A DNA stretch of 64,000 nt, taken from an uncultured Bacteroidales bacterium. Lineage in GTDB: Bacteria > Bacteroidota > Bacteroidia > Bacteroidales > Paludibacteraceae. The position numbers and the translations under genes are program-made. Below, piece by piece: positions 1 to 64,000 of this stretch. The stretch spans positions 1 to 64,000 of the forward strand of contig CADBYS010000022.1 in the NCBI GenBank assembly GCA_902798965.1, given 5' to 3'. Numbering within the stretch: position 1 is the stretch's first letter; each line of letters opens with the position of its first letter. The notes beneath the pieces are model-generated. The model was not told the origin of the DNA and made no database searches. It saw only the letters and a list, made by a program, of their open reading frames with translations.

Positions 1-176
1 TGGATTTGGCGGAGAAGGCGCTCGTCAAGCTCGCTTGAGCGAGAGACTTATACGACAAATACACAAGTCCGGTACGGACAACAGACACCGGCAGGGTTTT
101 TTAAGGTTTTTGTTCTAACTAACTCATCGGAAATTTTGGGATAATTTTTGGTAATTTTTGACTAAAATGCGATTCT
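1..176. other. Window edge without a recognisable gene
   Basis: No convincing gene is visible. One frame ends in a short tail (DLAEKALVKLA, stop near base 38) that could be the C-terminus of a gene lying mostly outside the window, but eleven residues are not enough to say. The rest is A+T-rich leader before the small lipoprotein. Confidence 0.3.
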
Positions 177-359
177 ATGAAGCGATTATTATTGATTTTT
201 GTCGGGGTGTTGTGCGTTGCTGCCTGTGGTGCATTGATAAGCTCGTGCAACGTCACCCGCACCGTGACAACCTCAAGCCAATATGTCCAGCGAGGGGACA
301 CGACGGTAGTGATACAGTCCAAGACGATTGAGTCCTACGATGCCTCGAAGAGGCTATGA
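177..359 (+). CDS. Small putative lipoprotein, 60 aa
   Basis: Function not recognised. The N-terminus is a signal peptide: MKR, a hydrophobic stretch (LLLIFVGVLCVAACGALI), then a lipobox-like ISSC with Cys at about residue 23. The mature part is short and polar (NVTRTVTTSS followed by a GDTTVVIQSKTIESYDA segment) with no catalytic motif. It probably sits in an envelope membrane. It is followed by a 7-nt tandem repeat and an intrinsic terminator, so it seems to end a transcription unit. Small lipoproteins of this general style occur in Bacteroidota chromosomes and mobile elements; whether this one is element-derived cannot be decided here. Confidence 0.55.
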   Translation: MKRLLLIFVGVLCVAACGALISSCNVTRTVTTSSQYVQRGDTTVVIQSKTIESYDASKRL

Positions 360-368
360 CAAGGGACT

Positions 369-398
369 AAGTGACCAAGTACCAAGTACCAAGTGACA
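369..398. repeat. Heptameric tandem repeat (AAGTACC-type)
   Basis: About four units with a 7-nt period (AAGTGAC, CAAGTAC, CAAGTAC, CAAGTGA) directly after the lipoprotein stop codon and directly before the terminator. It has the same period as the GTCGAAA arrays elsewhere but a different sequence. Confidence 0.7.
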
Positions 399-403
399 AA
401 AAG

Positions 404-426
404 AGCCGTGCGAGCGGCTTTTTTTG
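404..426 (+). terminator. Intrinsic terminator after the lipoprotein gene
   Basis: Stem AGCCG / CGGCT (404-408, 415-419) with a 6-nt loop, followed by a run of seven T. The same hairpin-plus-T-run recurs at 2046-2067. Confidence 0.7.
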
Positions 427-475
427 TGCGATTTGACGAAAAAATGCAAAAAATATACACTATTATAGCAAATAA

Positions 476-507
476 TTTGCAAATATCAATTATTTTTTGT
501 ATCTTTG
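476..507 (+). promoter_or_regulatory. Bacteroidota-type promoter
   Basis: TTTG at 476-479, a 20-nt spacer, then TATCTTTG at 500-507, matching the -33/-7 consensus. It lies 45 nt before the DUF975-like gene. Confidence 0.75.
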
Positions 508-551
508 TAGTCTGAAACGTAAAATCGGCATCGTAACAACTATAAAACGCT

Positions 552-1445
552 ATGAAACTATCGTCGGAATACCGAAAATTGGCATGGAAAGCCTTGCTGG
601 CGAACAAGAAGGAGTCAAGCCTTATCATGTTGCTGCCCGTTGCGGCAATGATCGTGCTATTTGTTCTGATACTGCTGTGTCTGGTTCCCGTATTTAACGG
701 TTTGGAAGGTTTAGGTTTGGCAGGGCTGATACTTATCCCTCTGCTTGCCTTGTTTACGGTGGGTATATTGACGTACTACCTACCCGTCTGGTACTTGGCG
801 CTGTATCGCGGTCAGTCGGTGCTTGCCAACCCCTGCAAAGTCAGCTACCAACGCGCCTTGGCGGTGACGCTGATCTGCGCGATTCCCGTCATATTGTACG
901 AAGCGGTGAACATGATGATACAGTTCGGCCATTGGAGCCCGGGTGTGAAAGCCATACTGGGTCTGGTGTTTATCGGGCTGCTGTGCTGGTACATGTGGTG
1001 GTACTACGCCGTGGCGATGACTATGCCGCTGCTGGTACACGATCATCCCGAGGAGTCGGTGTGGGCAATGACCAAACGCAGCATCCGGATGATGGACGGC
1101 TACAAGATGAAGCTGTTCTGGGTGGATTTTGAGATCTTCATCTGGCTGCTGGCTGCGATGCTTGGCATCTACTTCATCGGTATAGCGTACTTTGTGATCC
1201 AGATGATCAAATCCGCGCTGACCAACCCCGATGCCTTAGGAGCATTGGACGGCAGCGTAAGTGACACGCTGAGTTACATGCTGAGCATGCCGGGTATGTC
1301 CGGATTGCTGACAGCCATCGTGGCGTTGGTGATCGTGATGCTGTTTGCCGGATTGTTCATCGTTTGGCCGATGATCTACTTCGCCCATGCGGAGTTCTAT
1401 AAGGATCTGCTGGCGGAAAATACGGAGGATGCCGAAAGGCCGTGA
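552..1445 (+). CDS. Integral membrane protein, DUF975-like, 297 aa
   Basis: A polytopic membrane protein with about six hydrophobic segments, for example residues 24-45 (IMLLPVAAMIVLFVLILLCL) and 60-80. Two features resemble DUF975 proteins: a central S-x-RMMDGYKMKLFWVDFEIFIW segment and a C-terminal AHAEFYKDLL just after the last membrane span. DUF975 members have no known function. There is no signal peptide or catalytic motif. It follows a good promoter and is followed after 34 nt by another small membrane protein, so the two are probably cotranscribed. The family call is from pattern resemblance only. Confidence 0.6.
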   Translation: MKLSSEYRKLAWKALLANKKESSLIMLLPVAAMIVLFVLILLCLVPVFNGLEGLGLAGLILIPLLALFTVGILTYYLPVWYLALYRGQSVLANPCKVSYQRALAVTLICAIPVILYEAVNMMIQFGHWSPGVKAILGLVFIGLLCWYMWWYYAVAMTMPLLVHDHPEESVWAMTKRSIRMMDGYKMKLFWVDFEIFIWLLAAMLGIYFIGIAYFVIQMIKSALTNPDALGALDGSVSDTLSYMLSMPGMSGLLTAIVALVIVMLFAGLFIVWPMIYFAHAEFYKDLLAENTEDAERP

Positions 1446-1479
1446 AAACGAGTAGGCAGAACATAAAAATCTTATTAGT

Positions 1480-1914
1480 ATGGAAAACGAGACCCCTGTA
1501 GCAAACGCCAAACCCGCCTACGAGCTGCGAACTGAACGCGGTTTGGCAAAGTATTTTCTGTTGAGCATCATCACGTTCGGCATCTATGCGATTGTTGTTG
1601 AGTCGCACATCTCCGAGGAACTGAACCTGGTAGTTACTCCGCACGACAACCGTCGCACGATGCACTTCTGCCTTATCTATTTCATCTTCTCATGGCTGAC
1701 AATGGGTATTGTGCCTCTGGTATGGTATCATCGTACTTCCGACCGTATGGGCAATGAGCTCAAACGCCGCGGTTTGGATTATGAGTTCGGCGCAAGCGAC
1801 TTCTGGCTCTGGTGCATCCTGGGCAGCCTGATCCTGGTTGGACCGTTCATCTACACCCACAAGCGCATGAAAGCAATGAACCTGATCAATGCCGACTATA
1901 ACGCGAAAGGTTAA
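1480..1914 (+). CDS. DUF4234-like membrane protein, 144 aa
   Basis: The protein has an N-terminal polar segment, then FLLSIITFGIYAIVV, a second hydrophobic pair near residues 60-80, and a last one (FWLWCILGSLILVGPFIYTHKRM). The order 'L.SIITFGIY' / 'polar loop' / 'F.W.ILG..I..GP..Y..K....MN' is that of DUF4234 membrane proteins. The function of the family is unknown. It sits 34 nt behind the DUF975-like gene and before a terminator, making a two-gene unit. The start ATG at 1480 is the only reasonable one. Confidence 0.65.
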   Translation: MENETPVANAKPAYELRTERGLAKYFLLSIITFGIYAIVVESHISEELNLVVTPHDNRRTMHFCLIYFIFSWLTMGIVPLVWYHRTSDRMGNELKRRGLDYEFGASDFWLWCILGSLILVGPFIYTHKRMKAMNLINADYNAKG

Positions 1915-1923
1915 ATGTGATTA

Positions 1924-2024
1924 TGGAGTAAGGAGTAAGGAATAAAGACTTAAATGTTTTCGACTGATGTAACTTGTCTTTACTCTTTCAGCGAAGCGGT
2001 CTTTACTCCTTATTCCAAAGGCTA
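1924..2024. repeat. Imperfect palindromic spacer repeat (AGCGAAGCGGTCTTTACTCC family)
   Basis: The left arm GGAGTAAGGAATAAAGAC is complementary to the right arm GTCTTTACTCCTTATTCC; between them lies TACTCTTTCAGCGAAGCGG. Related copies occur at 21346-21390 and 27957-28051, and the core motif also appears inside rlmN. It probably folds into a long hairpin in RNA. Confidence 0.65.
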
Positions 2025-2045
2025 AAAGCCAAAAATAAAAAAAAG

Positions 2046-2067
2046 AGCCGTGTCAACGGCTTTTTTT
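2046..2067 (+). terminator. Intrinsic terminator
   Basis: Stem AGCCG / CGGCT with a 6-nt loop and seven T. It closes the two-gene membrane-protein unit just ahead of the rimO promoter. Confidence 0.75.
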
Positions 2068-2076
2068 GTGAAAATA

Positions 2077-2108
2077 TTTGCATATATCAAAAAAAATTTG
2101 TATCTTTG
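2077..2108 (+). promoter_or_regulatory. Bacteroidota-type promoter of rimO
   Basis: TTTG 2077-2080, 20-nt spacer, TATCTTTG 2101-2108. A second TATCTTTG with the same following bases (TAGGC/CAGGC) lies at 2175-2182 but lacks an upstream TTG at the right distance. Between the two, CCCCGT (2133-2138) and ACGGGG (2158-2163) could pair as a leader hairpin. Confidence 0.75.
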
Positions 2109-2202
2109 CAGGCGCAAAAGATATGCCCCTTTCCCCGTGGCGGTTTTCCCCGCTTCAACGGGGACAACCTAGTGTATCTTTGTAGGCTTTTTTTATTGAT
2201 AT

Positions 2203-3612
2203 ATGCATAAAGGCGAGATAGATATAATCACGTTGGGTTGCTCGAAGAACCTGGTGGATGCGGAACGTGTGATGCGACGGCTGGAGTTGCACGGCTACAC
2301 GTGCGTGCATGACGCACCGGCACCTAAAGGCGAAATAGCGATCATCAACACCTGCGGATTCATCGGTGATGCCAAGGAGGAAAGCATCAACATGATATTG
2401 GAGATGGCTGAGCGGAAGAAACACCGGCAGCTGCGGCAACTGTACGTCATGGGCTGCCTGAGTCAGCGCTACATGGAGGAGCTGGTACGCGAGATTCCCG
2501 AGGTGGACGGCTGGTACGGGAAGTTTGATTACGATGCGCTCGTGGAGCTATTAGTCGAAAGTCGAAAGTCGAAAGTCGAAAGCCACAAATGTGCCGTATA
2601 TGAGCGGACAATAACCACGCCGAGGCACTACACGTACGTGAAGATATCCGAGGGCTGCAACCGCTTCTGCTCGTACTGCGCTATACCGCTGATTACCGGC
2701 AGACATCAGTCACGGCCGATGGACGAGATACTCGACGAGGTGCGCTGGCTCGTCACGCAAGGCGTGAAGGAGTTCAATATCATTGCACAAGATTTGTCGT
2801 CGTACGGGCTGGATTTGAGCTGTACGGATCTCACGGATCAAACGGAAAACAATGGTTCAAAAGCCAAAGGCAAACATCGGTTGGCGGAACTTATCGATCA
2901 GATGGCACAGATAGAGGGCGTGCAGTGGATACGCTTGCACTACGCCTACCCTGCCGACTTCCCGTACGATATACTGCCCGTGATGGCGAGACATCCGAAC
3001 ATCTGCAAGTACATGGATATCGCGTTGCAGCATTGCACGGATCATATGCTCAGCCAGATGCGCCGGCACATTACCGCCGCGGAGCAAGACGAACTGCTCG
3101 CGCGCATACGCCGCGAAGTGCCGGGCATAACGCTGCGCACCACCCTGCTGGTGGGACACCCGGGCGAGACCGAACAGGACTTTGAGGCACTCAAGGCGTG
3201 GGTACAAAAACAGCGATTCGACCGTATGGGCGCGTTCGCCTACTCCGACGAGGAAGGTACGTACGCCAACACCCATTACAAGGACGATATACCTGACGAG
3301 ATAAAGCAGCAGCGGCTGGATGAACTGATGATGATACAGGAGCAGATTGCCGCCGAGCTCAACGAGCAGAAGGTGGGCACCGTGCAGCGCGTGATCATCG
3401 ACCGCGAGGAAGGTGAGTATATGGTTGGCCGCACGCAATCCGACTCGCCCGAGGTGGACGGGGAAGTGCTGATACGAGTCGAAAGTCAAAAGACAGACCC
3501 TCCCCAACCCTCCCTCAAAGGGCGGGAGGATATACCAAACGTCAAAATCGGAGAGTTTTACGATATAAAAATAACCGGCTTCGAAGGAGTCGATTTATAC
3601 GGAGAGATATGA
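2203..3612 (+). CDS. rimO: Ribosomal protein uS12 methylthiotransferase RimO
   Basis: A radical-SAM enzyme that methylthiolates the conserved Asp of ribosomal protein uS12 in the cytoplasm. The N-terminal UPF0004 domain carries ITLGCSKN, NTCGFIG and GCLSQRY; the radical-SAM motif is C152-x3-C156-x2-C159 (GCNRFCSYC); a TRAM domain ends in DLYGEI. The protein is 469 aa, longer than the roughly 430-440 usual. The excess falls in three places that look inserted: residues 118-127 (VESRKSKVES, from a GTCGAAA array), about 206-222 (low-complexity, TDQTENNGSKAK), and 426-443 in the TRAM domain (ESQKTDPPQPSLKGRED, also repeat-derived). All three keep the frame, so the gene is probably functional. Its stop overlaps the next start (ATGA). 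Confidence 0.95.
   Translation: MHKGEIDIITLGCSKNLVDAERVMRRLELHGYTCVHDAPAPKGEIAIINTCGFIGDAKEESINMILEMAERKKHRQLRQLYVMGCLSQRYMEELVREIPEVDGWYGKFDYDALVELLVESRKSKVESHKCAVYERTITTPRHYTYVKISEGCNRFCSYCAIPLITGRHQSRPMDEILDEVRWLVTQGVKEFNIIAQDLSSYGLDLSCTDLTDQTENNGSKAKGKHRLAELIDQMAQIEGVQWIRLHYAYPADFPYDILPVMARHPNICKYMDIALQHCTDHMLSQMRRHITAAEQDELLARIRREVPGITLRTTLLVGHPGETEQDFEALKAWVQKQRFDRMGAFAYSDEEGTYANTHYKDDIPDEIKQQRLDELMMIQEQIAAELNEQKVGTVQRVIIDREEGEYMVGRTQSDSPEVDGEVLIRVESQKTDPPQPSLKGREDIPNVKIGEFYDIKITGFEGVDLYGEI
2554..2582 (+). repeat. In-gene heptamer array, 4 x GTCGAAA
   Basis: Four perfect GTCGAAA units plus one G inside rimO, read as V-E-S-R-K-S-K-V-E-S. An array of the same length lies in the UPF0597 gene at 15559-15587. 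Confidence 0.9.
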
Positions 3613-3887
3613 CAAACAAAGAACTTATTCAGTCCGTGTCGCAGAAGGCGGCACTGAGCAAGCAGGCAACAGAGAAGTTGCTTGAGTCAACCGTACAGAT
3701 CATTGCCCAGACGCTGAGCGAGGGAGGGGACGTTAAGATCCAACACTTCGGTTCGCTGGAGGTGCGTGATCATCAGTCACGAATCATCACCAACCCGCGC
3801 AACGGCAAGCAGACCGAGATTCCCGCCAAACAGGTGTGGACATTCAAGGCAAATAACCGGCTGAAGGAAGCGGTGAATGAGAAATAA
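3609..3887 (+). CDS. HU family DNA-binding protein, 92 aa
   Basis: A small basic histone-like protein that bends DNA as a dimer. It has the canonical HU layout: two N-terminal helices (TNKELIQSVSQKAALSKQATEKLL), then GGDVKIQHFGSLEVRDHQSRIITNPRNGKQTEIPA with the DNA-binding arm containing NPRNG (the usual RNP position reads NPRNG), and a C-terminal helix with FKANNRLKEAVN. Length is normal for the family. The start overlaps the rimO stop by 4 nt, so translation is probably coupled. The next gene carries a second HU fold. Confidence 0.9.
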   Translation: MTNKELIQSVSQKAALSKQATEKLLESTVQIIAQTLSEGGDVKIQHFGSLEVRDHQSRIITNPRNGKQTEIPAKQVWTFKANNRLKEAVNEK

Positions 3888-3894
3888 TAAATGT

Positions 3895-4025
3895 TAGTGA
3901 GCTTCGCTGTTAGTGATTTCATGTTAATGAGCCTCCGGCTGTTAATGATTGCATGTTAACACGAAGTCAACAACACGAAGTCACAAACACGAAGTCACAA
4001 ACACGAAGTAAATAACATGCAATAA
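3895..4025. repeat. Intergenic tandem repeats, including a 14-nt unit
   Basis: GTTAGTGAGC/GTTAATGAGC units come first. Then three to four copies of a 14-nt unit (ACACGAAGTCACAA) run from about 3957 to 4010. They fill almost the whole gap between the two HU-type genes. A 14-nt array of related sequence lies at 50306-50403. Confidence 0.75.
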
Positions 4026-4030
4026 CACAT

Positions 4031-5113
4031 ATGGCAGAACATTTGACGATGGTAGGTCTGCGTCGTGCATTGAGTGCACAGGGCAGAGTGAGCGAGAAGG
4101 TGGCAGATGACTTTCTTTCAGCCTTGACGGCAAGTATTCAGGACGGCCTGAAAGCAGACGGCAGCGTGACGGTCAACGGTTTGGGTACATTCAAACTGCA
4201 AGAAATGCCTGCACGCGAGAGTGTGAACGTAAGTACCGGCGAACGGATCACCATAGAGGGCTACAAGAAAGTGGTGTTCACGCAAGGCACGTCGCGCGCA
4301 AAAGCCGCCAAACACGCCCAGGAAGAACCGATTGACCCGATAAAGAAACTCGGTGAGCAAGCCGAGGAGATCAAGGATATACTGAGCGAGATTTCCGCTA
4401 TCAACGGGGAGGAACCGGCAGCAGAGCCGCAGCCGGTAGTATCGCCCGAGCCGGTAGTAGAACCCGAGCCTGTGGTAGAGCCGCAGCCGGTGGTAGAACA
4501 GCCTGTGGTAGAACAGCCTGCAGAGCAACCCGCAGAAGAGCCGAAAGAGGAAAAGGACGAGAAGAAGCCGTTCAATCCGTGGCTGACAGGACTGATAACT
4601 ATCGGAGTGTTTGCGATGGTTCTGGTGATCGTATTCTTTATTCTCCGGCACTCAATCATCCAATGGGCAGAGAACATGCGCTCGAATCTGGAGCAACGCG
4701 CAAATACGCCTAAACAGCAAACGGTAGAGCCGGAGAAAACGGCGGACTTCGCTGCCGAGGCGGAAGCAGTAGCGAGTGCGGAAAGCACGGAACAAACGGA
4801 AGTTACCGCAGCAAGCCCGGAAGCCAAAGAGCCGAGCTACTACAACGATGCCGAGAGGAAGTTCACGGAGTGGCAGGCTACGGAGATCGTGGGACAAGAC
4901 AGCCGGCTGGCATGGGTGGCAAAGAAACATTACGGCGAGAAAGCATTGTGGGTATTCATCTACGAGGCCAACAGAGACAAACTGAATGCCCCCGATCATG
5001 TGCTGCCCGGCATGGAGCTGCGCATACCCAAGCTGCCCGCTGAGCTTCGGGACGTAAATAACCCGAAGACCAAAGCCTTGCTCGAGAGGCTGAGCGAGGA
5101 ATATTTGCAATAG
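4031..5113 (+). CDS. Membrane-anchored HU-domain protein with C-terminal LysM domain
   Basis: A 360-aa protein with four parts. Residues 1-90 are an HU/IHF-like DNA-binding fold (LTMVGLRRALSAQGRVSEKVADDFL, then GSVTVNGLGTFKL and VNVSTGERITI). Residues 115-180 are a Pro/Glu/Val-rich linker with repeated PEPVVEPEPVV and QPVVEQP units. Residues about 184-206 are one transmembrane helix (TGLITIGVFAMVLVIVFFIL). The C-terminal part, after an acidic/Ala-rich stretch, holds a LysM-type fold (SRLAWVAKKHYGEKALWVFIYEANRDKL followed by PGMELRIPKL). LysM binds peptidoglycan and HU binds DNA, so the layout suggests a tether between nucleoid and cell wall; this role is inferred. The stop codon TAG shares its G with the following heptamer array. 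Confidence 0.85.
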   Translation: MAEHLTMVGLRRALSAQGRVSEKVADDFLSALTASIQDGLKADGSVTVNGLGTFKLQEMPARESVNVSTGERITIEGYKKVVFTQGTSRAKAAKHAQEEPIDPIKKLGEQAEEIKDILSEISAINGEEPAAEPQPVVSPEPVVEPEPVVEPQPVVEQPVVEQPAEQPAEEPKEEKDEKKPFNPWLTGLITIGVFAMVLVIVFFILRHSIIQWAENMRSNLEQRANTPKQQTVEPEKTADFAAEAEAVASAESTEQTEVTAASPEAKEPSYYNDAERKFTEWQATEIVGQDSRLAWVAKKHYGEKALWVFIYEANRDKLNAPDHVLPGMELRIPKLPAELRDVNNPKTKALLERLSEEYLQ

Positions 5114-5147
5114 TCAAAAGTCAAAAGTCGAAAGTCGAAAGCAAAAA
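5113..5147 (+). repeat. Heptamer array forming the entire uvrA leader
   Basis: Five heptamers (GTCAAAA x2, GTCGAAA x2, GCAAAAA). The array begins on the last base of the upstream stop codon and ends immediately before the GTG start of uvrA, whose GT is in phase with the repeat. Confidence 0.9.
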
Positions 5148-7880
5148 GTGGATAAAGGTGTGATACATATTGAAGGGGCGCGGACGAACAACCTGAAAAA
5201 CGTGAGCGTGGATATACCTCGCGAGCAGATGGTGGTAGTCACGGGCGTGAGCGGCAGCGGCAAATCGTCGCTGGCGTTCGATACCCTGTATGCCGAGGGA
5301 CAACGCCGGTACGTGGAGAGCCTGAGTTCCTACACGCGGCAGTTCCTGGGCAGGATGCAGAAACCTGATGTCGATACCATCGACGGTATACCTCCCGCGA
5401 TAGCCATAGAGCAGAAAGTGAGTTCGCGTAACCCGCGTTCTACCGTTGGCACCGTGACGGAGATCTACGACTACCTCAAGCTGCTCTTTGCGCGCGCCGG
5501 GGTGACCCTCTCGCCCGTGAGCGGCCTGGAGGTGAAGCGTCACACCGTAGCCGACGTGCTGCACACGCTGCGCGAGCAACCCAAAGGCACGCGCATCATG
5601 TTGCTCTCGCCCTTATCCGACCGCCCCTTGGAAAGCCTGATCAGCGAGGGCTACTCCCGCCTGCTGCACGTGCAGGAAGACGGCAGCGCGGATATACTGC
5701 GCCTGAGCAGCAGCCTGAACGAAGAGTTGCTGGAAGACCTGAGCAACGTGTATCTGCTGGTTGACCGCATCGTTGCCGACGGCGAGAAAGCCACCGAGAA
5801 CCGCTTTGCCGACTCCGTGCAGACCGCCTTCTATGAAGGCAAAGGCGAGTGCGTGCTGAGGATTGAAACGGAGATGGTGAAATTCTCGGAGCGGTTTGAG
5901 GCGGACGGCATACAGTTCGTGGAACCCACGGAGCATCTGTTTAACTTCAACAACCCGCTCGGCGCGTGCCCCACGTGCAACGGCTTCGGCAACATCATCG
6001 GCATCGATGCCGATCTGGTAGTGCCCGACAAGTCCAAGAGCATATACGAGGGGGCTATAGCCTGCTGGCGCGGCGAGAAGATGAGCGCCTGGAAAGACGA
6101 ACTGATCTACCACGCGGCGGAGTTCGACTTCCCCATCCATACGCCGTTCTATGCCCTGACACCCGAACAGAAACATCTGATCTGGACGGGCAACGAATAT
6201 TTCCACGGACTCAACGACTTTTTCCACATGCTCGAGAAAGACCAGTTCTCGAAGATCCAGTACCGCGTGATGCTTGCCCGCTATCGCGGCAAAGCCACCT
6301 GTCCGGACTGCCACGGTATGCGTCTCAGGAAAGAAGCCTCGTACGTTTGGGTGGGCGGCAAGCGCCTGACGGATATTGCCGCGATGCCTGTGAGCGAGGT
6401 GAAGCCTTGGGTGGAAGAGCTGGAAGAGCAATGCAAGGCCGGCGACAAACGCTTGGCAGGCATGGGCGAACTGCTCCTGGAGATCAAGAGCCGCCTGCAG
6501 TTCATGGAGGATGTGGGACTGAGCTACCTGACGCTGAACCGTATGGCCTCTACCCTCTCCGGAGGCGAGAGCCAGCGCATCAACCTGGCGAAATCCTTAG
6601 GCAGCAGTCTGGTGGGTAGTCTGTATGTGCTCGACGAGCCGTCTATCGGTCTGCACGCCCGCGACACCGAGCGCCTGATACATGTGCTGCACGAGTTGCG
6701 CGACCTGGGCAACACAATCGTAGTCGTGGAGCACGATGAGGATATCATGATGGCGGCGGACTATATGATTGAAATTGGTCCGAAAGCCGGCAGTCACGGC
6801 GGCGAAGTGACCTATGTAGGCAAGCCCAGGCTGCAGGAGTTTCCGTCGGTGATTCCGCCCGAACGCCGTCCGTGGAGTAACTATATCGAGGTGGTAGGCG
6901 CTGCCGAGAACAACCTGCAGAACCTGAATGTCAAGTTCCCATTGGGCGTGCTGACGGTGATCACGGGCGTGAGCGGCAGCGGCAAATCATCGCTGGTAAG
7001 CAAGGTGCTCTACCCTGCCTTGAAGAAACATTACGGTGGCATCTACGCCGAGCATACAGGCGACTACGGCAGTCTGAAAGGCAGTATGCATCTATTGAAG
7101 GACGCGGAGTTCGTTGACCAGAATCCGCTGAGTAAGTCTTCGCGCTCCAACCCCGTGACGTACATGAAGGCATTCGACGAGATCCGCCGCGTGTTTGCCG
7201 ACCAACAGCTGTCGAAGCAGATGGGTTATACGCCTGCCCACTTCTCGTTCAACACCCCGGGCGGGCGCTGCGAGCAGTGCCAAGGCGAAGGTACGATAAC
7301 CATCGAGATGCAATTCATGGCGGATATAGTGATCGAGTGCGAGCACTGCCACGGTATGCGCTACAAGCAGGAGATACTGGAGGTGACCTTCGGCGGCAAG
7401 AACATCCACGATATACTCGAAATGACCGTGGACGAAGCCATCGACTTTTTCACCGAGCACGGCTGCCGGAAAGTGGTGAAGCTATTGAAGCCCCTGCAGG
7501 ACGTAGGTATCGGTTACGTGAAGCTCGGTCAGTCAAGCAGCACGTTGTCGGGCGGTGAGAGTCAGCGCGTGAAACTCGCCTCGTACCTGGCTCAGGAGGA
7601 CAGCAAACCGATGATGTTCATCTTCGACGAGCCGACAACCGGATTGCATCATCAGGATGTGCTTGTGCTGCTCAATGCCCTGGAGCGACTGATAAGCAAG
7701 GGGCATACGGTAGTAGTGATTGAGCATAACCCCACGCTGATCATGGCAGCCGATCACGTGATAGATCTCGGCCCCGAAGGCGGTTCTGAGGGCGGACGGA
7801 TAGTGGCGGAAGGAACACCGGAACAGATCATGGCGTGCGAGCAGAGTTATACAGGTAAAGCATTGAAGAATTGGCTTTAA
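5148..7880 (+). CDS. uvrA: Excinuclease ABC subunit A, UvrA2-type
   Basis: The damage-recognising ATPase of nucleotide excision repair, working with UvrB and UvrC. It is 910 aa with two ABC ATPase halves: Walker A at residues 33-41 (GVSGSGKSS) and again in the second half, two LSGGESQR signatures, and Walker B regions LDEPSIGLH and FDEPTTGLH. Zinc-binding CxxC pairs are present ([32 protein letters not shown]). Details such as [30 protein letters not shown] and TLSPVSG resemble the second UvrA paralogue found in many Bacteroidota, so another uvrA may exist elsewhere. The start is GTG, directly after a heptamer array with no Shine-Dalgarno. The end overlaps the ABC-F gene by 10 nt. Confidence 0.93.
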
Positions 7881-9751
7881 GTGTTGAAAATATAGTTAAG
7901 GAGTACAGCTCCAAGCCGATATTGGCGGGGATCACGTTTCTGGTGAACAGGCGGGATCGTATAGCCTTGGTGGGTAAGAACGGTGCGGGTAAGACCACCC
8001 TGCTGCGTCTGATTGCGGGCGAGGAGACTCCCACCAGCGGACATATAACGCGCGATGCGGAGATGACCATCGGTTACTTGCCGCAACAGATGATGCACAA
8101 CGAGGGCACAACGCTCCGCGAGGAGGTAGATACCGTTCGCGACAAGCAAGACCCGAAGAGCGTGGGACAGATGGAGCGTGTGCTGATGGGTTTGGGCTTT
8201 GAGCGCACGGATTTTGACCGCCCGTGCAACGAGTTCAGCGGCGGCTGGAGGATGCGTATAGAGCTGGCGAAGATTCTGCTCAGGCAGCCCGAGTTGCTGC
8301 TGCTCGACGAGCCGACGAACCACCTGGATATCGAATCCATACAATGGCTCGAGGAGTGGCTGCAATCCGCTCCGTGCGCAGCAATCATCGTCAGCCACGA
8401 CCGTGCGTTCATCGATAATGTGACCAACCGAACGATCGAGATTTCGCTGGGGAAGATCTACGACTACAACGTACCTTACTCGCAGTTCGTCACCCTCAGG
8501 CAGGAGCGCCACGAGCAACAGGTGCGCGCCTACGAGAACCAGCAGAAGATGATCAAGGACACCGAGGAGTTCATCGAGCGCTTCCGCTACAAAGCCACGA
8601 AGAGCGTGCAGGTGCAGAGCCGCATCAAGCAACTCAATAAACTCGAGCGGCTGGAGGTTGATCTGGAGGACAACTCAAGGCTACGGATGAAATTCCCGCC
8701 CGCACCGCGCAGCGGAGATTTTCCCGTTATCGCCGATGATGTCCGCAAGGCATTCCCTTCACCCCACGGCGCGATGCTTGCGGGGACCCCGACCGGCGAA
8801 CACGTGGTGTTCGATCATGTGACGTTCACCATCCGACGTGGTGAGAAAGTGGCGTTCGTGGGCAAGAACGGCGAAGGCAAGACCACACTCGTACGCTGCA
8901 TCATGAACGAGCTGACCGACTATTCGGGCACATTGAAGATCGGTCATAACGTCAAAATCGGGTATTTTGCACAGAATCAGGCTTCGCTGCTCGACGGCGA
9001 ACTGACCGTGTTCGACACCATCGATCGCGTGGCGGTAGGCGACATACGCACGCGCATAAAAGATATATTAGGAGCGTTCATGTTCGGCGGCGAGGCGATA
9101 GACAAACGCGTGAAAGTGTTGTCGGGAGGCGAACGCAGCCGTCTGGCGATGATTCGGTTGTTGCTGGAGCCGGTAAACCTGCTTATCCTCGACGAGCCTA
9201 CCAACCACCTGGACATGCGCAGCAAGGATGTATTGAAGGAAGCGCTGCAGGCCTTCGACGGTACGGTGATTCTCGTGAGCCACGACCGCGATTTCCTCGA
9301 TGGCATCGTGAGCAAAGTGTATGAGTTCGGCGGCGGCAAAGTACGCGAGCACCTGGGCGGCATATACGAGTGGCTGCACTATAAGAATAGTCAAAAGTCG
9401 AAAGTCGAAAGTCAAAAGACGATGAACGATGCCGACAAAGCGATAGATCTTGCGTTGGGGCAGAAAGTCGAAAGTCAAAAGTCGAAAGTCGAAAGCGGAA
9501 GTGGTGCAGCCGACTATGCGGCGCAGAAAGCCAAGGCGGCTGAGCTCAGGAAAGCGCAGAAAGCGGTCAGTCAGGCGGAAGAGGATATAAGCCGCCTGGA
9601 GCAACAGATACTCGATATCGAGCAGATACTGGCAGAGGTAGAAGGGCAGTCGCCCGAGAACTTCGAGAAGTACAACCGCCTGAAGCGCTCGCTGGAGCAG
9701 CGCATGTACGAGTGGGAGATCCTCAGCGAACAACTGGCGGAGGTGCAATAG
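7871..9751 (+). CDS. ABC-F family ATPase (Uup/EttA-like)
   Basis: A cytosolic protein with two ABC domains and no membrane part; ABC-F proteins act on ribosomes as translation factors or antibiotic-protection factors. There are two Walker A motifs (GKNGAGKTT, GKNGEGKTT), two signatures (FSGGWRMR, LSGGERSR) and two DEPTNHLD Walker B motifs, with an ABC-F linker between and a C-terminal Lys/Glu coiled coil (residues about 545-626, LEQQILDIEQILAEVE). The first start in frame is TTG at 7871, inside the end of uvrA, giving the expected N-terminus [12 protein letters not shown]. Two heptamer-derived inserts lie between the second ATPase and the coiled coil, around residues 507-516 and 532-542. The substrate cannot be predicted. 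Confidence 0.9.
   Translation: MALSVENIVKEYSSKPILAGITFLVNRRDRIALVGKNGAGKTTLLRLIAGEETPTSGHITRDAEMTIGYLPQQMMHNEGTTLREEVDTVRDKQDPKSVGQMERVLMGLGFERTDFDRPCNEFSGGWRMRIELAKILLRQPELLLLDEPTNHLDIESIQWLEEWLQSAPCAAIIVSHDRAFIDNVTNRTIEISLGKIYDYNVPYSQFVTLRQERHEQQVRAYENQQKMIKDTEEFIERFRYKATKSVQVQSRIKQLNKLERLEVDLEDNSRLRMKFPPAPRSGDFPVIADDVRKAFPSPHGAMLAGTPTGEHVVFDHVTFTIRRGEKVAFVGKNGEGKTTLVRCIMNELTDYSGTLKIGHNVKIGYFAQNQASLLDGELTVFDTIDRVAVGDIRTRIKDILGAFMFGGEAIDKRVKVLSGGERSRLAMIRLLLEPVNLLILDEPTNHLDMRSKDVLKEALQAFDGTVILVSHDRDFLDGIVSKVYEFGGGKVREHLGGIYEWLHYKNSQKSKVESQKTMNDADKAIDLALGQKVESQKSKVESGSGAADYAAQKAKAAELRKAQKAVSQAEEDISRLEQQILDIEQILAEVEGQSPENFEKYNRLKRSLEQRMYEWEILSEQLAEVQ
9390..9495 (+). repeat. Two in-gene heptamer arrays in the ABC-F gene
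   Basis: The first array (9390-9418) mixes GTCAAAA and GTCGAAA, four units. The second (9464-9495) has GTCGAAA, GTCAAAA, GTCGAAA, GTCGAAA. They flank an 18-codon stretch (MNDADKAIDLAL). All stay in frame. Confidence 0.9.
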
Positions 9752-9765
9752 ACCGGCTACGCCTT

Positions 9766-9843
9766 AAAGAAAAAAGACCGCTAACGCTAAAAGACTAATT
9801 AGGCTTTTGTCTTTGAGTCCCAAAGGGACGGTCTTTCGACTAA
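9766..9843. repeat. Palindromic spacer repeat (AAAGACCG...CTAATTAG...CGGTCTTT)
   Basis: AAAGACCG near 9774 pairs with CGGTCTTT near 9830. The centre is GACTAATTAGGCTTTTGTC. Copies occur at 16412-16516, about 25077-25113 and 29390-29476. It may fold as a transcription terminator, but no clean T-run follows. Confidence 0.65.
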
Positions 9844-9850
9844 AAAGAAT

Positions 9851-11035
9851 ATGGAAGAGATTATCAATTATATCAAGACGTGGCTGTTGTACGGCAATGC
9901 CGACGCGGCGCAGCAGATCGGCTACAGCGCCGACGAGCGTGAGTGGCCGAAGTACAAACTGGTTATCGTACCCAACGGACACTTGGGCAAGGATATCGTG
10001 TTGCCTGATCTGTCAGCCCCGCTTCTGGAAAGCTGGTCGCCGGACGATACGCCGGACAGCATGACGTATGTGATCCGCACCGACCTGATCTACAACGCGT
10101 TCTTCTTCATCTCTCGTGCCGAGGAGCTGATCAACGACAAGAGGGATGAGCATGGCCGGTTCCTGGCAGCCTACTCTATCCTTGGCAAGCGCAACCGGCT
10201 GATGATGCCCGTATTGGACGAGTATGCGCGTCTGCTGATCAAGGCTATGGGCTTGGAGCTGCCGCACGCGGGGTTTGCACATATCTACCTCACGCACGAC
10301 ATCGACACCATTGCCCACTACCGCCATCTTCGCGGCGCGTTGGGCGGCATATGGCGCGGCGAGTGGCGGCAGGTATTGGCATCGTGGCGCGACATACACA
10401 ACGACCCCGCCTACACCTTCCCCTGGCTGATTGAGCAGGACAGGAAAGTGCCGCTGGCCGAGAGCATCTTCTTCGTCAAGCACTCGTACGGCAAGGGTTA
10501 CGACTACCCGCAGTACAACCACCACAGCCCCGATGCCCACCGACTCAGAAAGTTCCTGGAGTGGAACCGCGTGACGATAGGTTGGCACAGTTCGTACTAC
10601 GGACCGAGCAGCATCGAGCGCCGCACCTCGCGCACCAACGAGCTGGCTATTCACCGCTCGCATTACCTGAACTGCCCGATATCCACGATGCGACAATTGA
10701 TAAGCCTGGGCGTGACCGACGACTTCACGATGGGTTTTGCCGATCGTGCCGGCTTCCGCTTGCAGACCACACGCTCGGTGCTGTGGATTGATCCCGAGAA
10801 GATGCAACTGACCGAACTGGTGCTGCATCCGCTCATCGCGATGGATGTGACGCTCAGCAACAAGAACTACATGGATCTGACCGAGGATGAGGCATCTTAT
10901 CTGTGTCAGCAACTGATAGATAAGGTACGCATGCACAACGGCGATCTGTGTCTGCTGTGGCACAACAGCAATCTGGGCACGGACACCTACCATCGTGCTC
11001 TGTACCCGCAAGTGTTGGATATGATTACCCGATGA
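9851..11035 (+). CDS. Polysaccharide deacetylase-like protein, 394 aa
   Basis: Resembles the Bacteroidota proteins in which an N-terminal domain precedes a polysaccharide-deacetylase-like (NodB-type, CE4) TIM-like fold. Visible landmarks are YLTHDIDTIAHYRHL (residues about 148-162, a metal-binding THDID), KHSYGKGYDYP, VTIGWHSSYYG (His in the usual active-site position) and LCLLWHNSNLG near the C-terminus. There is no signal peptide, so it probably acts in the cytoplasm, unlike secreted CE4 enzymes. It opens a five-gene set with overlapping ends and shares an ATGA overlap with the glycosyltransferase. Its likely job is N-deacetylation of a lipid-linked or nucleotide-linked sugar; the substrate is unknown. 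Confidence 0.75.
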   Translation: MEEIINYIKTWLLYGNADAAQQIGYSADEREWPKYKLVIVPNGHLGKDIVLPDLSAPLLESWSPDDTPDSMTYVIRTDLIYNAFFFISRAEELINDKRDEHGRFLAAYSILGKRNRLMMPVLDEYARLLIKAMGLELPHAGFAHIYLTHDIDTIAHYRHLRGALGGIWRGEWRQVLASWRDIHNDPAYTFPWLIEQDRKVPLAESIFFVKHSYGKGYDYPQYNHHSPDAHRLRKFLEWNRVTIGWHSSYYGPSSIERRTSRTNELAIHRSHYLNCPISTMRQLISLGVTDDFTMGFADRAGFRLQTTRSVLWIDPEKMQLTELVLHPLIAMDVTLSNKNYMDLTEDEASYLCQQLIDKVRMHNGDLCLLWHNSNLGTDTYHRALYPQVLDMITR

Positions 11036-12234
11036 ACCGCCGTCTGCTCATACTATGCGATCCGTTCACCTCGCCGGCTTACACGCCGCGCGTGCGTTGC
11101 CTGTGTGAGCAACTGAATGCGCAGGGGTGGCATATCGACCTATATACCGAGCAAGGCGAACCGCTGCCGTTTGAGCACACCTATCCCATCCACGAGATAC
11201 GCGTCTATCGCACGGGCTCGTTTGCAGAGTGGGCTGTGAAGAGCGTGCTGTCGCTGCTGTTTGATTGGCGCAACCGTTACTTCTCGCGCAAAGTCAGACA
11301 AGCCGTGAGCGGCCAAGAGTACAATCTGGTCGTTTGCTGCACGTTCTCGACCTTCCCGCTGCAGGCAGCCTTGGATGTTGCGCGCGAGAAAAACCTGCCG
11401 CTGCATGTTGACCTGCGCGATATTGATGAGCAAGCACCCAACGCACAGTACCAGAGCCACAGGCAGTGGTGGCTTCGGCCGTTCAGGCAGTGGTACAGAA
11501 ACACGAATATCCGCCGGCGCAATGCGGTGATTCGGCAAGCCGACTCGCTGAGTTGTGTATCGCCTTGGCACAAGGCGTTCCTGCAAGCCTACAACAAGCA
11601 GGTCAGCGTCATCTACAACGGCTACGACAGCGAGCTATTCCGCCCGCGAGATGTACGCAGCGAACAGTTCAGCATCGCCTATGTAGGCAGGGTATATGAG
11701 CAACCGATGCAGGATGCCACGCTGCTCATGCAAGCCTTGCAGGACATCAACATACCCGTACAGGTCAACTGGTACACGAACGATGCGGGACAACAACGCA
11801 TCCGGCAGCTGGCCGGGCAATACGGCGTGGAGCAGCAGATGCATTACCACGGCTACGTCCCTACCCGACAGGTACCTACCCTGCTCCACGAAGCCTCGAT
11901 CGTACTGGTGCTGAGCAACACGGCAACCGTGAGCGGCGCACACGGCATAATGACCACGAAGTTCTATGAGGCACTGGGCGTAGAGAAACCCGTGCTGTGC
12001 GTGCGCAGCGATGAGGAGTGTCTGGCTAAGGTGATAAGCGAGACGAACGCAGGCATAGCGGCCACAACCAAAGAGCAAGTCAAGACGTTCATCATGGAAA
12101 AGTACCATGAGTGGCAGACGAACGGCTACACAAGGCAACCGATCAATCAAGAAGAGAAACAACACTTTACCAGGCAATATCAGGCACAGCAATTTGAGCA
12201 ACTGTTCCTGCAATACATGCATGAAGACCGATAA
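11032..12234 (+). CDS. GT4-like glycosyltransferase, 400 aa
   Basis: A cytoplasmic retaining glycosyltransferase with GT-B fold. The N-terminal half begins MNRRLLILCDPFTSPAYTPRVRCLCEQLNAQGW, and the C-terminal half has IAYVGRVYEQPMQD, MHYHGYVPTRQVPTLLHEASIVLVLS and GIMTTKFYEALGVEKPVLCV, the usual nucleotide-sugar site with the E-x7-E-like region. The start at 11032 is chosen because it overlaps the upstream stop as ATGA; a longer open frame exists upstream but its sequence is not protein-like. The gene runs 14 nt into the HAD gene. It probably transfers a sugar onto a membrane lipid or surface glycan made by this operon. Confidence 0.85.
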   Translation: MNRRLLILCDPFTSPAYTPRVRCLCEQLNAQGWHIDLYTEQGEPLPFEHTYPIHEIRVYRTGSFAEWAVKSVLSLLFDWRNRYFSRKVRQAVSGQEYNLVVCCTFSTFPLQAALDVAREKNLPLHVDLRDIDEQAPNAQYQSHRQWWLRPFRQWYRNTNIRRRNAVIRQADSLSCVSPWHKAFLQAYNKQVSVIYNGYDSELFRPRDVRSEQFSIAYVGRVYEQPMQDATLLMQALQDINIPVQVNWYTNDAGQQRIRQLAGQYGVEQQMHYHGYVPTRQVPTLLHEASIVLVLSNTATVSGAHGIMTTKFYEALGVEKPVLCVRSDEECLAKVISETNAGIAATTKEQVKTFIMEKYHEWQTNGYTRQPINQEEKQHFTRQYQAQQFEQLFLQYMHEDR

Positions 12235-12760
12235 GCCCATATTAGTGGATATATGTTGGACGCTGTTCAGTTCGAACACGACATATGACTTCCTGCGCAT
12301 TCGCGGGAACAGGCTGAACTCGCTACTATACAAGCTGTTCGGCTACGATTATGTTCGTGCACGCGCTATCAGAAAGCACCGCCACTACACCCACGAACAA
12401 CTCCTTGCACGGGCGGAACGATTCTACACCGACTATCTGGAGCCGCGAAAGATTGAACCTGTATGGCAACTGATCGAAGGCAGGGAGATCATCCTCGTTT
12501 CGCAGACGATGCCCTTGATTGCCGAAGTGGTGGCCAAGCACACCGGTGCCAAGGCTTTTCACTGCTTGCATGACAAACGAGAGGTGCTGGCACTGTACTC
12601 CGACTTCGACATCATCACCGACAACCTGACGGATATCGAACTCATCCGGCAGGCCGACAAGGCAACAATAGTAACATACAACAACCTTTCGCGCTGGGAG
12701 AAGATCCTGCCCAAGGACAAAGATATAACATTCATCCACACCAACAGACACAGATACTAA
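12221..12760 (+). CDS. HAD-superfamily hydrolase-like protein, 180 aa
   Basis: The N-terminal PILVDICWTLFSSNTT matches HAD motif I (D-x-D-x-T) except that the second Asp is Cys, so the general acid of HAD phosphatases is missing. Motif II is likely the Thr/Ser of IILVSQTMP, and motif III/IV the IITDNLTDIELIRQADKATIVT segment with DNLTD. The start at 12221 (MKTDKP) overlaps the glycosyltransferase gene by 14 nt. It is followed, by a TAATG overlap, by a UbiA-like gene; HAD and UbiA proteins are also paired or fused in polyprenyl-phosphoribose synthesis. With the altered motif it may be a modified phosphatase or have another role. Confidence 0.7.
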   Translation: MKTDKPILVDICWTLFSSNTTYDFLRIRGNRLNSLLYKLFGYDYVRARAIRKHRHYTHEQLLARAERFYTDYLEPRKIEPVWQLIEGREIILVSQTMPLIAEVVAKHTGAKAFHCLHDKREVLALYSDFDIITDNLTDIELIRQADKATIVTYNNLSRWEKILPKDKDITFIHTNRHRY

Positions 12761-13635
12761 TGCCACAAGCCGAAGACATAAGGAACAAGCGCACGCGCGC
12801 ACGCATATCGAACGCCTTGTTTTACTTGCCGTTCGGGTACTACTATATCGTGCGCCTGGGTACAACAGGCAAACTGCTGTCGTGGATGCTTATCTACCTG
12901 ATGCCTACCCTGTGGTATGCGATGCTGACGTATCAGGGCAATCCGTGGGTGTTTGCCGTAAATTATGCACTGGTGCTCATTGCAGCATTCTCGCTGTACG
13001 AGTTGGGGTACATCTTCAACGACACCACAGCCATCCTGCGCGAGGAGCAACCCGCTATACGCCTGTACGACTACAACTTCCGCCACTTCGAGCAGTACAA
13101 GACGGCCATCGTCGCCGCGCGCGTAGGTTACGCCCTGGCGGCAATGGTACTATTAGGTGCAGTATGCCGGCATTACGGCGTATGTGATGCCAAGCATATA
13201 GGAATGACCTGCGGTTGCATTGCGCTTATTCTGCCGCTTTTTGCCCTGTACAACCGCTGGCGCAGCACAAGCAATGTTTGGCTGTATCCGCTGCTGGTCT
13301 GCTCGAGGTATATGCCGTTTCTGTTACTATACCATTTCGACGCGTTGGCTATCACCTTGCTGTTGCTTAGTTTTCCGCTGGTGAACTGGCTGGAGCGCTT
13401 CTCTATGCCCAGGTATCGTTTCCCGCTCATGCGGCGCATCATCCCTACCGAGCAGAGCAAGACGCTGTTCCGCGTGTCATACTACGTGGTTGTGGTGTGC
13501 GTGCTGCTGCTAGCACAGCAGTGGCTGCAGTTCAGCTACGCCTATATGGTTCCCCTGTTCATCCTCGGGCTGTATCGATTGCTGGTGTCTATACTGATTA
13601 CCTTTTATCACCCCAAGAACTATCTGAATGGCTAA
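12760..13635 (+). CDS. UbiA-like prenyltransferase family membrane protein, 291 aa
   Basis: A polytopic membrane protein of about eight helices. LYELGYIFNDTTAILREEQP (residues about 82-101) resembles the UbiA motif NDxxDxxxD, but only the first N-D pair is kept; the later Asp positions are Ala and Glu. The second Asp-rich motif may be YHFDALAITLLLL. UbiA enzymes transfer a polyprenyl group from its pyrophosphate to an acceptor at the inner membrane. The neighbours (HAD, GT4, EptA-like) suggest a lipid-linked sugar acceptor. Given the weak motif it may be a divergent or non-canonical member. The gene overlaps the HAD stop by 1 nt and the next gene by 8 nt. Confidence 0.6.
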   Translation: MPQAEDIRNKRTRARISNALFYLPFGYYYIVRLGTTGKLLSWMLIYLMPTLWYAMLTYQGNPWVFAVNYALVLIAAFSLYELGYIFNDTTAILREEQPAIRLYDYNFRHFEQYKTAIVAARVGYALAAMVLLGAVCRHYGVCDAKHIGMTCGCIALILPLFALYNRWRSTSNVWLYPLLVCSRYMPFLLLYHFDALAITLLLLSFPLVNWLERFSMPRYRFPLMRRIIPTEQSKTLFRVSYYVVVVCVLLLAQQWLQFSYAYMVPLFILGLYRLLVSILITFYHPKNYLNG

Positions 13636-15109
13636 GAGTCTGCGCACATATGGTTGGTACTTGCTTGCCGTGACCTGTTGGACAACGGTGTGCTTCATCG
13701 TTCCCGACTATCTGGATCAGACGGTCAGCACGTGGCGCAGCATCCTGACCTTGGCAGCCTACGCGGCAGTGTTAGGCGTCGTGCCGTTCTTGCTGTTCAC
13801 GGTGCTGTGTGCCAACAAGTACGTTGCCGCCGTGTGTCTGCCTGTATATGCCATACTCGGCAGCGGCGTAGCGTACTACGCATACAATTACCATGTGCTG
13901 CTCACCGCGCGCATCGTGGATGTAACGCTGCACACCAACGCGGCGGAAGCTTCCGGAGTGATCGCCTGGCCGCTGATTGTTTTTGTAGTGATCAACCTGC
14001 TGATTGCCGTGCTGTTCGTCGTCTGGCGCTGGAAGATGCCACCTACCCGACTGCCGTATCTGATTGCACTGATCGGACTGATCGGTCTGCCCATATACGT
14101 ACATGTGCTGCACGGCAAACTCATTCATCATTATCCGCTCAACATCTACGCTTCGCTCAGCGAGTACCATTATCTCAAGCAGCAGCGCCGGCAGCCCTAC
14201 GAGCAGATTCCTGCCGTGCTGACCGACAGTGTGCCGACCGACTCGCTACAGGTAGTAGTAGTGATAGGCGAAGCCACGCGTGCCGACCATATGAGCCTCT
14301 ACGGTTATGCGCGCGCTACCAACCCGCGCATGCAGGCACGCTCAGGTGTGATTGCTCTGCCGTATGTATATTCGCCTTACACCTATACGCTGGGCAGCGT
14401 ACCGTACATGATCACGCCGGCCGACAGCCTGCATGCCAAGTGGGCGAACAACAAGGAGTCGTTCATCGCCTACTATGCCGATCAGGGTTTCCGCACCGCG
14501 TGGCTGAGCAATAGCGACATGGGCGAGACCTACGTGCACTACATGTACAGCGCTGACACACTGCTCTTTGCCCCTATGACGAAATATGAGAAGAGTGTGG
14601 ATGCCAAGCTGCTGCCGCTGCTGCGCGAAGCCTTGTGCCGCACAGACGCCACGACAGGCAAAGGACTATACGTGCTACATACCATCGGTTCGCATTGGTA
14701 CTACGATACCTATCTGCCCGATGACTTTGCGCCGTTCACCCCTACGCTGTCCAACCGCATCATCACGCAGAACACCACCGAGCAGATCATCAACTCGTAC
14801 GACAATACGGTGGCGTATGCCGATCTGTTCCTGGATTCGGTGATCAGTATGCTGCAAGACCGTCCGGCGATCCTGTTCTATCAGTCCGACCACGGGGAGT
14901 CGTTGGGCGAGAACGGACAATGGCTGCACGCCTCCGATGCCGATGAGCTGCACTACCCCGCAGCGCTGATCTGGTACAGCGAACGCTTTGGCGAGATCTA
15001 CCCTGCTACGGTAAGCCGACTGCAGGCGATGGCACAACAGCCGCTGACTACCGCCTATCTGTTTCCGGCAGTACTGTCCGTAATAGGACTACAAACAACT
15101 GAACAATAA
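13628..15109 (+). CDS. EptA/MCR-like phosphoethanolamine transferase, 493 aa
   Basis: An inner-membrane enzyme with a periplasmic alkaline-phosphatase-fold domain that moves phosphoethanolamine (or a similar group) from a phospholipid to a lipid or glycan. About five N-terminal helices (residues 10-175) precede the domain. Visible landmarks are VVIGEATRADHMSLYGYARATNP (metal ligand E215), TYTLGSVP with nucleophile candidate T254, VLHTIGSHWYY, and FYQSDHGESLGENGQWLHA (Asp-His metal ligands). The Cys pair that brackets the nucleophile in EptA/MCR is absent here (Tyr instead). It is the last gene of the five-gene set, so it probably decorates the product of that set, or lipid A. Substrate not proven. 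Confidence 0.85.
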   Translation: MAKSLRTYGWYLLAVTCWTTVCFIVPDYLDQTVSTWRSILTLAAYAAVLGVVPFLLFTVLCANKYVAAVCLPVYAILGSGVAYYAYNYHVLLTARIVDVTLHTNAAEASGVIAWPLIVFVVINLLIAVLFVVWRWKMPPTRLPYLIALIGLIGLPIYVHVLHGKLIHHYPLNIYASLSEYHYLKQQRRQPYEQIPAVLTDSVPTDSLQVVVVIGEATRADHMSLYGYARATNPRMQARSGVIALPYVYSPYTYTLGSVPYMITPADSLHAKWANNKESFIAYYADQGFRTAWLSNSDMGETYVHYMYSADTLLFAPMTKYEKSVDAKLLPLLREALCRTDATTGKGLYVLHTIGSHWYYDTYLPDDFAPFTPTLSNRIITQNTTEQIINSYDNTVAYADLFLDSVISMLQDRPAILFYQSDHGESLGENGQWLHASDADELHYPAALIWYSERFGEIYPATVSRLQAMAQQPLTTAYLFPAVLSVIGLQTTEQ

Positions 15110-15117
15110 TCACCATC

Positions 15118-16422
15118 ATGAAAACAACAGATATACTCGAACTGTTACACCAAGAGGTTATTCCCGCGATCGGCTGCACAGAGCCGATGTGCGTGGCGCT
15201 GTGTGTGGCGCGCGCCAAGGAGCAATTGGGCTGCGAACCCGATGCCATCACCGTGGAGGTGAGCAAGAACATCTACAAGAACGCCATGGGCGTAGGTATT
15301 CCCTGCACCGGCATGAACGGTCTGCCTATAGCCATTGCCTTGGGTGCAACCATCGGCAAGAGTGAGTATGAACTGGAAGTGCTGCGCGACACGACACCCG
15401 AAGCAGTCAGCTATGCCAAGGCATACTTGCAGCGCGTGCAACCGGAGATCACCATTGCTCATGATGCACCCGACATGCTATACGTACATGTTGCTGTTAG
15501 CAAGGACGAGCGAACAGCCGAAGCCACGATCCAGGGCAGTCACACGAACTTTGTTGGAGTCGAAAGTCGAAAGTCGAAAGTCGAAAGCTGGGACGATGGC
15601 TTCATAGATAATCAGCAACACGCAGTCACGTCGCTGCGCGAGGTATATGATTTTGCGATGAATGTGAAGCTCGATGATGTGCAGTTCCTAATGGAAGGCG
15701 CGAAGATGAATATGGCTGCCGCAGAGAAATCTTTCATGGGTGATTACGGTCATGGCCTGGGACGCTTACTGCACACCGTGAGCAACCAACACCTCACAAA
15801 CAGCCCGCACACGCAGATGTCGAATATCTTCGGCGACACATTGTTCACCAAGATACTCTGTTACACCTGCGGCGCATGCGATGCCAGAATGAGCGGAGCA
15901 ATGGTTCCGGTGATGAGTAACTCGGGCAGCGGCAACCAGGGAATAAGCTGCTCTATACCCGTGTATCTGTACGCTCTGGAGCACAACATGAACGAGGAGC
16001 AGACGCTGCGCGCACTGACGCTAAGTAACCTCACGGTGATCTATATCAAGCAGTCGCTCGGCAGGTTGTCGGCACTGTGCGGATGCGTAGTAGCAGCCAC
16101 GGGCAGTGCAGCGGGACTAACCTATCTGATGGGCGGACAATACGACGAGGTGACCTTCGCCATCAAGAACATGATTGCCAACATATCGGGTATGATCTGC
16201 GACGGCGCCAAGCCAGCCTGTGCGCTGAAGGTGACCAGCGGCGTAGCAACCGCCGTGCTCTCCGCCTCGATGGCAATGCATCACTCGTTTGCCGAATCGA
16301 CGGAAGGCATTGTGGAGGACGATATCGACCGCACGATACACAACCTGACACGCATCGGCCATGACGGTATGTGCCAGACAGATGACCTGATTATTGACAT
16401 AATGACTCATAAAGACCGCTAA
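15118..16422 (+). CDS. UPF0597 / L-cysteine desulfidase-like (CyuA/YhaM) protein
   Basis: Member of the serine dehydratase alpha-chain superfamily; relatives degrade L-cysteine to pyruvate, sulfide and ammonia using an iron-sulfur cluster. Landmarks are VIPAIGCTEPMCVALCVARAKE (residues 14-35), VSKNIYKNAMGVGIPCTGMNGL, MSNSGSGNQGI, LSALCGCVVAATGSAAGLTYLMGG, MICDGAKPACALKV. The conserved Cys residues that could hold a cluster are present. Residues 148-157 (VESRKSKVES) come from a four-unit GTCGAAA array between the two halves, in frame. Total length 434 aa, close to the family. The start ATG at 15118 follows the EptA-like gene by 8 nt, so it may be cotranscribed, though the functions look unrelated. 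Confidence 0.85.
   Translation: MKTTDILELLHQEVIPAIGCTEPMCVALCVARAKEQLGCEPDAITVEVSKNIYKNAMGVGIPCTGMNGLPIAIALGATIGKSEYELEVLRDTTPEAVSYAKAYLQRVQPEITIAHDAPDMLYVHVAVSKDERTAEATIQGSHTNFVGVESRKSKVESWDDGFIDNQQHAVTSLREVYDFAMNVKLDDVQFLMEGAKMNMAAAEKSFMGDYGHGLGRLLHTVSNQHLTNSPHTQMSNIFGDTLFTKILCYTCGACDARMSGAMVPVMSNSGSGNQGISCSIPVYLYALEHNMNEEQTLRALTLSNLTVIYIKQSLGRLSALCGCVVAATGSAAGLTYLMGGQYDEVTFAIKNMIANISGMICDGAKPACALKVTSGVATAVLSASMAMHHSFAESTEGIVEDDIDRTIHNLTRIGHDGMCQTDDLIIDIMTHKDR
15559..15587 (+). repeat. In-gene heptamer array, 4 x GTCGAAA
   Basis: Four perfect units plus G, encoding V-E-S-R-K-S-K-V-E-S; same length and same reading frame as the array in rimO. Confidence 0.9.
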
Positions 16423-16516
16423 CGCTCAAAGAGTAAAGACCGCTGCGCTCAAAGAGCAAAGACTAATTAGGCTTTTGTCTTTTGTCTTTGAGTGAGCGAA
16501 GCGAACGGTCTTTCGA
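16412..16516. repeat. Palindromic spacer repeat between the UPF0597 gene and prfB
   Basis: AAAGACCG occurs twice on the left (16412, 16436) and CGGTCTTT once on the right (16506-16513). CGCTCAAAGAGCAAAGAC pairs with GTCTTTTGTCTTTGAGTGAGCG around a central CTAATTAG. The left edge overlaps the end of the UPF0597 coding sequence (its last residues are KDR). Confidence 0.65.
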
Positions 16517-16531
16517 CTAAAATATTTTATT

Positions 16532-17638
16532 ATGATAACGATTGAACAATTAAAAGACGTACAGCAACGCGCGGATAAGCTGAAATCTTATCTGGCTATC
16601 GACGAGAAACGCATCCAGCTTGAGGAGGAGGAGTTGCATACGCAAGCTCCGGGATTCTGGGAGGATGCCAAGGCTGCCGAGGCGCAGATGAAGAAAGTGA
16701 AGAGTCTGCGCCGCTGGATCGACGGCTACGAAGGAGTGCGTGCCGCCACAGCCGAACTGGAACTCGCCTTCGACTATTACAAAGAGGAACTGGTGAGCGA
16801 GGAAGAGGTGGATGCCGCCTACGCGCACGCGATAAAAGAGGTAGAAGACCTGGAGATGAAGAACATGCTCTCCCACGAGGAGGATGCTATGCCGGCAGTG
16901 CTCAAGATTGTGAGCGGCGCAGGCGGCACGGAGGCACAGGACTGGGCAGAACAACTGATGCGTATGTATCAGCGCTACTGCGAGAAGCACGATTACAAGG
17001 TGACCATAGCCAACCTGCAGGAAGGCGATGAGGCAGGCATCAAGACCGTGACCTTCAACATCGAAGGCGATATGGCGTACGGCTACCTGAAGAGCGAGAA
17101 CGGTGTGCATCGTCTGGTGCGCGTCAGTCCCTACAACGCCCAAGGCAAACGAATGACCTCTTTTGCATCGGTATTCGTAGTGCCCCTGATCGACGACTCG
17201 ATAGAGATAACCGTCGATCCGGCAGGACTGAGCTGGGATACCTTCCGCAGTTCGGGCGCAGGCGGACAGAACGTGAACAAGGTAGAGTCAGGTGTGCGCC
17301 TGCACTATAAGTTCGTGAATCCGCTCACAGGGCAACCCGACGAGATAGTGATCGAGAATACCGAGACGCGCGACCAGCCCAAGAACCGCGAAAACGCCTT
17401 GCGGCACTTACGCTCGCAGCTCTACGAACTGGAGCTCGAGAAACGCCGGCAGGCACAGGCCAAGGTGGAAGCCGGCAAGAAGAAGATTGAATGGGGAAGT
17501 CAGATACGTTCGTACGTATTCGATGACCGCCGCGTGAAGGATCATCGCACGAACTATCAGACGAGCAACGTGAATGCCGTAATGGATGGCGATATCGATG
17601 CGTTCATCAAGGCGTATCTAATGGAGTTCCCTGACTAA
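16532..17638 (+). CDS. prfB: Peptide chain release factor 2
   Basis: Recognises UGA and UAA stop codons on the ribosome and triggers peptide release. The 368-aa frame contains the catalytic SSGAGGQNVNKVES (GGQ) and, in the codon-recognition region, RVSPYNAQGKRMTSF; the usual SPF tripeptide of RF2 reads SPY. It is open from ATG 16532 to the stop, with no in-frame UGA near codon 25, so the classical autoregulatory +1 frameshift is not used here. The N-terminal domain is the expected coiled coil (ADKLKSYLAIDEKRIQLEEEE). The gene follows a palindromic spacer and precedes the rnpB promoter. Confidence 0.95.
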   Translation: MITIEQLKDVQQRADKLKSYLAIDEKRIQLEEEELHTQAPGFWEDAKAAEAQMKKVKSLRRWIDGYEGVRAATAELELAFDYYKEELVSEEEVDAAYAHAIKEVEDLEMKNMLSHEEDAMPAVLKIVSGAGGTEAQDWAEQLMRMYQRYCEKHDYKVTIANLQEGDEAGIKTVTFNIEGDMAYGYLKSENGVHRLVRVSPYNAQGKRMTSFASVFVVPLIDDSIEITVDPAGLSWDTFRSSGAGGQNVNKVESGVRLHYKFVNPLTGQPDEIVIENTETRDQPKNRENALRHLRSQLYELELEKRRQAQAKVEAGKKKIEWGSQIRSYVFDDRRVKDHRTNYQTSNVNAVMDGDIDAFIKAYLMEFPD

Positions 17639-17714
17639 ACAGGGCACTAAAAGCCCAAAACAAGGCACAAAACCGTGCAAGATTCATTTTTTCGAACGAT
17701 TTACGGAAAAAAAC

Positions 17715-17745
17715 TTGCATATTTGAAAAAAAAGTTGTAACTTTG
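17715..17745 (+). promoter_or_regulatory. Bacteroidota-type promoter of rnpB
   Basis: TTG 17715-17717, 20-nt spacer, TAACTTTG 17738-17745. The RNase P RNA begins about 15-20 nt downstream. Confidence 0.85.
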
Positions 17746-17762
17746 TAGGCGCAATCATAAAA

Positions 17763-18052
17763 ACACGCGAAAGTCGTTTGGCTTATCGCTACCGGCAACG
17801 GTAGAGGAAAGTCGGGGCAGCACAGAGCACCGCAGCGGTTAACGGCCGTCGGGCAGAAATGTTCGGTCACTGCTACAGAGACGAGTGATGTGAAACGAGT
17901 ACACTGTGGGCTGCAATTCCATGTAAACCGATGTTTGAGCGTTGCTCGCGCGAGTCGGAGGGTAGGAAGCGATAGAAGTGCATGGCAACATGTACTCAAG
18001 ATTAATGATAGGCTAAAACAGAACCCCGCTTACGGAACGGCTTAACGCGTTT
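17763..18052 (+). ncRNA. rnpB: RNase P RNA (class A)
   Basis: The catalytic RNA of RNase P, which trims tRNA 5' ends. The 5' core GAGGAAAGTCGGGGC (about 17803-17817) and the 3' core ACAGAACCCCGCTTACGG (about 18018-18036) are the conserved P4 sequences; compared with the common GTCCGGGC / ACCCGGCTTA form, both strands carry matching changes. The helix P1 can form between CACGCGAAAGTCGTT (17764-17778) and AACGGCTTAACGCG (18036-18049), and a T-run follows at 18050-18056 as terminator. ATTAATGATAGGC and GAAACGAGTACA segments are present. End points are within a few bases. Confidence 0.92.
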
Positions 18053-18057
18053 TTTTA

Positions 18058-18094
18058 GGTTAAAGAGTTAAACGGTTAAATTGTTAAACTGTTA
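18058..18094. repeat. GTTAAA-type short repeats
   Basis: Five GTTAAA-like units at 8-10 nt spacing (GGTTAAAGAG, TTAAACGG, TTAAATTG, TTAAACTG, TTAATG) fill the gap between rnpB and the YihY gene. A reverse-orientation relative lies at 32898-32953. Confidence 0.65.
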
Positions 18095-19438
18095 ATGATC
18101 AGTTGGCAGGACATAAAGCAATTCATTGAGTACGACCTGTGGCGTAGGACGTCATCGGAACTACAGCAGTCGAGGCGCACCAAGCGTGTGGGTTTCGGCG
18201 TGCTCAAGACGATCATTCTTGTTATTCGCGGCTTTAACTCCAAGCAGCTGAACATGACAGCCAATGCGCTGACCTACAGTCTGGCATTTGCCATCGTACC
18301 GATTCTGGCAATGATCCTGGCAGTAGCCAAGGGATTCGGCTTTTCCGAGATGATCGAGAACCAGTTGCAGCAGTCCATGCTCGGCGAGACGAATCTTGTT
18401 CCCACGGTCATGGAGATAGTCGACCGCTATCTGGAAACAGCTCAAGGCGGTGCGTTCATCGGTATAGGTTTGCTCATTCTTATATGGGCAGTGTACAGCT
18501 TCTTCCGAAACGTGGAGCAGGCGTTCAACTCCATATGGGACGTTAAGAAGTCGCGTTCCGTGGTGCGCCAACTGACTACGTACATTGCCGTACTTTTCCT
18601 TGTTCCTGTACTTGTTGTCACCACTTCGGGTATGAGTATATTCGTACATTCAACCGTCGAATCGCTATCTGCATTCAAAGTGTTGGATGAATACCACAGC
18701 ACTATGGTGCGCATATTGCAGTTCTTGATTGTGTGGGTGATCTTCCTGTGGATGTACATGGCTATTCCGAACACGAAGGTGCATTTCCGCAGTGCCATCT
18801 ACCCCGCCATAATCATGGGAACGCTGTTCCAACTGCTGCAAATGCTGTCGATGTACGTGATTATGTTCCTCAGCCGCACGAGCATCGTGTACGGTGCGTT
18901 TGCCGCTATACCGATCATCATGATCTGGCTGCAGTGGGCTTGTCTGCTCATACTGATCGGTGCCGATCTGAGTTTTGCCATACAGAACAACGAGCAGTTT
19001 GAGTACGAGTTGGACGTACTGAGTATGTCGCGGCGCTACAAGGATTTTCTGACGCTATACCTACTCCACCGCATCATCTATCGCTTCGAGCACGACGAGA
19101 TACCCTACATGGCTGTGGAACTGGCGCACGAGAACAACCTGCCTATTCGTCTGGTCAGCCAACTGCTCAACCGTCTGGTGGATGTCGGGCTGCTGCGCAC
19201 CGTATATGTGGAGCAGAAGGAGGAGAAAACCTACCAGCCTGCCCTCGACACGCATCAAATAACCGTTGGCATGTGTATCGAGCGCATCGACAAGCAGGGC
19301 ACGGAGGAGTTCCTGCGCGGCGCGTCGACCGAGATGCAGGCGTTCTGGAAGCGCTATATGCAACTCAAGGACGAGCACAACACGCTCAAGCATATTCGGA
19401 TTGATGAGTTGATGATGGGAGAAGGAGTGAAGGAGTAA
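18095..19438 (+). CDS. YihY/UPF0761 family membrane protein, 447 aa
   Basis: An inner-membrane protein of the YihY family, once annotated as ribonuclease BN; that activity is not supported for the family and the function is unknown. Six helices are visible from residue 50 to 300, with MTANALTYSLAFAIVPILAMILAVAKGFG and IWAVYSFFRNVEQAFNSIWDVKKSRS typical of the family, then YGAFAAIPIIMIWLQWACLLILIGADLSFAIQNNE. The last 130 residues are a cytoplasmic extension that looks like a winged helix (IPYMAVELAHENNLPIRLVSQLLNRLVDVGLLRTV), as in other Bacteroidota members. The start ATG lies directly after a short repeat. Confidence 0.85.
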   Translation: MISWQDIKQFIEYDLWRRTSSELQQSRRTKRVGFGVLKTIILVIRGFNSKQLNMTANALTYSLAFAIVPILAMILAVAKGFGFSEMIENQLQQSMLGETNLVPTVMEIVDRYLETAQGGAFIGIGLLILIWAVYSFFRNVEQAFNSIWDVKKSRSVVRQLTTYIAVLFLVPVLVVTTSGMSIFVHSTVESLSAFKVLDEYHSTMVRILQFLIVWVIFLWMYMAIPNTKVHFRSAIYPAIIMGTLFQLLQMLSMYVIMFLSRTSIVYGAFAAIPIIMIWLQWACLLILIGADLSFAIQNNEQFEYELDVLSMSRRYKDFLTLYLLHRIIYRFEHDEIPYMAVELAHENNLPIRLVSQLLNRLVDVGLLRTVYVEQKEEKTYQPALDTHQITVGMCIERIDKQGTEEFLRGASTEMQAFWKRYMQLKDEHNTLKHIRIDELMMGEGVKE

Positions 19439-19465
19439 AGTATATATTGATAACCCAAAAATAAA

Positions 19466-21346
19466 ATGATTATGAAGAACATTTTTCGCGTAACATGTAT
19501 GGCTATGTGCCTGTTCTTGTCGTTAATGCTGCAAGCCAAGCCTCGCATCGAGCGGGCTGAGCCGCTGAGTTGGTTCACGGGTATGAAAATGCCGCTGACG
19601 CTTATGCTGCAGGGAGAAGATCTGGCTGACGCCGACGTAACCATCCAACAAGTGGTGGCAGGCAAAGTGATGAAAGGTCAATGCCTCGGCCTGACCGTGA
19701 AGAGTCAGCACAACGCCGAGTCGCCTAACTATCTGTTTGTTGACTTGCAGGCAAACGAGCCGGGAACGTACCGCATCACGCTCACCAAAAACAAGAAGTC
19801 TGCGTACATCAACTATGTGATCGAGCAACGCCGCCCTGAGCCGCGTGCCAACAAGAGCTACACGCCGGCTGACGTGATCTACCTGATTATGCCCGACCGT
19901 TTTGCCAATGGCGATCTGCTCAACGACGCAACAGAGGATACGGCCGAGAAACCTGCCTACGACGAGTGGTTTGGCCGTCACGGCGGTGACATCAAGGGTA
20001 TCATCGATCATCTGGATGCCATCAAGGCGCTGGGCGCTACAGCAATCTGGTGCACGCCGCTGCTGCTCGACAACGAGCCCACACAATCCTACCACGGCTA
20101 TGCTTGCGCGGATTATTACCATATCGACCCGCGTTACGGCAGCAACGAGCTGTATCGTAATCTCGTGAACGCCGCCCACAACAAGGGACTGAAGATGATC
20201 ATGGATATCGTGCCCAACCACTGCGGCTCGGCACACTGGTGGATGAAAGACCTGCCGTACCACGACTGGATTCACCAATATCCCGAGTTCACACGCTCCA
20301 ACTGGCAGTTCTCGACCGCAGCCGACCCCCACGCCTCGGAGGCTGACTTCTTAGGTATGAACAGCGGTTGGTTCGACACCTCGATGCCCGACATGAACCT
20401 CGACAACCCCGACGTGCTCAAGTACTTCCAGCAGTGGGCAATCTGGTGGATTGAGGCGATGGATCTTGACGGTTTGCGCGTAGATACCTACCCGTACAAC
20501 GAAAAAGTGCCTATATCCAAGTGGACAAAAGCTGTGCGCAATGAGTACCCGGGCATCAATATCGTAGGCGAGTGCTGGACGCGTCCTACCTCGCAAGTTG
20601 CTTACTGGCAAGCCGATGCACGTAACCCGGACGGCTACAACTCCAACCTGCCCTGCGTGATGGACTTCCCCTTGCAAGAGGCTATGATTGCCGCACTGAG
20701 CAACAACGGCGAAGGCTGGGGCAACGGAATGCTCAAGTGCTATGAGGTAGTGGCTGAGGATTTCCTGTACGCTCATCCCGACAACCTGCTCATCTTCAAT
20801 AGCAACCACGACACCCCGCGTGTTCGCGACATGTTGCTCGACAAGAGTTACGACCGCAACAAACTCATCGTAGCACTGCTGGCTACCATGCGCGGTATTC
20901 CGCAACTCACCTACGGCGAAGAGTACGGACTCATCTCCCTCAACCCCGAAGATGTAGGTAACCACGGTGCGCTGCGCGTTAACCATCCCTGGTTCAAAGG
21001 TACAGCCTCCAAGCTGGAGCCCGAACAGGAAGACCTGTACAAGTACTACGCCAAGATCCTGAACTGGCGTCGTGATTGCAAGACTATCCACGAGGGCAAA
21101 CTGATGCACTTCCTCAGCCGCGACAATACGTACGCTTACGTGCGTTATACGGATAAAGAGGCTGTGCTCGTATATATCAATGCCAGCAACGAGGAACGCC
21201 AGATGCCTGTGGCTCAATACCACGAGGTACTGATGAACTATCAGAAGAAAGGCACGGATGTCGTTTCCGATCAGCCGTTCGACCTCAACCAGCGCATCAC
21301 CGTTAAGCCGCTCACAGCTATCATCCTGCCGCTGGAGCATCTTTAA
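19466..21346 (+). CDS. Periplasmic GH13 alpha-amylase family enzyme (SusA/neopullulanase-like)
   Basis: Hydrolyses alpha-1,4/1,6 glucans or cyclodextrins. A signal peptide is present (MKNIFRVTCMAMCLFLSLMLQAKP); the second ATG at 19472 is an equally good start. An N-terminal Ig-like domain (about residues 25-120) precedes the barrel at about 135, beginning DVIYLIMPDRFANGD. Catalytic residues are visible: nucleophile Asp in LDGLRVDTYPY, acid/base Glu in NIVGECWTRP, and the third Asp in IFNSNHDTPR; MDIVPNHCGSAHWW is conserved region I. A C-terminal beta domain follows. The gene stands alone; no SusC/SusD or regulator is next to it in the window. Confidence 0.9.
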   Translation: MIMKNIFRVTCMAMCLFLSLMLQAKPRIERAEPLSWFTGMKMPLTLMLQGEDLADADVTIQQVVAGKVMKGQCLGLTVKSQHNAESPNYLFVDLQANEPGTYRITLTKNKKSAYINYVIEQRRPEPRANKSYTPADVIYLIMPDRFANGDLLNDATEDTAEKPAYDEWFGRHGGDIKGIIDHLDAIKALGATAIWCTPLLLDNEPTQSYHGYACADYYHIDPRYGSNELYRNLVNAAHNKGLKMIMDIVPNHCGSAHWWMKDLPYHDWIHQYPEFTRSNWQFSTAADPHASEADFLGMNSGWFDTSMPDMNLDNPDVLKYFQQWAIWWIEAMDLDGLRVDTYPYNEKVPISKWTKAVRNEYPGINIVGECWTRPTSQVAYWQADARNPDGYNSNLPCVMDFPLQEAMIAALSNNGEGWGNGMLKCYEVVAEDFLYAHPDNLLIFNSNHDTPRVRDMLLDKSYDRNKLIVALLATMRGIPQLTYGEEYGLISLNPEDVGNHGALRVNHPWFKGTASKLEPEQEDLYKYYAKILNWRRDCKTIHEGKLMHFLSRDNTYAYVRYTDKEAVLVYINASNEERQMPVAQYHEVLMNYQKKGTDVVSDQPFDLNQRITVKPLTAIILPLEHL

Positions 21347-21390
21347 TCTTTCTGCGAAGCGGTCTATACTCTTTTAGCGAAGCGGTCTAT
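21346..21390 (+). repeat. GCGAAGCGGTCT repeats forming the rlmN leader
   Basis: Two units of TCTTTCTGCGAAGCGGTCTATACTCTTT-type sequence. The second unit runs directly into the rlmN start codon (GCGGTCT then ATGG), so the repeat is the complete leader. Confidence 0.75.
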
Positions 21391-22552
21391 GGAACCACTA
21401 CTTGGTAAGACATTGGCAGAACTGCAGCAGATTGCCTGCGAGGCGGGTTTACCCCGCTTCGTGGGCAAGCAGCTCTGTGAGTGGATTTACCGCCATCGCG
21501 CTACGAGTTTTGAGCAGATGACGAACATCTCGCTCAAGGCGCGACAAGCCTTGCAGGAGAAATATTGCATCGGCCGCTTGGAATCTACCGCACAAGCCGT
21601 TTCTGTCGATGGCACACGCAAGTACCTCTTCCCTGTCAATCTAACAGCGAAGCGATCTAACAGCGATAGCGATCCAACAGCGCAGCGGTCTAACAGCGAC
21701 AGCGGTCGCTATATAGAGTGCGTGTATCTGCCCGAGGACGACCGCACCACGCTATGTGTGAGCACACAGGCAGGCTGTAAGATGGGTTGCCGATTCTGCA
21801 TGACCGGCACCTTGGGTTTTCACGGCAATCTGTCTGCCGCTGATATACTGGCACAAATACTATACTTCCCCGACTTGACCAATCTGGTGTTAATGGGCGA
21901 AGGTGAACCAATGGACAATATCGACAATGTGCTGCGCGCGCTCAACGTACTGACCTCGGAGTGGGGCTTAGGCTGGAGCGGCAAGCGCATCACGGTTTCT
22001 ACGGTGGGAGTGTTGGAAAGTCGAAAGTCGAAAGTCGAAAGTCAAAAGCAAATAGGAGAAAACGGGAAGCCTGCCTTGCAGCGATTCCTGGAAGAGACAG
22101 ATTGCCATCTGGCTATATCGCTGCACAATGCGTTCCCTGCCGAGCGCGCGGCAATCATGCCGGCAGAGCGGCTCACACCCATTCAAGAAGTGCTTGATCT
22201 GGTTCGTCAGTACGATTGGACACACCAGCGCCGCTTGTCGTTCGAATATATATGCTGGAGCAGCATGAACGACGATCTACCCCACGCCAAGCAACTGCTT
22301 CGGCTGCTCCGAAACCTACCCTGCCGCGTCAATCTTATCCGCTTCCATCAAACGGATACAGCGGATGCCCATAGCGGAAAGCCCGCCTCGCTCAAAGCAG
22401 ACAGACCTATATTCACAGCAAGCGACGAATCGCGCATGATTGCCTTCCGGGATTACCTCTCGGATCATGGCATCACATGCACCATTCGTCGCTCGCGTGG
22501 CGAAGACATACTTGCCGCGTGCGGCATGTTAGTCAACGCGTTACAGAAGTAA
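21389..22552 (+). CDS. rlmN: Dual-specificity 23S rRNA/tRNA C2-methyladenosine methyltransferase RlmN
   Basis: A radical-SAM enzyme that methylates A2503 of 23S rRNA and A37 of some tRNAs. The cluster motif is C130-x3-C134-x2-C137 (CKMGCRFCMTGT); the second catalytic Cys is C378 (ILAACGML); LVLMGEGEPMDN and HLAISLHNAFP are family motifs. At 387 aa it is about 40 residues longer than usual. Residues 85-106 (TAKRSNSDSDPTAQRSNSDSG region) come from four 16/17-nt repeats, 66 nt in total, and residues about 210-221 (ESRKSKVESQK) from a heptamer array; a third atypical loop near residues 330-345 (DTADAHSGKPASLKADRP) may also be added. All keep the frame and spare the catalytic residues, so activity is likely retained. 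Confidence 0.94.
   Translation: MEPLLGKTLAELQQIACEAGLPRFVGKQLCEWIYRHRATSFEQMTNISLKARQALQEKYCIGRLESTAQAVSVDGTRKYLFPVNLTAKRSNSDSDPTAQRSNSDSGRYIECVYLPEDDRTTLCVSTQAGCKMGCRFCMTGTLGFHGNLSAADILAQILYFPDLTNLVLMGEGEPMDNIDNVLRALNVLTSEWGLGWSGKRITVSTVGVLESRKSKVESQKQIGENGKPALQRFLEETDCHLAISLHNAFPAERAAIMPAERLTPIQEVLDLVRQYDWTHQRRLSFEYICWSSMNDDLPHAKQLLRLLRNLPCRVNLIRFHQTDTADAHSGKPASLKADRPIFTASDESRMIAFRDYLSDHGITCTIRRSRGEDILAACGMLVNALQK
21641..21706 (+). repeat. In-gene tandem repeat, four 16/17-nt units
   Basis: CTAACAGCGAAGCGAT, CTAACAGCGATAGCGAT, CCAACAGCGCAGCGGT, CTAACAGCGACAGCGGT; lengths 16+17+16+17 = 66 nt, exactly 22 codons. The core AGCGAAGCGGTCT is the same as in the intergenic palindromic family, so an intergenic-type repeat has moved into a gene. 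Confidence 0.9.
22015..22049 (+). repeat. In-gene heptamer array in rlmN
   Basis: Three GTCGAAA units followed by a GTCAAAA-type unit, in frame, read as E-S-R-K-S-K-V-E-S-Q-K. Confidence 0.9.
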
Positions 22553-22553
22553 C

Positions 22554-22904
22554 TTACTTACCTAAGCCTTCCAACAATCCTTCTACTGCCCCACCCAACT
22601 CAATCAGAGCATCGTGCATTCCGTTGGCACTATCGTCCAGGGAGTGCTTGGCGAACTTAGCCTTGCAACGGCCTTTCAGCTTACCTATCTCACGCTTCTG
22701 CTCGTCGGTGTATTCGTAATTATCCAGCGTTTGGCAGATATCGGCGTAATGCAGCACGGCTTCGTCCCAATCGGCTGCTGACCAATTGTCGGACTTCTGT
22801 TCAATACGTTCGGTAAACTTCTGCAAATCATTGAAAGCAGTTTCCGAGGGGTTGCAAGCCACAAACAGGAGGCTGAGCAACAGTAATGATAAAATTTTTT
22901 TCAT
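22554..22904 (-). CDS. Small lipoprotein, 116 aa
   Basis: MKKILSLLLLSLLFVAC is a signal peptide with lipobox (LFVAC, Cys17). The mature part is helical and polar (NDLQKFTERIEQKSDNWSAADWDEAVLHYADICQTLDN..TDEQKREIGKLKGRCKAKFAKH), ending with a hydrophobic Gly/Leu segment. No enzymatic motif. Similar DUF-type lipoproteins with a W..aDWd.a...y pattern are common in Bacteroidales; function unknown. The start overlaps the ribF stop by 4 nt (ATGA), indicating cotranscription and coupled translation with ribF, although no functional link to flavin synthesis is apparent. It converges on rlmN with a 1-nt gap. Confidence 0.75.
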   Translation of the reverse strand: MKKILSLLLLSLLFVACNPSETAFNDLQKFTERIEQKSDNWSAADWDEAVLHYADICQTLDNYEYTDEQKREIGKLKGRCKAKFAKHSLDDSANGMHDALIELGGAVEGLLEGLGK

Positions 22905-23797
22905 ATTCTTTGTAAATCTTTGTTTATCTGTTCACGCAATTCGTCCAGCGAGTTGAAGCGTTGTTCGCTTCGCAGCCGTTCGATGAATTGCAAGGTAAGC
23001 GTCTGGTTGTACAGATCACCGTCATATCCGGGTATATGTACCTCAATCGTCTGGTGCGTATTTCCCACTGTAGGATTCGTACCGATATTCACCAGCGCCA
23101 TTTTCTCGCCTACATTGCTTTCGACTATCGACTTTTGACTTTCGACTATTACCCTAACCTTGTACACTCCCGCCGCGGGCACAAGCTTGGCTGCATCGGG
23201 CATAATGTTTGCCGTGGGGAAACCTATCTGCCGGCCAATCATTCGTCCGTGCACTACCCTTCCGGTCAGGCTGTACTCATAGCCAAGCAGGCGATTCGCG
23301 GACTCAATATTCCCCTCGCTCAGGTAATTGCGGATGCGAGTGGATGATGGCCGCTCGCCATCCTCGCTATACGGCTCGGCGCGTAGCACACGGATGCCTA
23401 CGGCTTGTGCGATCGAGGCATATTGCTCGTCGCTCATGCGGCCGTCCGAACCGAAATGGTGGTTATAACCCATGAGCAGGTACTTCACTTTCCAGCGGTC
23501 GGAGAGGTAATCCAAGAATTGCGCGGCGGTCAGAGGTTGCACTTCCGCAAAGTCAAAGAAATGCACATCGCCGAACTGCCCGAGCAGTCGTTCGCGCTCA
23601 TCGAGCGTGGTTAGCAGCGGCGGATTGAAGGCATCAGCGCCCTTCAGTTGCGCCAGCACGCTGCGCGGGTGTTGCAGAAAGGTGAAGATCAGTGCCCGCA
23701 AATCATGCTCGGCAGCGTGCATGCGCAGCTGCTCAAACAGGTATCGGTGTCCCTTGTGAACGCCGTCAAAGAATCCTATGGTTGCTATTGCGGGCAT
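22901..23797 (-). CDS. ribF: Bifunctional riboflavin kinase / FMN adenylyltransferase
   Basis: Converts riboflavin to FMN and then FAD in the cytoplasm. The N-terminal adenylyltransferase has ATIGFFDGVHKGHRYLF (residues 4-20); the C-terminal kinase begins near residue 180 with GRVVHGRMIGRQIGFPTANI and continues with NIGTNPTVG. In the kinase, residues about 216-227 (VESQKSIVES, followed by NVGEK) are an insertion from a heptamer array, placed before the conserved ALVNIGTNPT strand. Total 298 aa, normal for the family. The start ATG 23797 is fixed by the conserved N-terminus. No FMN riboswitch is visible upstream; the upstream gap holds a 29-nt tandem repeat. Confidence 0.94.
   Translation of the reverse strand: MPAIATIGFFDGVHKGHRYLFEQLRMHAAEHDLRALIFTFLQHPRSVLAQLKGADAFNPPLLTTLDERERLLGQFGDVHFFDFAEVQPLTAAQFLDYLSDRWKVKYLLMGYNHHFGSDGRMSDEQYASIAQAVGIRVLRAEPYSEDGERPSSTRIRNYLSEGNIESANRLLGYEYSLTGRVVHGRMIGRQIGFPTANIMPDAAKLVPAAGVYKVRVIVESQKSIVESNVGEKMALVNIGTNPTVGNTHQTIEVHIPGYDGDLYNQTLTLQFIERLRSEQRFNSLDELREQINKDLQRI
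23122..23152 (-). repeat. In-gene heptamer array in ribF
   Basis: On the coding strand: GTCGAAA, GTCAAAA, GTCGATA, GTCGAAA. Although the gene is on the minus strand, the array has the same orientation relative to translation as in the four plus-strand genes. Confidence 0.88.
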
Positions 23798-23827
23798 GAG
23801 AACTGTTTAGTTCACGAATTAATCGAA

Positions 23828-23914
23828 ATAATCGTTCGAGTGAAACGAGATAAGAAATAATCGTTCGAGTGAAATGAGATAAGAAATAATCGTTCGAGTG
23901 AAACGAGATAAGAA
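23828..23914. repeat. 29-nt tandem repeat, three units
   Basis: Unit ATCGTTCGAGTGAAACGAGATAAGAA plus 3 nt; starts at 23831, 23860 and 23889 give a 29-nt period. One C-to-T change in the middle unit. Each unit has an inner palindrome-like CGTTCGAGTGAAACGA. It fills the gap between the acyltransferase gene and ribF. Confidence 0.85.
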
Positions 23915-23931
23915 TTAAACGAATGCAGTGG

Positions 23932-25068
23932 TTATATTTTTATATAAATCTTTTTCCTGTATAGCGGGTAAGCGATGCACCACATCAGGGCATCGTAGAT
24001 CAGTGCGCAGACGAGTGAGCCGCCATTCTCGCCAAACACGGGCAGCATAATCTGCTTGTAGTAGTATCCCCATACGGAATAGGTCTCGCCGCCTACATCA
24101 AAACGGATATTCGCCATAATGATGGCTAATAGTCCGCTCAGCACGAAGATAAACAGCGGGTTGACGCCAAAGCTCTCGAACGGCATCAGCCACTCGCCCT
24201 TATGGCAAACATCGATGATCCAGATGAGCAAGGCCAGCAACAACGATGCCAAGCCGCAGGTAAGCAACACGTACGATGCACTCCACAGGCTCTTGTTGAT
24301 CGGGAAGGCATAATCCAACAGGAAGCCGGCAAGCAGAATGATTGTGCCCATGATAAACAGGCGGATTACCACCAGCCTCAGGTCGTTGGTCGTGAAGATC
24401 AGTTTGCCGGCATAGCAGCCTAACAGACAGTGAGCGATACACGGTATAGTGGATAATATGCCCTCGGGGTCAAAAGCTATGCCGCCCAGGTGATACATAT
24501 GTTGCTCGCCTAATATGGCGCGATCCACGCGCGAGATGATATTCTGCTCCGTAAGGTCGAAACTGCCGGAGATGCCGATGATCAGGCAGTAAGCAAACAG
24601 CAGACCTAATGCTATCTGCGGCAGGTACTTTGCTTTGCTGAGCATCAGCAGGAAACCTGCAAACAGACTCACCCACCCTAACCGGGGCAACACGCCCATG
24701 TAACGCAGCTTGGCTATCGGGTTGTTCCACAGCGCGTCAATCCACTCGCCTCCGCTGCTCAGCGTGCGGCAACAGATACCAAACCAGCCCATCGCCCAGC
24801 CGATCAGTACAATCAGCAGCGAGCGGTAGATAAGGTGACCGATAGTCTTGCAGGTCATGGCAAAGCCGCGCTTGCGCTGCGATATATACATCGCTACGCC
24901 CATCACGAACATAAAGAACGGGAAAACAAGGTCGGTTGGCGTGCAACCGTTCCATGCTGCATGACGCAAGGGCGCATAGATATGCGCCCAAGTGCCGGGG
25001 TTGTTCACGAGAATCATTCCCGCGATGGTTATACCCCTCAATACGTCTAAGCTGCGAAGCCTACTCAT
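23932..25068 (-). CDS. HGSNAT/DUF5009-type membrane acyltransferase, 378 aa
   Basis: A polytopic membrane protein related to heparan-alpha-glucosaminide N-acetyltransferase and NagX-type proteins. The N-terminus MSRLRSLDVLRGITIAGMILVNNPGTW is the family hallmark; further landmarks are HAAWNGCTPTDLVFPFFMFVMGVAM with the conserved catalytic-region His, RLGWVSLFAG, GSFDLTEQNIISRVDRAILG and NPLFIFVLSGLLA. About ten helices. The family transfers acetyl groups to amino sugars across the membrane or helps amino-sugar salvage. I chose ATG 25068 because the family motif starts there; the 12-residue longer frame is encoded by an intergenic repeat. It follows infB closely but is separated by a repeat spacer. 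Confidence 0.85.
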   Translation of the reverse strand: MSRLRSLDVLRGITIAGMILVNNPGTWAHIYAPLRHAAWNGCTPTDLVFPFFMFVMGVAMYISQRKRGFAMTCKTIGHLIYRSLLIVLIGWAMGWFGICCRTLSSGGEWIDALWNNPIAKLRYMGVLPRLGWVSLFAGFLLMLSKAKYLPQIALGLLFAYCLIIGISGSFDLTEQNIISRVDRAILGEQHMYHLGGIAFDPEGILSTIPCIAHCLLGCYAGKLIFTTNDLRLVVIRLFIMGTIILLAGFLLDYAFPINKSLWSASYVLLTCGLASLLLALLIWIIDVCHKGEWLMPFESFGVNPLFIFVLSGLLAIIMANIRFDVGGETYSVWGYYYKQIMLPVFGENGGSLVCALIYDALMWCIAYPLYRKKIYIKI

Positions 25069-25069
25069 A

Positions 25070-25113
25070 GTCGAAAGCCTAATTAGTCTTTTGTCTTTGA
25101 GCAAAGCGGTCTA
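25070..25113. repeat. Heptamer plus palindromic spacer between infB and the acyltransferase
   Basis: One GTCGAAA unit, then GCCTAATTAG, then GTCTTTTGTCTTTGAG and a GCGGTCT motif directly before the infB stop. Same composite order as at 29375-29476. Confidence 0.65.
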
Positions 25114-27903
25114 TAATGACTTAGCTACCTCAACCTCTTCAAATGCTTCGAGTATATCGCCTTCCTTCAGGTCGTCGTAAGCTTTCAGACTCAAGCCGCA
25201 CTCGGTGTTCACGCCGGCTTCCTTAATATCGTCCTTGCCATGCTTGAGCGATGCCAAGTCGGCAGTCTTGATCACTATACCGTCGCGAATCACGCGTACC
25301 TTGTTGCCACGTTTGATCTTACCTTCACGAACCAAGCAGCCTGCGATCGTACCCACCTTCGAGATATGGAAGGTTTGCAGAACCTCGAGCGTAGCCGTCA
25401 CCTCTTCCTTGATCTCCGGCGAGAGCATACCTTCCATAGCGGCCTTCACCTCTTCGATCGCATCGTAGATGATCGAGTAAACGCGGATATCCACCTCCTC
25501 TTGCTCCGCCATCTTCTTGGCAGTGCCTGTAGGACGAACGTTGAAGCCGATGATGATGGCCTCGGAAGCCGCAGCTAACATGACATCGCTGTCGCTGATG
25601 GCACCTACCGCCTTGTGGATCACGTTCACCTGGATATTCTCTGTCGAGAGCTTGATCATCGAGTCAGCCAGTGCCTCAGCCGAGCCGTCCACATCGGTCT
25701 TGATGATGAGGTTCAATTCCTTGAAGTCACCGATCGCCAGACGACGACCTATCTCCTCCAAGCCTACGTGTTTCTTCGTGCGGATGGACTGCTCGCGTTG
25801 CAGCTGTTCGCGCTTCGAAGCTATATCCTTGGCTTCCTGTTCTGTCGGCAGTACGTTGAACTCGTCACCTGCCTGCGGAGCGCCGTTCAGTCCGAGCACT
25901 ACTGCCGGCTCGCCCGGCTTGGCGGCCTGGATGCGCTGACCACGCTCGTTGAACATCGCTTTTACCTTGCCATGGAACGTACCTGCCAGCAGCACATCGC
26001 CCATGTGCAGCGTACCGTCCGATACGAGCACCGTAGCCACATAACCGCGCCCCTTGTCCAGCGACGATTCGATGATCGAACCTTTGGCGCGACGTTTGGG
26101 GTTGGCTTTCAGGTCGAGCATCTCGGCTTCCAGCAGCACCTTGTCCAGCAGTTCGTGAACGCCTGTACCTTTCTTGGCCGATATGTCTTGGCTCTGATAC
26201 TTACCGCCCCACTCCTCTACGAGCAGGTTCATATTCGCCAGCTCCTCCTTGATCTTGTCGGGGTTAGCGCCGGGCTTGTCGCACTTGTTGATGGCAAATA
26301 CAATCGGCACGCCTGCAGCCTGCGCGTGGCTGATCGCCTCACGCGTCTGCGGCATCACGCCGTCGTCGGCAGCTACGATGATGATAGCTATATCCGTCAC
26401 CTGCGCACCACGTGCACGCATGGCGGTGAACGCCTCGTGACCCGGGGTATCCAGGAAGGTGATATGCTTGCCGGTCTCGCTCAGCTTCACGTTGTACGCA
26501 CCGATGTGCTGCGTTATACCGCCCGCCTCACCGGCAATCACGTTCGTGTTGCGTATATGGTCGAGCAGCGAGGTCTTACCGTGGTCAACGTGACCCATCA
26601 CGGTTACGATCGGTGCGCGCGGCTCCATATCTTCCTCGTTGTAAGCCTCTTCCTCCTCGGCAATCTTCTCGGCAACCTTGGCGCTCACATATTCGGTCTG
26701 GAAGCCGAACTCCTCGGCAACAATATTGATTGTCTCGGCATCCAGACGCTGGTTGATACTTACCATCATACCCAGCGACATACATGTTCCGATGATCTTC
26801 GTCACCGGCACGTTCATCATCACAGCCAGGTCGTTGGCGGTTACGAACTCAGTGAGTTTCAGTACCTTGCTTTGTGCCTGCTCTTGTACGCGCTCTGCAG
26901 CGGCTTTCTCACGTTCCTGCTCACGGCGTTCACGTTTGTGCTTGCTGGTAGCGGTCTTACCCTTGTTCCCTTGCAGACGTGCTATGGTCTCCTTGATCTG
27001 GCGTTGTACCTCCTCGTCGTCTATCTCTACGCGTACGCCTTTCTTCTTGGAGCTGTTCTTGCCCTTCTGGTTCTTGACGTCGTTCACGTCCACCTTGTTC
27101 TGCTTGATGCGTTCGCGTTTGCGCTTCTCGCTACTGCCCGCACCGCCACCTTGCTGTGCACGGCGTTGCTGTTCGCGCTCCTCACGCTCTTTCTTCTTCT
27201 CCTCCTTCGTCTTCTGACGCGGATGAGTAGCCTGATTCAGGTTGTCGAGGTCGATCTTGCCGATCACCTTCGGCTGGTGCTTGAGCACGGGTTTGCCCAA
27301 GGTGAAGATCTCGGGTTTCTTGGGTTGCTCGGCAGGTTGTTCTTCGGCTTTGGCTTCCTGATCATTGCGTGCAGCCTCTGCAGCGGCCTGTTCGGCAGCT
27401 AAGCGCTGCTGCTCGGCAGCTTGTGCAGCAGCCTGTTCTTCGGCAGCGCGTTGTGCTTCCAGACGTGCTTGCTCTGCAGCAGCACGTTCCGATTCGAGCC
27501 GGGCAGCTTCCTCAGCAGCCAGCCTTGCAGCCTCCGCGGCTTTCTCAGCCTCCTCAGCAGCCTTGCGGGCAGCCTCCTCGGCAGCTTTCTTTGCCGCCTG
27601 AGCCGCTTCCTCCTTGGCCTTGCGGGCTTCCTCGGCGGCTTTGCGGTCGGCTTCCTGTTGGGCTGTATCCACCGTCAGCACTTTCTGGATGTCGCGTTCC
27701 TTGCGCTCCTGCTGTTGGCGGTCGGCTTCCAGACGCAACGCCATGTCCTTGTTGAACTCCTTGGCAAGCTTCATGTACACATCATCATCGATGCGCAAGT
27801 TGGGGTCGGTGTCGATTGACATACCCTGTTTTGCCAAAAATTCAACGGCAGTTGACATGCCGATATTCAGTTCCTTACACGCTTTAATCAGTTTTATTGC
27901 CAT
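25111..27903 (-). CDS. infB: Translation initiation factor IF-2
   Basis: GTPase that brings initiator tRNA to the ribosome. Residues 1-52 form an IF2_N subdomain ([26 protein letters not shown]); residues about 75-190 are Ala/Glu-rich low-complexity helix ([16 protein letters not shown]), followed by a basic Lys/Arg linker; a second IF2_N ([22 protein letters not shown]) leads into the G domain with [30 protein letters not shown] and NKCDKP. Domains II-IV follow to residue 930. Length is typical of Bacteroidota IF-2. It lies downstream of nusA and rimP in the conserved rimP-nusA-infB order, all reading left. Confidence 0.96.
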
Positions 27904-27939
27904 CTTGCTATTTCTTTTTTTTTCTTTGATTTATAGACC

Positions 27940-28051
27940 GTTCACTCCGTTCACTAAAGGAGTAAGGATTAAAGACTTATATGTATCAGACGAGTGTAAT
28001 TCGTCTTTACTCTTTCAGTGAAACGGTCTTTACTCCTTCAGCGAAGCGGTC
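27940..28051. repeat. Palindromic spacer repeat between nusA and infB
   Basis: AAAGGAGTAAGGATTAAAGAC on the left is complementary to GTCTTTACTCCTT on the right, with GTCTTTACTCTTTCAGTGAAACG and a second GCGAAGCGGTCT unit. The repeat abuts the nusA stop codon directly. Same family as 1924-2024. Confidence 0.65.
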
Positions 28052-29317
28052 TTATTTCTCGTCTTCTGCGAACTCTGCTTCGAGAATTCGAATCACATCA
28101 TCGATCGTTTCCTCTTCCAGGTCGGTGCGCTCGATCAGATCTTTCTTGTCAACCGCCAGCACAGCCTTGGCTGTATCCAGTCCGGCAGCTTTCAGGGTAT
28201 CGATAACCCACTGATCGATCTCGTCGTTGAACTCGTCGAGATAGATATCCTCGATATCCTCACCTTCCATCTCACGATAAACCTCGATCTCGTAGCCGGT
28301 GAGCATGCTTGCCAGCTTGATGTTGAATCCGCCCTTACCGATAGCCAGACTCACCTCTTCGCTGCGCAGATAAACCTCGGCCTTCTTCTCTTCCTCGTTG
28401 ATGGTCATCGAGGAGATCTTGGCGGGAGCCAATGCGCGCTGTATGTACAGGTTGATGTTCGAACTGTAGTTGATCACGTCGATATTCTCGTTGCGCAGCT
28501 CGCGAACGATGCCGTGGATACGTGCACCTTTTATACCTACGCACGCGCCTACGGGGTCGATGCGGTCATCGAAGCTCTGTACGGCTACTTTGGCGCGCTC
28601 ACCCGGGATACGGGCAATGTTCTTGATGGCGATGATGCCGTCGTGTACCTCCGGCACTTCCTGCTCGAACAGGCGCTGCAGGAACAGCGGGCTGGTACGG
28701 CTCAGGATAATCTTCGGGTTCTGGTTCTTGTTGTCCACCTGTACCACTACGGCACGCACGGTGTCGCCCTTGCGGTAGAAGTCGGTAGGTATCTGATTCT
28801 GCTTGGGCAGGTAGAGCTCATTGTTCTCCTCGTCGAGCAGCAGCATCTCCTTTTTCCATACCTGGTACAACTCACCCGAAACGATCTGTCCGAGTTTCTC
28901 GCTGTAACGCATGTACAGGTCTTCCTTCTTGAGGTCAAGGATCTTCGTGGCGAGCGTCTGACGCAGGTTCAGAATCATTCGACGGCCGAACACGTCGAAG
29001 TCCACCCTATCCGTCACTTCCTCACCTACCTCGGCTTCGTCGTCGAGCTTGAGGGCGTCGCTCAGGGCGATCTGTGTATTCTCGTTCGCTACGTCGTCAT
29101 CCTCCATCACCAGACGGTTACGATAAACCTCCAGGTCACCCTTGTCGGGGTTGATGATCACGTCGTAGTTGGCATCGGTGCCGTACATCTTTGCAATCAC
29201 GCTGCGGAACGACTCTTCCAGCACGTTGATCAGCGTCTGCTTGTCAATGTTCTTGAACTCCTTGAAGTCCTTAAAAATTTCAATCAGATTGATTGAATCT
29301 GTCTTTTTTGTTGCCAT
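28052..29317 (-). CDS. nusA: Transcription termination/antitermination factor NusA
   Basis: RNA-polymerase-binding factor that controls pausing, termination and rRNA antitermination. The 421-aa protein has the N-terminal NusA domain (NLIEIFKDFKEFKNIDKQTLINVLEESFRSVIAKMYG), an S1 domain (about residues 140-205, GDTVRAVVVQVDNKNQNPKIILSR), and two KH domains (EIAR-like NIARIPGERAKVAVQS..DPVGACVGIKGARIHGIVREL, and IGKGGFNIKLASMLTGYEIEV). It has no C-terminal acidic repeats like those of E. coli, but an acidic tail (EETIDDVIRILEAEFAEDEK). Middle gene of rimP-nusA-infB. Confidence 0.95.
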   Translation of the reverse strand: MATKKTDSINLIEIFKDFKEFKNIDKQTLINVLEESFRSVIAKMYGTDANYDVIINPDKGDLEVYRNRLVMEDDDVANENTQIALSDALKLDDEAEVGEEVTDRVDFDVFGRRMILNLRQTLATKILDLKKEDLYMRYSEKLGQIVSGELYQVWKKEMLLLDEENNELYLPKQNQIPTDFYRKGDTVRAVVVQVDNKNQNPKIILSRTSPLFLQRLFEQEVPEVHDGIIAIKNIARIPGERAKVAVQSFDDRIDPVGACVGIKGARIHGIVRELRNENIDVINYSSNINLYIQRALAPAKISSMTINEEEKKAEVYLRSEEVSLAIGKGGFNIKLASMLTGYEIEVYREMEGEDIEDIYLDEFNDEIDQWVIDTLKAAGLDTAKAVLAVDKKDLIERTDLEEETIDDVIRILEAEFAEDEK

Positions 29318-29374
29318 TGTATATTGTTGTTATTATATTCTTAGAAGAAAGACCGATCGTTTCACTCACTCAAA

Positions 29375-29476
29375 GTCGAAAGTCGAAAGCCTAATCACCT
29401 TTCCAAACGCTAATACATTATAGGCTTTTGTCTTTGAGCGCAGCGGTCTTTTGTCTTTGAGGCGTAGCCGGTCTAA
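29375..29476. repeat. Heptamer plus palindromic spacer between rimP and nusA
   Basis: Two GTCGAAA units (29375-29388), GCCTAATCAC, a spacer, then GGCTTTTGTCTTTGAGCGCAGCGGTCTTTTGTCTTTGAGG ending at the rimP stop codon. Confidence 0.65.
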
Positions 29477-29943
29477 AACTTAAGATCGTACTTGCAGTAC
29501 TTCACCTCATCGTAGCGCCAGGTGTGGGTAACGATCTGTGTCTGTTTGCGTTTCTTGCCTTCCACTTCCACTTTCTCCTCGCAATCCACGCTGAATGTCT
29601 CTTCATCCACGCTTACCAGTTGCCCGCGGTATTTCTTGCCGTCAGCAGCCAGCACTTCCACGTTGTGCCCGAGGTGCTTATTGTACTGCATCTTCGTCTT
29701 GAAGGGGTCAACGATGCTCACGCTGCCTACCTCCAGTGCATAGTCAGGTTCACCGGCTTGCTCCAGGTAGTCCACCAGATGTCTGTTCAGCTCTGCGCAG
29801 AAGTCCACGTCTGTACCTTCCAACCTGTCCACTTCCACCAGGACGGAGTTGTCCGGTCGTATGCTGAGCGTTATCAACTCATAGCCTGTTCCGTTGAGGA
29901 ACTCATTTATCGCCGCGCGAAGATCGTGTTCAGTCGTTATCAT
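29473..29943 (-). CDS. rimP: Ribosome maturation factor RimP
   Basis: Needed for 30S subunit maturation. 156 aa with the family landmarks TGYELITLSIRPDNSVLVEVDRLEGTDVDFCAELNRHL, EPDYALEVGSVSIVDPFKTKMQYNKHLGHNVEVLAADG and a C-terminal Sm-like domain (KYRGQLVSVDEETFSVDCEEKVE). The ALEVSSPG-like motif reads YALEVGSVSI, slightly degenerate. The start is placed at ATG 29943 (MITTEHDLRAAINEF); the longer frame upstream does not resemble the family. It is the first gene of the rimP-nusA-infB operon, with a promoter about 105 nt upstream. Confidence 0.92.
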   Translation of the reverse strand: MITTEHDLRAAINEFLNGTGYELITLSIRPDNSVLVEVDRLEGTDVDFCAELNRHLVDYLEQAGEPDYALEVGSVSIVDPFKTKMQYNKHLGHNVEVLAADGKKYRGQLVSVDEETFSVDCEEKVEVEGKKRKQTQIVTHTWRYDEVKYCKYDLKF

Positions 29944-30048
29944 CGTTGTTTTGTTGTTTGTATCGTGTACCGATCGTTTGTTATATGTTTCGTGCTGTTT
30001 CATTAATGAAATGAGAGGACTTTTCAGTCCCCTCACTCGTTTCGACTA

Positions 30049-30079
30049 CAAAGATAGTAAATTTTTCGCACTTATGCAA
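30049..30079 (-). promoter_or_regulatory. Promoter of the rimP-nusA-infB operon
   Basis: On the minus strand TTG (30077-30079), 20-nt spacer, TATCTTTG (30049-30056). Leader of about 100 nt before the rimP ATG. Confidence 0.8.
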
Positions 30080-30216
30080 ACCTTCCTGCATTTTTTTGCA
30101 CATATCGCGTTGATTTTTACATTTCTGCCACTTCAACAACGCAGAACACCCCTATTTTCCTCATTTTGTTGGCCGTTGGCTTTTGGTACAAATGTCAAAT
30201 AACAAATGACAAATAC

Positions 30217-31704
30217 TTAAAATAAGTATCCCATCTTCACATAGAAATTCGCCCGCTTGGCATTGTCCTGTTCGTCAATAGGCATTCCCCAATCTGCTGA
30301 GAGGACGAAGTTCTCGTTCATGCCTATTTTCAGTCCCAAACCTGCAGTCATATGCGGCATATAGACATCGGCAGGGTTCGACGTGAAATAGTCGGAGTAC
30401 TTATCCTGCGGCGTTTTGTCCGCCATGATCGCCGGCAAAGAGGTATATGCGCCGCCGGTATGGATCGTCACCAGTTCATCGAGATTATACGGCTGCGTAA
30501 CTATTCCGAGATCGAAGAACGGGTTCAAGCCGATAAAGAAATGTTGCCGTCCGATATCAAAGTTCACGACGCGGAAGCGGAACTCCACATTCGCAAACGC
30601 GAACCCGTTCGCCAAGATTCGGTTAGCCATCATACCGCGCACGGAGTTTCCGCCGCCCAGACCTTCGTAGTACACACGCTGGATGAACAAGGTATTCATA
30701 TAGTTGTTCATGTAGAACGGCGAGCGCCCTGCCACATTGTTCTGCACGCCAAGTCGGTAGGCGAACGTGATGCGGTCGATACCGTTCTTATCCTTGAAAC
30801 AGGGCACGTAGTGGCGGAACGTGAAGTTGAACTGCAGATGGTTGTAGCCCGCCGTAGCCTGCTGACCGTAAGCGGCATTGAACGCGGCGGAATAGGTAAA
30901 GAACAGGTCGGTATAAATGCCTTTGTTCGGGCCTTGACGCTTGTCGCGCGTATCGTAGGTTACGCCCACGCGGGCATACGGATGCCAACCCCCGTTCTTC
31001 TCATCGTCGCCTATCAGTCCCCAGGTCTTGTACTTCTCGAACAGCAGATCCTCATTCGGGTTGAGTGCTTTCTGATGATCAAGCGTCGGGTCATAGACAT
31101 TCTTGCCGTTGAGCATGTTGATATCGCAGTCGTCGATGATATAGCCGAGCACACCGACGCCAGCGTTCCACTTCAGGTTGTTGTATATTGTCCCCTCTAT
31201 ATCTCCGGCAACGCGGATAAGGTCGCGTTTGTACTTATAGAACACGCGCGAGCGATAGTCGGGCACGGACATCTTGGCGGAGTTCTTGTTCCACTGATGC
31301 CACGAAGCGTTATAGCGGGATTGATAACCGTTGAAACCATAGAAGTCGCACATCGCATCGGGCAGATACGTGGCATCAAGAGTAAGCCGGTGATTCGGGA
31401 TGAGGTACTTCGAGTCGTAGTTCAAGCGGAAGATACCGTGATGCTTGGTCGTATAAGCGCCTTCGAAGTAAATTGAGTGAATATACTCCGGGTACTGCGA
31501 ACCGTCGCCGTAATAGTACACGTTCGTCAGCACACCTCCCTGAAAACCATAATCGGCATCATAGGCAATGGATGGCAGGATGCCGAAGTTCCAGCCTGTC
31601 TTGATCTTACGCCCAAGCGAATCCACTTCCTGCGGCTTGGGCTCCTTGGCAAGAAGCGTCAGCGGCATAAGTGCCGCCAAACAAAGAAATATATATTTTT
31701 TCAT
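30217..31704 (-). CDS. Outer-membrane beta-barrel protein, D15/BamA-like surface antigen, 495 aa
   Basis: A signal peptide (MKKYIFLCLAALMPLTLLAKE) precedes a beta-barrel rich in alternating aromatic strands. GWNFGILPSIAYDADYGFQGGVLTNVYYYGDGS starts the barrel; late in the sequence EGLGGGNSVRGMMANRILANGFAFANVEFRFRV is the [VI]RG-containing segment of the Omp85/D15 superfamily; the last strand ends with NFYVKMGYLF, an aromatic C-terminus typical for barrel insertion. No POTRA domains are visible, so it is a barrel-only member, of a kind often next to phosphatase or esterase genes in other Bacteroidota. Substrate unknown. It is the last of a leftward set with DUF819 and PlsC genes. Confidence 0.8.
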   Translation of the reverse strand: MKKYIFLCLAALMPLTLLAKEPKPQEVDSLGRKIKTGWNFGILPSIAYDADYGFQGGVLTNVYYYGDGSQYPEYIHSIYFEGAYTTKHHGIFRLNYDSKYLIPNHRLTLDATYLPDAMCDFYGFNGYQSRYNASWHQWNKNSAKMSVPDYRSRVFYKYKRDLIRVAGDIEGTIYNNLKWNAGVGVLGYIIDDCDINMLNGKNVYDPTLDHQKALNPNEDLLFEKYKTWGLIGDDEKNGGWHPYARVGVTYDTRDKRQGPNKGIYTDLFFTYSAAFNAAYGQQATAGYNHLQFNFTFRHYVPCFKDKNGIDRITFAYRLGVQNNVAGRSPFYMNNYMNTLFIQRVYYEGLGGGNSVRGMMANRILANGFAFANVEFRFRVVNFDIGRQHFFIGLNPFFDLGIVTQPYNLDELVTIHTGGAYTSLPAIMADKTPQDKYSDYFTSNPADVYMPHMTAGLGLKIGMNENFVLSADWGMPIDEQDNAKRANFYVKMGYLF

Positions 31705-31714
31705 AAATCGTCAA

Positions 31715-32887
31715 TTACGGTAACAACATCGCTATAGCCACGCCCAGATACGTACCTATGGCGTAACCCACAAGTCCGATGGCGATACCCGAGATGAGCA
31801 CTTTCTTGTTTTTCATCGCACCTACTACAGGCGGCACGAACGGAGGCGAGCAGAGCAGCGCTATCTGACTCACGCAGAACAGATCGCCGCTCACATGCAT
31901 GATCCGGCACAGCAGCAAGTGCAAACCGGCTGCAACGATCATCACCCACCCTACGAACAGACCGATCATCAGCGAGCCGCCGTTCACGCTGTGTATATCG
32001 AACAGCGAAGCCACGATTACTGAGAAGATAAGGATAAAGAACATACCCAGTTCAAACGTCTTCGGCAGCTCGCGTACCTTCTTAAAGAACGAGGCGATGA
32101 TTGATAGTGTGGTGATCGTCAGGATCACTACCAGTTCGTTGAGCGTTCCCGTAAGCAGCAGCGCCAAGCCGGCACCGATAGCAAGGAACAGCACACTCAG
32201 TCCCAGACCGATAAACATACCGCCTACGTTATGACGCGTAAACATGCCTTGGTAGTTCTCAATATCCTTGGTCTCGACATCGGCATCCTTGCGTCCCTTC
32301 CGCGTTATATCTTCGTATGGCAGAATCTTGCGGAACACCTTGTATCCGCCGCCGATGATAAAGAAGATATACGGCGTAGTAAGCACCATCTCAAACGCCA
32401 GGACGATAGCCATCACCGTCTTATCCACTCCAAGCGAAGCGCCCAAGGCGTTGAAGTTCATCGTGCCGCCGGTGTAGATACCTGTCATCATCGCGGCTAC
32501 CTTGTTGAAATCCGGCACATCCGGCGTGCGGAAAATGAAGTACCCGCTTATCACAGCGGCCAACACGGCTCCCAAACCGCCTACCAGCGACCATATGGTC
32601 TTAGGCAAAGCTTTGGTCCATAACTTAAAATCGCAGTTGAACAGCATCAGCGGGATAGCCAACGGCACAGTCACCGACATCAGAAGCGACTGAATCTTAC
32701 TGAACGATACTGCCTCAGCAGTACCTGCATCGAAATGTACGAAACCAGTCAGCGCGAACAGGATTCCCACGGCATAGGCGGCAACCACCGTGCCGATCTT
32801 TTTCATCCATGTCCATCGCTTGAAGCACTCGATAATCACCACCGGAATCAGTACATACAATGCGATTACAATATATACTCGTATCAT
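31715..32887 (-). CDS. DUF819 family integral membrane protein, 390 aa
   Basis: A membrane protein with about ten helices. Family landmarks are the tandem elements TKALPKTIWSLVGGLGAVLAAVISGYFI, MTGIYTGGTMNFNALGASLGVD (conserved GG-x-N), and near the C-terminus FCVSQIALLCSPPFVPPVVGAMKNKKVLISGIAIGLVGYAIGTYLG. The family (also called YjcL-like) looks like a secondary transporter with an inverted repeat, but no substrate is established. The gene overlaps none of its neighbours: the barrel gene begins 10 nt downstream. Start ATG 32887 follows GTTTAAC-type short repeats. Confidence 0.88.
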   Translation of the reverse strand: MIRVYIVIALYVLIPVVIIECFKRWTWMKKIGTVVAAYAVGILFALTGFVHFDAGTAEAVSFSKIQSLLMSVTVPLAIPLMLFNCDFKLWTKALPKTIWSLVGGLGAVLAAVISGYFIFRTPDVPDFNKVAAMMTGIYTGGTMNFNALGASLGVDKTVMAIVLAFEMVLTTPYIFFIIGGGYKVFRKILPYEDITRKGRKDADVETKDIENYQGMFTRHNVGGMFIGLGLSVLFLAIGAGLALLLTGTLNELVVILTITTLSIIASFFKKVRELPKTFELGMFFILIFSVIVASLFDIHSVNGGSLMIGLFVGWVMIVAAGLHLLLCRIMHVSGDLFCVSQIALLCSPPFVPPVVGAMKNKKVLISGIAIGLVGYAIGTYLGVAIAMLLP

Positions 32888-32897
32888 TGAACTATAT

Positions 32898-32953
32898 AAC
32901 AGTTAATTATTTACCAGTTTAACAACTTAACAATTTAACAACTTAACGTTTTA
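32898..32953. repeat. TTAACAACTTAACAA-type short repeats
   Basis: Units of 8-9 nt (AGTTTAAC, AACTTAAC, AATTTAAC, AACTTAAC, GTTTTAAC) between PlsC and DUF819 genes; the array runs into the last codons of the PlsC coding region (stop near 32943). Confidence 0.7.
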
Positions 32954-33932
32954 ACGAACGAAGTTGATACACATATTCCTGCACAAACATCCAGAAAGGC
33001 AGCGGTATAAGCAGTGTGAGAGTCAGGAACAGCAGCTGCCACACATATTGCACGGAGTTATGGAACGCCGGGTCGCTAACCTTATGCTCAATCACCAGCC
33101 GCATACCCCATAGCGGGATAGTAACAACCGCGCTCACCGCAAACAGCGGCAGGAGCAGTATAAGCAAGGGCACAACCACCCATCGCGGCAGGTATTTCTT
33201 GGGCGGCAGCAGCTTGGCTATGTTCTCTTCATAGTGCTCGTCGTCGGGTACCCACACAATCAGTTGCCGCATTCGTACGGTCAGCTCCTCGCGTAGCGCC
33301 AGGATCATCTGCGGATACGTGACCTCGGGATGCTCCATGCTGTACGCTTTAACGAACGCCGTAACGTTGATCGGCTCGCCGATGTTCACCGTCAGACTGT
33401 CCCACATACGGAAATAATCGCCGTACTCCAACCCCACCGGCACGATATACACCGGTTTCTCTGCCCCGAACGCATCGTTCGCCTGCAGCGCTATGCGGAA
33501 TATGCCCTTCCTGAGCGGCAGCAACGAGTGCATAGGTCGGTGCGTGCCTTCCGGCAATATGCAAAAAGGCACACCGTCGTGCAAAGTATCCACGGCTTTG
33601 TTGATCGTCTCGTCGTTGTGCCTCACCTCGTCCAAGCCGTCGCGCACACGATTGATAGGCATGATCTTCAGCCAGTTCAGAATCTTCGCCCTCTTCGGGT
33701 CTTTGAAGATATCAGCCCGTGCCACGAACACTTTCTGCCGCCGGTCTATGCCTAAAATCGCCATCGCGTCGCACAGAGCGTTCGTGTGGTTAGGCGCAAA
33801 AATAATTGCCCCGTCGGTCGGGATGTTCTCCTTACCTACGTACCGAAAATTTCGGTACGAACGCCGGAAAATCCAATCGACGTACGGCCGCAGAAATAAA
33901 TACAACCTATCGTTGTCCTGTATCTTACTCAC
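32943..33932 (-). CDS. PlsC-like 1-acylglycerol-phosphate acyltransferase family protein, 329 aa
   Basis: Transfers an acyl group to a glycerophosphate or other lipid acceptor at the inner membrane. The acyltransferase box H-x4-D is IIFAPNHTNALCDAMAI (residues about 46-62) and the substrate-binding motif is FCILPEGTHRPMHSL. RKGIFRIAL and IPINRV-like KIMPINRVRDG are also typical. Two or three C-terminal helices (VVVPLLILLLPLFAVSAVVTIPLWG and LLFLTLTLLIPLPFWMFVQEY) anchor it. The C-terminal end lies in a short-repeat tract. A good promoter stands 33 nt upstream, so PlsC, DUF819 and the barrel may form one unit. Confidence 0.88.
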   Translation of the reverse strand: MSKIQDNDRLYLFLRPYVDWIFRRSYRNFRYVGKENIPTDGAIIFAPNHTNALCDAMAILGIDRRQKVFVARADIFKDPKRAKILNWLKIMPINRVRDGLDEVRHNDETINKAVDTLHDGVPFCILPEGTHRPMHSLLPLRKGIFRIALQANDAFGAEKPVYIVPVGLEYGDYFRMWDSLTVNIGEPINVTAFVKAYSMEHPEVTYPQMILALREELTVRMRQLIVWVPDDEHYEENIAKLLPPKKYLPRWVVVPLLILLLPLFAVSAVVTIPLWGMRLVIEHKVSDPAFHNSVQYVWQLLFLTLTLLIPLPFWMFVQEYVYQLRSLKR

Positions 33933-33964
33933 TTTATCCTCTACATTTTTGTCGGAAAGTCCTA

Positions 33965-33995
33965 CAAAGGTACAAATTTTTTACGGAATTTGCAA
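33965..33995 (-). promoter_or_regulatory. Promoter of the plsC-like gene
   Basis: Minus strand TTG (33993-33995), 20-nt spacer, TACCTTTG (33965-33972); start codon at 33932. Confidence 0.8.
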
Positions 33996-34103
33996 ATTTT
34001 TCGTTCATTTTTTACAAAAAAATGCATATTTTGCTCAAATTGTACAAATCTGTAAGCAAAATATGCCCCTTTCACTTTTCATCTTTCACTTTTTCCCATT
34101 CCC

Positions 34104-34157
34104 AAAAGTGTGAACCTCAATCGGGGTCAAGTCCTGGTTTTGTCCTGCTCAAATCGT
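34104..34157 (+). repeat. Left inverted repeat of the accessory island
   Basis: Starts AAAAGTGTGAACCT and contains ATCGGGGTCAA. Its reverse complement lies at 45259-45312: by eye the first 27 positions match at 25, and all 54 at about 44. The two copies point inward and enclose about 11.1 kb of accessory genes. This 34.0-34.26 kb stretch contains no gene; besides the repeat it holds only the hairpin at 34192-34225. Confidence 0.75.
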
Positions 34158-34191
34158 AACCATCCACTGCAGTGCAGGTCGGGATATAAAA

Positions 34192-34225
34192 TTAGGGCTG
34201 TAACCGGTTGGAGTTACAGCCCTAA
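34192..34225 (-). terminator. Strong hairpin, probable terminator of the IS66-type remnant
   Basis: A perfect 13-bp stem TTAGGGCTGTAAC / GTTACAGCCCTAA with an 8-nt loop. It lies 37 nt past the stop of the minus-strand remnant. Confidence 0.65.
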
Positions 34226-34261
34226 CTGTGTGTAGTCGTTTGATTTATTGTTGCGTGGCAC

Positions 34262-34486
34262 CTATACAAAAATATCTTTGTCATTTTCTGTTTTGCTTTT
34301 TAGATATGGCATTTTGGCGATGACATCATTCAGGTACAAGCCCTCGCTCGATGGAGATGAGAGAAAACGATGTTTCCAAAAATAGAAAGTCGATAACGCA
34401 ATCGAATGCGCTTCGCAGTAAGCTTTAATGCTTAAGCCGGAAGATTGCTGCTCGTGCAACAATTCTAAAAATTGATCTATTTCCAT
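34262..34486 (-). mobile_element. IS66-type TnpA-like remnant, 74 aa
   Basis: MEIDQFLELLHEQQSSGLSIKAYCEAHSIALSTFYFWKHRFL is the helix-turn-helix N-terminus of IS66-family accessory protein TnpA (also like IS3/IS66 OrfA). The characteristic S-G-L-S-x-K-x-[YF]-C-...-ALSTFY-[FY]-W pattern is intact. The C-terminal part (SSPSSEGLYLNDVIAKMPYLKSKTENDKDIFV) is not typical. No TnpB (IS66 Orf2) or TnpC transposase is present on either side, so this is either a degraded insertion element or a domesticated DNA-binding protein. It sits just inside the left inverted repeat of the island. The start ATG 34486 is taken because the family begins there. Confidence 0.65.
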
Positions 34487-34654
34487 AATCACATACTTTA
34501 GAAATCTAAATTTTCTGCAAAGATACAAAAAAACTTTGACTCCTACAATATGTACTCCAATGGATGCTTACGTGCCTCCGCTCTCCCCAAAATAAGCACA
34601 ACATAGCTTGTGTTGGGGACTCCTTATTTGATTTGGGCGCAATTAACAAAGAAA

Positions 34655-34704
34655 GAATTACGCATAACGAGCAGTTCAAATGAGTCACTCGTTATGCGTA
34701 ATTC
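34655..34704 (-). terminator. Long perfect hairpin after the small membrane protein gene
   Basis: A 17-bp perfect stem (arms 34655-34671 and 34688-34704, GAATTACGCATAACGAG on the left) with a 16-nt loop, 9 nt beyond the stop codon of the upstream minus-strand gene. Confidence 0.75.
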
Positions 34705-34712
34705 TAAATAGA

Positions 34713-34976
34713 TCAAGCGTAAAAATCCTGCTCAATCGTTTTCCAATAATATGATTGCTCATCAACATCAATGAAAAAATCTTCAGGTATATCGTCAAGC
34801 ATCAATCTTAAACAATGGATTGTTTCTTGGGCTTCGATTAATTGTTCTTCCTGATTAACTGATGCATTTGTCTCGTCATTATAGTTATCGATGAGTTGTA
34901 AGATCCCAACAAAACATGCCAGCGCAAGCAGCGAACCGATAAAGCTGATAAGCAAATGCTGTAATGAAGTTTTCAT
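34713..34976 (-). CDS. Small single-pass membrane protein, 87 aa, island
   Basis: Not recognised. The sequence has one transmembrane helix near the N-terminus (LLISFIGSLLALACFVGILQLI) and an acidic soluble tail (NYNDETNASVNQEEQLIEAQETIHCLRLMLDDIPEDFFIDVDEQSYYWKTIEQDFYA). The helix has no cleavage site or lipobox. The preferred start is ATG 34976, with ACAACA before it; an upstream ATG at 35024 would add 16 polar residues. It has its own promoter (35051-35085) resembling the two island promoters and a strong terminator. A small membrane protein near an ATPase unit could be an effector or anchor, but this is speculative. Confidence 0.55.
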   Translation of the reverse strand: MKTSLQHLLISFIGSLLALACFVGILQLIDNYNDETNASVNQEEQLIEAQETIHCLRLMLDDIPEDFFIDVDEQSYYWKTIEQDFYA

Positions 34977-35050
34977 TGTTGTAGAATTTAAAAAGTTAGT
35001 ATTAGCAGCTATTTTACTCTTCATACAATAAAACTTTTTGTTTCACGACG

Positions 35051-35085
35051 CATATGTACTGCTTAGTGTGCAAGTATAGCGCATA
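35051..35085 (-). promoter_or_regulatory. Third, degenerate copy of the island promoter
   Basis: Minus strand: TTGCACA then AAGCAGTACATATG. It shares TTGCACA and AAGCAGTAC with the promoters at 38461 and 40757. The -7 element is imperfect (TACATATG), and the upstream half of the inverted repeat is largely lost. Confidence 0.5.
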
Positions 35086-35099
35086 TAGTTTCTTAATAC

Positions 35100-36083
35100 T
35101 TACACGTCTACTGAAAGCAAACGATTTATAGCATCTCCATAGTGAGGGTTCTTCCGCGCAATTCGCTCGGCGTCACTTATAAAGTTTGAATACGAACCAT
35201 ATGCAGCATCAGAATTGCTCTGAAGAAATGGATATTTCATATGTATAGTTGTGGACTTAGACGACTCTGTTCTAAAACCTCTTTTATCCTTTCTTAACAA
35301 ATCGAAACCGCCCTCACTTCCTATCCATAGATTATTCGTAATAATCGCCCTATCATGAAAATCTAAGGGGTAACTCTTATAAATAGTCAAACTAAATGGC
35401 AAATCTGGTCGTATCTGTTGAATTTTATCTATAATTAGTTTGCGTTCATTAGCTAAATCTATTCCCGGTTTTTCTTGCATAAACAACGAAATCTGGAAAG
35501 GGGCTGAAACTGGTAACTTTGTAGGCAACAATGCGTCTAAGATCATGTAGAGATTAAATTCTTTACCATTATCAAGATAATTGTCAAAGGCCATCAACGC
35601 GTTGCAACTATGTTTGGCATCTTTTAATATTTTTTCCCAAGACTGCGGTGAGTTTTTTTCTATGGATTTTCCAAAATCTGTAAATAATGATATATTGTTG
35701 ATGGAAGAAGGAGTGAGTGCCATAACACCATTGTTAGATGCAATATCCTCACCAGCCACAACAAAGTATATAGCATTCAACGAAGTCTGACCAATATCCT
35801 CAAGAGATGTATAAGAATCACATGTCATTTTTGCATATCCCTCCGTTAAATCGGCACATCTCACCATGTTCTGGAAAATTTCATTATCTTCCAACAACTG
35901 ACGAAATTTTTGTTTATCATCGTAATGGATGGTAACGTATTCTTGCGAAAAAACGTCTTTGATTATTTTACGAGCACACTCTCCTTCTGCCCAATTATCG
36001 TCCAGAGGAGAGTATGCTTTGCTTAAACGTTCAAAGAGAACTCGTAAGAAATCTATTTCGCAATATATGATTTTATGTCTCAT
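35100..36083 (-). CDS. Putative effector of an ATPase pair, PLD/MIT_C-like C-terminus, 327 aa
   Basis: Not recognised with certainty. The N-terminal two thirds have no familiar motif (start MRHKIIYCEIDFLRVLFERLSKAY). The C-terminal part has YPLDFHDRAIITNNLWIGSEGGFDLL (about residues 238-263): an H-D-R followed by a turn and a G-x-G-x-D region, as in the phospholipase-D-like MIT_C fold used in several bacterial conflict proteins. Its start overlaps the ATPase stop by 4 nt (ATGA), so the two proteins are made in step and probably form a complex. A reasonable model is an ATPase sensor with a nuclease-like or lipase-like effector. Sequence is A+T-rich like the rest of this half of the island. Confidence 0.55.
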   Translation of the reverse strand: MRHKIIYCEIDFLRVLFERLSKAYSPLDDNWAEGECARKIIKDVFSQEYVTIHYDDKQKFRQLLEDNEIFQNMVRCADLTEGYAKMTCDSYTSLEDIGQTSLNAIYFVVAGEDIASNNGVMALTPSSINNISLFTDFGKSIEKNSPQSWEKILKDAKHSCNALMAFDNYLDNGKEFNLYMILDALLPTKLPVSAPFQISLFMQEKPGIDLANERKLIIDKIQQIRPDLPFSLTIYKSYPLDFHDRAIITNNLWIGSEGGFDLLRKDKRGFRTESSKSTTIHMKYPFLQSNSDAAYGSYSNFISDAERIARKNPHYGDAINRLLSVDV

Positions 36084-38425
36084 AGCAAATCCAACATTAA
36101 ATTACCTGCTACATCACAGAAACCTTTGCCAAACCTCTTTGCAAACTTTCCATTCGTTTGGTACTCCATGTCATAGGGTTTACCTGTTCCGGCTTCTGGC
36201 AAGTAGTAAACTTTGAATGGACATTTATCCGCAAGTTCTTGTTCATCATTGTACTTCGCTTCTGCAACAAGTACTTGACTGCAGCGAATGAGGTATTCTG
36301 AATGGGTCTCAAGAATAAAATTGACAGGATACTCTTCTGTTGCCATCTTGAACACATCCGCCAATCGAGATTGAACTGCTGGGTGCAAATTTGTTTCGGG
36401 CTCTTCAATACAGATTGTGGTGCGAGTGAAATAGTCATCATAACAATCTTCTAGCATGTCTTCAAAAGCCGAAGTATGTTTGATTTCCTTATTTCGGTTC
36501 AAACTTGTCTTAATTGCGATTTCTATTTGCAACAACATAGATAGTAAAGGAGTATTGCCATATCCCATATCCGCCAGAAGTATCTCTCGCTGTTTGCCAT
36601 TGACAGTTTTAAGCACTTTAATGTATATTCCAACACTCTCCGGGTCAGACTCAAACTTAACATCATCAATATCTAAAAGCATTTTCAGACTTTGCTTGAG
36701 GAAGGTTCCTTTTAAATAATTGTAATCCTTCTTTGTGTTGATGTCAATTACAGATCCATCAAATTCTTCTAGAAATGAAGATCTGTCATCATAATCACGC
36801 ACCACTCCGTGTTCGACTATTTGTTTCCCGTCGTCAAGTCGTAAATATTGGAACAAGACCTTGCTCAAACTGCCATTGTCATCAAATGTATATAAGCGTT
36901 TTGCATTGGCTCGAATACCACTAATATATTCTGTGTTAGATAGGAAGTCAGAACAAGTGAATATTTCTTGAAGAATAGACTCATAATACGACTCGATATA
37001 TTTCAAATCAGCTTCTATCTGTTTTTCGTCTTTACCTAAAGAAGGATACCACCAATTTAACAAAAGATTATTAACTAAAATAAATTTTGTTGTTGGAGCC
37101 TTTTGATGCGCATAAGAAGCATTATAAAATTCACGCAAAGAATCCTCTGATATATGATTTAATATATCGCCGTAGCCCAATCTATCAGACAGCCCTACTT
37201 TCTTGAGTTCGGAATAGATACTATCCCGATGTTCATCTTTAAGTGCACTCACCCTTTCTTCTTGAGGAGCGCCATTAAATGCAGTCTCCAATGCATCTCT
37301 AACGTTATTGACTCTATATGCCTCAAGGAACTCTGCAAAGGTAAAGATGTATCTACTTCTTATCCAATCTAAATGAAGTGCCTCAAAATAATCGACACGT
37401 CCATTTTCGAAATAGTTATCTTCAAGATGTTTGTAGTATTGCGAAAAAGACGAATATGGTGACAATATATAATCATCTACCATTTCTTGTAAGTCTTGAA
37501 GAAGTGTGTCGCGGTAGTCGGATAATAGGTAGCCTTCTATAGTCAACATGCTATTAATGCGCTCATATAGAAATTGATAGATTTCTTCTTTTTTAAGTGC
37601 ATCAAGGGTCTTGATTATATCAAGATTATAGATAATCCCAGTTTCGACAAATGCTGGTGATTCTGTGCATTTGCCTACATTTTTAATAAAGTTATTTAAT
37701 GCTATCAGATTACTATCAGCTACCTCTGTTTGCATCTCTGATTCTTCAAATGTTTTTATTGAAGGAGGGACACACTGACTAAGAAGGTTTTTATCTATTG
37801 CATTTATTTTTCTTGCACTTTTAGCATATTTTATCAGTATTGGCAATACTTTATCATAGCCTCCGATTTTATAAACTGTAGAGTATTGACTTTCAAATTT
37901 AATAGATTTAGCACTATTATATAGTGTTTGCCATTCCTTGACGCGCTGAATAATATCATCTTTTATATAACTATAATCCATTCTTGCTCCGACAGCGGCA
38001 GAATGTTTTGAATTTGGGCGATCACAATGGAATAGCATTTCGCCATTCTCTGCAAATATTTCAAGAAGAACGATTGTCGCTTCGTATGGTTTTTGTTTAT
38101 CTTCATTTCTAAAAACTATCTTCACTTTTAGATTTGAGTGAAGGGGCAATAGATATGATTGATAAGAAAACTCCACAGTTATCTCATTTTCTTCTGACTC
38201 CCAATTGGTAATTTTGTCGAATCGACCTAATTCGTGTTCTCCTTTTGAAAGATCAACTATATTATCCGCGAGCCAGTGAACATTTTTCAGCATTTGCAAA
38301 GACTTGCTGACAGAACTTTTTCCCGAACCATTTGGACCGGTTAGAATAGTAATGGGTGCAAGTTCAAATGTGGAACCTTCTTTGTCAAATACCCTAAAGT
38401 TTTTAAGCGTATATTTTGTATTCAT
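36080..38425 (-). CDS. AAA_21/OLD-like ATPase with DUF3696-type C-terminus, 781 aa
   Basis: An SMC/ABC-type ATPase of the kind common in defence systems. Walker A is TGPNGSGKSSVSKS (residues about 30-43); the C-terminal ATP-binding half has ICIEEPETNLHPAVQSRLADVF (Walker B, Glu-Glu) and ILETHSEYLIRC (H-loop-like switch). A long middle insertion (residues about 100-560) has no recognised domain. The end (GKFAKRFGKGFCDVAGNLMLDLL) matches the tail of DUF3696-type ATPases. There is no TOPRIM nuclease domain, so it is not a classical OLD protein; catalysis would be left to the partner gene that overlaps its 3' end. It has its own palindromic promoter. Confidence 0.8.
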   Translation of the reverse strand: MNTKYTLKNFRVFDKEGSTFELAPITILTGPNGSGKSSVSKSLQMLKNVHWLADNIVDLSKGEHELGRFDKITNWESEENEITVEFSYQSYLLPLHSNLKVKIVFRNEDKQKPYEATIVLLEIFAENGEMLFHCDRPNSKHSAAVGARMDYSYIKDDIIQRVKEWQTLYNSAKSIKFESQYSTVYKIGGYDKVLPILIKYAKSARKINAIDKNLLSQCVPPSIKTFEESEMQTEVADSNLIALNNFIKNVGKCTESPAFVETGIIYNLDIIKTLDALKKEEIYQFLYERINSMLTIEGYLLSDYRDTLLQDLQEMVDDYILSPYSSFSQYYKHLEDNYFENGRVDYFEALHLDWIRSRYIFTFAEFLEAYRVNNVRDALETAFNGAPQEERVSALKDEHRDSIYSELKKVGLSDRLGYGDILNHISEDSLREFYNASYAHQKAPTTKFILVNNLLLNWWYPSLGKDEKQIEADLKYIESYYESILQEIFTCSDFLSNTEYISGIRANAKRLYTFDDNGSLSKVLFQYLRLDDGKQIVEHGVVRDYDDRSSFLEEFDGSVIDINTKKDYNYLKGTFLKQSLKMLLDIDDVKFESDPESVGIYIKVLKTVNGKQREILLADMGYGNTPLLSMLLQIEIAIKTSLNRNKEIKHTSAFEDMLEDCYDDYFTRTTICIEEPETNLHPAVQSRLADVFKMATEEYPVNFILETHSEYLIRCSQVLVAEAKYNDEQELADKCPFKVYYLPEAGTGKPYDMEYQTNGKFAKRFGKGFCDVAGNLMLDLL

Positions 38426-38460
38426 ACGTATTGTGATTTATCATTTTTATTTTTCTGATG

Positions 38461-38497
38461 CAAAAGTACTGCTTTGTTGTGCAACCTATTTGCACAA
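38461..38497 (-). promoter_or_regulatory. Palindromic promoter of the ATPase operon
   Basis: On the minus strand TACTTTTG (38461-38468) matches the -7 consensus. The -33 region is replaced by a perfect inverted repeat TTGTGCAA (38477-38484) / TTGCACAA (38490-38497) with a 5-nt spacer. The 40-nt block 38459-38498 differs from 40755-40794 at only 2 positions. It probably binds a dimeric regulator. Confidence 0.8.
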
Positions 38498-38500
38498 GCT

Positions 38501-39439
38501 TTAAAAAAGTGACTGATTGTCGCTGAACATATATTTAACGAATGTCTCATAATCCGAAATGCTACGGATTGGTAATATGTGAGATGTCTTCATTTTTTTT
38601 ATGTCTTTAACTCCTACGAATTCGGCAACGCCCAACTTTCCTTTTTCTATTACCATTCTATTTGCGCCAAACACCTCGGTTTCATATTCTGAAGACTTAT
38701 TATATTCTATGACTCCTATAGGACGAGGTAACTTGCTGAAAGCCTCCATTGTGTACTTTGATCCTCCAGTTACAGAACTCTGCACAAGAATTAAGCCATG
38801 AGATATTTGAGCTTGCAAATTGCTTGCGATACTCCCCGAATAACTATTTTCTTTCTGTCCAGGAAAGAATGAAGATACTATTAAGCCACCTGCTTCTATA
38901 ACTGCTTCAATGTTTTTTTGATGATGCGCTGTACATGTGTTTTCGTAATCAATCCCTCCAGATATAATTCCAACAACATTAGGTAAAATCTTATCATCCA
39001 CTTTTATAACATGCTCATCAATGCCTTCCACTAATCCATTACAGAGGGAACATTGTTGAGAGAAATAAGCGCCCAATCGCTCAGCTATTCTATTTCCGAG
39101 TAAGGAACTATGCCTTGTTCCTATTATAGCAACAACACGTTTGAGCAAATCTGTATTCCCTTTTGCATAAATCACAGCAGGTGCATTTGGAATGGTCTTT
39201 AATTGAGACGGATATTCAGAAGAAAGAAAACTAATTATTTTAGCGTTATTCTTATCTGCTTCAAACATGTACCGTTTAGCATCATTTTGATACTGCTCTA
39301 AAAACGGCACCTGCTCCGGCTTATGCTTCTTAACAAAGTCAAAGACATCGTTAGAAATCAGCCTGTCAATATTCTGACGCAAGAAGACAGGCCCACAACC
39401 TTTTACTTGTTGTAAAATTAATATATCCTCCGTTCTCAT
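38501..39439 (-). CDS. DprA-like (SLOG/Rossmann-fold) protein, 312 aa
   Basis: Resembles the nucleotide-binding fold of the DNA-processing protein DprA. The fold begins KRVVAIIGTRHSSLLGNRIAERL (about residues 99-121), followed by GLVEGIDEHV (DprA: GLA-GID-AH), VVGIISGGID, GGLIVSSFFPGQ and ILVQSSVTGGSKYTMEAFSKLPRPIGVI. The R-N-R motif expected after the F position is replaced by SIASNLQAQ, so DNA binding may differ from true DprA. The N-terminal 70 residues resemble the helical SAM-like region of DprA (VKGCGPVFLRQNID). The start overlaps the HAD-ComF gene by 4 nt (ATGA). This is probably a nucleotide-sensing conflict protein rather than the competence DprA. Confidence 0.75.
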   Translation of the reverse strand: MRTEDILILQQVKGCGPVFLRQNIDRLISNDVFDFVKKHKPEQVPFLEQYQNDAKRYMFEADKNNAKIISFLSSEYPSQLKTIPNAPAVIYAKGNTDLLKRVVAIIGTRHSSLLGNRIAERLGAYFSQQCSLCNGLVEGIDEHVIKVDDKILPNVVGIISGGIDYENTCTAHHQKNIEAVIEAGGLIVSSFFPGQKENSYSGSIASNLQAQISHGLILVQSSVTGGSKYTMEAFSKLPRPIGVIEYNKSSEYETEVFGANRMVIEKGKLGVAEFVGVKDIKKMKTSHILPIRSISDYETFVKYMFSDNQSLF

Positions 39440-40728
39440 ATACTATCATTAATGTTTTCAATATATCCGCATCCGTCTCCCCCATACTCTGGAGAAACGC
39501 AACTATAGAAACGATTCCCCTTTTGCCTGTTAATCTTTATTCTCATCTTCTTTCCACAAACTGGACAAACCTTGTTATCCAAAACATCAAATGTCATTTG
39601 GAATAGAGTGATAAAGAGGACTTTTTGCGCACCGCTATTCATCAACAAATGGCATATATAGTAGGCTGTTGCTCCTGTGGTTAGTTGGTCATCTATTACG
39701 ATAATGCTTTTGTTATATACATCAACGTCAGAAGAAAGTCTTAAGTATTTCTCTAAATATTTTTTTCTTTCTGCGTATATCGGTTGATTGCGAAGCGAAC
39801 CGGAAATAGTTTCGTCCCAACAAAAAAGTTCTTGTTTTGGTATCTCTGCATCTATACGCATGAATACTGCTTTTAACTTATCTGTTGGAATTGTTGTCGC
39901 TTTATCAGGAATATATGTGCAGACATCCCATTTCTCATTTTTTACAGATGCCTGAGAAATATATCTTGTAACAGCAAGTGCCATGTTCTGTAAATAATCA
40001 TCTGTTCGTTCCTGATTTGACAGTTGATAATACATATCTGCCCGAGCGTAAGAATCACATATGCCACTTTGCTGCCTTGCAAGACATCGAATAGCATAAT
40101 AACTATTCCTATCATGAGAATCTATAACAGTGTTATATTTTATAGCACGAGTTGATTGCGTTTCTGCGAAAACACTTTCTAATGTATATAAATAATCTTG
40201 TGGCGCATCAATAACTCTATCCGCCTCGGCAAAGTCCTTTACAAAGAAAGTTGGACCATATTTAATTATTGTCATACGATCGCCTATACCATCCCTATCA
40301 TCTTTTATTTCATTTGTGGTTTGATACTGAATCATCCCCATGGTCATAACTCCTAATTTACGCCCTAATTCTATATCTAATTTAGTATCACCAATAACAA
40401 TACATTTACCTGATGTAAATAAATCCTGATATAGGTCATAGCCTTGTATAAAGTCTCGAACTTTACTATCATTTGGTTTGTCTGTTAAAGAAACAGCATC
40501 TACATCAAAAATCTTGGCGGCTTCATTAACATAATCCGGATGAGAATCAGAAATAATCACAATACAATCTCCCTTCTCTTTCCTTTGTAGCACGAATTCT
40601 TTTGCGCCATAGAACACGGGTATTTTATCATACGTTATTTTTGTATGACCATCTTTATATTCTTTCCATGAAGGATGAACGGTGTTGACTAGTGTTCCAT
40701 CTAAATCTATTAAGATTAGCATTGCCAT
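39436..40728 (-). CDS. HAD-phosphoribosyltransferase (ComF-like) fusion with C-terminal zinc ribbon
   Basis: A three-part protein of about 430 aa. Residues 1-150 are a HAD domain (ILIDLDGTLVNTV, VIISDSHPDYV, VIGDTKLDIELGRKLGVMTMGM). The middle (about 190-395) is a phosphoribosyltransferase like ComF, with the PRPP motif SIIVIDDQLTTGATAYY. The end has a zinc ribbon CPVCGKKMRIK...FYSCVSPEYGGDGCGY, similar to those of topoisomerases. PRPP and nucleotide chemistry are implied. Together with the overlapping DprA-like gene, this makes a pair of competence-protein relatives in a defence-like setting. The start is ATG 40728 (MAMLILIDLDGT). It is the promoter-proximal gene. Confidence 0.8.
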   Translation of the reverse strand: MAMLILIDLDGTLVNTVHPSWKEYKDGHTKITYDKIPVFYGAKEFVLQRKEKGDCIVIISDSHPDYVNEAAKIFDVDAVSLTDKPNDSKVRDFIQGYDLYQDLFTSGKCIVIGDTKLDIELGRKLGVMTMGMIQYQTTNEIKDDRDGIGDRMTIIKYGPTFFVKDFAEADRVIDAPQDYLYTLESVFAETQSTRAIKYNTVIDSHDRNSYYAIRCLARQQSGICDSYARADMYYQLSNQERTDDYLQNMALAVTRYISQASVKNEKWDVCTYIPDKATTIPTDKLKAVFMRIDAEIPKQELFCWDETISGSLRNQPIYAERKKYLEKYLRLSSDVDVYNKSIIVIDDQLTTGATAYYICHLLMNSGAQKVLFITLFQMTFDVLDNKVCPVCGKKMRIKINRQKGNRFYSCVSPEYGGDGCGYIENINDSI

Positions 40729-40756
40729 GTACAAGACTTATTTTCGTTTTCGAGTG

Positions 40757-40793
40757 CAAAGGTACTGCTTCGTTGTGCAACCTATTTGCACAA
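40757..40793 (-). promoter_or_regulatory. Palindromic promoter of the HAD-ComF/DprA operon
   Basis: Minus strand TACCTTTG (40757-40764), then the inverted repeat TTGTGCAA (40773-40780) / TTGCACAA (40786-40793), spacer 5 nt. 38 of 40 positions equal those at 38459-38498. The start codon lies about 30 nt from the -7 element. Confidence 0.8.
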
Positions 40794-40821
40794 GTGGGGA
40801 GGGGGAGTTCTTTTTTGTTTT

Positions 40822-42501
40822 TTATCTGTATTTCGGATTGGTAATGTATGTTTGTCCATTAGCTGTGCGTGGTTTTGTGCGTAAAAGAATACCTTCCGTT
40901 ATCAAATCAGGAATGATAAAGTTGCGGAGATAGGCCGGTGCTTTATGCAAGAGTGCTGCTAACTCCTCAGTTGAATGCTCCACGATACATGCCTCTATGA
41001 TGCAAGCACGTATTTGCTCTGGTTTCATACGCTGTTTGACCTTAGGCGCAACTATTGAATCAATCAAACGCTTGTTCGCCTCCAAATAATCAATAGCACC
41101 AGTTTGCTTGACGCTTGCAATATTAGAAGCCTCGCATGCAATATTAGGCACGCCGCTTGCAATATTAGGGAGCCCGCTTGCAATATTAGCCTCTTCACTT
41201 GCAACATTAGGACTTTCACTTGCAATATTAGTTGCCATATTGGCCCTCTCACTTGCCATATTAGACTCTCCACTTGCAACATTACCTTCTTTATCCTCGC
41301 GCCAAATGGTAGTTACGAACTCACCACCCAGATCAATCGTTGGGGCAAGCAGGTGCGCCTCCAGCATCTTGCGGATATTCTCTGTAATACCCGTTCCGTA
41401 TTTCTCAATATAGCCGACTTGATACAACGCTTCCGCCAAGAACGGATTGTGAGGGAATGATCCATGCTCCGTCATCAGGTCTGCCTTAGTCAGGTCAACG
41501 GGAAGTCTCCCCGGATTGCGAACTACAACCCGATTACGGAAGACAGACACTTGCACACTACCCTTGCTGTTATAGTCGCGGTGAACTACCGCATTCACAA
41601 TGGTCTCGAAGATAACAGGACGCGGCAACTCGAATACAGCTTCTGCATCTGGTGTAACATTGCGGGCTTCATGGCGCAACGATAGTTTCGACATTACCCA
41701 ACTTGTTGCCTGCGAAATCTGGTCAAGCACATCGCCTTCGAATGTCTTGTAGTCCTCAATGGGCTTCATTACTTCGTTCGTCAGGAACCATGCGCACTTG
41801 ACAACCGCTGTCGGGAAGAAGAACTGCGGATCTTTGGCAAAGAGCAACAATGCGGCGTTGGTGGGTTTGCCGTCGCGCAACATGCGGAAATGCTTCAGCA
41901 GTTCAATCGGGGTTGTATCTTCGGGCAAGGGGAATCCGCGTTTGTTACGTGCCTTACGGATGAACTCACGGACTTTATTCGGGTCAATCTCATCCATATT
42001 GGCATCATAACGTACTTGCTCATCGAGGCTCTGCTCCTGAATGATGCCTTTATATTTTAGGAATGCGTGCAACGACTGTTTGACCAATGATAGCAGTACT
42101 GACGGATTAGAGAACACGCGGTACGTCAGTTCGTCCTGCACACGGCGGAAGAAACGCTCCTCACGCTCATCGCGTGGTTGTTCGTCCAAGTCTTTGATGA
42201 AAGCCACGCGGTAGGCATTGCCTTCGCCGGCAGCGTTGTATTCCTTCTCAGTAGGCGACAGTTCTCCGTCAGCGGCATTGCCGTAGTATTGACCGATAAG
42301 TGCCAGATAGACCTCACTCGCTGCGGCCTCTTCCAGATAGAGTTGACGGGGATTGGTATCCTGTGCGGCAGTCTTTTCGAAGATGAACGGCTCGAAATAT
42401 TGGTTCATCAACTCATCTTGCCGGATATAATCGTAAAGCCGCAACCGCTCGGACGCGAACTCTGATTGCACACTACTGATAAAGACTTTGAACTTGGGCA
42501 T
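40822..42501 (-). CDS. DUF4062 plus RecG-like HATPase protein with heptapeptide repeats, 559 aa
   Basis: Residues 1-90 are a DUF4062 domain (KFKVFISSVQSEFASERLRLYDYI, then YLALIGQYYG), a TIR-like fold found in signalling and conflict proteins. Residues about 165-410 are the ATP-binding 'HATPase_c_4' module usually fused to Schlafen-type AlbA_2 domains (PTNAALLLFAKDPQFF, FETIVNAVVHRDYNSKG, VEKYGTGI-like IEKYGTGITENIRKML); the AlbA_2 domain itself is absent and DUF4062 stands in its place. Then follow eight to nine 7-residue repeats (NIASGLP, NIASGVP), and a C-terminal winged helix (EELAALLHKAPAYLRNFIIPDLITEGIL). The start ATG 42501 has an AGGAGA before it. It lies 13 nt downstream of the WYL gene. 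Confidence 0.85.
   Translation of the reverse strand: MPKFKVFISSVQSEFASERLRLYDYIRQDELMNQYFEPFIFEKTAAQDTNPRQLYLEEAAASEVYLALIGQYYGNAADGELSPTEKEYNAAGEGNAYRVAFIKDLDEQPRDEREERFFRRVQDELTYRVFSNPSVLLSLVKQSLHAFLKYKGIIQEQSLDEQVRYDANMDEIDPNKVREFIRKARNKRGFPLPEDTTPIELLKHFRMLRDGKPTNAALLLFAKDPQFFFPTAVVKCAWFLTNEVMKPIEDYKTFEGDVLDQISQATSWVMSKLSLRHEARNVTPDAEAVFELPRPVIFETIVNAVVHRDYNSKGSVQVSVFRNRVVVRNPGRLPVDLTKADLMTEHGSFPHNPFLAEALYQVGYIEKYGTGITENIRKMLEAHLLAPTIDLGGEFVTTIWREDKEGNVASGESNMASERANMATNIASESPNVASEEANIASGLPNIASGVPNIACEASNIASVKQTGAIDYLEANKRLIDSIVAPKVKQRMKPEQIRACIIEACIVEHSTEELAALLHKAPAYLRNFIIPDLITEGILLRTKPRTANGQTYITNPKYR
41107..41286 (-). repeat. Coding 21-nt repeats in the DUF4062/HATPase gene
   Basis: Eight 21-nt units plus one shortened unit of 12 nt, each ending in a form of N-[IMV]-A-[ST]. 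On the plus strand GCAATATTAG recurs. The repeats lie between the ATPase module and the C-terminal winged helix. Confidence 0.85.
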
Positions 42502-42514
42502 ATTCTCCTGGACT

Positions 42515-43498
42515 TTATTTGTATAATTGCTGCATTCTCTGTATCTTTTCTTGCACTTCCTGCCGCAGATGTTCCGGCTGGAGCACTTCGACATCATCGC
42601 CGAACTCAAGCAGGAGCGCCATCAGTTCGCGGTTGGGTTTGACGGTTATCTCAATGATGCCGTTCTCCTTGTCCTTTAGTTTTTGCGAGTGATGCAGGGG
42701 CTTGGAATGCACATATGGGAATCGGCTCGGGCTGAACTTCAATAGCACATGCTCGGCGAGCACATCAGGGATCGTTACACCTATCACATCATCGAAGTAT
42801 TCCTCAAAGTCTATATCTGTAGGCTGGTATTTGGCTGTCGATGGTTCAATTGCAACAATCCTATCCAATGCGACATTTACAATCCTTCCGTGCTCGTCGG
42901 CAGCAAACAAGAACCAGCGATTGTTATATTGCTTGATATGATACGGACTAAGCGTCCAATGCACCTCGGGTTTACCGAACGGCTGATAATCGAGTTCTAT
43001 CGCCTGCTGGTTGATTATGTAATTGAATAGTGACTCAAGATATTCGAGCCCGGTAACGTATGGGTTGGCATCGAAACTGATGACATTGGCAGTATGCTCG
43101 CTTTGTTGCATCTCGGCCTCCACTTTAGTCAGCAGTTCAGTCATCCATCCGAATTGCGGCAAGCCTTTCAGGCGGCTGAGCATCAGTATGGTATCTTTGA
43201 GGGTTGATAGTTCCTCTTCACTCAGCGGCAGCTGCCGGATGCTGAACTCCATATCTTCATACTTGTAATACACGCGCCCATATGCATCTCGCAGGTGCTC
43301 TATATTGACATGATAGATTGCCTCAAACTCATTGATGTCATACTTGACGGTGCGCACACTTACCGGCGTGCAGTCATATCTGGTCAAAGCACGATTGCAC
43401 GCATCGAGCAAATCCTCGATGTAATAGCGCTTGTTATGGTTGCGAAAGCAACTATCCAACGCTTGATGACGTATGAGTTTTTGTTTGACTACGGGCAT
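42515..43498 (-). CDS. WYL-domain transcriptional regulator, 327 aa
   Basis: Residues 1-75 form a winged-helix-like region (YIEDLLDACNRALTRYDCTPVSVRTVKYDINEFE). Residues about 145-230 are the WYL domain with IELDYQPFGKP, WTLSPYHIKQYNNRWFLFAADEH and VALDRIVAIEP. The C-terminal WCX part ends LEFGDDVEVLQPEHLRQEVQEKI. WYL proteins bind ligands, often nucleic acids or nucleotides, and many control defence genes. It lies upstream of the DUF4062/HATPase gene with a 13-nt gap, so the two are cotranscribed. It is a candidate for the protein that binds the palindromes at 38477 and 40773. Confidence 0.88.
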   Translation of the reverse strand: MPVVKQKLIRHQALDSCFRNHNKRYYIEDLLDACNRALTRYDCTPVSVRTVKYDINEFEAIYHVNIEHLRDAYGRVYYKYEDMEFSIRQLPLSEEELSTLKDTILMLSRLKGLPQFGWMTELLTKVEAEMQQSEHTANVISFDANPYVTGLEYLESLFNYIINQQAIELDYQPFGKPEVHWTLSPYHIKQYNNRWFLFAADEHGRIVNVALDRIVAIEPSTAKYQPTDIDFEEYFDDVIGVTIPDVLAEHVLLKFSPSRFPYVHSKPLHHSQKLKDKENGIIEITVKPNRELMALLLEFGDDVEVLQPEHLRQEVQEKIQRMQQLYK

Positions 43499-43521
43499 TT
43501 TATTCTTAATGATTGTGCAGT

Positions 43522-44267
43522 TTAGAGCAACTGCCAGACGCCTTTGACATTGGAGTGCTCCTTATTGATATAGCCGTTATCCTTCAGCCAAATAGTAGCT
43601 CGCTCTATCGTGCTATCATCCACACCCAAATTATCAGCCATTTGAGCTTGCTTGATTTTTGGGTTCAAGCAAATCAGTTCGTACACATTTCTAATTGTCA
43701 ATGTCGGGAATGCGGGTTTTTGCCCATTTCCCTCATCATTTTCCCTCATTTTTGAGGGTTTTTGAATATTTTCCTTCACATTTTCCCCCATTTCTGCGGG
43801 TTTTTGAGTCTTTTTACCCTCATTTTCCCCCATTTTGGGGTATTTTTGTACATTTCCCCCATCATTTTCCCCCATTTCTGCGGGTTTTATGTCAGATTCC
43901 GATTCTATGAGTCCTTGTTCGATAGCAGAGGCGATCAGCCGGTCGGGGATAGCCGACTTATATTCAACAACCCATACGGCTGTTCCATAGTCTCCACCCC
44001 CATACTCGGTTGGGGTTGGATATTACCGTCAGTGCGTATAGCTGCTACGTTCTTCAGTAACTCATCGGTCACATCAATCGGATGAATACTGCCATCATCA
44101 TTCACGCCAAGGAACAAGTAGCCCGGCTTGCGATTGTTTGGCAGGTCATTGGCGAACGCGCAAATAACCTGACCAAACTTGTCCGTATTGGTCGTGCTGA
44201 TTGTTCGCTCCACGCGGTCGCTTTCCAAATCTGTAAGCAATGCTCGTATTTCGCCGCTTGGTATCAT
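43522..44267 (-). pseudogene. Broken AlbA_2 (Schlafen-type) gene with MGEN repeats and winged helix
   Basis: The first part (44267 to about 43985) encodes an AlbA_2 domain (ESDRVERTISTTNTDKFGQVICAFAND, GYLFLGVNDDGSI). A change of frame near 44000 leads to a stop at 43935. In the other frame a sensible protein continues: YGGGDYGTAVWVVEYKSAIPDRL-type sequence, then MGEN repeats (MGENDGGNVQKYPK, MGENEGKKTQKPAE), then a winged helix (IKQAQMADNLGVDDSTIERATIWLKDNGYI). The HATPase_c_4 module expected between these parts is missing. So the gene has a frameshift and probably an internal deletion. A clean promoter at 44324-44354 shows that it was once expressed as a unit. Confidence 0.75.
43715..43885 (-). 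repeat. Coding repeats of 15-16 residues (MGEN type)
   Basis: Four to five units of about 45-48 nt, plus strand core CATTTTCCCCCATTT. Each unit encodes M-G-E-N followed by a basic/polar part and QKP. Confidence 0.8.
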
Positions 44268-44323
44268 AATGTCAAAATATATTACAATATCTAGTTGTTG
44301 ACATGAATTTTCAATTTCGCATA

Positions 44324-44354
44324 CAAAGTTACAAAAAAATTTTCAAATATGCAA
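44324..44354 (-). promoter_or_regulatory. Bacteroidota-type promoter of the broken gene
   Basis: Minus strand TTG (44352-44354), 20-nt spacer, TAACTTTG (44324-44331). The start codon is at 44267. Confidence 0.8.
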
Positions 44355-44530
44355 GAGTAGGGAGCATTTTTTTGAGGAAAGAGAGCGAAAAAGTGAAAAA
44401 TGTAAGAGCGATGGGGTTAATCAGTCCAAAATTGCCCAAAATTTATCCAAAATTATTATGAAGGATTCTATTAATCCAAAAACAGACGATGGATTAGGCC
44501 GATGAGTATGCGAGAGGGGATGTTCTATTT

Positions 44531-44732
44531 GTGAGACGTGTCTCACATTTTAATTGTCCAGACGTGTTTGGAATATTCATTAGATTCCAGACTGCGGGGC
44601 ATGAGTCATGGATGTGACGATATTTATGTGGTCGCATTTTGCGACCTCATCTTGATGTCACAATTTGTGACTTCAAGTTTAATGGCTTATTTAATGGCTC
44701 AATTGAGCCTTTATTTTTTATGAGCTCATAAA
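44531..44732. repeat. Cluster of five different short palindromes
   Basis: GTGAGAC-GT-GTCTCAC (44531-44546), GGTCGCA-TTT-TGCGACC (44630-44646), GTCACAA-T-TTGTGAC (44657-44671), GGCTCAATTGAGCC (44696-44709) and TTTATGAGCTCATAAA (44717-44732). Each is perfect. This is the left part of a 1.1-kb gene-free stretch between 44.33 and 45.47 kb. Confidence 0.8.
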
Positions 44733-44785
44733 TTGCTTGTTGCTTACCCAACTTTTACCCAACTTTTTATTCTTTGAAAAATTAC

Positions 44786-44895
44786 ATGAGACAGTTGAGA
44801 CTCTTGAGACACTTCTAATTTTGTGATTGTATATCAGTCTGTTAGGCTGCTGCATGGCAATATAAAACTGTCTCAAGTGTCTCAACTGTCTCAAG
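44786..44895. repeat. Inverted pair of triple 9-nt repeats (TTGAGACA)
   Basis: Three units with the core TTGAGACA at a 9-nt period (44786, 44795, 44804) face three units of its complement TGTCTCAA at a 9-nt period (44869, 44878, 44887). About 57 nt separate the two triplets. Confidence 0.85.
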
Positions 44896-44937
44896 AATCT
44901 CACGCAAAATTTTGCATGTCATTTTCTCTTGGACTTT

Positions 44938-45050
44938 TCCTAAAATTAGTAGACAGTTTTCTGCTAATTTCCCTAAACATATAGACACTCGTCCTAAGAA
45001 AGTAGACATTGTCCTAAAATTGTAGACAATCATCCGAATTTCATAGACAA
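44938..45050 (+). repeat. Iteron-like array, five units of about 21 nt
   Basis: Units have TCCTAA followed 9-10 nt later by TAGACA. CC positions: 44939, 44972, 44993, 45013, 45034; the last four are spaced 21, 20 and 21 nt, close to two turns of the DNA helix. The first unit is offset by 33 nt. Confidence 0.8.
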
Positions 45051-45197
45051 GTCGGTCACCTCGCGCAGATGTGAGGGCGCGCGAGCGCGAAGATAGTTGT
45101 TCCCTGGTTGTTGCCTAATTATTCACTGACGGTTTCCTAATAGTTCCGTAGTGATTATGGGGAGCAACATAACGTTGGCATAAGGCTCGCTTATGTC

Positions 45198-45241
45198 TTG
45201 CTTAGCCTTTGCTTAGGTATTGATTAGGACTTGATCAGGAC
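45198..45241 (+). repeat. Four 11-nt tandem repeats
   Basis: TTGCTTAGCCT, TTGCTTAGGTA, TTGATTAGGAC, TTGATCAGGAC; starts at 45198, 45209, 45220, 45231. Confidence 0.85.
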
Positions 45242-45255
45242 TATAGTCTAGGATA

Positions 45256-45299
45256 ACCACGTCTTGACCATGATAAAACCACGTGTTGACCCCGATAAA
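45256..45299 (+). repeat. Two 22-nt direct repeats
   Basis: ACCACGTCTTGACCATGATAAA is followed directly by a second unit with four changes (ACCACGTGTTGACCCCGATAAA). The pair forms part of the right island repeat. Confidence 0.85.
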
Positions 45300-45312
45300 G
45301 GTTCACACTTTT
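45259..45312 (-). repeat. Right inverted repeat of the accessory island
   Basis: Reverse complement of 34104-34157 at about 44 of 54 positions; the outer 27 bases match at 25. It lies between the 11-nt array and the hairpin at 45332. Confidence 0.75.
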
Positions 45313-45331
45313 TGTGCGTAATCAGTAATCA

Positions 45332-45362
45332 GTGAGGGTGAGCGATTGACGCTCACCCTCAC
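45332..45362. terminator. Strong hairpin, 13-bp stem
   Basis: GTGAGGGTGAGCG / CGCTCACCCTCAC with loop of 5 nt (ATTGA). It could terminate transcription leaving the permease genes (minus strand), about 110 nt past the stop codon, although no T-run is obvious. Confidence 0.6.
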
Positions 45363-45396
45363 ATATATCATTATATAGCCACTCTATGTTCGGTTA

Positions 45397-45485
45397 GTAT
45401 CAATGCCGCTGCTATAACAGATGGTATCAATGCCGCTGCTAAAACAGATGGTATCGATACAACTGAAATGATTAGATGGTATCGA
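45397..45485. repeat. 27-nt repeats derived from the end of the permease gene
   Basis: GTATCAATGCCGCTGCTATAAC-type units start at 45397 and 45424 (27-nt period); a third partial one starts at 45451 (GTATCGATAC). The motif AGATGGTATCGATA recurs at the last codons (IDTI, stop) of the permease gene itself. Confidence 0.75.
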
Positions 45486-46320
45486 TAAAGAACTTCTGCT
45501 TGCGGTTGAACATCGCTATACCGATAACCAGCAGACCTGCGATGATGAGTGCGCTATAGCCGAGCGATGACCAGGCAAACTCCCCTGCCCCATAGGCGCC
45601 GTACTTGAACGATTCGATGATGGCTGTCATCGGGTTGAAGAGCATAATCTTGTGCAGCGTGGGGTTGGTAACGTAGCTGAGCGGATAGACGATCGGAGTA
45701 GCGTACATCCACAGCGAGACAAACACGCCAAAGAAGTTGGTGAGGTCGCGGTACTTGGTGGTAAGCGACGAGACGATCAATCCCAAGCCCAACGCCAAGC
45801 ACTGAATCATAAAGATCAGTACAGGGAACAGCAGCAGATAGATGTTAGGACGAAGGTTCACGCCCTTAATCACAAAGATCAGATACACGATCACGAAGGT
45901 GAGCAGCTGCAGCGAGAAGCGGAAGAGCTTGGAAGCTACGACCGAAACCGGCGACACCAGGCGCGGGAAATAGACCTTGCCGAATAAGCCGGCGTTGGTC
46001 TGGAACGTACCCGATACAGCAGTCAGGCACTCGGAGAAATACTCCCAGAGGCATATACCACTCAGATAGAAGACCGGTTGCGGGATATCGTCGGTAGGGA
46101 TATCGGCAATACGTCCAAACACGACGATATACATGAACATCGTGAACAGCGGCGAGATAAAGTACCAGCCCATACCGAAGATGGTCTGCTTGAACTGCAC
46201 CGTTATATCGCGCTTAATAAACAGCCAGATCAGATACTTCTTTTGCCACAGTTCCTTGAGTCCCAAGCCGCGGGAATAGGTATCCGGTGATATTTCAGTA
46301 GTCCAATATTCTTGCGTCAT
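45472..46320 (-). CDS. ABC-2 type polysaccharide export permease (Wzm/KpsM/TagG-like), copy 2
   Basis: A 282-aa inner-membrane permease with six helices that would move a lipid-linked polysaccharide out of the cytoplasm, given an ATPase partner. Landmarks are LWQKKYLIWLFIKRDITVQFKQTIFGMGWYFISPLFTMFMYIVVFGRIADI, YLSGICLWEYFSECLTAVSGTFQTNAGLFGKVYFPRLVSPVSVVASKLF, and LGLGLIVSSLTTKYRDLTNFFGVFVSLWMYATPIVYPLSYV. It is paralogous to the upstream gene, which it overlaps by 4 nt (ATGA). No Wzt-type ATPase gene is next to it in the window. Its 3' end merges with a 27-nt repeat. Confidence 0.88.
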   Translation of the reverse strand: MTQEYWTTEISPDTYSRGLGLKELWQKKYLIWLFIKRDITVQFKQTIFGMGWYFISPLFTMFMYIVVFGRIADIPTDDIPQPVFYLSGICLWEYFSECLTAVSGTFQTNAGLFGKVYFPRLVSPVSVVASKLFRFSLQLLTFVIVYLIFVIKGVNLRPNIYLLLFPVLIFMIQCLALGLGLIVSSLTTKYRDLTNFFGVFVSLWMYATPIVYPLSYVTNPTLHKIMLFNPMTAIIESFKYGAYGAGEFAWSSLGYSALIIAGLLVIGIAMFNRKQKFFIDTI

Positions 46321-47171
46321 ACGGTATCCATAAATGATTTTTGAACCTTATTAAACATCATCAATCCCAGGATGAGCAGCACAAAGGTAAACAGCGTGCT
46401 ATATCCGAGCCAGAGCCACGAGAACTGCCCCTGACCGAGCAGGGAGTACTTGATAGCCTCCATGACGGGTGTAACGGGGTTAAGCGACATGGCCAGGTGC
46501 AGCTTGGGGTTGGTAACCATACTGAGCGGATAAATCACCGGCGTGATGTACACCCACAGCGAGATGATCTTGGCGAGCATGATCTGCAGATCACGGTACT
46601 TGGTGGTCATGGACGAGAAGATCATACCAAAGCCCACGGACATGAATGCAAGCAGCAGAATCAGCACGGGGAAGAGCACGATCTGCCAATGTATAACCAG
46701 TTCCGTACCCGTAGCCACATAATAAATGTAGAACGCCGCAAAGATTGCCAGCTGGATGGCAAAAGACAACAGGTTGGTTGTCACTGCCACGAGCGGCATA
46801 ATAATTCTGGGGAAATACACCTTGCCAAAGATCGCCGCGTTCGTCACAAACGAGTTGGACGTAGCGCTAAGGCACGATGAGAAGTAGCCCCACACGGATA
46901 TACCCAACAGGTAGAACAGTATAGGCGGCACTCCATCGGTAGGGATATTGGCAATACCTCCGAACACCGTGACATACACGATGACCGAGAGCACCGGCGT
47001 GATGATGAACCACAGCGGTCCGAGGATTGTCTGCTTGTACGCCGTACGGAAATTACGGTCGACGAACAGCAAGAACATATCCCTGTAGCGCCACAGTTCC
47101 TGCCAATCGATGGTCAGCAGTTTGTCGCGGGGGGTGATTTGCAAATCCCAATGTTGGTCGTCTTGTTGCAT
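46317..47171 (-). CDS. ABC-2 type polysaccharide export permease (Wzm-like), copy 1
   Basis: A 284-aa permease closely resembling the downstream one: ELWRYRDMFLLFVDRNFRTAYKQTILGPLWFIITPVLSVIVYVTVFGGIANIPTDG, YLLGISVWGYFSSCLSATSNSFVTNAAIFGKVYFPRIIMPL, VGFGMIFSSMTTKYRDLQIMLAKIISLWVYITPVIYPLSMV, and matching C-terminal MDTV/IDTI ends. Two different half-transporters made from overlapping genes suggest a heterodimeric channel. It starts 2 nt after the galE stop, so galE and both permeases are one transcript, consistent with surface-polysaccharide export. Confidence 0.88.
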   Translation of the reverse strand: MQQDDQHWDLQITPRDKLLTIDWQELWRYRDMFLLFVDRNFRTAYKQTILGPLWFIITPVLSVIVYVTVFGGIANIPTDGVPPILFYLLGISVWGYFSSCLSATSNSFVTNAAIFGKVYFPRIIMPLVAVTTNLLSFAIQLAIFAAFYIYYVATGTELVIHWQIVLFPVLILLLAFMSVGFGMIFSSMTTKYRDLQIMLAKIISLWVYITPVIYPLSMVTNPKLHLAMSLNPVTPVMEAIKYSLLGQGQFSWLWLGYSTLFTFVLLILGLMMFNKVQKSFMDTV

Positions 47172-47173
47172 AG

Positions 47174-48208
47174 TTATTTATTTTTTTCAGCCAAGTGACA
47201 CTGCCATTTCCAAGCCGAAGCGAGGATATCGGCGGTCGGCGTTTCGGCTTTCCAGCCAAGTACCTCGTTGGCTTTCTTGGGGTTAGCCCACACCTGCTCG
47301 ATATCTCCCTCACGTCGTCCGACGATCTTATACGGCAGCTGGACACCTGTCACTTCAATGAATGTACGTACGATCTCGAGCACGCTCAATCCGCGCCCCG
47401 TACCGAGGTTGAAGACCTCCACCTGCTCTTTCGCTACGCCCTTGAGCATTCGTTCTACGGCCTTGACGTGCGCCTTAGCCAGATCAACGACATAGATATA
47501 GTCGCGGATACAACTGCCGTCAGGGGTGTTGTAATCATCGCCGAACACCTTCAGTTCCTTGCGCAAGCCGGCAGCGGTCTGCGTTACGAACGGCAGCAGG
47601 TTCTGCGGAACACCGTTTGGCAGCTCGCCGATGAGTGCCGACGGGTGCGCGCCGATGGGATTGAAATAGCGCAGCAGAATAGCGTGGAGGTTGGCGTCGG
47701 CATGTGCCTCGTCGCGGATGATCTCCTCGTTGATCTGCTTGGTGTTGCCATAGGGCGACAGCGCTTTCTGGATAGGTGCATCCTCATCTACAGGTAGATG
47801 GTCAGCATCGGGTTGGCCATACACGGTGCACGACGAACTGAAGACGATATTACGCACGTCATGCTGTTTCATTATATCGAGCAGCGTGATGAGCGAGCCG
47901 ATATTGTTGCGGTAATAGAGCAGCGGTTTCTCGACGCTCTCGCCTACAGCCTTGCTGGCGGCAAAATGGATGACTGCCTCGATATCGGGATAGGTGGTAA
48001 ACACCTTATCCATCGCATTGTAGTTGTTGCAGTCCACGTTCTCGAAAGCGGGGCGTTCGCCCACAATAGCCTCGATGCCATCCAGGACATCCACACTCGA
48101 GTTACTCAGGTTATCGACAATGGTTACCTTGTAGCCTTGTTGCATCAGTTCCACGGTTGTGTGCGAACCGATATAACCCATACCGCCGGTTACTAATATT
48201 CTTGCCAT
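47174..48208 (-). CDS. galE: UDP-glucose 4-epimerase
   Basis: Interconverts UDP-glucose and UDP-galactose (or the N-acetyl forms) with bound NAD; cytoplasmic. Residues 7-13 GGMGYIG are the NAD-binding glycine motif; catalytic Ser-Ser-Ser and Y-x3-K appear as FSSSCTVYG (about residues 124-132) and LSPYGNTKQINEE. Sugar-binding segments (RYFNPIGAHPSALIGE, DYNTPDGSCIRDYIYVVDLAKAH, NLGTGRGLSVLEIV) are intact. Length 344 aa is standard. It comes just before the export permeases and after the nucleotidyltransferase gene, which fits sugar-nucleotide supply for a polysaccharide. Confidence 0.95.
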   Translation of the reverse strand: MARILVTGGMGYIGSHTTVELMQQGYKVTIVDNLSNSSVDVLDGIEAIVGERPAFENVDCNNYNAMDKVFTTYPDIEAVIHFAASKAVGESVEKPLLYYRNNIGSLITLLDIMKQHDVRNIVFSSSCTVYGQPDADHLPVDEDAPIQKALSPYGNTKQINEEIIRDEAHADANLHAILLRYFNPIGAHPSALIGELPNGVPQNLLPFVTQTAAGLRKELKVFGDDYNTPDGSCIRDYIYVVDLAKAHVKAVERMLKGVAKEQVEVFNLGTGRGLSVLEIVRTFIEVTGVQLPYKIVGRREGDIEQVWANPKKANEVLGWKAETPTADILASAWKWQCHLAEKNK

Positions 48209-48231
48209 AATTTCTATGATTTATCGGGTTA

Positions 48232-48251
48232 ATCAGCCAAGATTGGCTGAT
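48232..48251. repeat. Short palindrome ATCAGCCA-AGAT-TGGCTGAT
   Basis: A perfect 8-bp stem with a 4-nt loop between the nucleotidyltransferase and galE genes. A sister element lies at 49173-49192. Confidence 0.7.
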
Positions 48252-48256
48252 ACATA

Positions 48257-49156
48257 TTAAAAGAGGGGACTCGGGTACACACCTGCATCCACGAGCGACT
48301 GAATCTTATCCACTACCATCTGGCGGTCGTCGGCGTAGGTAACGCCAAACCACTTCGACGGTGTATCAAGCACCTCGCACGTAGCCTTGCCGGCCTTGAT
48401 CAGGTCGTTAACCAAAGTAGGGATATAGAACTCCTTTTTCAGCTCTTGTCCGTATTGATGAACGAACTCGATGAATGCCTGCTCGGAATAGTCGAAATAC
48501 TCGGGCGTGAATCCCCACATATTCATCGAAACGGGGGTGTTCTCCTCGAGCGGGTAATCCTTGTCATCCTCGGTAAAGACGATCTGTCCGTTCTTGCGCA
48601 AGATGTTCGTGCGCTCTACGACATCGGTCAGGCAATGGTTGGCGTCGGTTTGGCAAACACCACGGCTCACCGAACCGTTCTCGCTCAGGGTGTTGCATAC
48701 ACGGTAGCCCACCATGCAGTACTTGTTCTGCTTGCCCTCAACGCTTGTGAGGAAGTCAGCCAGCACCTTGAAGCTCTCCTTGCCATAGAAGTCGTCGGCA
48801 TTGATCACGGCAAACGGTTCGTTGATCACTCCCTTGCCCATCAATACGGCGTGGTTGGTACCCCAAGGCTTGGTGCGCTCGGGATTGTAGGTGCAACCTG
48901 CGGGCACCTTATCCAGACTCTGGAAGCATACTTCGCACGGAACTTTGTCGGCATATTTGGCGATAACAACGCGGCGGAAATCCTCCTCGAAGTCCTTGCG
49001 GATTACAAACACAATCTTACCAAACCCTGCGCGCAGTGCATCGAACACCGAGTAATCCATGATGGTCTCACCGTTAGGTCCGAGACCATCGAGTTGCTTT
49101 AATCCTCCGTAACGGCTGCCCATGCCGGCAGCAAGAATAAATAATGTTGGTTTCAT
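48257..49156 (-). CDS. Sugar nucleotidyltransferase family protein, 299 aa
   Basis: A cytoplasmic nucleotide-sugar pyrophosphorylase-like enzyme. The N-terminus MKPTLFILAAGMGSRYGGLKQLDGLGPNGET carries the signature LAAGMGSR and a Lys (K20) in the usual triphosphate-binding position; FAVINADDFYG is the metal-binding Asp region. The family occurs with polysaccharide and phosphocholine-type gene sets; it may activate a sugar or another group with a nucleotide. No left-handed beta-helix follows, so there is no acetyltransferase fusion. It precedes galE in the same direction with a 48-nt gap that contains a hairpin, so it is plausibly part of the galE-permease unit. Substrate not predictable. Confidence 0.88.
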   Translation of the reverse strand: MKPTLFILAAGMGSRYGGLKQLDGLGPNGETIMDYSVFDALRAGFGKIVFVIRKDFEEDFRRVVIAKYADKVPCEVCFQSLDKVPAGCTYNPERTKPWGTNHAVLMGKGVINEPFAVINADDFYGKESFKVLADFLTSVEGKQNKYCMVGYRVCNTLSENGSVSRGVCQTDANHCLTDVVERTNILRKNGQIVFTEDDKDYPLEENTPVSMNMWGFTPEYFDYSEQAFIEFVHQYGQELKKEFYIPTLVNDLIKAGKATCEVLDTPSKWFGVTYADDRQMVVDKIQSLVDAGVYPSPLF

Positions 49157-49172
49157 AACATATAGTATTTAT

Positions 49173-49192
49173 ATCCGCCAAGATTGGCGGAT
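49173..49192. repeat. Short palindrome ATCCGCCA-AGAT-TGGCGGAT
   Basis: Same layout and loop as 48232-48251, with compensated base changes in the stem (A-T to C-G pair). It lies between the YitT and nucleotidyltransferase genes. Confidence 0.7.
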
Positions 49193-49197
49193 GGTTA

Positions 49198-50301
49198 TTA
49201 TTCGGATGTATCGATTACTATCTCGCCGTTCTCTTTGCGCTTGTGTTTGAGCCACTTGCCATACACCTCGCTGCAGTTGCCTGCTGTGATGAACGACTTG
49301 ATCTTGTTGTTGCGGATGAACGCCATCAGGTTGGCGAACTCATCCTGGGTAAGCAGTGCCTGGATCTCCACCTTATCCGTGCCGCCGAATCCTCCGCGCA
49401 CGTTATACAAGGTGCAACCGCGCACCAGTTCATATACGATGAAATGGCGGATAAGTTCGTGCTCGGGACTGATGATACATACGCGTTTGCGTTTGGAGAT
49501 GGATGCGGTGAAATAGTCGATAACCAGACCGTTGATCCACGTACCGATAAGACCGATGACCACCATACGGAAGTCGTTGATCAAGAACGCCGAGCAGCAG
49601 ATGATAGCTCCGCCTATACTTACGCTGGCACCTATATCGAAGTGCAGATACTTGTTGATGATCTTAGCCAGGATATCCAAACCGCCCGTAGAGGCATTGA
49701 TGTGGAACTCTATAGCCTGGCACATCGACAACAGGAACACGAAGCACACCAGGTCAAACCACACATCGCCCAAGCCTAAGCCCGCAGACATCACGGTATC
49801 CTTGACTTGCTCGAGCACCTCACCGGCACGGCTTAGCAGATACGGATTGCCGTTGGCATCCAGCACTGTTTCTCCGGCTTGCAGACGAGCCAGCACATCA
49901 GGATTGTCGATCACATGGTGGGTGAAGTTGGTATAAGGATATACCCTATCCCACACCTGCGTCAATGGACCGAGGATCATGGCTGTATAGACCGTCTTGG
50001 CACCGAATTCGTTGCCGATAAGCAAGAATGCCAACAGCAACAGGAACGCGTTGATGCCCATCACGAGGTACGAGAACGTGTCCGCACCGCCGCCAAGCAG
50101 GGTGCTGATGACGATACTTAGACCGGAGATAGTACCTACAATCAGGTGGGATGGCATCAAGAAATAATACACGGCTGCTGCTCCCACTGCCATGCCCAGA
50201 GTCATGACGATCAGTTCGCGCCAGAACTTGCGCGTGTGCAAGGCGTGCATAAAGGCTTTGCCTTGTTCGATCCAATATTGTTTGGTAAAGTGTTCGTCCA
50301 T
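49198..50301 (-). CDS. YitT/DUF2179 family membrane protein, 367 aa
   Basis: An inner-membrane protein of the YitT family (unknown transport or sensing function). An N-terminal hydrophobic region of about six helices includes LIVMTLGMAVGAAAVYYFLMPSHLIVGTISGLSIVIST and MGINAFLLLLAFLLIGNEFGAKTVYTAMIL; an insertion of roughly 50 residues (about 120-170) separates the helices. ASTGGLDILAKIINKY is the family GG-x-D motif. The C-terminal DUF2179 domain (about residues 285-345) has VRGGFGGTDKVEIQALLTQDEFANLMAFIRNN. The length of 367 exceeds the usual 280-300 because of the central insertion. Cytoplasmic tail ends KRKENGEIVIDTSE. Confidence 0.88.
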   Translation of the reverse strand: MDEHFTKQYWIEQGKAFMHALHTRKFWRELIVMTLGMAVGAAAVYYFLMPSHLIVGTISGLSIVISTLLGGGADTFSYLVMGINAFLLLLAFLLIGNEFGAKTVYTAMILGPLTQVWDRVYPYTNFTHHVIDNPDVLARLQAGETVLDANGNPYLLSRAGEVLEQVKDTVMSAGLGLGDVWFDLVCFVFLLSMCQAIEFHINASTGGLDILAKIINKYLHFDIGASVSIGGAIICCSAFLINDFRMVVIGLIGTWINGLVIDYFTASISKRKRVCIISPEHELIRHFIVYELVRGCTLYNVRGGFGGTDKVEIQALLTQDEFANLMAFIRNNKIKSFITAGNCSEVYGKWLKHKRKENGEIVIDTSE

Positions 50302-50305
50302 GATA

Positions 50306-50403
50306 ACTACGTGTTAATGACTACGTGTTAATGACTGCGTGTTAGTGACTGCGTGTTAATGACTGCGTGTTAGTGACTGCGTGTTGGTGACTGCGTGTTG
50401 ATG
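50306..50403 (-). repeat. 14-nt tandem repeat, seven units
   Basis: Exact 14-nt period from 50306 to 50403: ACTACGTGTTAATG twice, then ACTGCGTGTTAGTG-type units. It runs from just after the YitT start codon into the last nine codons of the aspartokinase gene, whose stop codon it provides. Confidence 0.92.
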
Positions 50404-51638
50404 ACGAACTTGGCGGTTCGTCGGGTGAGCTGACTGAGCAATATGTTTCGTCCGCGTTGCTCGCGCTCGATAATGTCGGGTGTAGTGCCGCGGATGGTAA
50501 GCAGCTCCAGATGGGCGTTGTACGTTACGTTATAGTACTCCCCTAACATCTGTATAGCTTTCATCAGGCTACGCGACTCATCCACACACACGGAAACCGT
50601 AACGGCGGATGACTGGATGAGCGACACCTTGAGCTTGCATTGGCGCACTACATCGAAGATGCGAATCAGGCTATCCTCCAGCACGAAAGAGAAATCCTTG
50701 GCACGCATGGTGATCAGCACCTGATTCTTCCGCCAGATATACACGGGTACGTTCACGGGCTCCGTAGGAGCGTCCTTGATGATTGTTCCCGCTTCGCCGG
50801 GTGCGCCAAAAGGCTTCACGAACAGCGGTATATGCTTGTTCTCAAGAGGTCGAATCGTCTTGGGGTGTATGACCTGCGCACCGCTGTATGCCAACTCCAC
50901 CGCCTCGCTGTAACAAAGCTCGGGGATGAGCACGGTGTGCTCCTCCAGCCGCGGATCGGCATTGAGTATACCCGGCACATCTTTCCAGATGGTTACGCTT
51001 TCGGCATTAAGATAGTTAGCTACAAGTGCAGCGGTGTAATCCGAGCCTTCGCGCCCCAAAGTAGTGCGATGCCCGCTTTGCATGCCGCCGATGAATCCTT
51101 GCGTAACGACTACGCGTGGCCGGTAGGGATCGTGCCAGGCATGTTGCACCTGTTGTGCGGAAGCTTGGTTGTTCACCACCGCCTCGCGGAATGTGCCGTC
51201 GGTGATGAGCAGTTCGGGCATATACCACAGCTTCGTCTTTACGCCTTCCTTGTTCATGAAAGCTGCGACAATAGCCGTGGATATGAGTTCGCCGATTGAA
51301 ACGATCGTGTCGTACAAGTCATCGTAGGGCATGTTCGAGGCATTGCGATGTGCCATCACTGCGCCGAACATCTCATCGGCCATTATCTCGCTGATGTCCA
51401 GCCCTAAGTCCAGCGCGATCAATTCGTGATAAGCAAGCAGGGCTTTCCACTGTGCATCCACGCTTGGCTTGTCGCCCCGGATAATGGCATCCACTATGCT
51501 CTCCAAGGCGTTGGTGGTCTTGCCCATAGCCGATACGACTACAACCAAGTCGTCCGTCTGCTGACGAACGATGGACAGCAAGTTCCTAACACCTGCTGCA
51601 TCCTTGACCGAAGCTCCGCCAAACTTGAAAACACGCAT
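50370..51638 (-). CDS. lysC: Aspartate kinase (monofunctional)
   Basis: First enzyme of the lysine/threonine/methionine branch; phosphorylates aspartate. The N-terminus VFKFGGASVKDAAGVRNL has the KFGG active-site motif (K-F-G-G at residues 5-8), and VVVVSAMGKTTNALE and TLGREGSDYTAALVANYLNAESVTIWKDVPGILNADPR are family motifs. A C-terminal ACT region (residues about 310-400, LITMRAKDFSFVLEDSLIRIFDVV) indicates feedback control. Total 422 aa. The last residues NTQSPTRSH and the stop are encoded by the 14-nt tandem repeat, so the native C-terminus has been replaced or extended. The gene starts 38 nt after the ribH stop; the spacer is a 7-nt repeat. Confidence 0.93.
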   Translation of the reverse strand: MRVFKFGGASVKDAAGVRNLLSIVRQQTDDLVVVVSAMGKTTNALESIVDAIIRGDKPSVDAQWKALLAYHELIALDLGLDISEIMADEMFGAVMAHRNASNMPYDDLYDTIVSIGELISTAIVAAFMNKEGVKTKLWYMPELLITDGTFREAVVNNQASAQQVQHAWHDPYRPRVVVTQGFIGGMQSGHRTTLGREGSDYTAALVANYLNAESVTIWKDVPGILNADPRLEEHTVLIPELCYSEAVELAYSGAQVIHPKTIRPLENKHIPLFVKPFGAPGEAGTIIKDAPTEPVNVPVYIWRKNQVLITMRAKDFSFVLEDSLIRIFDVVRQCKLKVSLIQSSAVTVSVCVDESRSLMKAIQMLGEYYNVTYNAHLELLTIRGTTPDIIEREQRGRNILLSQLTRRTAKFVINTQSPTRSH

Positions 51639-51643
51639 AACCT

Positions 51644-51680
51644 TTCGACTTTTGTCTTTTGTCTATTGTCTTTTGTCTAT
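51644..51680 (-). repeat. Heptamer spacer between ribH and aspartokinase genes
   Basis: On the plus strand TTTCGAC, TTTTGTC, TTTTGTC, TATTGTC, TTTTGTC, TATATG: five units with a 7-nt period, including a reverse-oriented GTCGAAA. The last one supplies the TAG stop of ribH. Confidence 0.75.
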
Positions 51681-52153
51681 ATGTTCGCCATCTGCATAGC
51701 GGTTATAGCGCCTTCCACGCCTTTGTTGCCAAGTTTGCCTCCCGCACGATCCAACGCTTGCTGCTTGTTGAGCGTAGTAAGCACGGAGAAGATAACCGGG
51801 CAATGTCCCTCGGCATTCAGCATAGTCACACCTTGCGTAACCGACTGACATACATAATCGAAATGCGGCGTGTCGCCTTGTATGACACAACCGATCACAA
51901 TGATGGCGTGCGGTTTCTCGCGGTTCATCACCATGCGTGCGGCAAAGGTCAGTTCTACCGTGCCCGGCACATGGGTGAGCGATATGTTATCCTCATCCAC
52001 GCCATGCTTGAGCAGCGTCTGACGCGCGCCATCCGCCAACGCGAAGGTAATCTCGCTATTCCAGTCGGCTACTATAATTGCGTAGCGCTGATGTTTGAGG
52101 ACATCAGCGCCCGGCAATTTAGTAGGATCATATTGACTTAAATCAATCGTCAT
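51677..52153 (-). CDS. ribH: 6,7-dimethyl-8-ribityllumazine synthase
   Basis: Makes the riboflavin precursor lumazine; forms a cytoplasmic capsid-like shell. 158 aa with RYAIIVADWNSEITFALADGARQTLLKHGVD, SLTHVPGTVELTFAARMVMNREKPHAIIVIGCVIQGDTPHFDYVCQSVTQG (the HFDYV active-site segment with catalytic His) and VIFSVLTTLNKQQALDRAGGKLGNKG. N-terminal DLSQYDPTKLP is typical of Bacteroidota. The start codon shares one base with the stop of the TPR gene, so the two are coupled. Confidence 0.95.
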   Translation of the reverse strand: MTIDLSQYDPTKLPGADVLKHQRYAIIVADWNSEITFALADGARQTLLKHGVDEDNISLTHVPGTVELTFAARMVMNREKPHAIIVIGCVIQGDTPHFDYVCQSVTQGVTMLNAEGHCPVIFSVLTTLNKQQALDRAGGKLGNKGVEGAITAMQMANI

Positions 52154-52830
52154 TACTCAGCCAATGCAATGTACTTATCAATATCCTGAGCCTCTTGCGA
52201 TTGCGGATAATTGGCCTTAAGCGACTCGAAAGCTTTCTTGGCAGATTGCTTTTTGTCCAGCTCCAGGTAAACCAAACCGGCTTTCTTGAGGCTCATCGGT
52301 GCGATGATCTCGTTGCCGCTCTTGGCAGCCGACTCAAAAGCCGAAACGGCTTTGTTGTACTCTTCCTGTTGAACATAAGCGTCACCAAGCAACTGATAAG
52401 CAGCCGGAGAGATGTTTACATCCTTAGCATCGAACTTTTTCAGATACGAAGCAGCCTCCTCATATTCGCCTAACTGATAGTGGCATATACCTGCATACAA
52501 AGCAGCCAGCTTGCCTTCCTGGAAGAAGGAGTACTTGTCGCTAATCTCAGCGAAACCAAGGCACTCGGCATCATCACCTTTCAGTGCTTTCTCGAAATCA
52601 CCTTGTTGGAAATATACGACAGCTTTGGCGTTCTCGTTGCTTGCCTCAAGATGTTTGGGCTTGATTACATACGAATTGAGCATAACCCAAGCAAATACGA
52701 CAATCACTACGCCCAGAACTGTCCATTCCAAAGCATTCTGGTTAGCCTCAATCCATTTACCTGCTGTTGAGAGTGTTTCTTGTACGTTTTCGAGGTTTTG
52801 ATCCTCTTGTTTAAAATCTTTTTTTGCCAT
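52153..52830 (-). CDS. Membrane-anchored TPR protein (YfgM-like), 225 aa
   Basis: An N-terminal cytoplasmic segment precedes one transmembrane helix (ALEWTVLGVVIVVFAWVMLNSYVI, about residues 33-56) and a periplasmic domain of at least three TPR-like helix pairs (AVVYFQQGDFEKALKG, YAGICHYQLGEYEEAASYLKKFDA, YQLLGDAYVQQEEYNKAVSAFESAAKSG, AGLVYLELDKKQSAKKAFESLKANYP). This layout is that of YfgM-type proteins that assist envelope protein folding, but it could be a scaffold of another kind. Cotranscribed with ribH from a promoter at 52905-52935; the conserved neighbour relation with ribH is also seen in other Bacteroidota. Confidence 0.85.
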   Translation of the reverse strand: MAKKDFKQEDQNLENVQETLSTAGKWIEANQNALEWTVLGVVIVVFAWVMLNSYVIKPKHLEASNENAKAVVYFQQGDFEKALKGDDAECLGFAEISDKYSFFQEGKLAALYAGICHYQLGEYEEAASYLKKFDAKDVNISPAAYQLLGDAYVQQEEYNKAVSAFESAAKSGNEIIAPMSLKKAGLVYLELDKKQSAKKAFESLKANYPQSQEAQDIDKYIALAE

Positions 52831-52865
52831 AATATGTTGTTATTTTATATTCATTCGTGCCAATA

Positions 52866-52888
52866 AAGTACGCGCGCAAAGCGTACTT
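52866..52888 (-). promoter_or_regulatory. 5'-leader hairpin of the TPR-ribH transcript
   Basis: Perfect 8-bp inverted repeat AAGTACGC / GCGTACTT, 7-nt loop, 36 nt before the start codon and just after the probable transcription start. No FMN-riboswitch elements are visible. Confidence 0.55.
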
Positions 52889-52904
52889 CTGCGGAATTAG
52901 CCTA

Positions 52905-52935
52905 CAAAGTTACAATTTTTTTTTGAAATTTGCAA
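52905..52935 (-). promoter_or_regulatory. Promoter of the TPR-ribH operon
   Basis: Minus strand TTG (52933-52935), 20-nt spacer, TAACTTTG (52905-52912). Confidence 0.8.
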
Positions 52936-52972
52936 ATTTTTCGCCAATATTCCGCAAAAAAATTGAATTCCG

Positions 52973-54133
52973 CTACGCGTTGTTTGCTCTAGATTCCAAA
53001 GTGTGCACTACCAAGTCGATGATGAATTGGCAAGTTTTGGGTTCGGAATTCTTTCGCTGGCTCTCGAGCATGGCCTCTCGGGCTTGCTTGTCGGTAGCCA
53101 GACGAATAGCTGCTTCGACCTGTTCAACCGGTCGTTTGGAGTAGAAGGACATATTCCGCTCGTGACAGAACTCGGCATTTTCGGACTCGATACCCGGGAT
53201 AGGAGCCGTATGGATCAGCGGTATATTCTTGATGATTGTTTCCGTGGTCGTTATGCCGCCGGGCTTGGACAGCACCACGTCGCAGGCATCCATGAGCAGC
53301 GACACCTGATCCGTATATCCGATAGGCACTACCCTGCTCTCCTTGGCAAAGTCGCGTTGTACGGTGTGCAGGTTGCGTTCGTTACGGCCGCACACGCACA
53401 GCACACGGTCGTTCTTGCCTATCCGCTTGATGAACTCACGCATCAAGCCGGACATGTTGCCGAAGCCCATACTGCCGGACATTACAAGATACCAGTGCTC
53501 TTCCTTCTGGCGCAGCTTGATGCCCAGAATCTCCGCAATCTTCTTGCGCGCCTCGTCTTGCGGCTCGCGGTGGTTGAACTTCTCCACATCCACAGGTATA
53601 CCGATGGGGAAGATATGATCGAACTTGAAGCCCTGACGCACGTAGAGAGGGATCAGATCCTCGTGCGGGATAATGTAGTAATCCAGATCGGTATCGTTCA
53701 GGAAAGCATGCAAGGTGTAATCGGTCATCACGAAGAACGACGGGATACGCAACTTGCCACGGCGCTTGACGGCTGTCAGCACTTCGGCAGCAAACAGATG
53801 GACAGAGATCACTGCATCGTAGTTGCCGGCTTTGATAAATTCGTAAATCTTACGCCAATAGATGCTGTTGAGCAGGTAGATGGGCGACCGCTTGCCATGG
53901 TTCAGATGTTCGGAGACCCATTCGGCCAACGCATAGATCTTCGAAAACATGTTGTGTCCCTCCGTACTTTGCACGTAGGTTTTCGACACCTTGCGTGAAG
54001 CTTTCTCGCTGACTATGCCGATCAGGTCGCGCATATCCACTTCGATGCCCTGCTGTTGCATGGCAGCCAAGAGAGCCTTGCCGCTGGAGTTATGTCCTTC
54101 ACCGGTATTGGCGGATAATATCAAGATCTTCAT
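52973..54133 (-). CDS. MGDG-synthase-like / GT28 family glycosyltransferase, 386 aa
   Basis: Related to monogalactosyldiacylglycerol synthases and MurG-type GT-B enzymes. The N-terminus MKILILSANTGEGHNSSGKALLAAM matches the MGDG_synth domain (GxGH with the conserved His14), and the C-terminal GT28 part has YLVMSGSMGFGNM, VPIGYTDQVSLLMDACDVVLSKPGGITTTETIIKNIPLI. It would transfer a sugar (Gal, Glc or similar) to a diacylglycerol in the inner membrane. No transmembrane helix; membrane association is peripheral in this family. Its start overlaps the DUF4837 stop by 4 nt (ATGA). Confidence 0.88.
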   Translation of the reverse strand: MKILILSANTGEGHNSSGKALLAAMQQQGIEVDMRDLIGIVSEKASRKVSKTYVQSTEGHNMFSKIYALAEWVSEHLNHGKRSPIYLLNSIYWRKIYEFIKAGNYDAVISVHLFAAEVLTAVKRRGKLRIPSFFVMTDYTLHAFLNDTDLDYYIIPHEDLIPLYVRQGFKFDHIFPIGIPVDVEKFNHREPQDEARKKIAEILGIKLRQKEEHWYLVMSGSMGFGNMSGLMREFIKRIGKNDRVLCVCGRNERNLHTVQRDFAKESRVVPIGYTDQVSLLMDACDVVLSKPGGITTTETIIKNIPLIHTAPIPGIESENAEFCHERNMSFYSKRPVEQVEAAIRLATDKQAREAMLESQRKNSEPKTCQFIIDLVVHTLESRANNA

Positions 54134-55251
54134 TTCTTCTCGTATTGTTGGGTACGTGAGTATAATATAGCCTCTGCTTGTCGCAGAGGATTACGTTTCT
54201 TTTGTCCCGGAGCGAACACAAACACTTCGGCAGTGACCACTCTGGCGTTCACCGGATCAAGCCATGTATGGCTGACGTAAGGGCCACCCATAGCTTCTCC
54301 GCCGCGCATCTTCCATAGGCCTCGCACCTCAGCGGTATATGTGCTATCAACAGTCAGCACACGCAGTTGCGGCGGGAACACTTTGTACTCCGTTCCCATG
54401 TACGTACCTTTCACTCCGGCAGAGATCAGCGGTGCCAGCACCTCATCGCGCTTGGCATTCAGGTAAGGCAGAGTGAACGTCTCGCTATCGGTGTACGGAT
54501 AGCTGTACACAACCATATCGCGGCGCAACGAGCCTTTGTTGTTGCACAGCCACAACACCTGCGTATTTGCCGTCAAGCCAAACGTGGAAACGGCTTCCAG
54601 CGTAGTGTCCATGAGCAACATGTAATCGTTGGGCACCAGCATATCGCACGCAAAATGCTTGTTCAAGCGGGCACGTATATCCTTATCCGTAGCGGCGCGA
54701 TAGAAGCGCAGTTGACGCGTCATTTCCTGATTGACAAACCAATCGCGTATCTGCTCGCCGTTGTCCAGCCAATAGCGGAAGAACGCGTCCGACGAAGGTG
54801 TTTGCACATGGCACACGGCTTGCGGCGTTGACCACACTTCCCGTTGCAGTTTGACTTTCACTTGTGTATAACGTGCGCTATCCACGTCAACCCACAGAAT
54901 GTTGCGCGTAGGCTTCAAGAGGTTATCGAACTGCGCAGGTGCAACCTGCATCAGCTTGAAGTACGTCTCTTTCTGCGGCATACAAGGCATATCGGCGCCA
55001 AGCACCACACGCACCACATCGTACAGGCTGCTCACCTCCTCTATGTAACTGCTGCCGTCATTGGGTTGCAGATTCCTATCGGCCACAAGCTGACGCTGCT
55101 CCGCATTGAGCGGGCTGTTCTGCATCACAACCAGACATTCGTATATCGAACCGGTAGCCGATCCCAGCGTCCTTCCGCCTTTTCCGCCACAACTGCTCAA
55201 CGCGAGTGTCAGTATTACACTGATTACTATGCCTTTTATTATGTGTTTCAT
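54130..55251 (-). CDS. DUF4837 lipoprotein, 373 aa
   Basis: A Bacteroidota-specific lipoprotein of unknown function. Signal peptide MKHIIKGIVISVILTLALSSCGG with Cys21 as lipidation site; the mature protein begins with a Gly-rich linker (KGGRTLGSATGS), then a domain starting IYECLVVMQNSPL. Several segments (LMQVAPAQFDNLLKPTRNILWVDVDSARY, DWFVNQEMTRQLRFYR, VGKGTYMG-like VKGTYMGTEYKVFPPQL, GPYVSHTWLDPVNARVVTAEVFVFAPGQKKRNPLRQAEAIL) match the family as I know it. Overlaps the glycosyltransferase start; a short 11-nt repeat lies upstream of its start. Confidence 0.85.
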   Translation of the reverse strand: MKHIIKGIVISVILTLALSSCGGKGGRTLGSATGSIYECLVVMQNSPLNAEQRQLVADRNLQPNDGSSYIEEVSSLYDVVRVVLGADMPCMPQKETYFKLMQVAPAQFDNLLKPTRNILWVDVDSARYTQVKVKLQREVWSTPQAVCHVQTPSSDAFFRYWLDNGEQIRDWFVNQEMTRQLRFYRAATDKDIRARLNKHFACDMLVPNDYMLLMDTTLEAVSTFGLTANTQVLWLCNNKGSLRRDMVVYSYPYTDSETFTLPYLNAKRDEVLAPLISAGVKGTYMGTEYKVFPPQLRVLTVDSTYTAEVRGLWKMRGGEAMGGPYVSHTWLDPVNARVVTAEVFVFAPGQKKRNPLRQAEAILYSRTQQYEKK

Positions 55252-55267
55252 CCTTCCATTATTAGGC

Positions 55268-55305
55268 TATTAACACGCGATTAACATGTGATTAACACGC
55301 GATTC
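55268..55305. repeat. 11-nt tandem repeat, three units
   Basis: ATTAACACGCG, ATTAACATGTG, ATTAACACGCG, period 11 nt, between the DUF4837 and apbE genes. Its TTAACACG core resembles the 14-nt units. Confidence 0.8.
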
Positions 55306-55323
55306 AATCTATGTGCGGCACAA

Positions 55324-56355
55324 CTACTCCTTCCAGCGGGAAGAGTGAATCGTCCGCAAAGTAACTGAATCTGTGTCCGTTATGCTATCGGCTACTATCA
55401 AATAACAAGCCGACAAACTATCCGTTTCGATCATCTGCAAAGCTCGCTCATACCCAAGCACCATGCACGCTGTTGCCAACGCATCCGCTCGCATACAACT
55501 GTTGCTTTGTACCGTGGCTGACAGCAAACTGTGTTGTACGGGATAACCGGTGCGCGGGTCTATGGTGTGCGAACGTTTCTGCTCGCCATCGTAGTAGAAG
55601 TTGCGGTAGTTACCGGAAGTTGCCATCGCAATATCGGAGCACTGCAGCACAGCCTGTACTTCGTTTATCTCGCCCAAAGCGTCGTCTATCGGGCGCGTAA
55701 TACCGATTCGCCACGGATTACCCTCCGCGTTGCATCCTCGCGCAACGATTTCTCCGCCTATATCCACGAGGTAATTGTTGCATCCGTTGCGAGTAAGCAG
55801 TGCAGCGATCATATCACAACTCTGCCCTTTGGCAATGGCACCGGCATCAAGTTGCACGAGCGAGTCGGATTTGACGAGATATACCAAACTGTCACCCACA
55901 TTCATCAGACCGATCTTATTCATTCCGATGTGCGGCAACAATTCTGCCACTTGCTCAGCGGTGACATGTTCCCTGTTCTTAAGGCCGAACCCCCACAGAT
56001 TGACGAGAGGCGCAACAGTTATATCAAAAGCCCCTTCCGACAAACGATTGACCTCCAGTGCCGTGAAATACATATCCCGGAAATACGAATCTGTCAGACC
56101 GATTGCCGTCTTGTTGATCCGACTCAAGGTGGATTGCGGATTGAACATGCTCATTGAGGCATCGAAAGCCTTGAAGGCTGCTTGGATGGAGTCGTGCAGA
56201 TCGTCGGTGCACTCATATTGAATTGCATAGTAGGTGCCAAATACCTTGCCCTGATTCTTGTGGAAGCTTGTTTGCTTCTCGTCAGGCACAAAGTACAATA
56301 CAACTGCCGCAAGGGCAATCAGCGCAGTAGTTATGAGTAATCGCTTGCGAGTCAT
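55324..56355 (-). CDS. apbE: FAD:protein FMN transferase (ApbE-like)
   Basis: Attaches FMN to threonine residues of periplasmic or membrane flavoproteins such as NqrB/NqrC and RnfG. 343 aa with an N-terminal membrane anchor (LLITTALIALAAVVLYFVP). Family motifs: FGTYYAIQYE, ASMSMFNPQSTLSRINK, GAFDITVAPLVNLWGFG, LDAGAIAKGQSCDMIAALL, DIGGEIVARGCN, and RSHTIDPRTGYPVQHSLLSATVQSNSCMRADALATA with the metal-binding region. It is complete. It stands upstream of the DUF4837 gene and downstream of the barrel gene; no target flavoprotein is visible in the window. Confidence 0.93.
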   Translation of the reverse strand: MTRKRLLITTALIALAAVVLYFVPDEKQTSFHKNQGKVFGTYYAIQYECTDDLHDSIQAAFKAFDASMSMFNPQSTLSRINKTAIGLTDSYFRDMYFTALEVNRLSEGAFDITVAPLVNLWGFGLKNREHVTAEQVAELLPHIGMNKIGLMNVGDSLVYLVKSDSLVQLDAGAIAKGQSCDMIAALLTRNGCNNYLVDIGGEIVARGCNAEGNPWRIGITRPIDDALGEINEVQAVLQCSDIAMATSGNYRNFYYDGEQKRSHTIDPRTGYPVQHSLLSATVQSNSCMRADALATACMVLGYERALQMIETDSLSACYLIVADSITDTDSVTLRTIHSSRWKE

Positions 56356-56375
56356 ATCATTGTTTGCGAGTCACA

Positions 56376-57260
56376 TCAGAACCACAGACCAAGTCCTATG
56401 GCACCGTTGAGTTTCTGCATATTGATCTTGTCGTCACCGGCAGCCCAGCTAAAGACTGTTTCTTTAGTCAGACCACAGGTGTTGAGCATACCTTGTCCGA
56501 ACAAGTTGATAGTGCAAGGACCAACTTCCCACTCTTTGTCAAGGCGAAGTGAGATGTTGTTCACTGCAAAGTTCTTGATATCCATCGCGTTAAGTGCCTC
56601 GTTCCATGAACCGATATTGTAGATTTCACTCTTCCACGGAGATATACCGATAGCAAAACTGAGCGTCATGTCGAGCGGCAGCGGCTGGTCGTACTTGGCT
56701 TCGATGTAGGTGGAGTACGCACGTTTGATTTCACCGTTTTCCTCTTTCAGATCATTGCCCGCTACCATGGTATTCCAGGTCACAGACAGGGGCACTTCGC
56801 AAATCGTACGCAGGTCAATACCCACCGTTACTTCTGTCTGGCTACCTCCGGCCATTGTGCCGTCGGACTGGATCTTGCCCCAGTTGAGGAAGTCGCCGCC
56901 ATCGCAATAATAATAGTGAGTTGCGCCGAGTACAAGGCCGTATATGTTGAACATTACATAGATATCCAACTCCGGAACAAAATAGGTATTCGGATTATAG
57001 TCATCCGTTTTAGGCAGTTTGGATACAAACTTCCAGTCAGAAGCACCGATATTTCCCCACGCTCCAACGCTTAGCGAAGTCTTTTCGCCTTCAAAACCGA
57101 CAGACAGATTCGGTTGCAGACTCAAACCGCCGTTATATTGTCCACGCCACAGATAGGCTGATACAACTTCTGCACCTGCCTCATAAGCAAATTCAACTTC
57201 TGCCTTTATTGTTGACGTCACCATCAGTAACGCCATGAAAACAATTCCAAATTTTTTCAT
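56376..57260 (-). CDS. Outer-membrane beta-barrel protein, paralogue A, 294 aa
   Basis: Signal peptide MKKFGIVFMALLMVTSTIKAE, then an antiparallel barrel that opens FAYEAGAEVVSAYLWRGQYNGGLSLQPNLSVGF; the motif YLWRG-x-x-x-GG resembles TorF-like or MipA-like small porins. Alternating hydrophobic/aromatic strands continue to the C-terminal residues AIGLGLWF, with terminal Phe expected for BAM insertion. The neighbour upstream (57349-58170) is clearly related (WRG-x-x-x-GGLSLQ, SVGAWGNIGASDW / NSWWNLGATDW), so this is a tandem duplication. Substrate unknown. It lies in a leftward set with apbE. Confidence 0.75.
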   Translation of the reverse strand: MKKFGIVFMALLMVTSTIKAEVEFAYEAGAEVVSAYLWRGQYNGGLSLQPNLSVGFEGEKTSLSVGAWGNIGASDWKFVSKLPKTDDYNPNTYFVPELDIYVMFNIYGLVLGATHYYYCDGGDFLNWGKIQSDGTMAGGSQTEVTVGIDLRTICEVPLSVTWNTMVAGNDLKEENGEIKRAYSTYIEAKYDQPLPLDMTLSFAIGISPWKSEIYNIGSWNEALNAMDIKNFAVNNISLRLDKEWEVGPCTINLFGQGMLNTCGLTKETVFSWAAGDDKINMQKLNGAIGLGLWF

Positions 57261-57348
57261 TCTTTTTAATGTAGTTTTTTTTAGTGGTCATTGGCCGTTA
57301 GCAGCTTGCCATTGACCGTTAAATATTATTTTTGTTATTTAATTTCAT

Positions 57349-58170
57349 TTAATTCCAACTTATTCCGGTGGTAATGTTCCACAAGGGCTCCATACTACTC
57401 GGATTGAACATAATGGTGCCACCCAGATTTACCCGGGTATGCTCCGCTACTTTCCACGACTTATTCAGCGCAACAGCCAGATTCACCACCGCGAACTGCT
57501 TCTGATAGCCTGTGTACAGACTTTTCCACGGCGTTAGTCCTATTGTTCCGCTCAGGGTCATGTCTTGCGGCAGCGAGTGATCGTACGCCACTTCGATATA
57601 CGTCGAATAGGCGCGTTTGAGCACTCCGTCGGATATGTATCCGTCCCTGCCCCACACACGTGTACACCACATCAGTCGCAGCGGCACTTGGTCGGATATG
57701 CGGTACTTTACTCTCCACTCGGTGGTTACTCCTCCGCCTCCGGGTTCATGGTTGCGCCAGTCGAAGTATTGCGACATCTTTCCGTCGGCATAGCGGTCGA
57801 AGTAATACATGTGCATAAACAAGATTGTCAACCCTTTGTAGCTATAGCCTATCGACATATCTACCTCAGGATTGAACCCTGTGAGCGATTTTCCGGCAGC
57901 ATCTTTACGTCCGTAATTCCAATCCGTTGCACCGAGGTTCCACCACGAGTTGAGGAAGAATCCCCGATAACTGACTTCCGCTTCTGCTTGCAGACTCAGC
58001 CCGCCGCAATACAATCCACGCCAAATGTAATTCGCATCCAGTTCAGCATGTGCATACCACGAAAAATCTTGTGCCTTAGCCGAATAGGTAAACAAAGAGA
58101 GCATTACTCCTACCACAAAGGGAAGAGTAAGCCCTCGTTGTTTATATTCCCCGTGATGCGAGGATAACAT
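57349..58170 (-). CDS. Outer-membrane beta-barrel protein, paralogue B, 273 aa
   Basis: Starts with an N-terminal extension (MLSSHHGEYKQRG) before a signal sequence LTLPFVVGVMLSLFTYSAKAQ. The barrel begins FSWYAHAELDANYIWRGLYCGGLSLQAEAEVSYRGFFLNSWWNLGATDW and ends PLWNITTGISWN. Shared blocks with the next gene include the R-A-Y-S-T-Y-I-E-[AV]-x-Y-D segment followed by LPxDMTLS and the segment I-G-[LI]-[ST]-P-W-K-S. The pair probably arose by gene duplication and may form related porins. A shorter start at the later Met (MLSLFTYS...) is less likely because it would cut the signal sequence. Confidence 0.75.
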   Translation of the reverse strand: MLSSHHGEYKQRGLTLPFVVGVMLSLFTYSAKAQDFSWYAHAELDANYIWRGLYCGGLSLQAEAEVSYRGFFLNSWWNLGATDWNYGRKDAAGKSLTGFNPEVDMSIGYSYKGLTILFMHMYYFDRYADGKMSQYFDWRNHEPGGGGVTTEWRVKYRISDQVPLRLMWCTRVWGRDGYISDGVLKRAYSTYIEVAYDHSLPQDMTLSGTIGLTPWKSLYTGYQKQFAVVNLAVALNKSWKVAEHTRVNLGGTIMFNPSSMEPLWNITTGISWN

Positions 58171-58183
58171 CTCCGATTAGTGA

Positions 58184-58432
58184 TTAGATGTTGTTTTTGG
58201 CCTCCCACGCGATGCGCAGAGCAACCTCCAAGATGCGGGTATCACCCAGCATCACTATACCTCCATCGGGCCCCGGCTCGATGTGATAACCTGCCTCAGG
58301 CGAACCACTACCATTGAAATAAGCGCGAACCTCATCGGCCTCTACGCCCAGTTCATTAGCAATCTTGTCCATACTGCCATGAGGCAAACTATCCTTCACT
58401 TCACGAAGACGGTTAAATGTTGTACGTGTCAT
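58184..58432 (-). CDS. Small putative DNA-binding protein, 82 aa
   Basis: MTRTTFNRLREVKDSLPHGSMDKIANELGVEADEVRAYFNG has the spacing of a helix-turn-helix (SMDKIANELGVEADEVRAYF). The second half (HIEPGPDGGIVMLGDTRILEVALRI) is a short beta part seen in a conserved Bacteroidales family of unknown function. Cytoplasmic, no signal peptide. It sits between nadD and the barrel genes; such genes often stay next to nadD/gmk in this order, so it is likely cotranscribed. Function not known. Confidence 0.75.
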   Translation of the reverse strand: MTRTTFNRLREVKDSLPHGSMDKIANELGVEADEVRAYFNGSGSPEAGYHIEPGPDGGIVMLGDTRILEVALRIAWEAKNNI

Positions 58433-58458
58433 ATTTTATTGTTTTTAAGTTATTTTTA

Positions 58459-59004
58459 TTATTTTTGTTTTGCCCGAAGTTCCGTGCTTGATATATCAAA
58501 CAGTGGCGCTTCACCAAGCAAATGTATCTCTGCATTTATCCCCTGTATCTGCTCCTCTATATGCAGCATTCCTTCTGCTCCCCTCGGATACACGTATATG
58601 GGATAATTCGCTTGTATGTAATCCCATTCCCGCCATTGGGTACGTTTGTCCCAATTATCTTGCCCGATCAGTAGGGCAAAACGATGTTCGGGATAGGATT
58701 GTTTTAGTTCGCGTAAGGTACGCGCTGTGTATGAGGGACGAGGTAAACCAAACTCAAAGTCGCTCACGCGTACGCGCGCTATACCTTCTATTATATTCTC
58801 TTGCTGCAGTCGCGCAATCTCTTGCCTGGCAGCCTGCAGCCGCTGCTGTTCATCAGCCAATATGCTACGTGGCTTGAGCGGGTTGTTCGGTGTTACCATC
58901 AGCCACACTTCATCCACCTCGGTGTGTGCCGCAACCCACGCTGCCAAGCCTGTATGCCCGAAATGCAGAGGGTTGAACGAACCGCCATAAACTGCCACTA
59001 ACAT
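58459..59004 (-). CDS. nadD: Nicotinate-nucleotide adenylyltransferase
   Basis: Makes deamido-NAD from nicotinate mononucleotide and ATP in the cytoplasm. The N-terminus MLVAVYGGSFNPLHFGHTGLAAW holds the nucleotidyltransferase motif GGSFNPxHxGH; VWLMVTPNNPLKP and the C-terminal IS-S-T-x-[IL]-R motif (DISSTELRAKQK) follow. 181 aa from ATG 59004. A start 18 nt upstream would add six residues encoded by a duplicated piece of gmk sequence, so the ATG at the conserved motif is preferred. Directly downstream of gmk. Confidence 0.94.
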   Translation of the reverse strand: MLVAVYGGSFNPLHFGHTGLAAWVAAHTEVDEVWLMVTPNNPLKPRSILADEQQRLQAARQEIARLQQENIIEGIARVRVSDFEFGLPRPSYTARTLRELKQSYPEHRFALLIGQDNWDKRTQWREWDYIQANYPIYVYPRGAEGMLHIEEQIQGINAEIHLLGEAPLFDISSTELRAKQK

Positions 59005-59018
59005 TGCTCTATCACTCT

Positions 59019-59074
59019 CCAATGAACGCTGTTATTTTTTATGCTACTGCAATCACCTTATCCAATGAACGCTG
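59019..59074. repeat. Duplicated 3' end of gmk in the gmk-nadD gap
   Basis: CCAATGAACGCTG(C/T)TAT occurs at 59062-59078, where it encodes the last residues of gmk (IAAFIG), and again at 59019-59035 in the gap. The second copy has one mismatch in 17 bases. Confidence 0.75.
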
Positions 59075-59612
59075 CTATCTCCTTATCCAAGGCCTGCTTG
59101 GTAAGATTCAGATCGTCGTTCACCAGTATGGTATCGAACAGCGGCGCATCAGCCATTTCTATCTCGGCTTTAGCCAAACGCTCTTCGATCTTCTCCGGCG
59201 AATCCGTACCGCGGTTAGTCAGACGCTCACGGAGTATATCAAGCGACGGGGGAGCGATGAAGATGGAACGGGCTTTATCGCCAAACAAACGTTTGATATT
59301 GATTCCACCTTTCACATCAATGTCGAATACCACATGGTGTCCGGCACTCTCAATGCGGTCAATCTCTGAGCGCAAGGTCCCATAGTACGTACCATGGTAT
59401 ACCTGCTCGTACTCCACAAAAGCGTCTTGCTTGATCAGCTCTTCAAAACGCTCACGGGTGATAAAGTAATACTCCTTACCATCCTGCTCCTTACCACGTG
59501 GCGCACGGGTAGTAGCACTGATACTTAGCTCCATATCTTGACGCGTATCAAGAAGGTGTTGCACCAGTGTTGACTTACCGGAACCGCTCGGGGCGGAAAA
59601 GATTAGAATCAT
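59058..59612 (-). CDS. gmk: Guanylate kinase
   Basis: Phosphorylates GMP to GDP. 184 aa with the P-loop IFSAPSGSGKSTLVQHLL (residues 4-21), GMP-binding region ISATTRAPRGKEQDGKEYYFITRERFEELI, YGTLRSEIDRI, and the lid RLTNRGTDSPEKIEERLAKAEIEM. Complete and of normal length. The start ATG 59612 directly precedes the P-loop strand (MILIFSAPSG). The gene is followed by nadD in the same direction, the usual Bacteroidota order. Confidence 0.95.
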   Translation of the reverse strand: MILIFSAPSGSGKSTLVQHLLDTRQDMELSISATTRAPRGKEQDGKEYYFITRERFEELIKQDAFVEYEQVYHGTYYGTLRSEIDRIESAGHHVVFDIDVKGGINIKRLFGDKARSIFIAPPSLDILRERLTNRGTDSPEKIEERLAKAEIEMADAPLFDTILVNDDLNLTKQALDKEIAAFIG

Positions 59613-59663
59613 AAGCTACGAAATCTGATGATTAATTCCAAGATTTGTTCGTATACACCACGA

Positions 59664-60794
59664 TTAGTTCGTCAGCATGTCGCACAAACATTGCTTCCGG
59701 AATTTACCTTGCTTACGGAAAATATTGCCGTCATCCAACGGAACACTCCACAAACTGACTGAGAGGCGAATACCTACGGCTGCACGATTGAACTTCTTGA
59801 CTATTGCATTACCTTGCGAATAGTCCTGATCGGTTTGCTTGAGGTACACGCTCATACCATCCGCACGGTTGGTCTCCAACACAGAGTTGTAGCCGCGCGA
59901 GAACGAATAATCCATCGATGCAGTAGATGAGGGATCACTCATGTCCGGCTCATGTATATTCCACTGCAACAGCGTGTTATGGTAAGCCGTCGGCTTATGT
60001 CCCCACGGATCGAACTCTGCGTATATACCTATGGCAAAGTCGGTATTGTCGCCCACCTTGAAACTGTAGTTGAGGTCGATGATCGGGTTCAGATACCACA
60101 GACGCATCGAACTACGCTGCAACTTGCGGAACTCCACACGCTCATTTGCCCGAGGACCTGCTGCAAAATATGCCGCCGAGCGCCCTTCCGGAGTTAGAGG
60201 CTCGCCGGTGGAAGGATCAATATCTCCGTCGTTTGCGTTGACAGGAACATCGGTATCAGGGAAGTACAGCGACAAGTTTGCATTCTTGATGCGCTGCCAA
60301 TAGTATCCCATGATGGGATACTCGGCACGAACACCTAAGAACATGCTGAAGTTGCCGAAGTACAAGCCTAACTGCAACGGAACTGAAGCGATAAGCATCG
60401 CTTGCGTCTCTGTAAACCGACCTATCTGATAGTTTACATTAACCAACATATTATCGGGTTCCTCCACACGCGGCATAATATAACTGTCGGCATAGCTGTA
60501 AGCCGGATTACCCGGGTTAACTCCTAAAAATGTACTTCCGGCGACCTCCACGCCTAAACCTACACGCCAACCTACATAGTACGATGAGCGATACTTGTAC
60601 GAGAAATCTACGCCTAAGTTCCCGTTAGGCATGAACTTCCCGTAGTCGGAGGTATAAAGCAGAGCGTTAGCACCTACTCTTGCAGAAAACTCAAAAGCGT
60701 GTTGTGCTCTCGTTATTTGCACGCCAAGCAAGGCTACGCATAACAGCAATGCTATGCGCAACCCTACTCGTCGTGTTGATAATTTTTTTACCAT
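59664..60794 (-). CDS. Outer-membrane beta-barrel protein (PorT-like/DUF type), 376 aa
   Basis: A signal peptide (VGLRIALLLCVALLGVQITRAQ, residues about 9-30) precedes an OmpA-like or PorT-like barrel: HAFEFSARVGANALLYTSDYGKFMPNGNLGVDFSYKYRSSYYVGWRVGLGVEVAGS. Periodic strands continue; two longer loops (about residues 165-205 and 285-310) are rich in Asp/Pro/Ser. The end (VGIRLSVSLWSVPLDDGNIFRKQGKFRKQCLCDMLTN) goes past the last strand, an unusual C-terminus for a barrel. The start ATG 60794 is chosen for the signal peptide; it overlaps the nifJ stop by 7 nt, hinting at cotranscription. Function unknown. Confidence 0.7.
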   Translation of the reverse strand: MVKKLSTRRVGLRIALLLCVALLGVQITRAQHAFEFSARVGANALLYTSDYGKFMPNGNLGVDFSYKYRSSYYVGWRVGLGVEVAGSTFLGVNPGNPAYSYADSYIMPRVEEPDNMLVNVNYQIGRFTETQAMLIASVPLQLGLYFGNFSMFLGVRAEYPIMGYYWQRIKNANLSLYFPDTDVPVNANDGDIDPSTGEPLTPEGRSAAYFAAGPRANERVEFRKLQRSSMRLWYLNPIIDLNYSFKVGDNTDFAIGIYAEFDPWGHKPTAYHNTLLQWNIHEPDMSDPSSTASMDYSFSRGYNSVLETNRADGMSVYLKQTDQDYSQGNAIVKKFNRAAVGIRLSVSLWSVPLDDGNIFRKQGKFRKQCLCDMLTN

Positions 60795-63700
60795 TGTGTT
60801 GATAACATTCGTTGATAACTCTTGTAGCGCCATTGAGCATTCTCCTTGGCGGCATTGAACAGTTCGTCAGCCTCTTTCGGATATTGCTTCATTACGCTCG
60901 CGAAACGAACCTCTCCCTTGAGATAGTCAACAAACTTATCCCATTGAGGTTCTTTCGAATCATATTGGAACGGGTTCTTGCCCTCAGCTTCCAACATCGG
61001 GTTGTAACGCCACAGGTGCCAGTAGCCGCACTCTACAGCCTTGGCTTCCTCAGCCTGGCTCTTGCCCATACCTGCCTTCAAGCCGTGGTTGATACACGGA
61101 GCGTAAGCGATGATGAGCGAAGGTCCGGGATAAGCCTCTGCCTCACGGATAGCCTTCAGAGTCTGAGCCTGGTCAGCACCCATAGCGATCTGTGCTACAT
61201 ATACATAGCCGTAGGTGGTAGCAATCATACCAAGGTCTTTCTTACGTACGCGCTTACCGGAAGCAGCAAACTTGGCGATAGCGCCGATAGGCGTAGCTTT
61301 CGAAGCCTGACCACCGGTGTTCGAGTAAACCTCGGTATCCAGTACCAGAATGTTCACATCCTCGCCCGAAGCGATCACATGATCCAATCCGCCGTAACCG
61401 ATGTCGTACGAAGCACCGTCACCACCGATGATCCACTGGCTGCGTTTAACAATATGATCTTTGTATTTCAAGATCTCCTTGCAATCGTCACATCCGCAAG
61501 CCTCCATGGCCTTAACCATCGGCTCGTACAGACGTTTGGTAACTTCTGCGCTGTTCTTGTTCTCAATCCACTCTTTGAACATAGCTTTCAGTTCGTCAGA
61601 GCACTTCTCGCACTCCTGAGCCTTGGTCATGAGGATGACAAGACGCTCTTTGATCTTCTTGTGAGCGATCTGCATACCCAGACCGTACTCGCAGAAGTCC
61701 TCGAACAGCGAGTTCGACCAAGCGGGTCCGTGACCCTTCTCGTTCGTGGTATAAGGAGTAGAAGGTACAGAACCGGAGTAGATGGACGTACAACCTGTTG
61801 CGTTGGCAGCAATCTCACGGTCGCCAAAGAGTTGGCTGATGAGCTTCAAGTACGGAGTCTCACCGCAACCCGAGCAAGCACCCGAGAACTCGAACAGCGG
61901 CGTAGCGAACTGCGAGTTCTTAACGTTAGCCTGGATATCTACCAAGTCTTGTTTGCTCTTTACCTTGTCGGCGCAGTACAGCCAGTTCTCAGCCTCTGCC
62001 TCTTGTCCCTCAAGCGGAACCATGCTCAGAGCCTTGCCTGTCTTCGGATTACCCGGACATACATCCACGCAGTTACCGCAACCGAGGCAGTCCATGACGC
62101 CAACCTGAATGCGGAAGTGCATTCCCTTCATGCTGGCCGGAGCCTTAATCTCGATGGTAGCAGCATTGAAGCCCTTCTTCTCTTCCTCGTCAAGTACGAA
62201 CGGACGCAGACAAGCGTGAGGACAAACGTACGCACACTTGTTACACTGGATACAGTTCTCGGGATTCCATACGGGAACGAACGCCGAAACGCCACGTTTC
62301 TCGAACTTGGCAGTGCCCGAAGGCCATGTGCCGTCAGCTACCTCCTTGAAGGCGCTTACAGGCAGCAGGTCACCGTCTTGTGCATTGATCGGACGAACTA
62401 CTTTGTTCACAAACTCTGTGCCGTCCTTCGGAGCAACAACATCAGCTGCTGCGTCGAGTTTCGACCAAGCCGGATCGATAGCCAGCTCTTTGTACTCACC
62501 GCCGCGATCCACAGCTGCGTAGTTCTTGTTTACAACATCCTCACCCTTCTTGCCATAGGACTTAACGATGAAGTGCTTCATCTCCTCAACGGCTTTCTCT
62601 ACAGGTATAACGCCCGTGATGCGGAAGAAGGCGGATTGCAGAATCGTGTTCGTGCGGTTGCCCAAACCGATCTCCTGAGCAATCTTCGTGGCGTTGATAT
62701 AGTAAACCTTGATCTCGTTGTCGGCAAAGTATTTCTTTACCTTGTTCGGCATGAACTTGGCGAGTTCCTCACCTTCGTAGATGGTGTTAAGCAGGAACGT
62801 GCCACCTTTTTGTAATCCGCGCGTTACGTCGTACATGTGCAGGTACGCCTGTACGTGACACGCGACAAAATTAGGTGTCGTTACCAGATATGTCGAGTGA
62901 ATGGGCTCGTCGCCGAAGCGCAAGTGCGAGCAGGTGAAACCACCCGACTTCTTGGAGTCGTACGAGAAGTAAGCCTGGCAGTATTTGTCGGTCGTGTCGC
63001 CGATGATCTTTACGGAGTTCTTGTTAGCACCTACCGTACCGTCAGCGCCCAGACCGTAGAACTTAGCCTGGAAGAGTGATGCATCACCCATGGCAACCTC
63101 TTCACCAACCGGCAGAGAGGTGAACGTTACGTCGTCAACTATACCTACCGTGAAGTGGTTCTTGGGTTTCGGCAGAGCGAGGTTCTCGAATACTGCCAAC
63201 ATCTGTGCCGGCGTGGTATCGTTCGAACCCAAACCGTAACGACCGCCCACAACGAGCAAATCTTGCATACCGAGTTCGCTCAAGGCATCCTTTACGTCCA
63301 GATACAACGGTTCGCCGTTAGCACCCGGCTCTTTCGTACGGTCAAGTACGCAGATACGTTTAACCTTAGCGGGCAGAGCCTCTTTCAAGAACTTAAGGCT
63401 GAACGGACGATACAGGTGAACATTGATCATACCGAGTTTCTTACCCTTGGCAGCCTCGTAGTCGATGACCTCGCGGATAGCCTCGCAAGCCGAACCCATA
63501 CAGATGATGATGTTCTCGGCATCCTTGTCGCCATAGTACGAGAACGGACGGTACTTACGACCGGTGATCTCGCTGATCTTATCCATATAGTCGCTAACGA
63601 TATCCTCAACGCCGTTGTACCAGCTGTTGCAAGCCTCACGGTGGGTAAAGAATACGTCAGGATTCTCAGCCATACCGCGCATTACAGGACGCATTGGCGA

Positions 63701-64000
63701 CAGAGCACGCTCGCGGAACTCCTGAAGAGCTTTCATATCAACGAGCGGACGCAAGTCTTCCATATCCACTACTTCCACCTTCTGGTACTCGTGCGAAGTA
63801 CGGAAACCGTCGAAGAAGTTCAGGAACGGCACGCGGCTCTTGATGGTAGCCAGGTGAGCAACACCTGCCAGATCCATTACTTCCTGTACACTACCCTCAG
63901 CCAGCATAGCAAAACCTGTCTGACGGCAAGCCATAACGTCTTGATGGTCACCGAAGATACACAGCACGTGGCTGGCCAGCGTACGAGCCGATACATGGAA
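60788..64000 (-). CDS. nifJ: Pyruvate:ferredoxin (flavodoxin) oxidoreductase, 5' end outside the window
   Basis: Single-chain PFOR that oxidises pyruvate to acetyl-CoA and reduces ferredoxin, central to anaerobic fermentation. About 1071 codons are present; roughly 115 N-terminal residues of a normal 1180-1190-residue enzyme lie beyond the window edge. Seen in order: IFGDHQDVMACRQTGFAMLAEGS (domain I), GSACEAIREVIDYEAAKGKKLGMINVHLYRPFS (domain II), PVGEEVAMGDASLFQAKFYGLGADGTVGANKNS (gamma domain), two ferredoxin motifs CIQCNKCAYVCPHAC and CLGCGNCVDVCPGNP, a third cluster Cys pair (CSGCGETPY), and TPP-binding GGDGASYDIGYGGLDHVI with YSNTGGQ. A sign of strict anaerobic metabolism. The 3' end overlaps the start of the barrel gene. 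Confidence 0.96.
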   Translation of the reverse strand, partial: FHVSARTLASHVLCIFGDHQDVMACRQTGFAMLAEGSVQEVMDLAGVAHLATIKSRVPFLNFFDGFRTSHEYQKVEVVDMEDLRPLVDMKALQEFRERALSPMRPVMRGMAENPDVFFTHREACNSWYNGVEDIVSDYMDKISEITGRKYRPFSYYGDKDAENIIICMGSACEAIREVIDYEAAKGKKLGMINVHLYRPFSLKFLKEALPAKVKRICVLDRTKEPGANGEPLYLDVKDALSELGMQDLLVVGGRYGLGSNDTTPAQMLAVFENLALPKPKNHFTVGIVDDVTFTSLPVGEEVAMGDASLFQAKFYGLGADGTVGANKNSVKIIGDTTDKYCQAYFSYDSKKSGGFTCSHLRFGDEPIHSTYLVTTPNFVACHVQAYLHMYDVTRGLQKGGTFLLNTIYEGEELAKFMPNKVKKYFADNEIKVYYINATKIAQEIGLGNRTNTILQSAFFRITGVIPVEKAVEEMKHFIVKSYGKKGEDVVNKNYAAVDRGGEYKELAIDPAWSKLDAAADVVAPKDGTEFVNKVVRPINAQDGDLLPVSAFKEVADGTWPSGTAKFEKRGVSAFVPVWNPENCIQCNKCAYVCPHACLRPFVLDEEEKKGFNAATIEIKAPASMKGMHFRIQVGVMDCLGCGNCVDVCPGNPKTGKALSMVPLEGQEAEAENWLYCADKVKSKQDLVDIQANVKNSQFATPLFEFSGACSGCGETPYLKLISQLFGDREIAANATGCTSIYSGSVPSTPYTTNEKGHGPAWSNSLFEDFCEYGLGMQIAHKKIKERLVILMTKAQECEKCSDELKAMFKEWIENKNSAEVTKRLYEPMVKAMEACGCDDCKEILKYKDHIVKRSQWIIGGDGASYDIGYGGLDHVIASGEDVNILVLDTEVYSNTGGQASKATPIGAIAKFAASGKRVRKKDLGMIATTYGYVYVAQIAMGADQAQTLKAIREAEAYPGPSLIIAYAPCINHGLKAGMGKSQAEEAKAVECGYWHLWRYNPMLEAEGKNPFQYDSKEPQWDKFVDYLKGEVRFASVMKQYPKEADELFNAAKENAQWRYKSYQRMLSTQW

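Follow-up and report, generated by a model that had tools for sequence, protein, structure and literature searches.

The window, i.e., the whole 64-kb stretch of DNA analyzed here, hosts six exact four-unit arrays of the heptamer GTCRAAA and one additional four-unit array with a single mismatch, none of them being expected by chance. For the two-unit pattern, 21 matches were obtained compared with 0.00 expected (100 shuffles). Six of the seven four-unit arrays reside in frame within five genes, all of them in sense and leaving the host open reading frames (ORFs) uninterrupted (Table 1). This agrees with an earlier note on this DNA, which had reported in-frame arrays in rimO, the ABC-F gene (two), the UPF0597 gene, rlmN, and ribF as well as in intergenic gaps. 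The first G of the intergenic four-unit array is at the same time the final base of the TAG stop codon of the upstream gene. Since six of the seven copies are exact, one carries one mismatch, and none carries two or three, the window copies look young.

Table 1. GTCRAAA arrays of the window, with element and array coordinates
Feature	Location	Element	Array	Strand	Peptide or adjoining sequence
Four units, GGGG	rimO, between UPF0004 and radical SAM domains	2553..2582	2554-2581	+	VESRKSKVES
Two units	rimO, low-confidence loop of TRAM domain		3478..3491	+	followed by different insert TDPPQPSLKGRE
Four units, AAGG	intergenic	5112..5141	5113-5140	+	
Four units, AGGA	ABC-F gene, C-terminal part	9389..9418	9390-9417	+	
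Four units, GAGG	ABC-F gene, second copy	9466..9495	9467-9494	+	
Four units, GGGG	UPF0597/SDH_alpha gene	15558..15587	15559-15586	+	
Four units, GGGA	rlmN	22019..22048	22020-22047	+	
Four units, one mismatch	ribF	23118..23147	23119-23146	-	VESQKSIVES
Two units	intergenic		29375..29388	+	

Genome-wide census and build of the arrays

Extension of the search to the whole genome yielded 103 triple matches in forward and 100 in reverse direction, compared with 0 and 0 in the reversed control. Using a codon-score ORF caller written for this analysis rather than a standard annotator, we placed the 103 arrays examined as 63 genic sense, 4 genic antisense, 30 intergenic, and 6 partly overlapping genes; the count by strand and frame proposed in the earlier note thus revealed a strand bias. 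The number of exact units was three in 15 arrays, four in 82, five in 4, and six in 2. This dominance of four units shows that array length is not arbitrary. It is found in genes (53 of 63 sense arrays) as well as between them (20 of 30). With degenerate neighboring units counted, four-unit arrays make up only 46/67 genic and 16/30 intergenic cases (62/97 together), which counts against block-wise spread. All 82 exact four-unit arrays are preceded by A and followed by G, in 73 cases then by C. The unit GTCAAAA is unevenly distributed over their four positions (11, 39, 15, and 16; p 6e-7). Together, constant ends and position bias suggest that the arrays are copied as blocks.

Based on these data, we regard the arrays as probable copies of a tiny dispersed element, spreading throughout the genome as a four-heptamer block. 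The proposed element would comprise about 30 nt, A-(GTCRAAA)x4-G and usually then C, each copy presumably deriving from another array and not from local expansion. Its support consists of the one dominant unit number, the constant ends, the position-specific GTCAAAA, copy numbers that differ widely among related genomes, the unmatched flanks of 76 of the 103 copies, orthologous sites that are empty or occupied by another insert, and the excess of period 7 over other repeat periods. A less likely origin, to which we attribute roughly a one-in-five standing, is polymerase slippage, each array having grown in place from a chance heptamer; one unit plus three (21 nt) is then the first in-frame gain and leads to four units. 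Slippage fits the repeat-period comparison, in which period 7 exceeds other periods, and the many different heptamer units in the genus. It does not, however, account for the recurrence of a single unit at some 100 places, for the constant A...G ends, or for a position-specific GTCAAAA, and it leaves the intergenic four-unit majority unexplained, frame being irrelevant there.

Arrays of similar length built from other heptamers (AAAATGC, CTCAACR, AATCAGC, AAAGGTG, and others) are likewise present inside genes in this genus and could be a type of element related to GTCRAAA. This multitude of unit sequences also fits a frequent local birth of heptamer arrays, which speaks against spread as a block.

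Comparison of the flanks returned no match to any other array's flank for 76 of the 103 arrays. Some similarity was found for 27, directly adjoining the array and in register in 9; three arrays (L057, L063, and L088) have about 50-99 bp of downstream sequence in common. Some copies may therefore have spread within a longer repeat. That the arrays generally ride along with, or form the ends of, some longer mobile element, such as an IS, a MITE, or a REPIN mobilized by a Y1 transposase, is nevertheless improbable in view of the 76 arrays with unmatched flanks. Y1_Tnp profile matches above cut-off are present in 12 of 37 genomes and include five of the nine genomes with at least 20 triple matches compared with 7 of the 28 others, but they are mostly partial and weak, the two in this genome included, and the association is not significant (Fisher p 0.12). 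A reverse transcriptase as engine was rejected: RVT_1 was found in 8 of 37 genomes, showed no association with copy number (2/9 high-copy genomes, 6/28 others), and had no match in this 90%-complete genome. The RVT_1 and Y1_Tnp profile searches identified no mobilizing enzyme, a result that counts against block-wise spread. For the block-wise spread that we favor, copying might proceed by switches of template from one short repeat to another at replication forks or by an unrecognized trans-acting recombinase, both being about equally likely. A hairpin as the unit of the element was rejected as well because the commonest form, GAGG, folds poorly (-3.6 kcal/mol, compared with -7.0 kcal/mol for the GGGG form; raw values).

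An assembly or binning artefact is highly implausible. The window genome is indeed a draft of 51 contigs at 90% completeness, and many of the relatives are metagenome-assembled. The arrays were, however, recovered from many separate assemblies as well as from a strain record of Flavobacterium omnivorum, and they measure only about 30 nt, which is shorter than a sequencing read.

Orientation, reading frame, and encoded peptide

Within genes of this genome and its Bacteroidales relatives, 146 arrays are sense and 9 antisense among the matches listed, so that the constant orientation relative to translation claimed for the window extends well beyond it. Two records labeled only Bacteroidia bacterium, together with a Muribaculaceae record, were counted as Bacteroidales. 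For the relatives, the count disregards 3 genic arrays whose ORF scores were weak and a further 30 arrays at 27 loci, which belong to other orders and phyla, to two viral contigs, or to one genome from a different family of the order. Intergenic arrays between codirectional genes, in contrast, showed no detectable preference (19:13 among the matches listed; Fisher p 2e-6 for genic vs intergenic), leaving an insertion polarity coupled to transcription unsupported.

The earlier note had pointed out that the reverse of GTCAAAA gives TGA. This holds for a single unit in only one of three frames, and stop codons alone are therefore insufficient: under this account an antisense share of 0.405 is expected in genes, while 9 of 155 were observed, and we rejected stops as the entire cause of the orientation. 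Given a sense bias in genes beyond the stop-codon expectation and no bias between genes, we infer that selection acts on the encoded peptide. The contrast of 146:9 with 19:13 thereby allows insertion and selection to be told apart with no experiment. As an observation in its own right, the existence of nine antisense genic copies counts against block-wise spread.

All three sense frames give the same peptide cycle with no stop, as had been noted; the cycle is not, however, the single S-R-K-S-K-V-E proposed, since, depending on the unit, one position is R/Q and another E/K. With an identical cycle in three frames, no sense stop, and a length of 30 nt divisible by three, the element is largely frame-neutral. 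Codon phases 0, 1, and 2 are occupied by 30, 14, and 9 arrays in this genome and by 43, 17, and 26 in the relatives, which means that phase 2 is not generally scarce. Copies are thus present in genes in all three codon phases and in intergenic regions in both orientations; under the proposed reading, genic copies would persist mainly when read as the hydrophilic VES(R/Q)KSKVES in a permissive loop. The 7-nt period, the multiple-of-three length, and the absence of a sense stop suggest themselves as the account of survival in genes, the copies adding about 10 amino acids to the host protein with the reading frame unbroken. A literature text search for the peptide strings SRKSKVE, SQKSKVE, KVESQKSK, and KVESRKSK found no occurrence in the papers covered, and the 14 papers containing GTCGAAAGTC looked unrelated, as judged by titles and the openings of abstracts.

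Orthologous sites

In orthologues, the site is often empty or occupied by another insert. An orthologue without the array was found for 39 of the 152 arrays tested, the others having none in the data compared. At the UPF0597/SDH_alpha site, for instance, relative G001 is without the array and relative G007 carries a different insert. In-frame insertion, as postulated earlier, is thus supported, and at such sites the relatives do not show the peptide as ancestral sequence; some insertions are, however, common to different species, e.g., the rlmN array in the window genome and G001. Host-protein alignments did not fix the insertion edges. In 58 orthologue alignments the net differences ranged from -19 to +12 amino acids (7 at 0, 5 at 7, and 5 at 10), and near-relative DNA differed by 15, 27, 36, 42, 54 nt, and other values with no clean 30. 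That this spread allows no exact placement of the edges counts against block-wise spread. The near-relative DNA comparison identified no target duplication, the relatives being too diverged to show one.

In relatives, the same loop hosts different heptamers or other inserts. This is difficult to reconcile with a function on DNA or RNA level, by which the arrays would bind a global regulator or a nucleoid protein and would be selectively kept wherever placed. Comparable arrays of Geobacter metallireducens (PMC2700814) and Beggiatoaceae (PMC4679880) were read as regulatory in passages by their authors, but the lack of triple matches in 14 of 37 same-genus genomes and the absent intergenic orientation preference (19:13 among the matches listed) render this function improbable here. 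We tentatively consider, at odds clearly below even, a genus-wide superfamily of frame-neutral tandem heptamers, in which the unit sequence varies widely, the length stays close to 30 nt, and the same permissive protein loops are entered again and again in different species. If true, this would imply a copying machine that dictates the period and the length but not the sequence, and the elements would provide proteins with a constant supply of in-frame linker insertions.

Relation to known repeats and spread among genomes

Rickettsia palindromic elements, to which the earlier note had likened the arrays, are palindromic, about 100-150 nt long, and tolerated in frame within protein genes. The in-frame genic presence is alike, whereas direct repeats of about 30 nt without a palindrome preclude membership. 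The element is one that behaves like them but is built differently, the heptamers of Geobacter, Beggiatoaceae, and cyanobacteria being closer. STRR heptamers of Nostoc and relatives form tandem arrays, mostly intergenic and of variable copy number; ours are likewise tandem heptamers but genic in 67 of 103 and four-unit in 82 of 103 cases. The small dispersed repeats (SDR) of the same taxa are 21-27 nt long and thought to be mobile, some with a shared secondary structure. Our arrays resemble them in length (about 30 nt, well under 100 nt) and in orthologous sites without the array, movement being inferred, but differ in having no shared secondary structure, as judged by the folding energies of the GGGG and GAGG forms. 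With regard to the terminal inverted repeats of MITEs, none was seen at the array ends, which are A and G[C/A] around direct repeats.

Most descriptions of short bacterial repeats place them between genes, whereas here most copies are inside genes, including rimO and rlmN. This represents a measurable route for selfish-looking DNA to lengthen proteins and bears on how very small repeats move. The passages on TAACTGA heptamers, dispersed direct repeats of Beggiatoaceae, cyanobacteria, and Bacteroidetes, likewise locate them mostly between genes and, in the main genome, for the most part directly ahead of start codons; some sets lie within ORFs, mainly near protein ends, and the author discusses frames, the stops present in forward orientation, and possible mobility (PMC4679880). 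Both are dispersed heptamer direct repeats, but GTCRAAA is without a sense stop and mostly genic. In the passages on REPINs, two mostly extragenic REPs make up a doublet that forms a hairpin, and a RAYT transposase is associated with it (PMC3116915). Our arrays share with them the nature of very short non-autonomous dispersed DNA, but are direct and mostly genic repeats with no convincing enzyme found in this genome.

The closest precedent among the passages seen are the 49 four-heptanucleotide elements of G. metallireducens (unit GGACCGG), located within and between genes, sometimes several per gene, and described as predicted regulatory RNA elements (PMC2700814). Both systems consist of four tandem heptamers (82/103 here) dispersed in genes (67 here) and between them (30, with 6 partly overlapping), but the units differ, and those passages do not analyze frame, orientation, or empty sites (PMC2700814).

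In this group of gut bacteria, triple matches are present in 23 of 37 same-genus genomes, at 0 to 203 per genome, and in 1 of 24 genomes from other families. The taxa named here mark the minimum spread: among the matches listed, copies outside the order comprise at least two Moranbacteria genomes, F. omnivorum, and a Pyrinomonadaceae genome. Judged by sequence, their putative host genes are TsaD-like (Moranbacteria), LeuRS-like (F. omnivorum), and ABC-F-like (Pyrinomonadaceae), and copies in such universal-looking genes would mean that the element is not confined to one genus.

Census and internal structure of the arrays

Within the window, the GTCRAAA heptamer forms six exact four-unit arrays, one with a single mismatch (ribF, minus strand), and two two-unit arrays; the two-unit pattern gave 21 matches compared with none in 100 shuffles. 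One of the seven four-unit copies is intergenic. The other six are carried in frame by rimO, the ABC-F gene (two copies), the UPF0597/SDH_alpha gene, rlmN, and ribF, bearing out the in-frame arrays in five genes described in the earlier note. Pfam matches were consistent with the names of these host genes, UPF0597 appearing as SDH_alpha.

A count throughout the window's genome (2,847,697 bases, 51 contigs, 90.26% complete), as the note had proposed, returned 203 matches of three consecutive exact units (103 and 100 by strand), while the reversed control pattern had no match anywhere in it. The stretches around these matches contain 103 distinct arrays with at least three exact units, arithmetically accounting for 199 of the 203 matches; 15 consist of three, 82 of four, four of five, and two of six units. 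Based on our own codon-score ORF caller, 63 were placed in genes in sense and four in antisense orientation, 30 were intergenic, and six partially overlapped a gene. Since called genes represent 86% of the examined stretches, 89 of the 103 arrays are expected to be genic at random compared with 67 observed; genes are under-hit by arrays, yet far from avoided. If degenerate neighboring units are included, the four-unit length applies to 46 of the 67 genic arrays and to 16 of the 30 intergenic ones.

All 82 four-unit arrays are preceded by A and followed by G, with the next base being C in 73 and A in eight. Upstream, position -2 is commonly T (41) or G (24) and position -3 A (44) or T (27). Intergenic four-unit copies (n = 20) are similar at their ends (+2 = C in 18). 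GTCAAAA occurs at unit positions 1 to 4 in 11, 39, 15, and 16 of the 82 arrays (p = 6e-7), and such position-specific variants should not be expected of arrays arising independently via local slippage. We infer instead that the copies spread by copying of whole four-heptamer blocks. A match to another array's flank was absent for 76 of the 103 arrays; some flank similarity in the other 27 slightly lowers our confidence in block copying. It reaches at least 50 bp in 16 of them and adjoins the array in register in nine, and three loci (L057, L063, L088) have ~50-99 bp downstream in common. RVT_1 had no match in the window's genome (about 90% complete) and is present in eight of 37 same-genus genomes; Y1_Tnp matches were mostly weak and partial, their association with copy number not being significant.

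Orientation and reading frame within genes

The orientation count left out 30 arrays from 27 loci of other taxa or viral contigs as well as three weak-ORF genic arrays. Genic arrays divided into sense and antisense as 62:4 for this genome, 84:5 for the remaining Bacteroidales, and 146:9 overall, a strand bias in line with the constant orientation relative to translation first noticed in the window. Stop codons as its sole cause were ruled out, as the corresponding model predicts an antisense share of 0.405 compared with nine of 155 observed (p = 4e-23; some arrays are common by descent and hence not all independent, making this and the following orientation p values too small). Genic arrays without GTCAAAA, being open both ways, were also biased (32:7, p = 7e-5); this genome contributed 20:3, while the other genomes by themselves gave 12:4 (p = 0.08). 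In contrast, intergenic arrays between codirectional genes showed 19:13 (p = 0.38), differing from genic ones (Fisher p = 2e-6). Therefore, insertion appears to be blind to orientation, and antisense genic copies were probably removed by selection on the product. The encoded peptides are hydrophilic in the sense frames (GRAVY -1.2 to -2.2) and near-neutral to hydrophobic in the antisense ones (-0.2 to 0.7).

The 53 sense four-unit arrays of this genome are distributed over codon phases 0, 1, and 2 as 30, 14, and 9. T at -2 would create TAG in phase 2 and occurs in none of these nine arrays. The phase-2 shortage is not general, because relatives show 43, 17, and 26.

Orthologues and other inserts at the host sites

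Relatives were aligned, as suggested in the earlier note, on protein level and, with genomes such as G001 and G007, also on DNA level. For 39 of 152 sense genic arrays (63 from the window's genome, 89 from others, including four from other orders or phyla), one or more array-free orthologues had half or more of the flank residues conserved. Flank conservation was passed by 58 of 172 array-free alignments; 93 further alignments contain the array. Net length differences ranged from -19 to +12 aa, the commonest being 0 (7), followed by 7 and 10 (5 each), with values of zero or below often due to another insert in the relative. Despite clean filled/empty cases (one array-free orthologue reads ICNPFE-NMAVVDEF), no standard insertion edge could be set from these alignments. 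Some insertions are common to species, e.g., that in rlmN to the window's genome and G001, and thus persist. Internal length differences of at least six residues numbered 49 in 74 orthologue pairs, which cover 42 genes of the window's genome; 12 overlapped a heptamer array, and the other 37 had no coincident array by this test.

The first rimO loop hosts four GTCGAAA units in the window, AAAATGC repeats in G001, AAAATGG repeats in the relative G035, and an insert with CCCTTTAGGGAGGG in G007, further relatives having short or dissimilar loops. At one gene site, arrays have opposite orientations in different genomes, sense in two (L145, L033) and reversed, as a GTCGAAA array, in two others (L169, L130), with no net length difference. 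L267, L273, and L276 have hairpin-like inserts of type CACCCCGCTGCGCAAGCTTGTGGGGACCCCG at sites occupied by heptamer arrays in the window's genome. SSLKGRED, resembling the TDPPQPSLKGRE peptide of rimO, is found in a different genome's ABC-F gene.

Imperfect tandem runs of period 7 numbered 140 in the window's genome (period 8, 13; period 14, 15) and 303 in other loci (at most 36 for any other period, period 11), these loci being largely picked for GTCRAAA arrays (103 of 140, 147 of 303) and including some cyanobacteria. In the window and position-only loci, exact runs numbered 27 for period 7, seven for period 11, and 11 for period 14; no other period between 4 and 13 exceeded three. After removal of most loci from other phyla (a few, e.g., L178, are still included), 131 heptamer arrays without GTCRAAA were counted (55 genic, 76 intergenic), 79 spanning 27-35 bp. 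The sense unit is stop-free in 44 of the 55 genic ones; 11 units would contain a stop if perfectly repeated.

In the RimO model (mean pLDDT 76.7, from 10 sequences), the first insert follows the UPF0004 match (7-106) and precedes the radical SAM match (147-333), starting in the end of a predicted helix (110-122) and continuing into a low-confidence stretch (125-138); the second is located in a low-confidence loop (429-443) inside the TRAM match. Low confidence is not insert-specific, because residues 152-167 and 199-222, distant from both inserts, are also affected. All three cysteines of the radical SAM motif are invariant across the alignment.

Distribution and known relatives

Three consecutive units were matched in 23 of 37 same-genus genomes (window's included; 0 to 203 per genome) and in one of 24 genomes representing other families in the order, the reversed control giving one match each in three genomes. 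A species-genome scan found at least 110 stretches with the array pattern. By record title, at least 86 belong to Paludibacteraceae, Bacteroidales, Bacteroidia, or Muribaculaceae (ruminant or horse samples in many cases) and at least 24 to Flavobacteriaceae, cyanobacteria, Moranbacteria, and others. The window's genome probably falls within the Paludibacteraceae group. Two viral contigs also matched.

Known relatives include the cyanobacterial STRR and SDR elements. Geobacter metallireducens harbors 49 elements of four heptanucleotides, genic and intergenic (PMC2700814). In Beggiatoaceae and further groups, repeats of TAACTGA are mostly intergenic; frames, stops, and possible mobility were already considered by the author describing them (PMC4679880). 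To all of these our data add a genic majority, a measurement of coding selection, constant ends, copy numbers that vary widely in one genus, and differing heptamer inserts in the same loops.

The array position in the TsaD-like gene is about equal in both Moranbacteria loci.

Coordinates of individual features (gene names in other loci are translated-sequence readings)
Sequence	Position	Feature
Window, rimO	3492-3530	Stretch after two-unit array, encodes TDPPQPSLKGRE; not in aligned relatives
Window, ORF 4031-5113	5111-5113	TAG stop takes the array's first G; element provides part of stop codon
Window, rlmN ORF	21639-21704	Separate 33 bp x2 repeat, protein reads LTAKRSNSDSDPTAQRSNSDSGR
Window	41112-41284, 43711-43888	Longer tandem repeats, periods ~21 and 42 bp
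Window	50306-50405	14-bp array, ACTGCGTGTTAATG, 7.1 copies
Window, minus strand	51649-51678	Related heptamer array, unit GACAAAA
Window	55269-55304	11-bp array, ATTAACACGCG, 3.3 copies
L152, Moranbacteria	~7090-7117	Array in TsaD-like gene
L201, Moranbacteria	~6570-6597	Array in TsaD-like gene
L170, Flavobacterium omnivorum strain record	943-970	Array in LeuRS-like gene, unit order GAGG (A, GTCAAAA; G, GTCGAAA)
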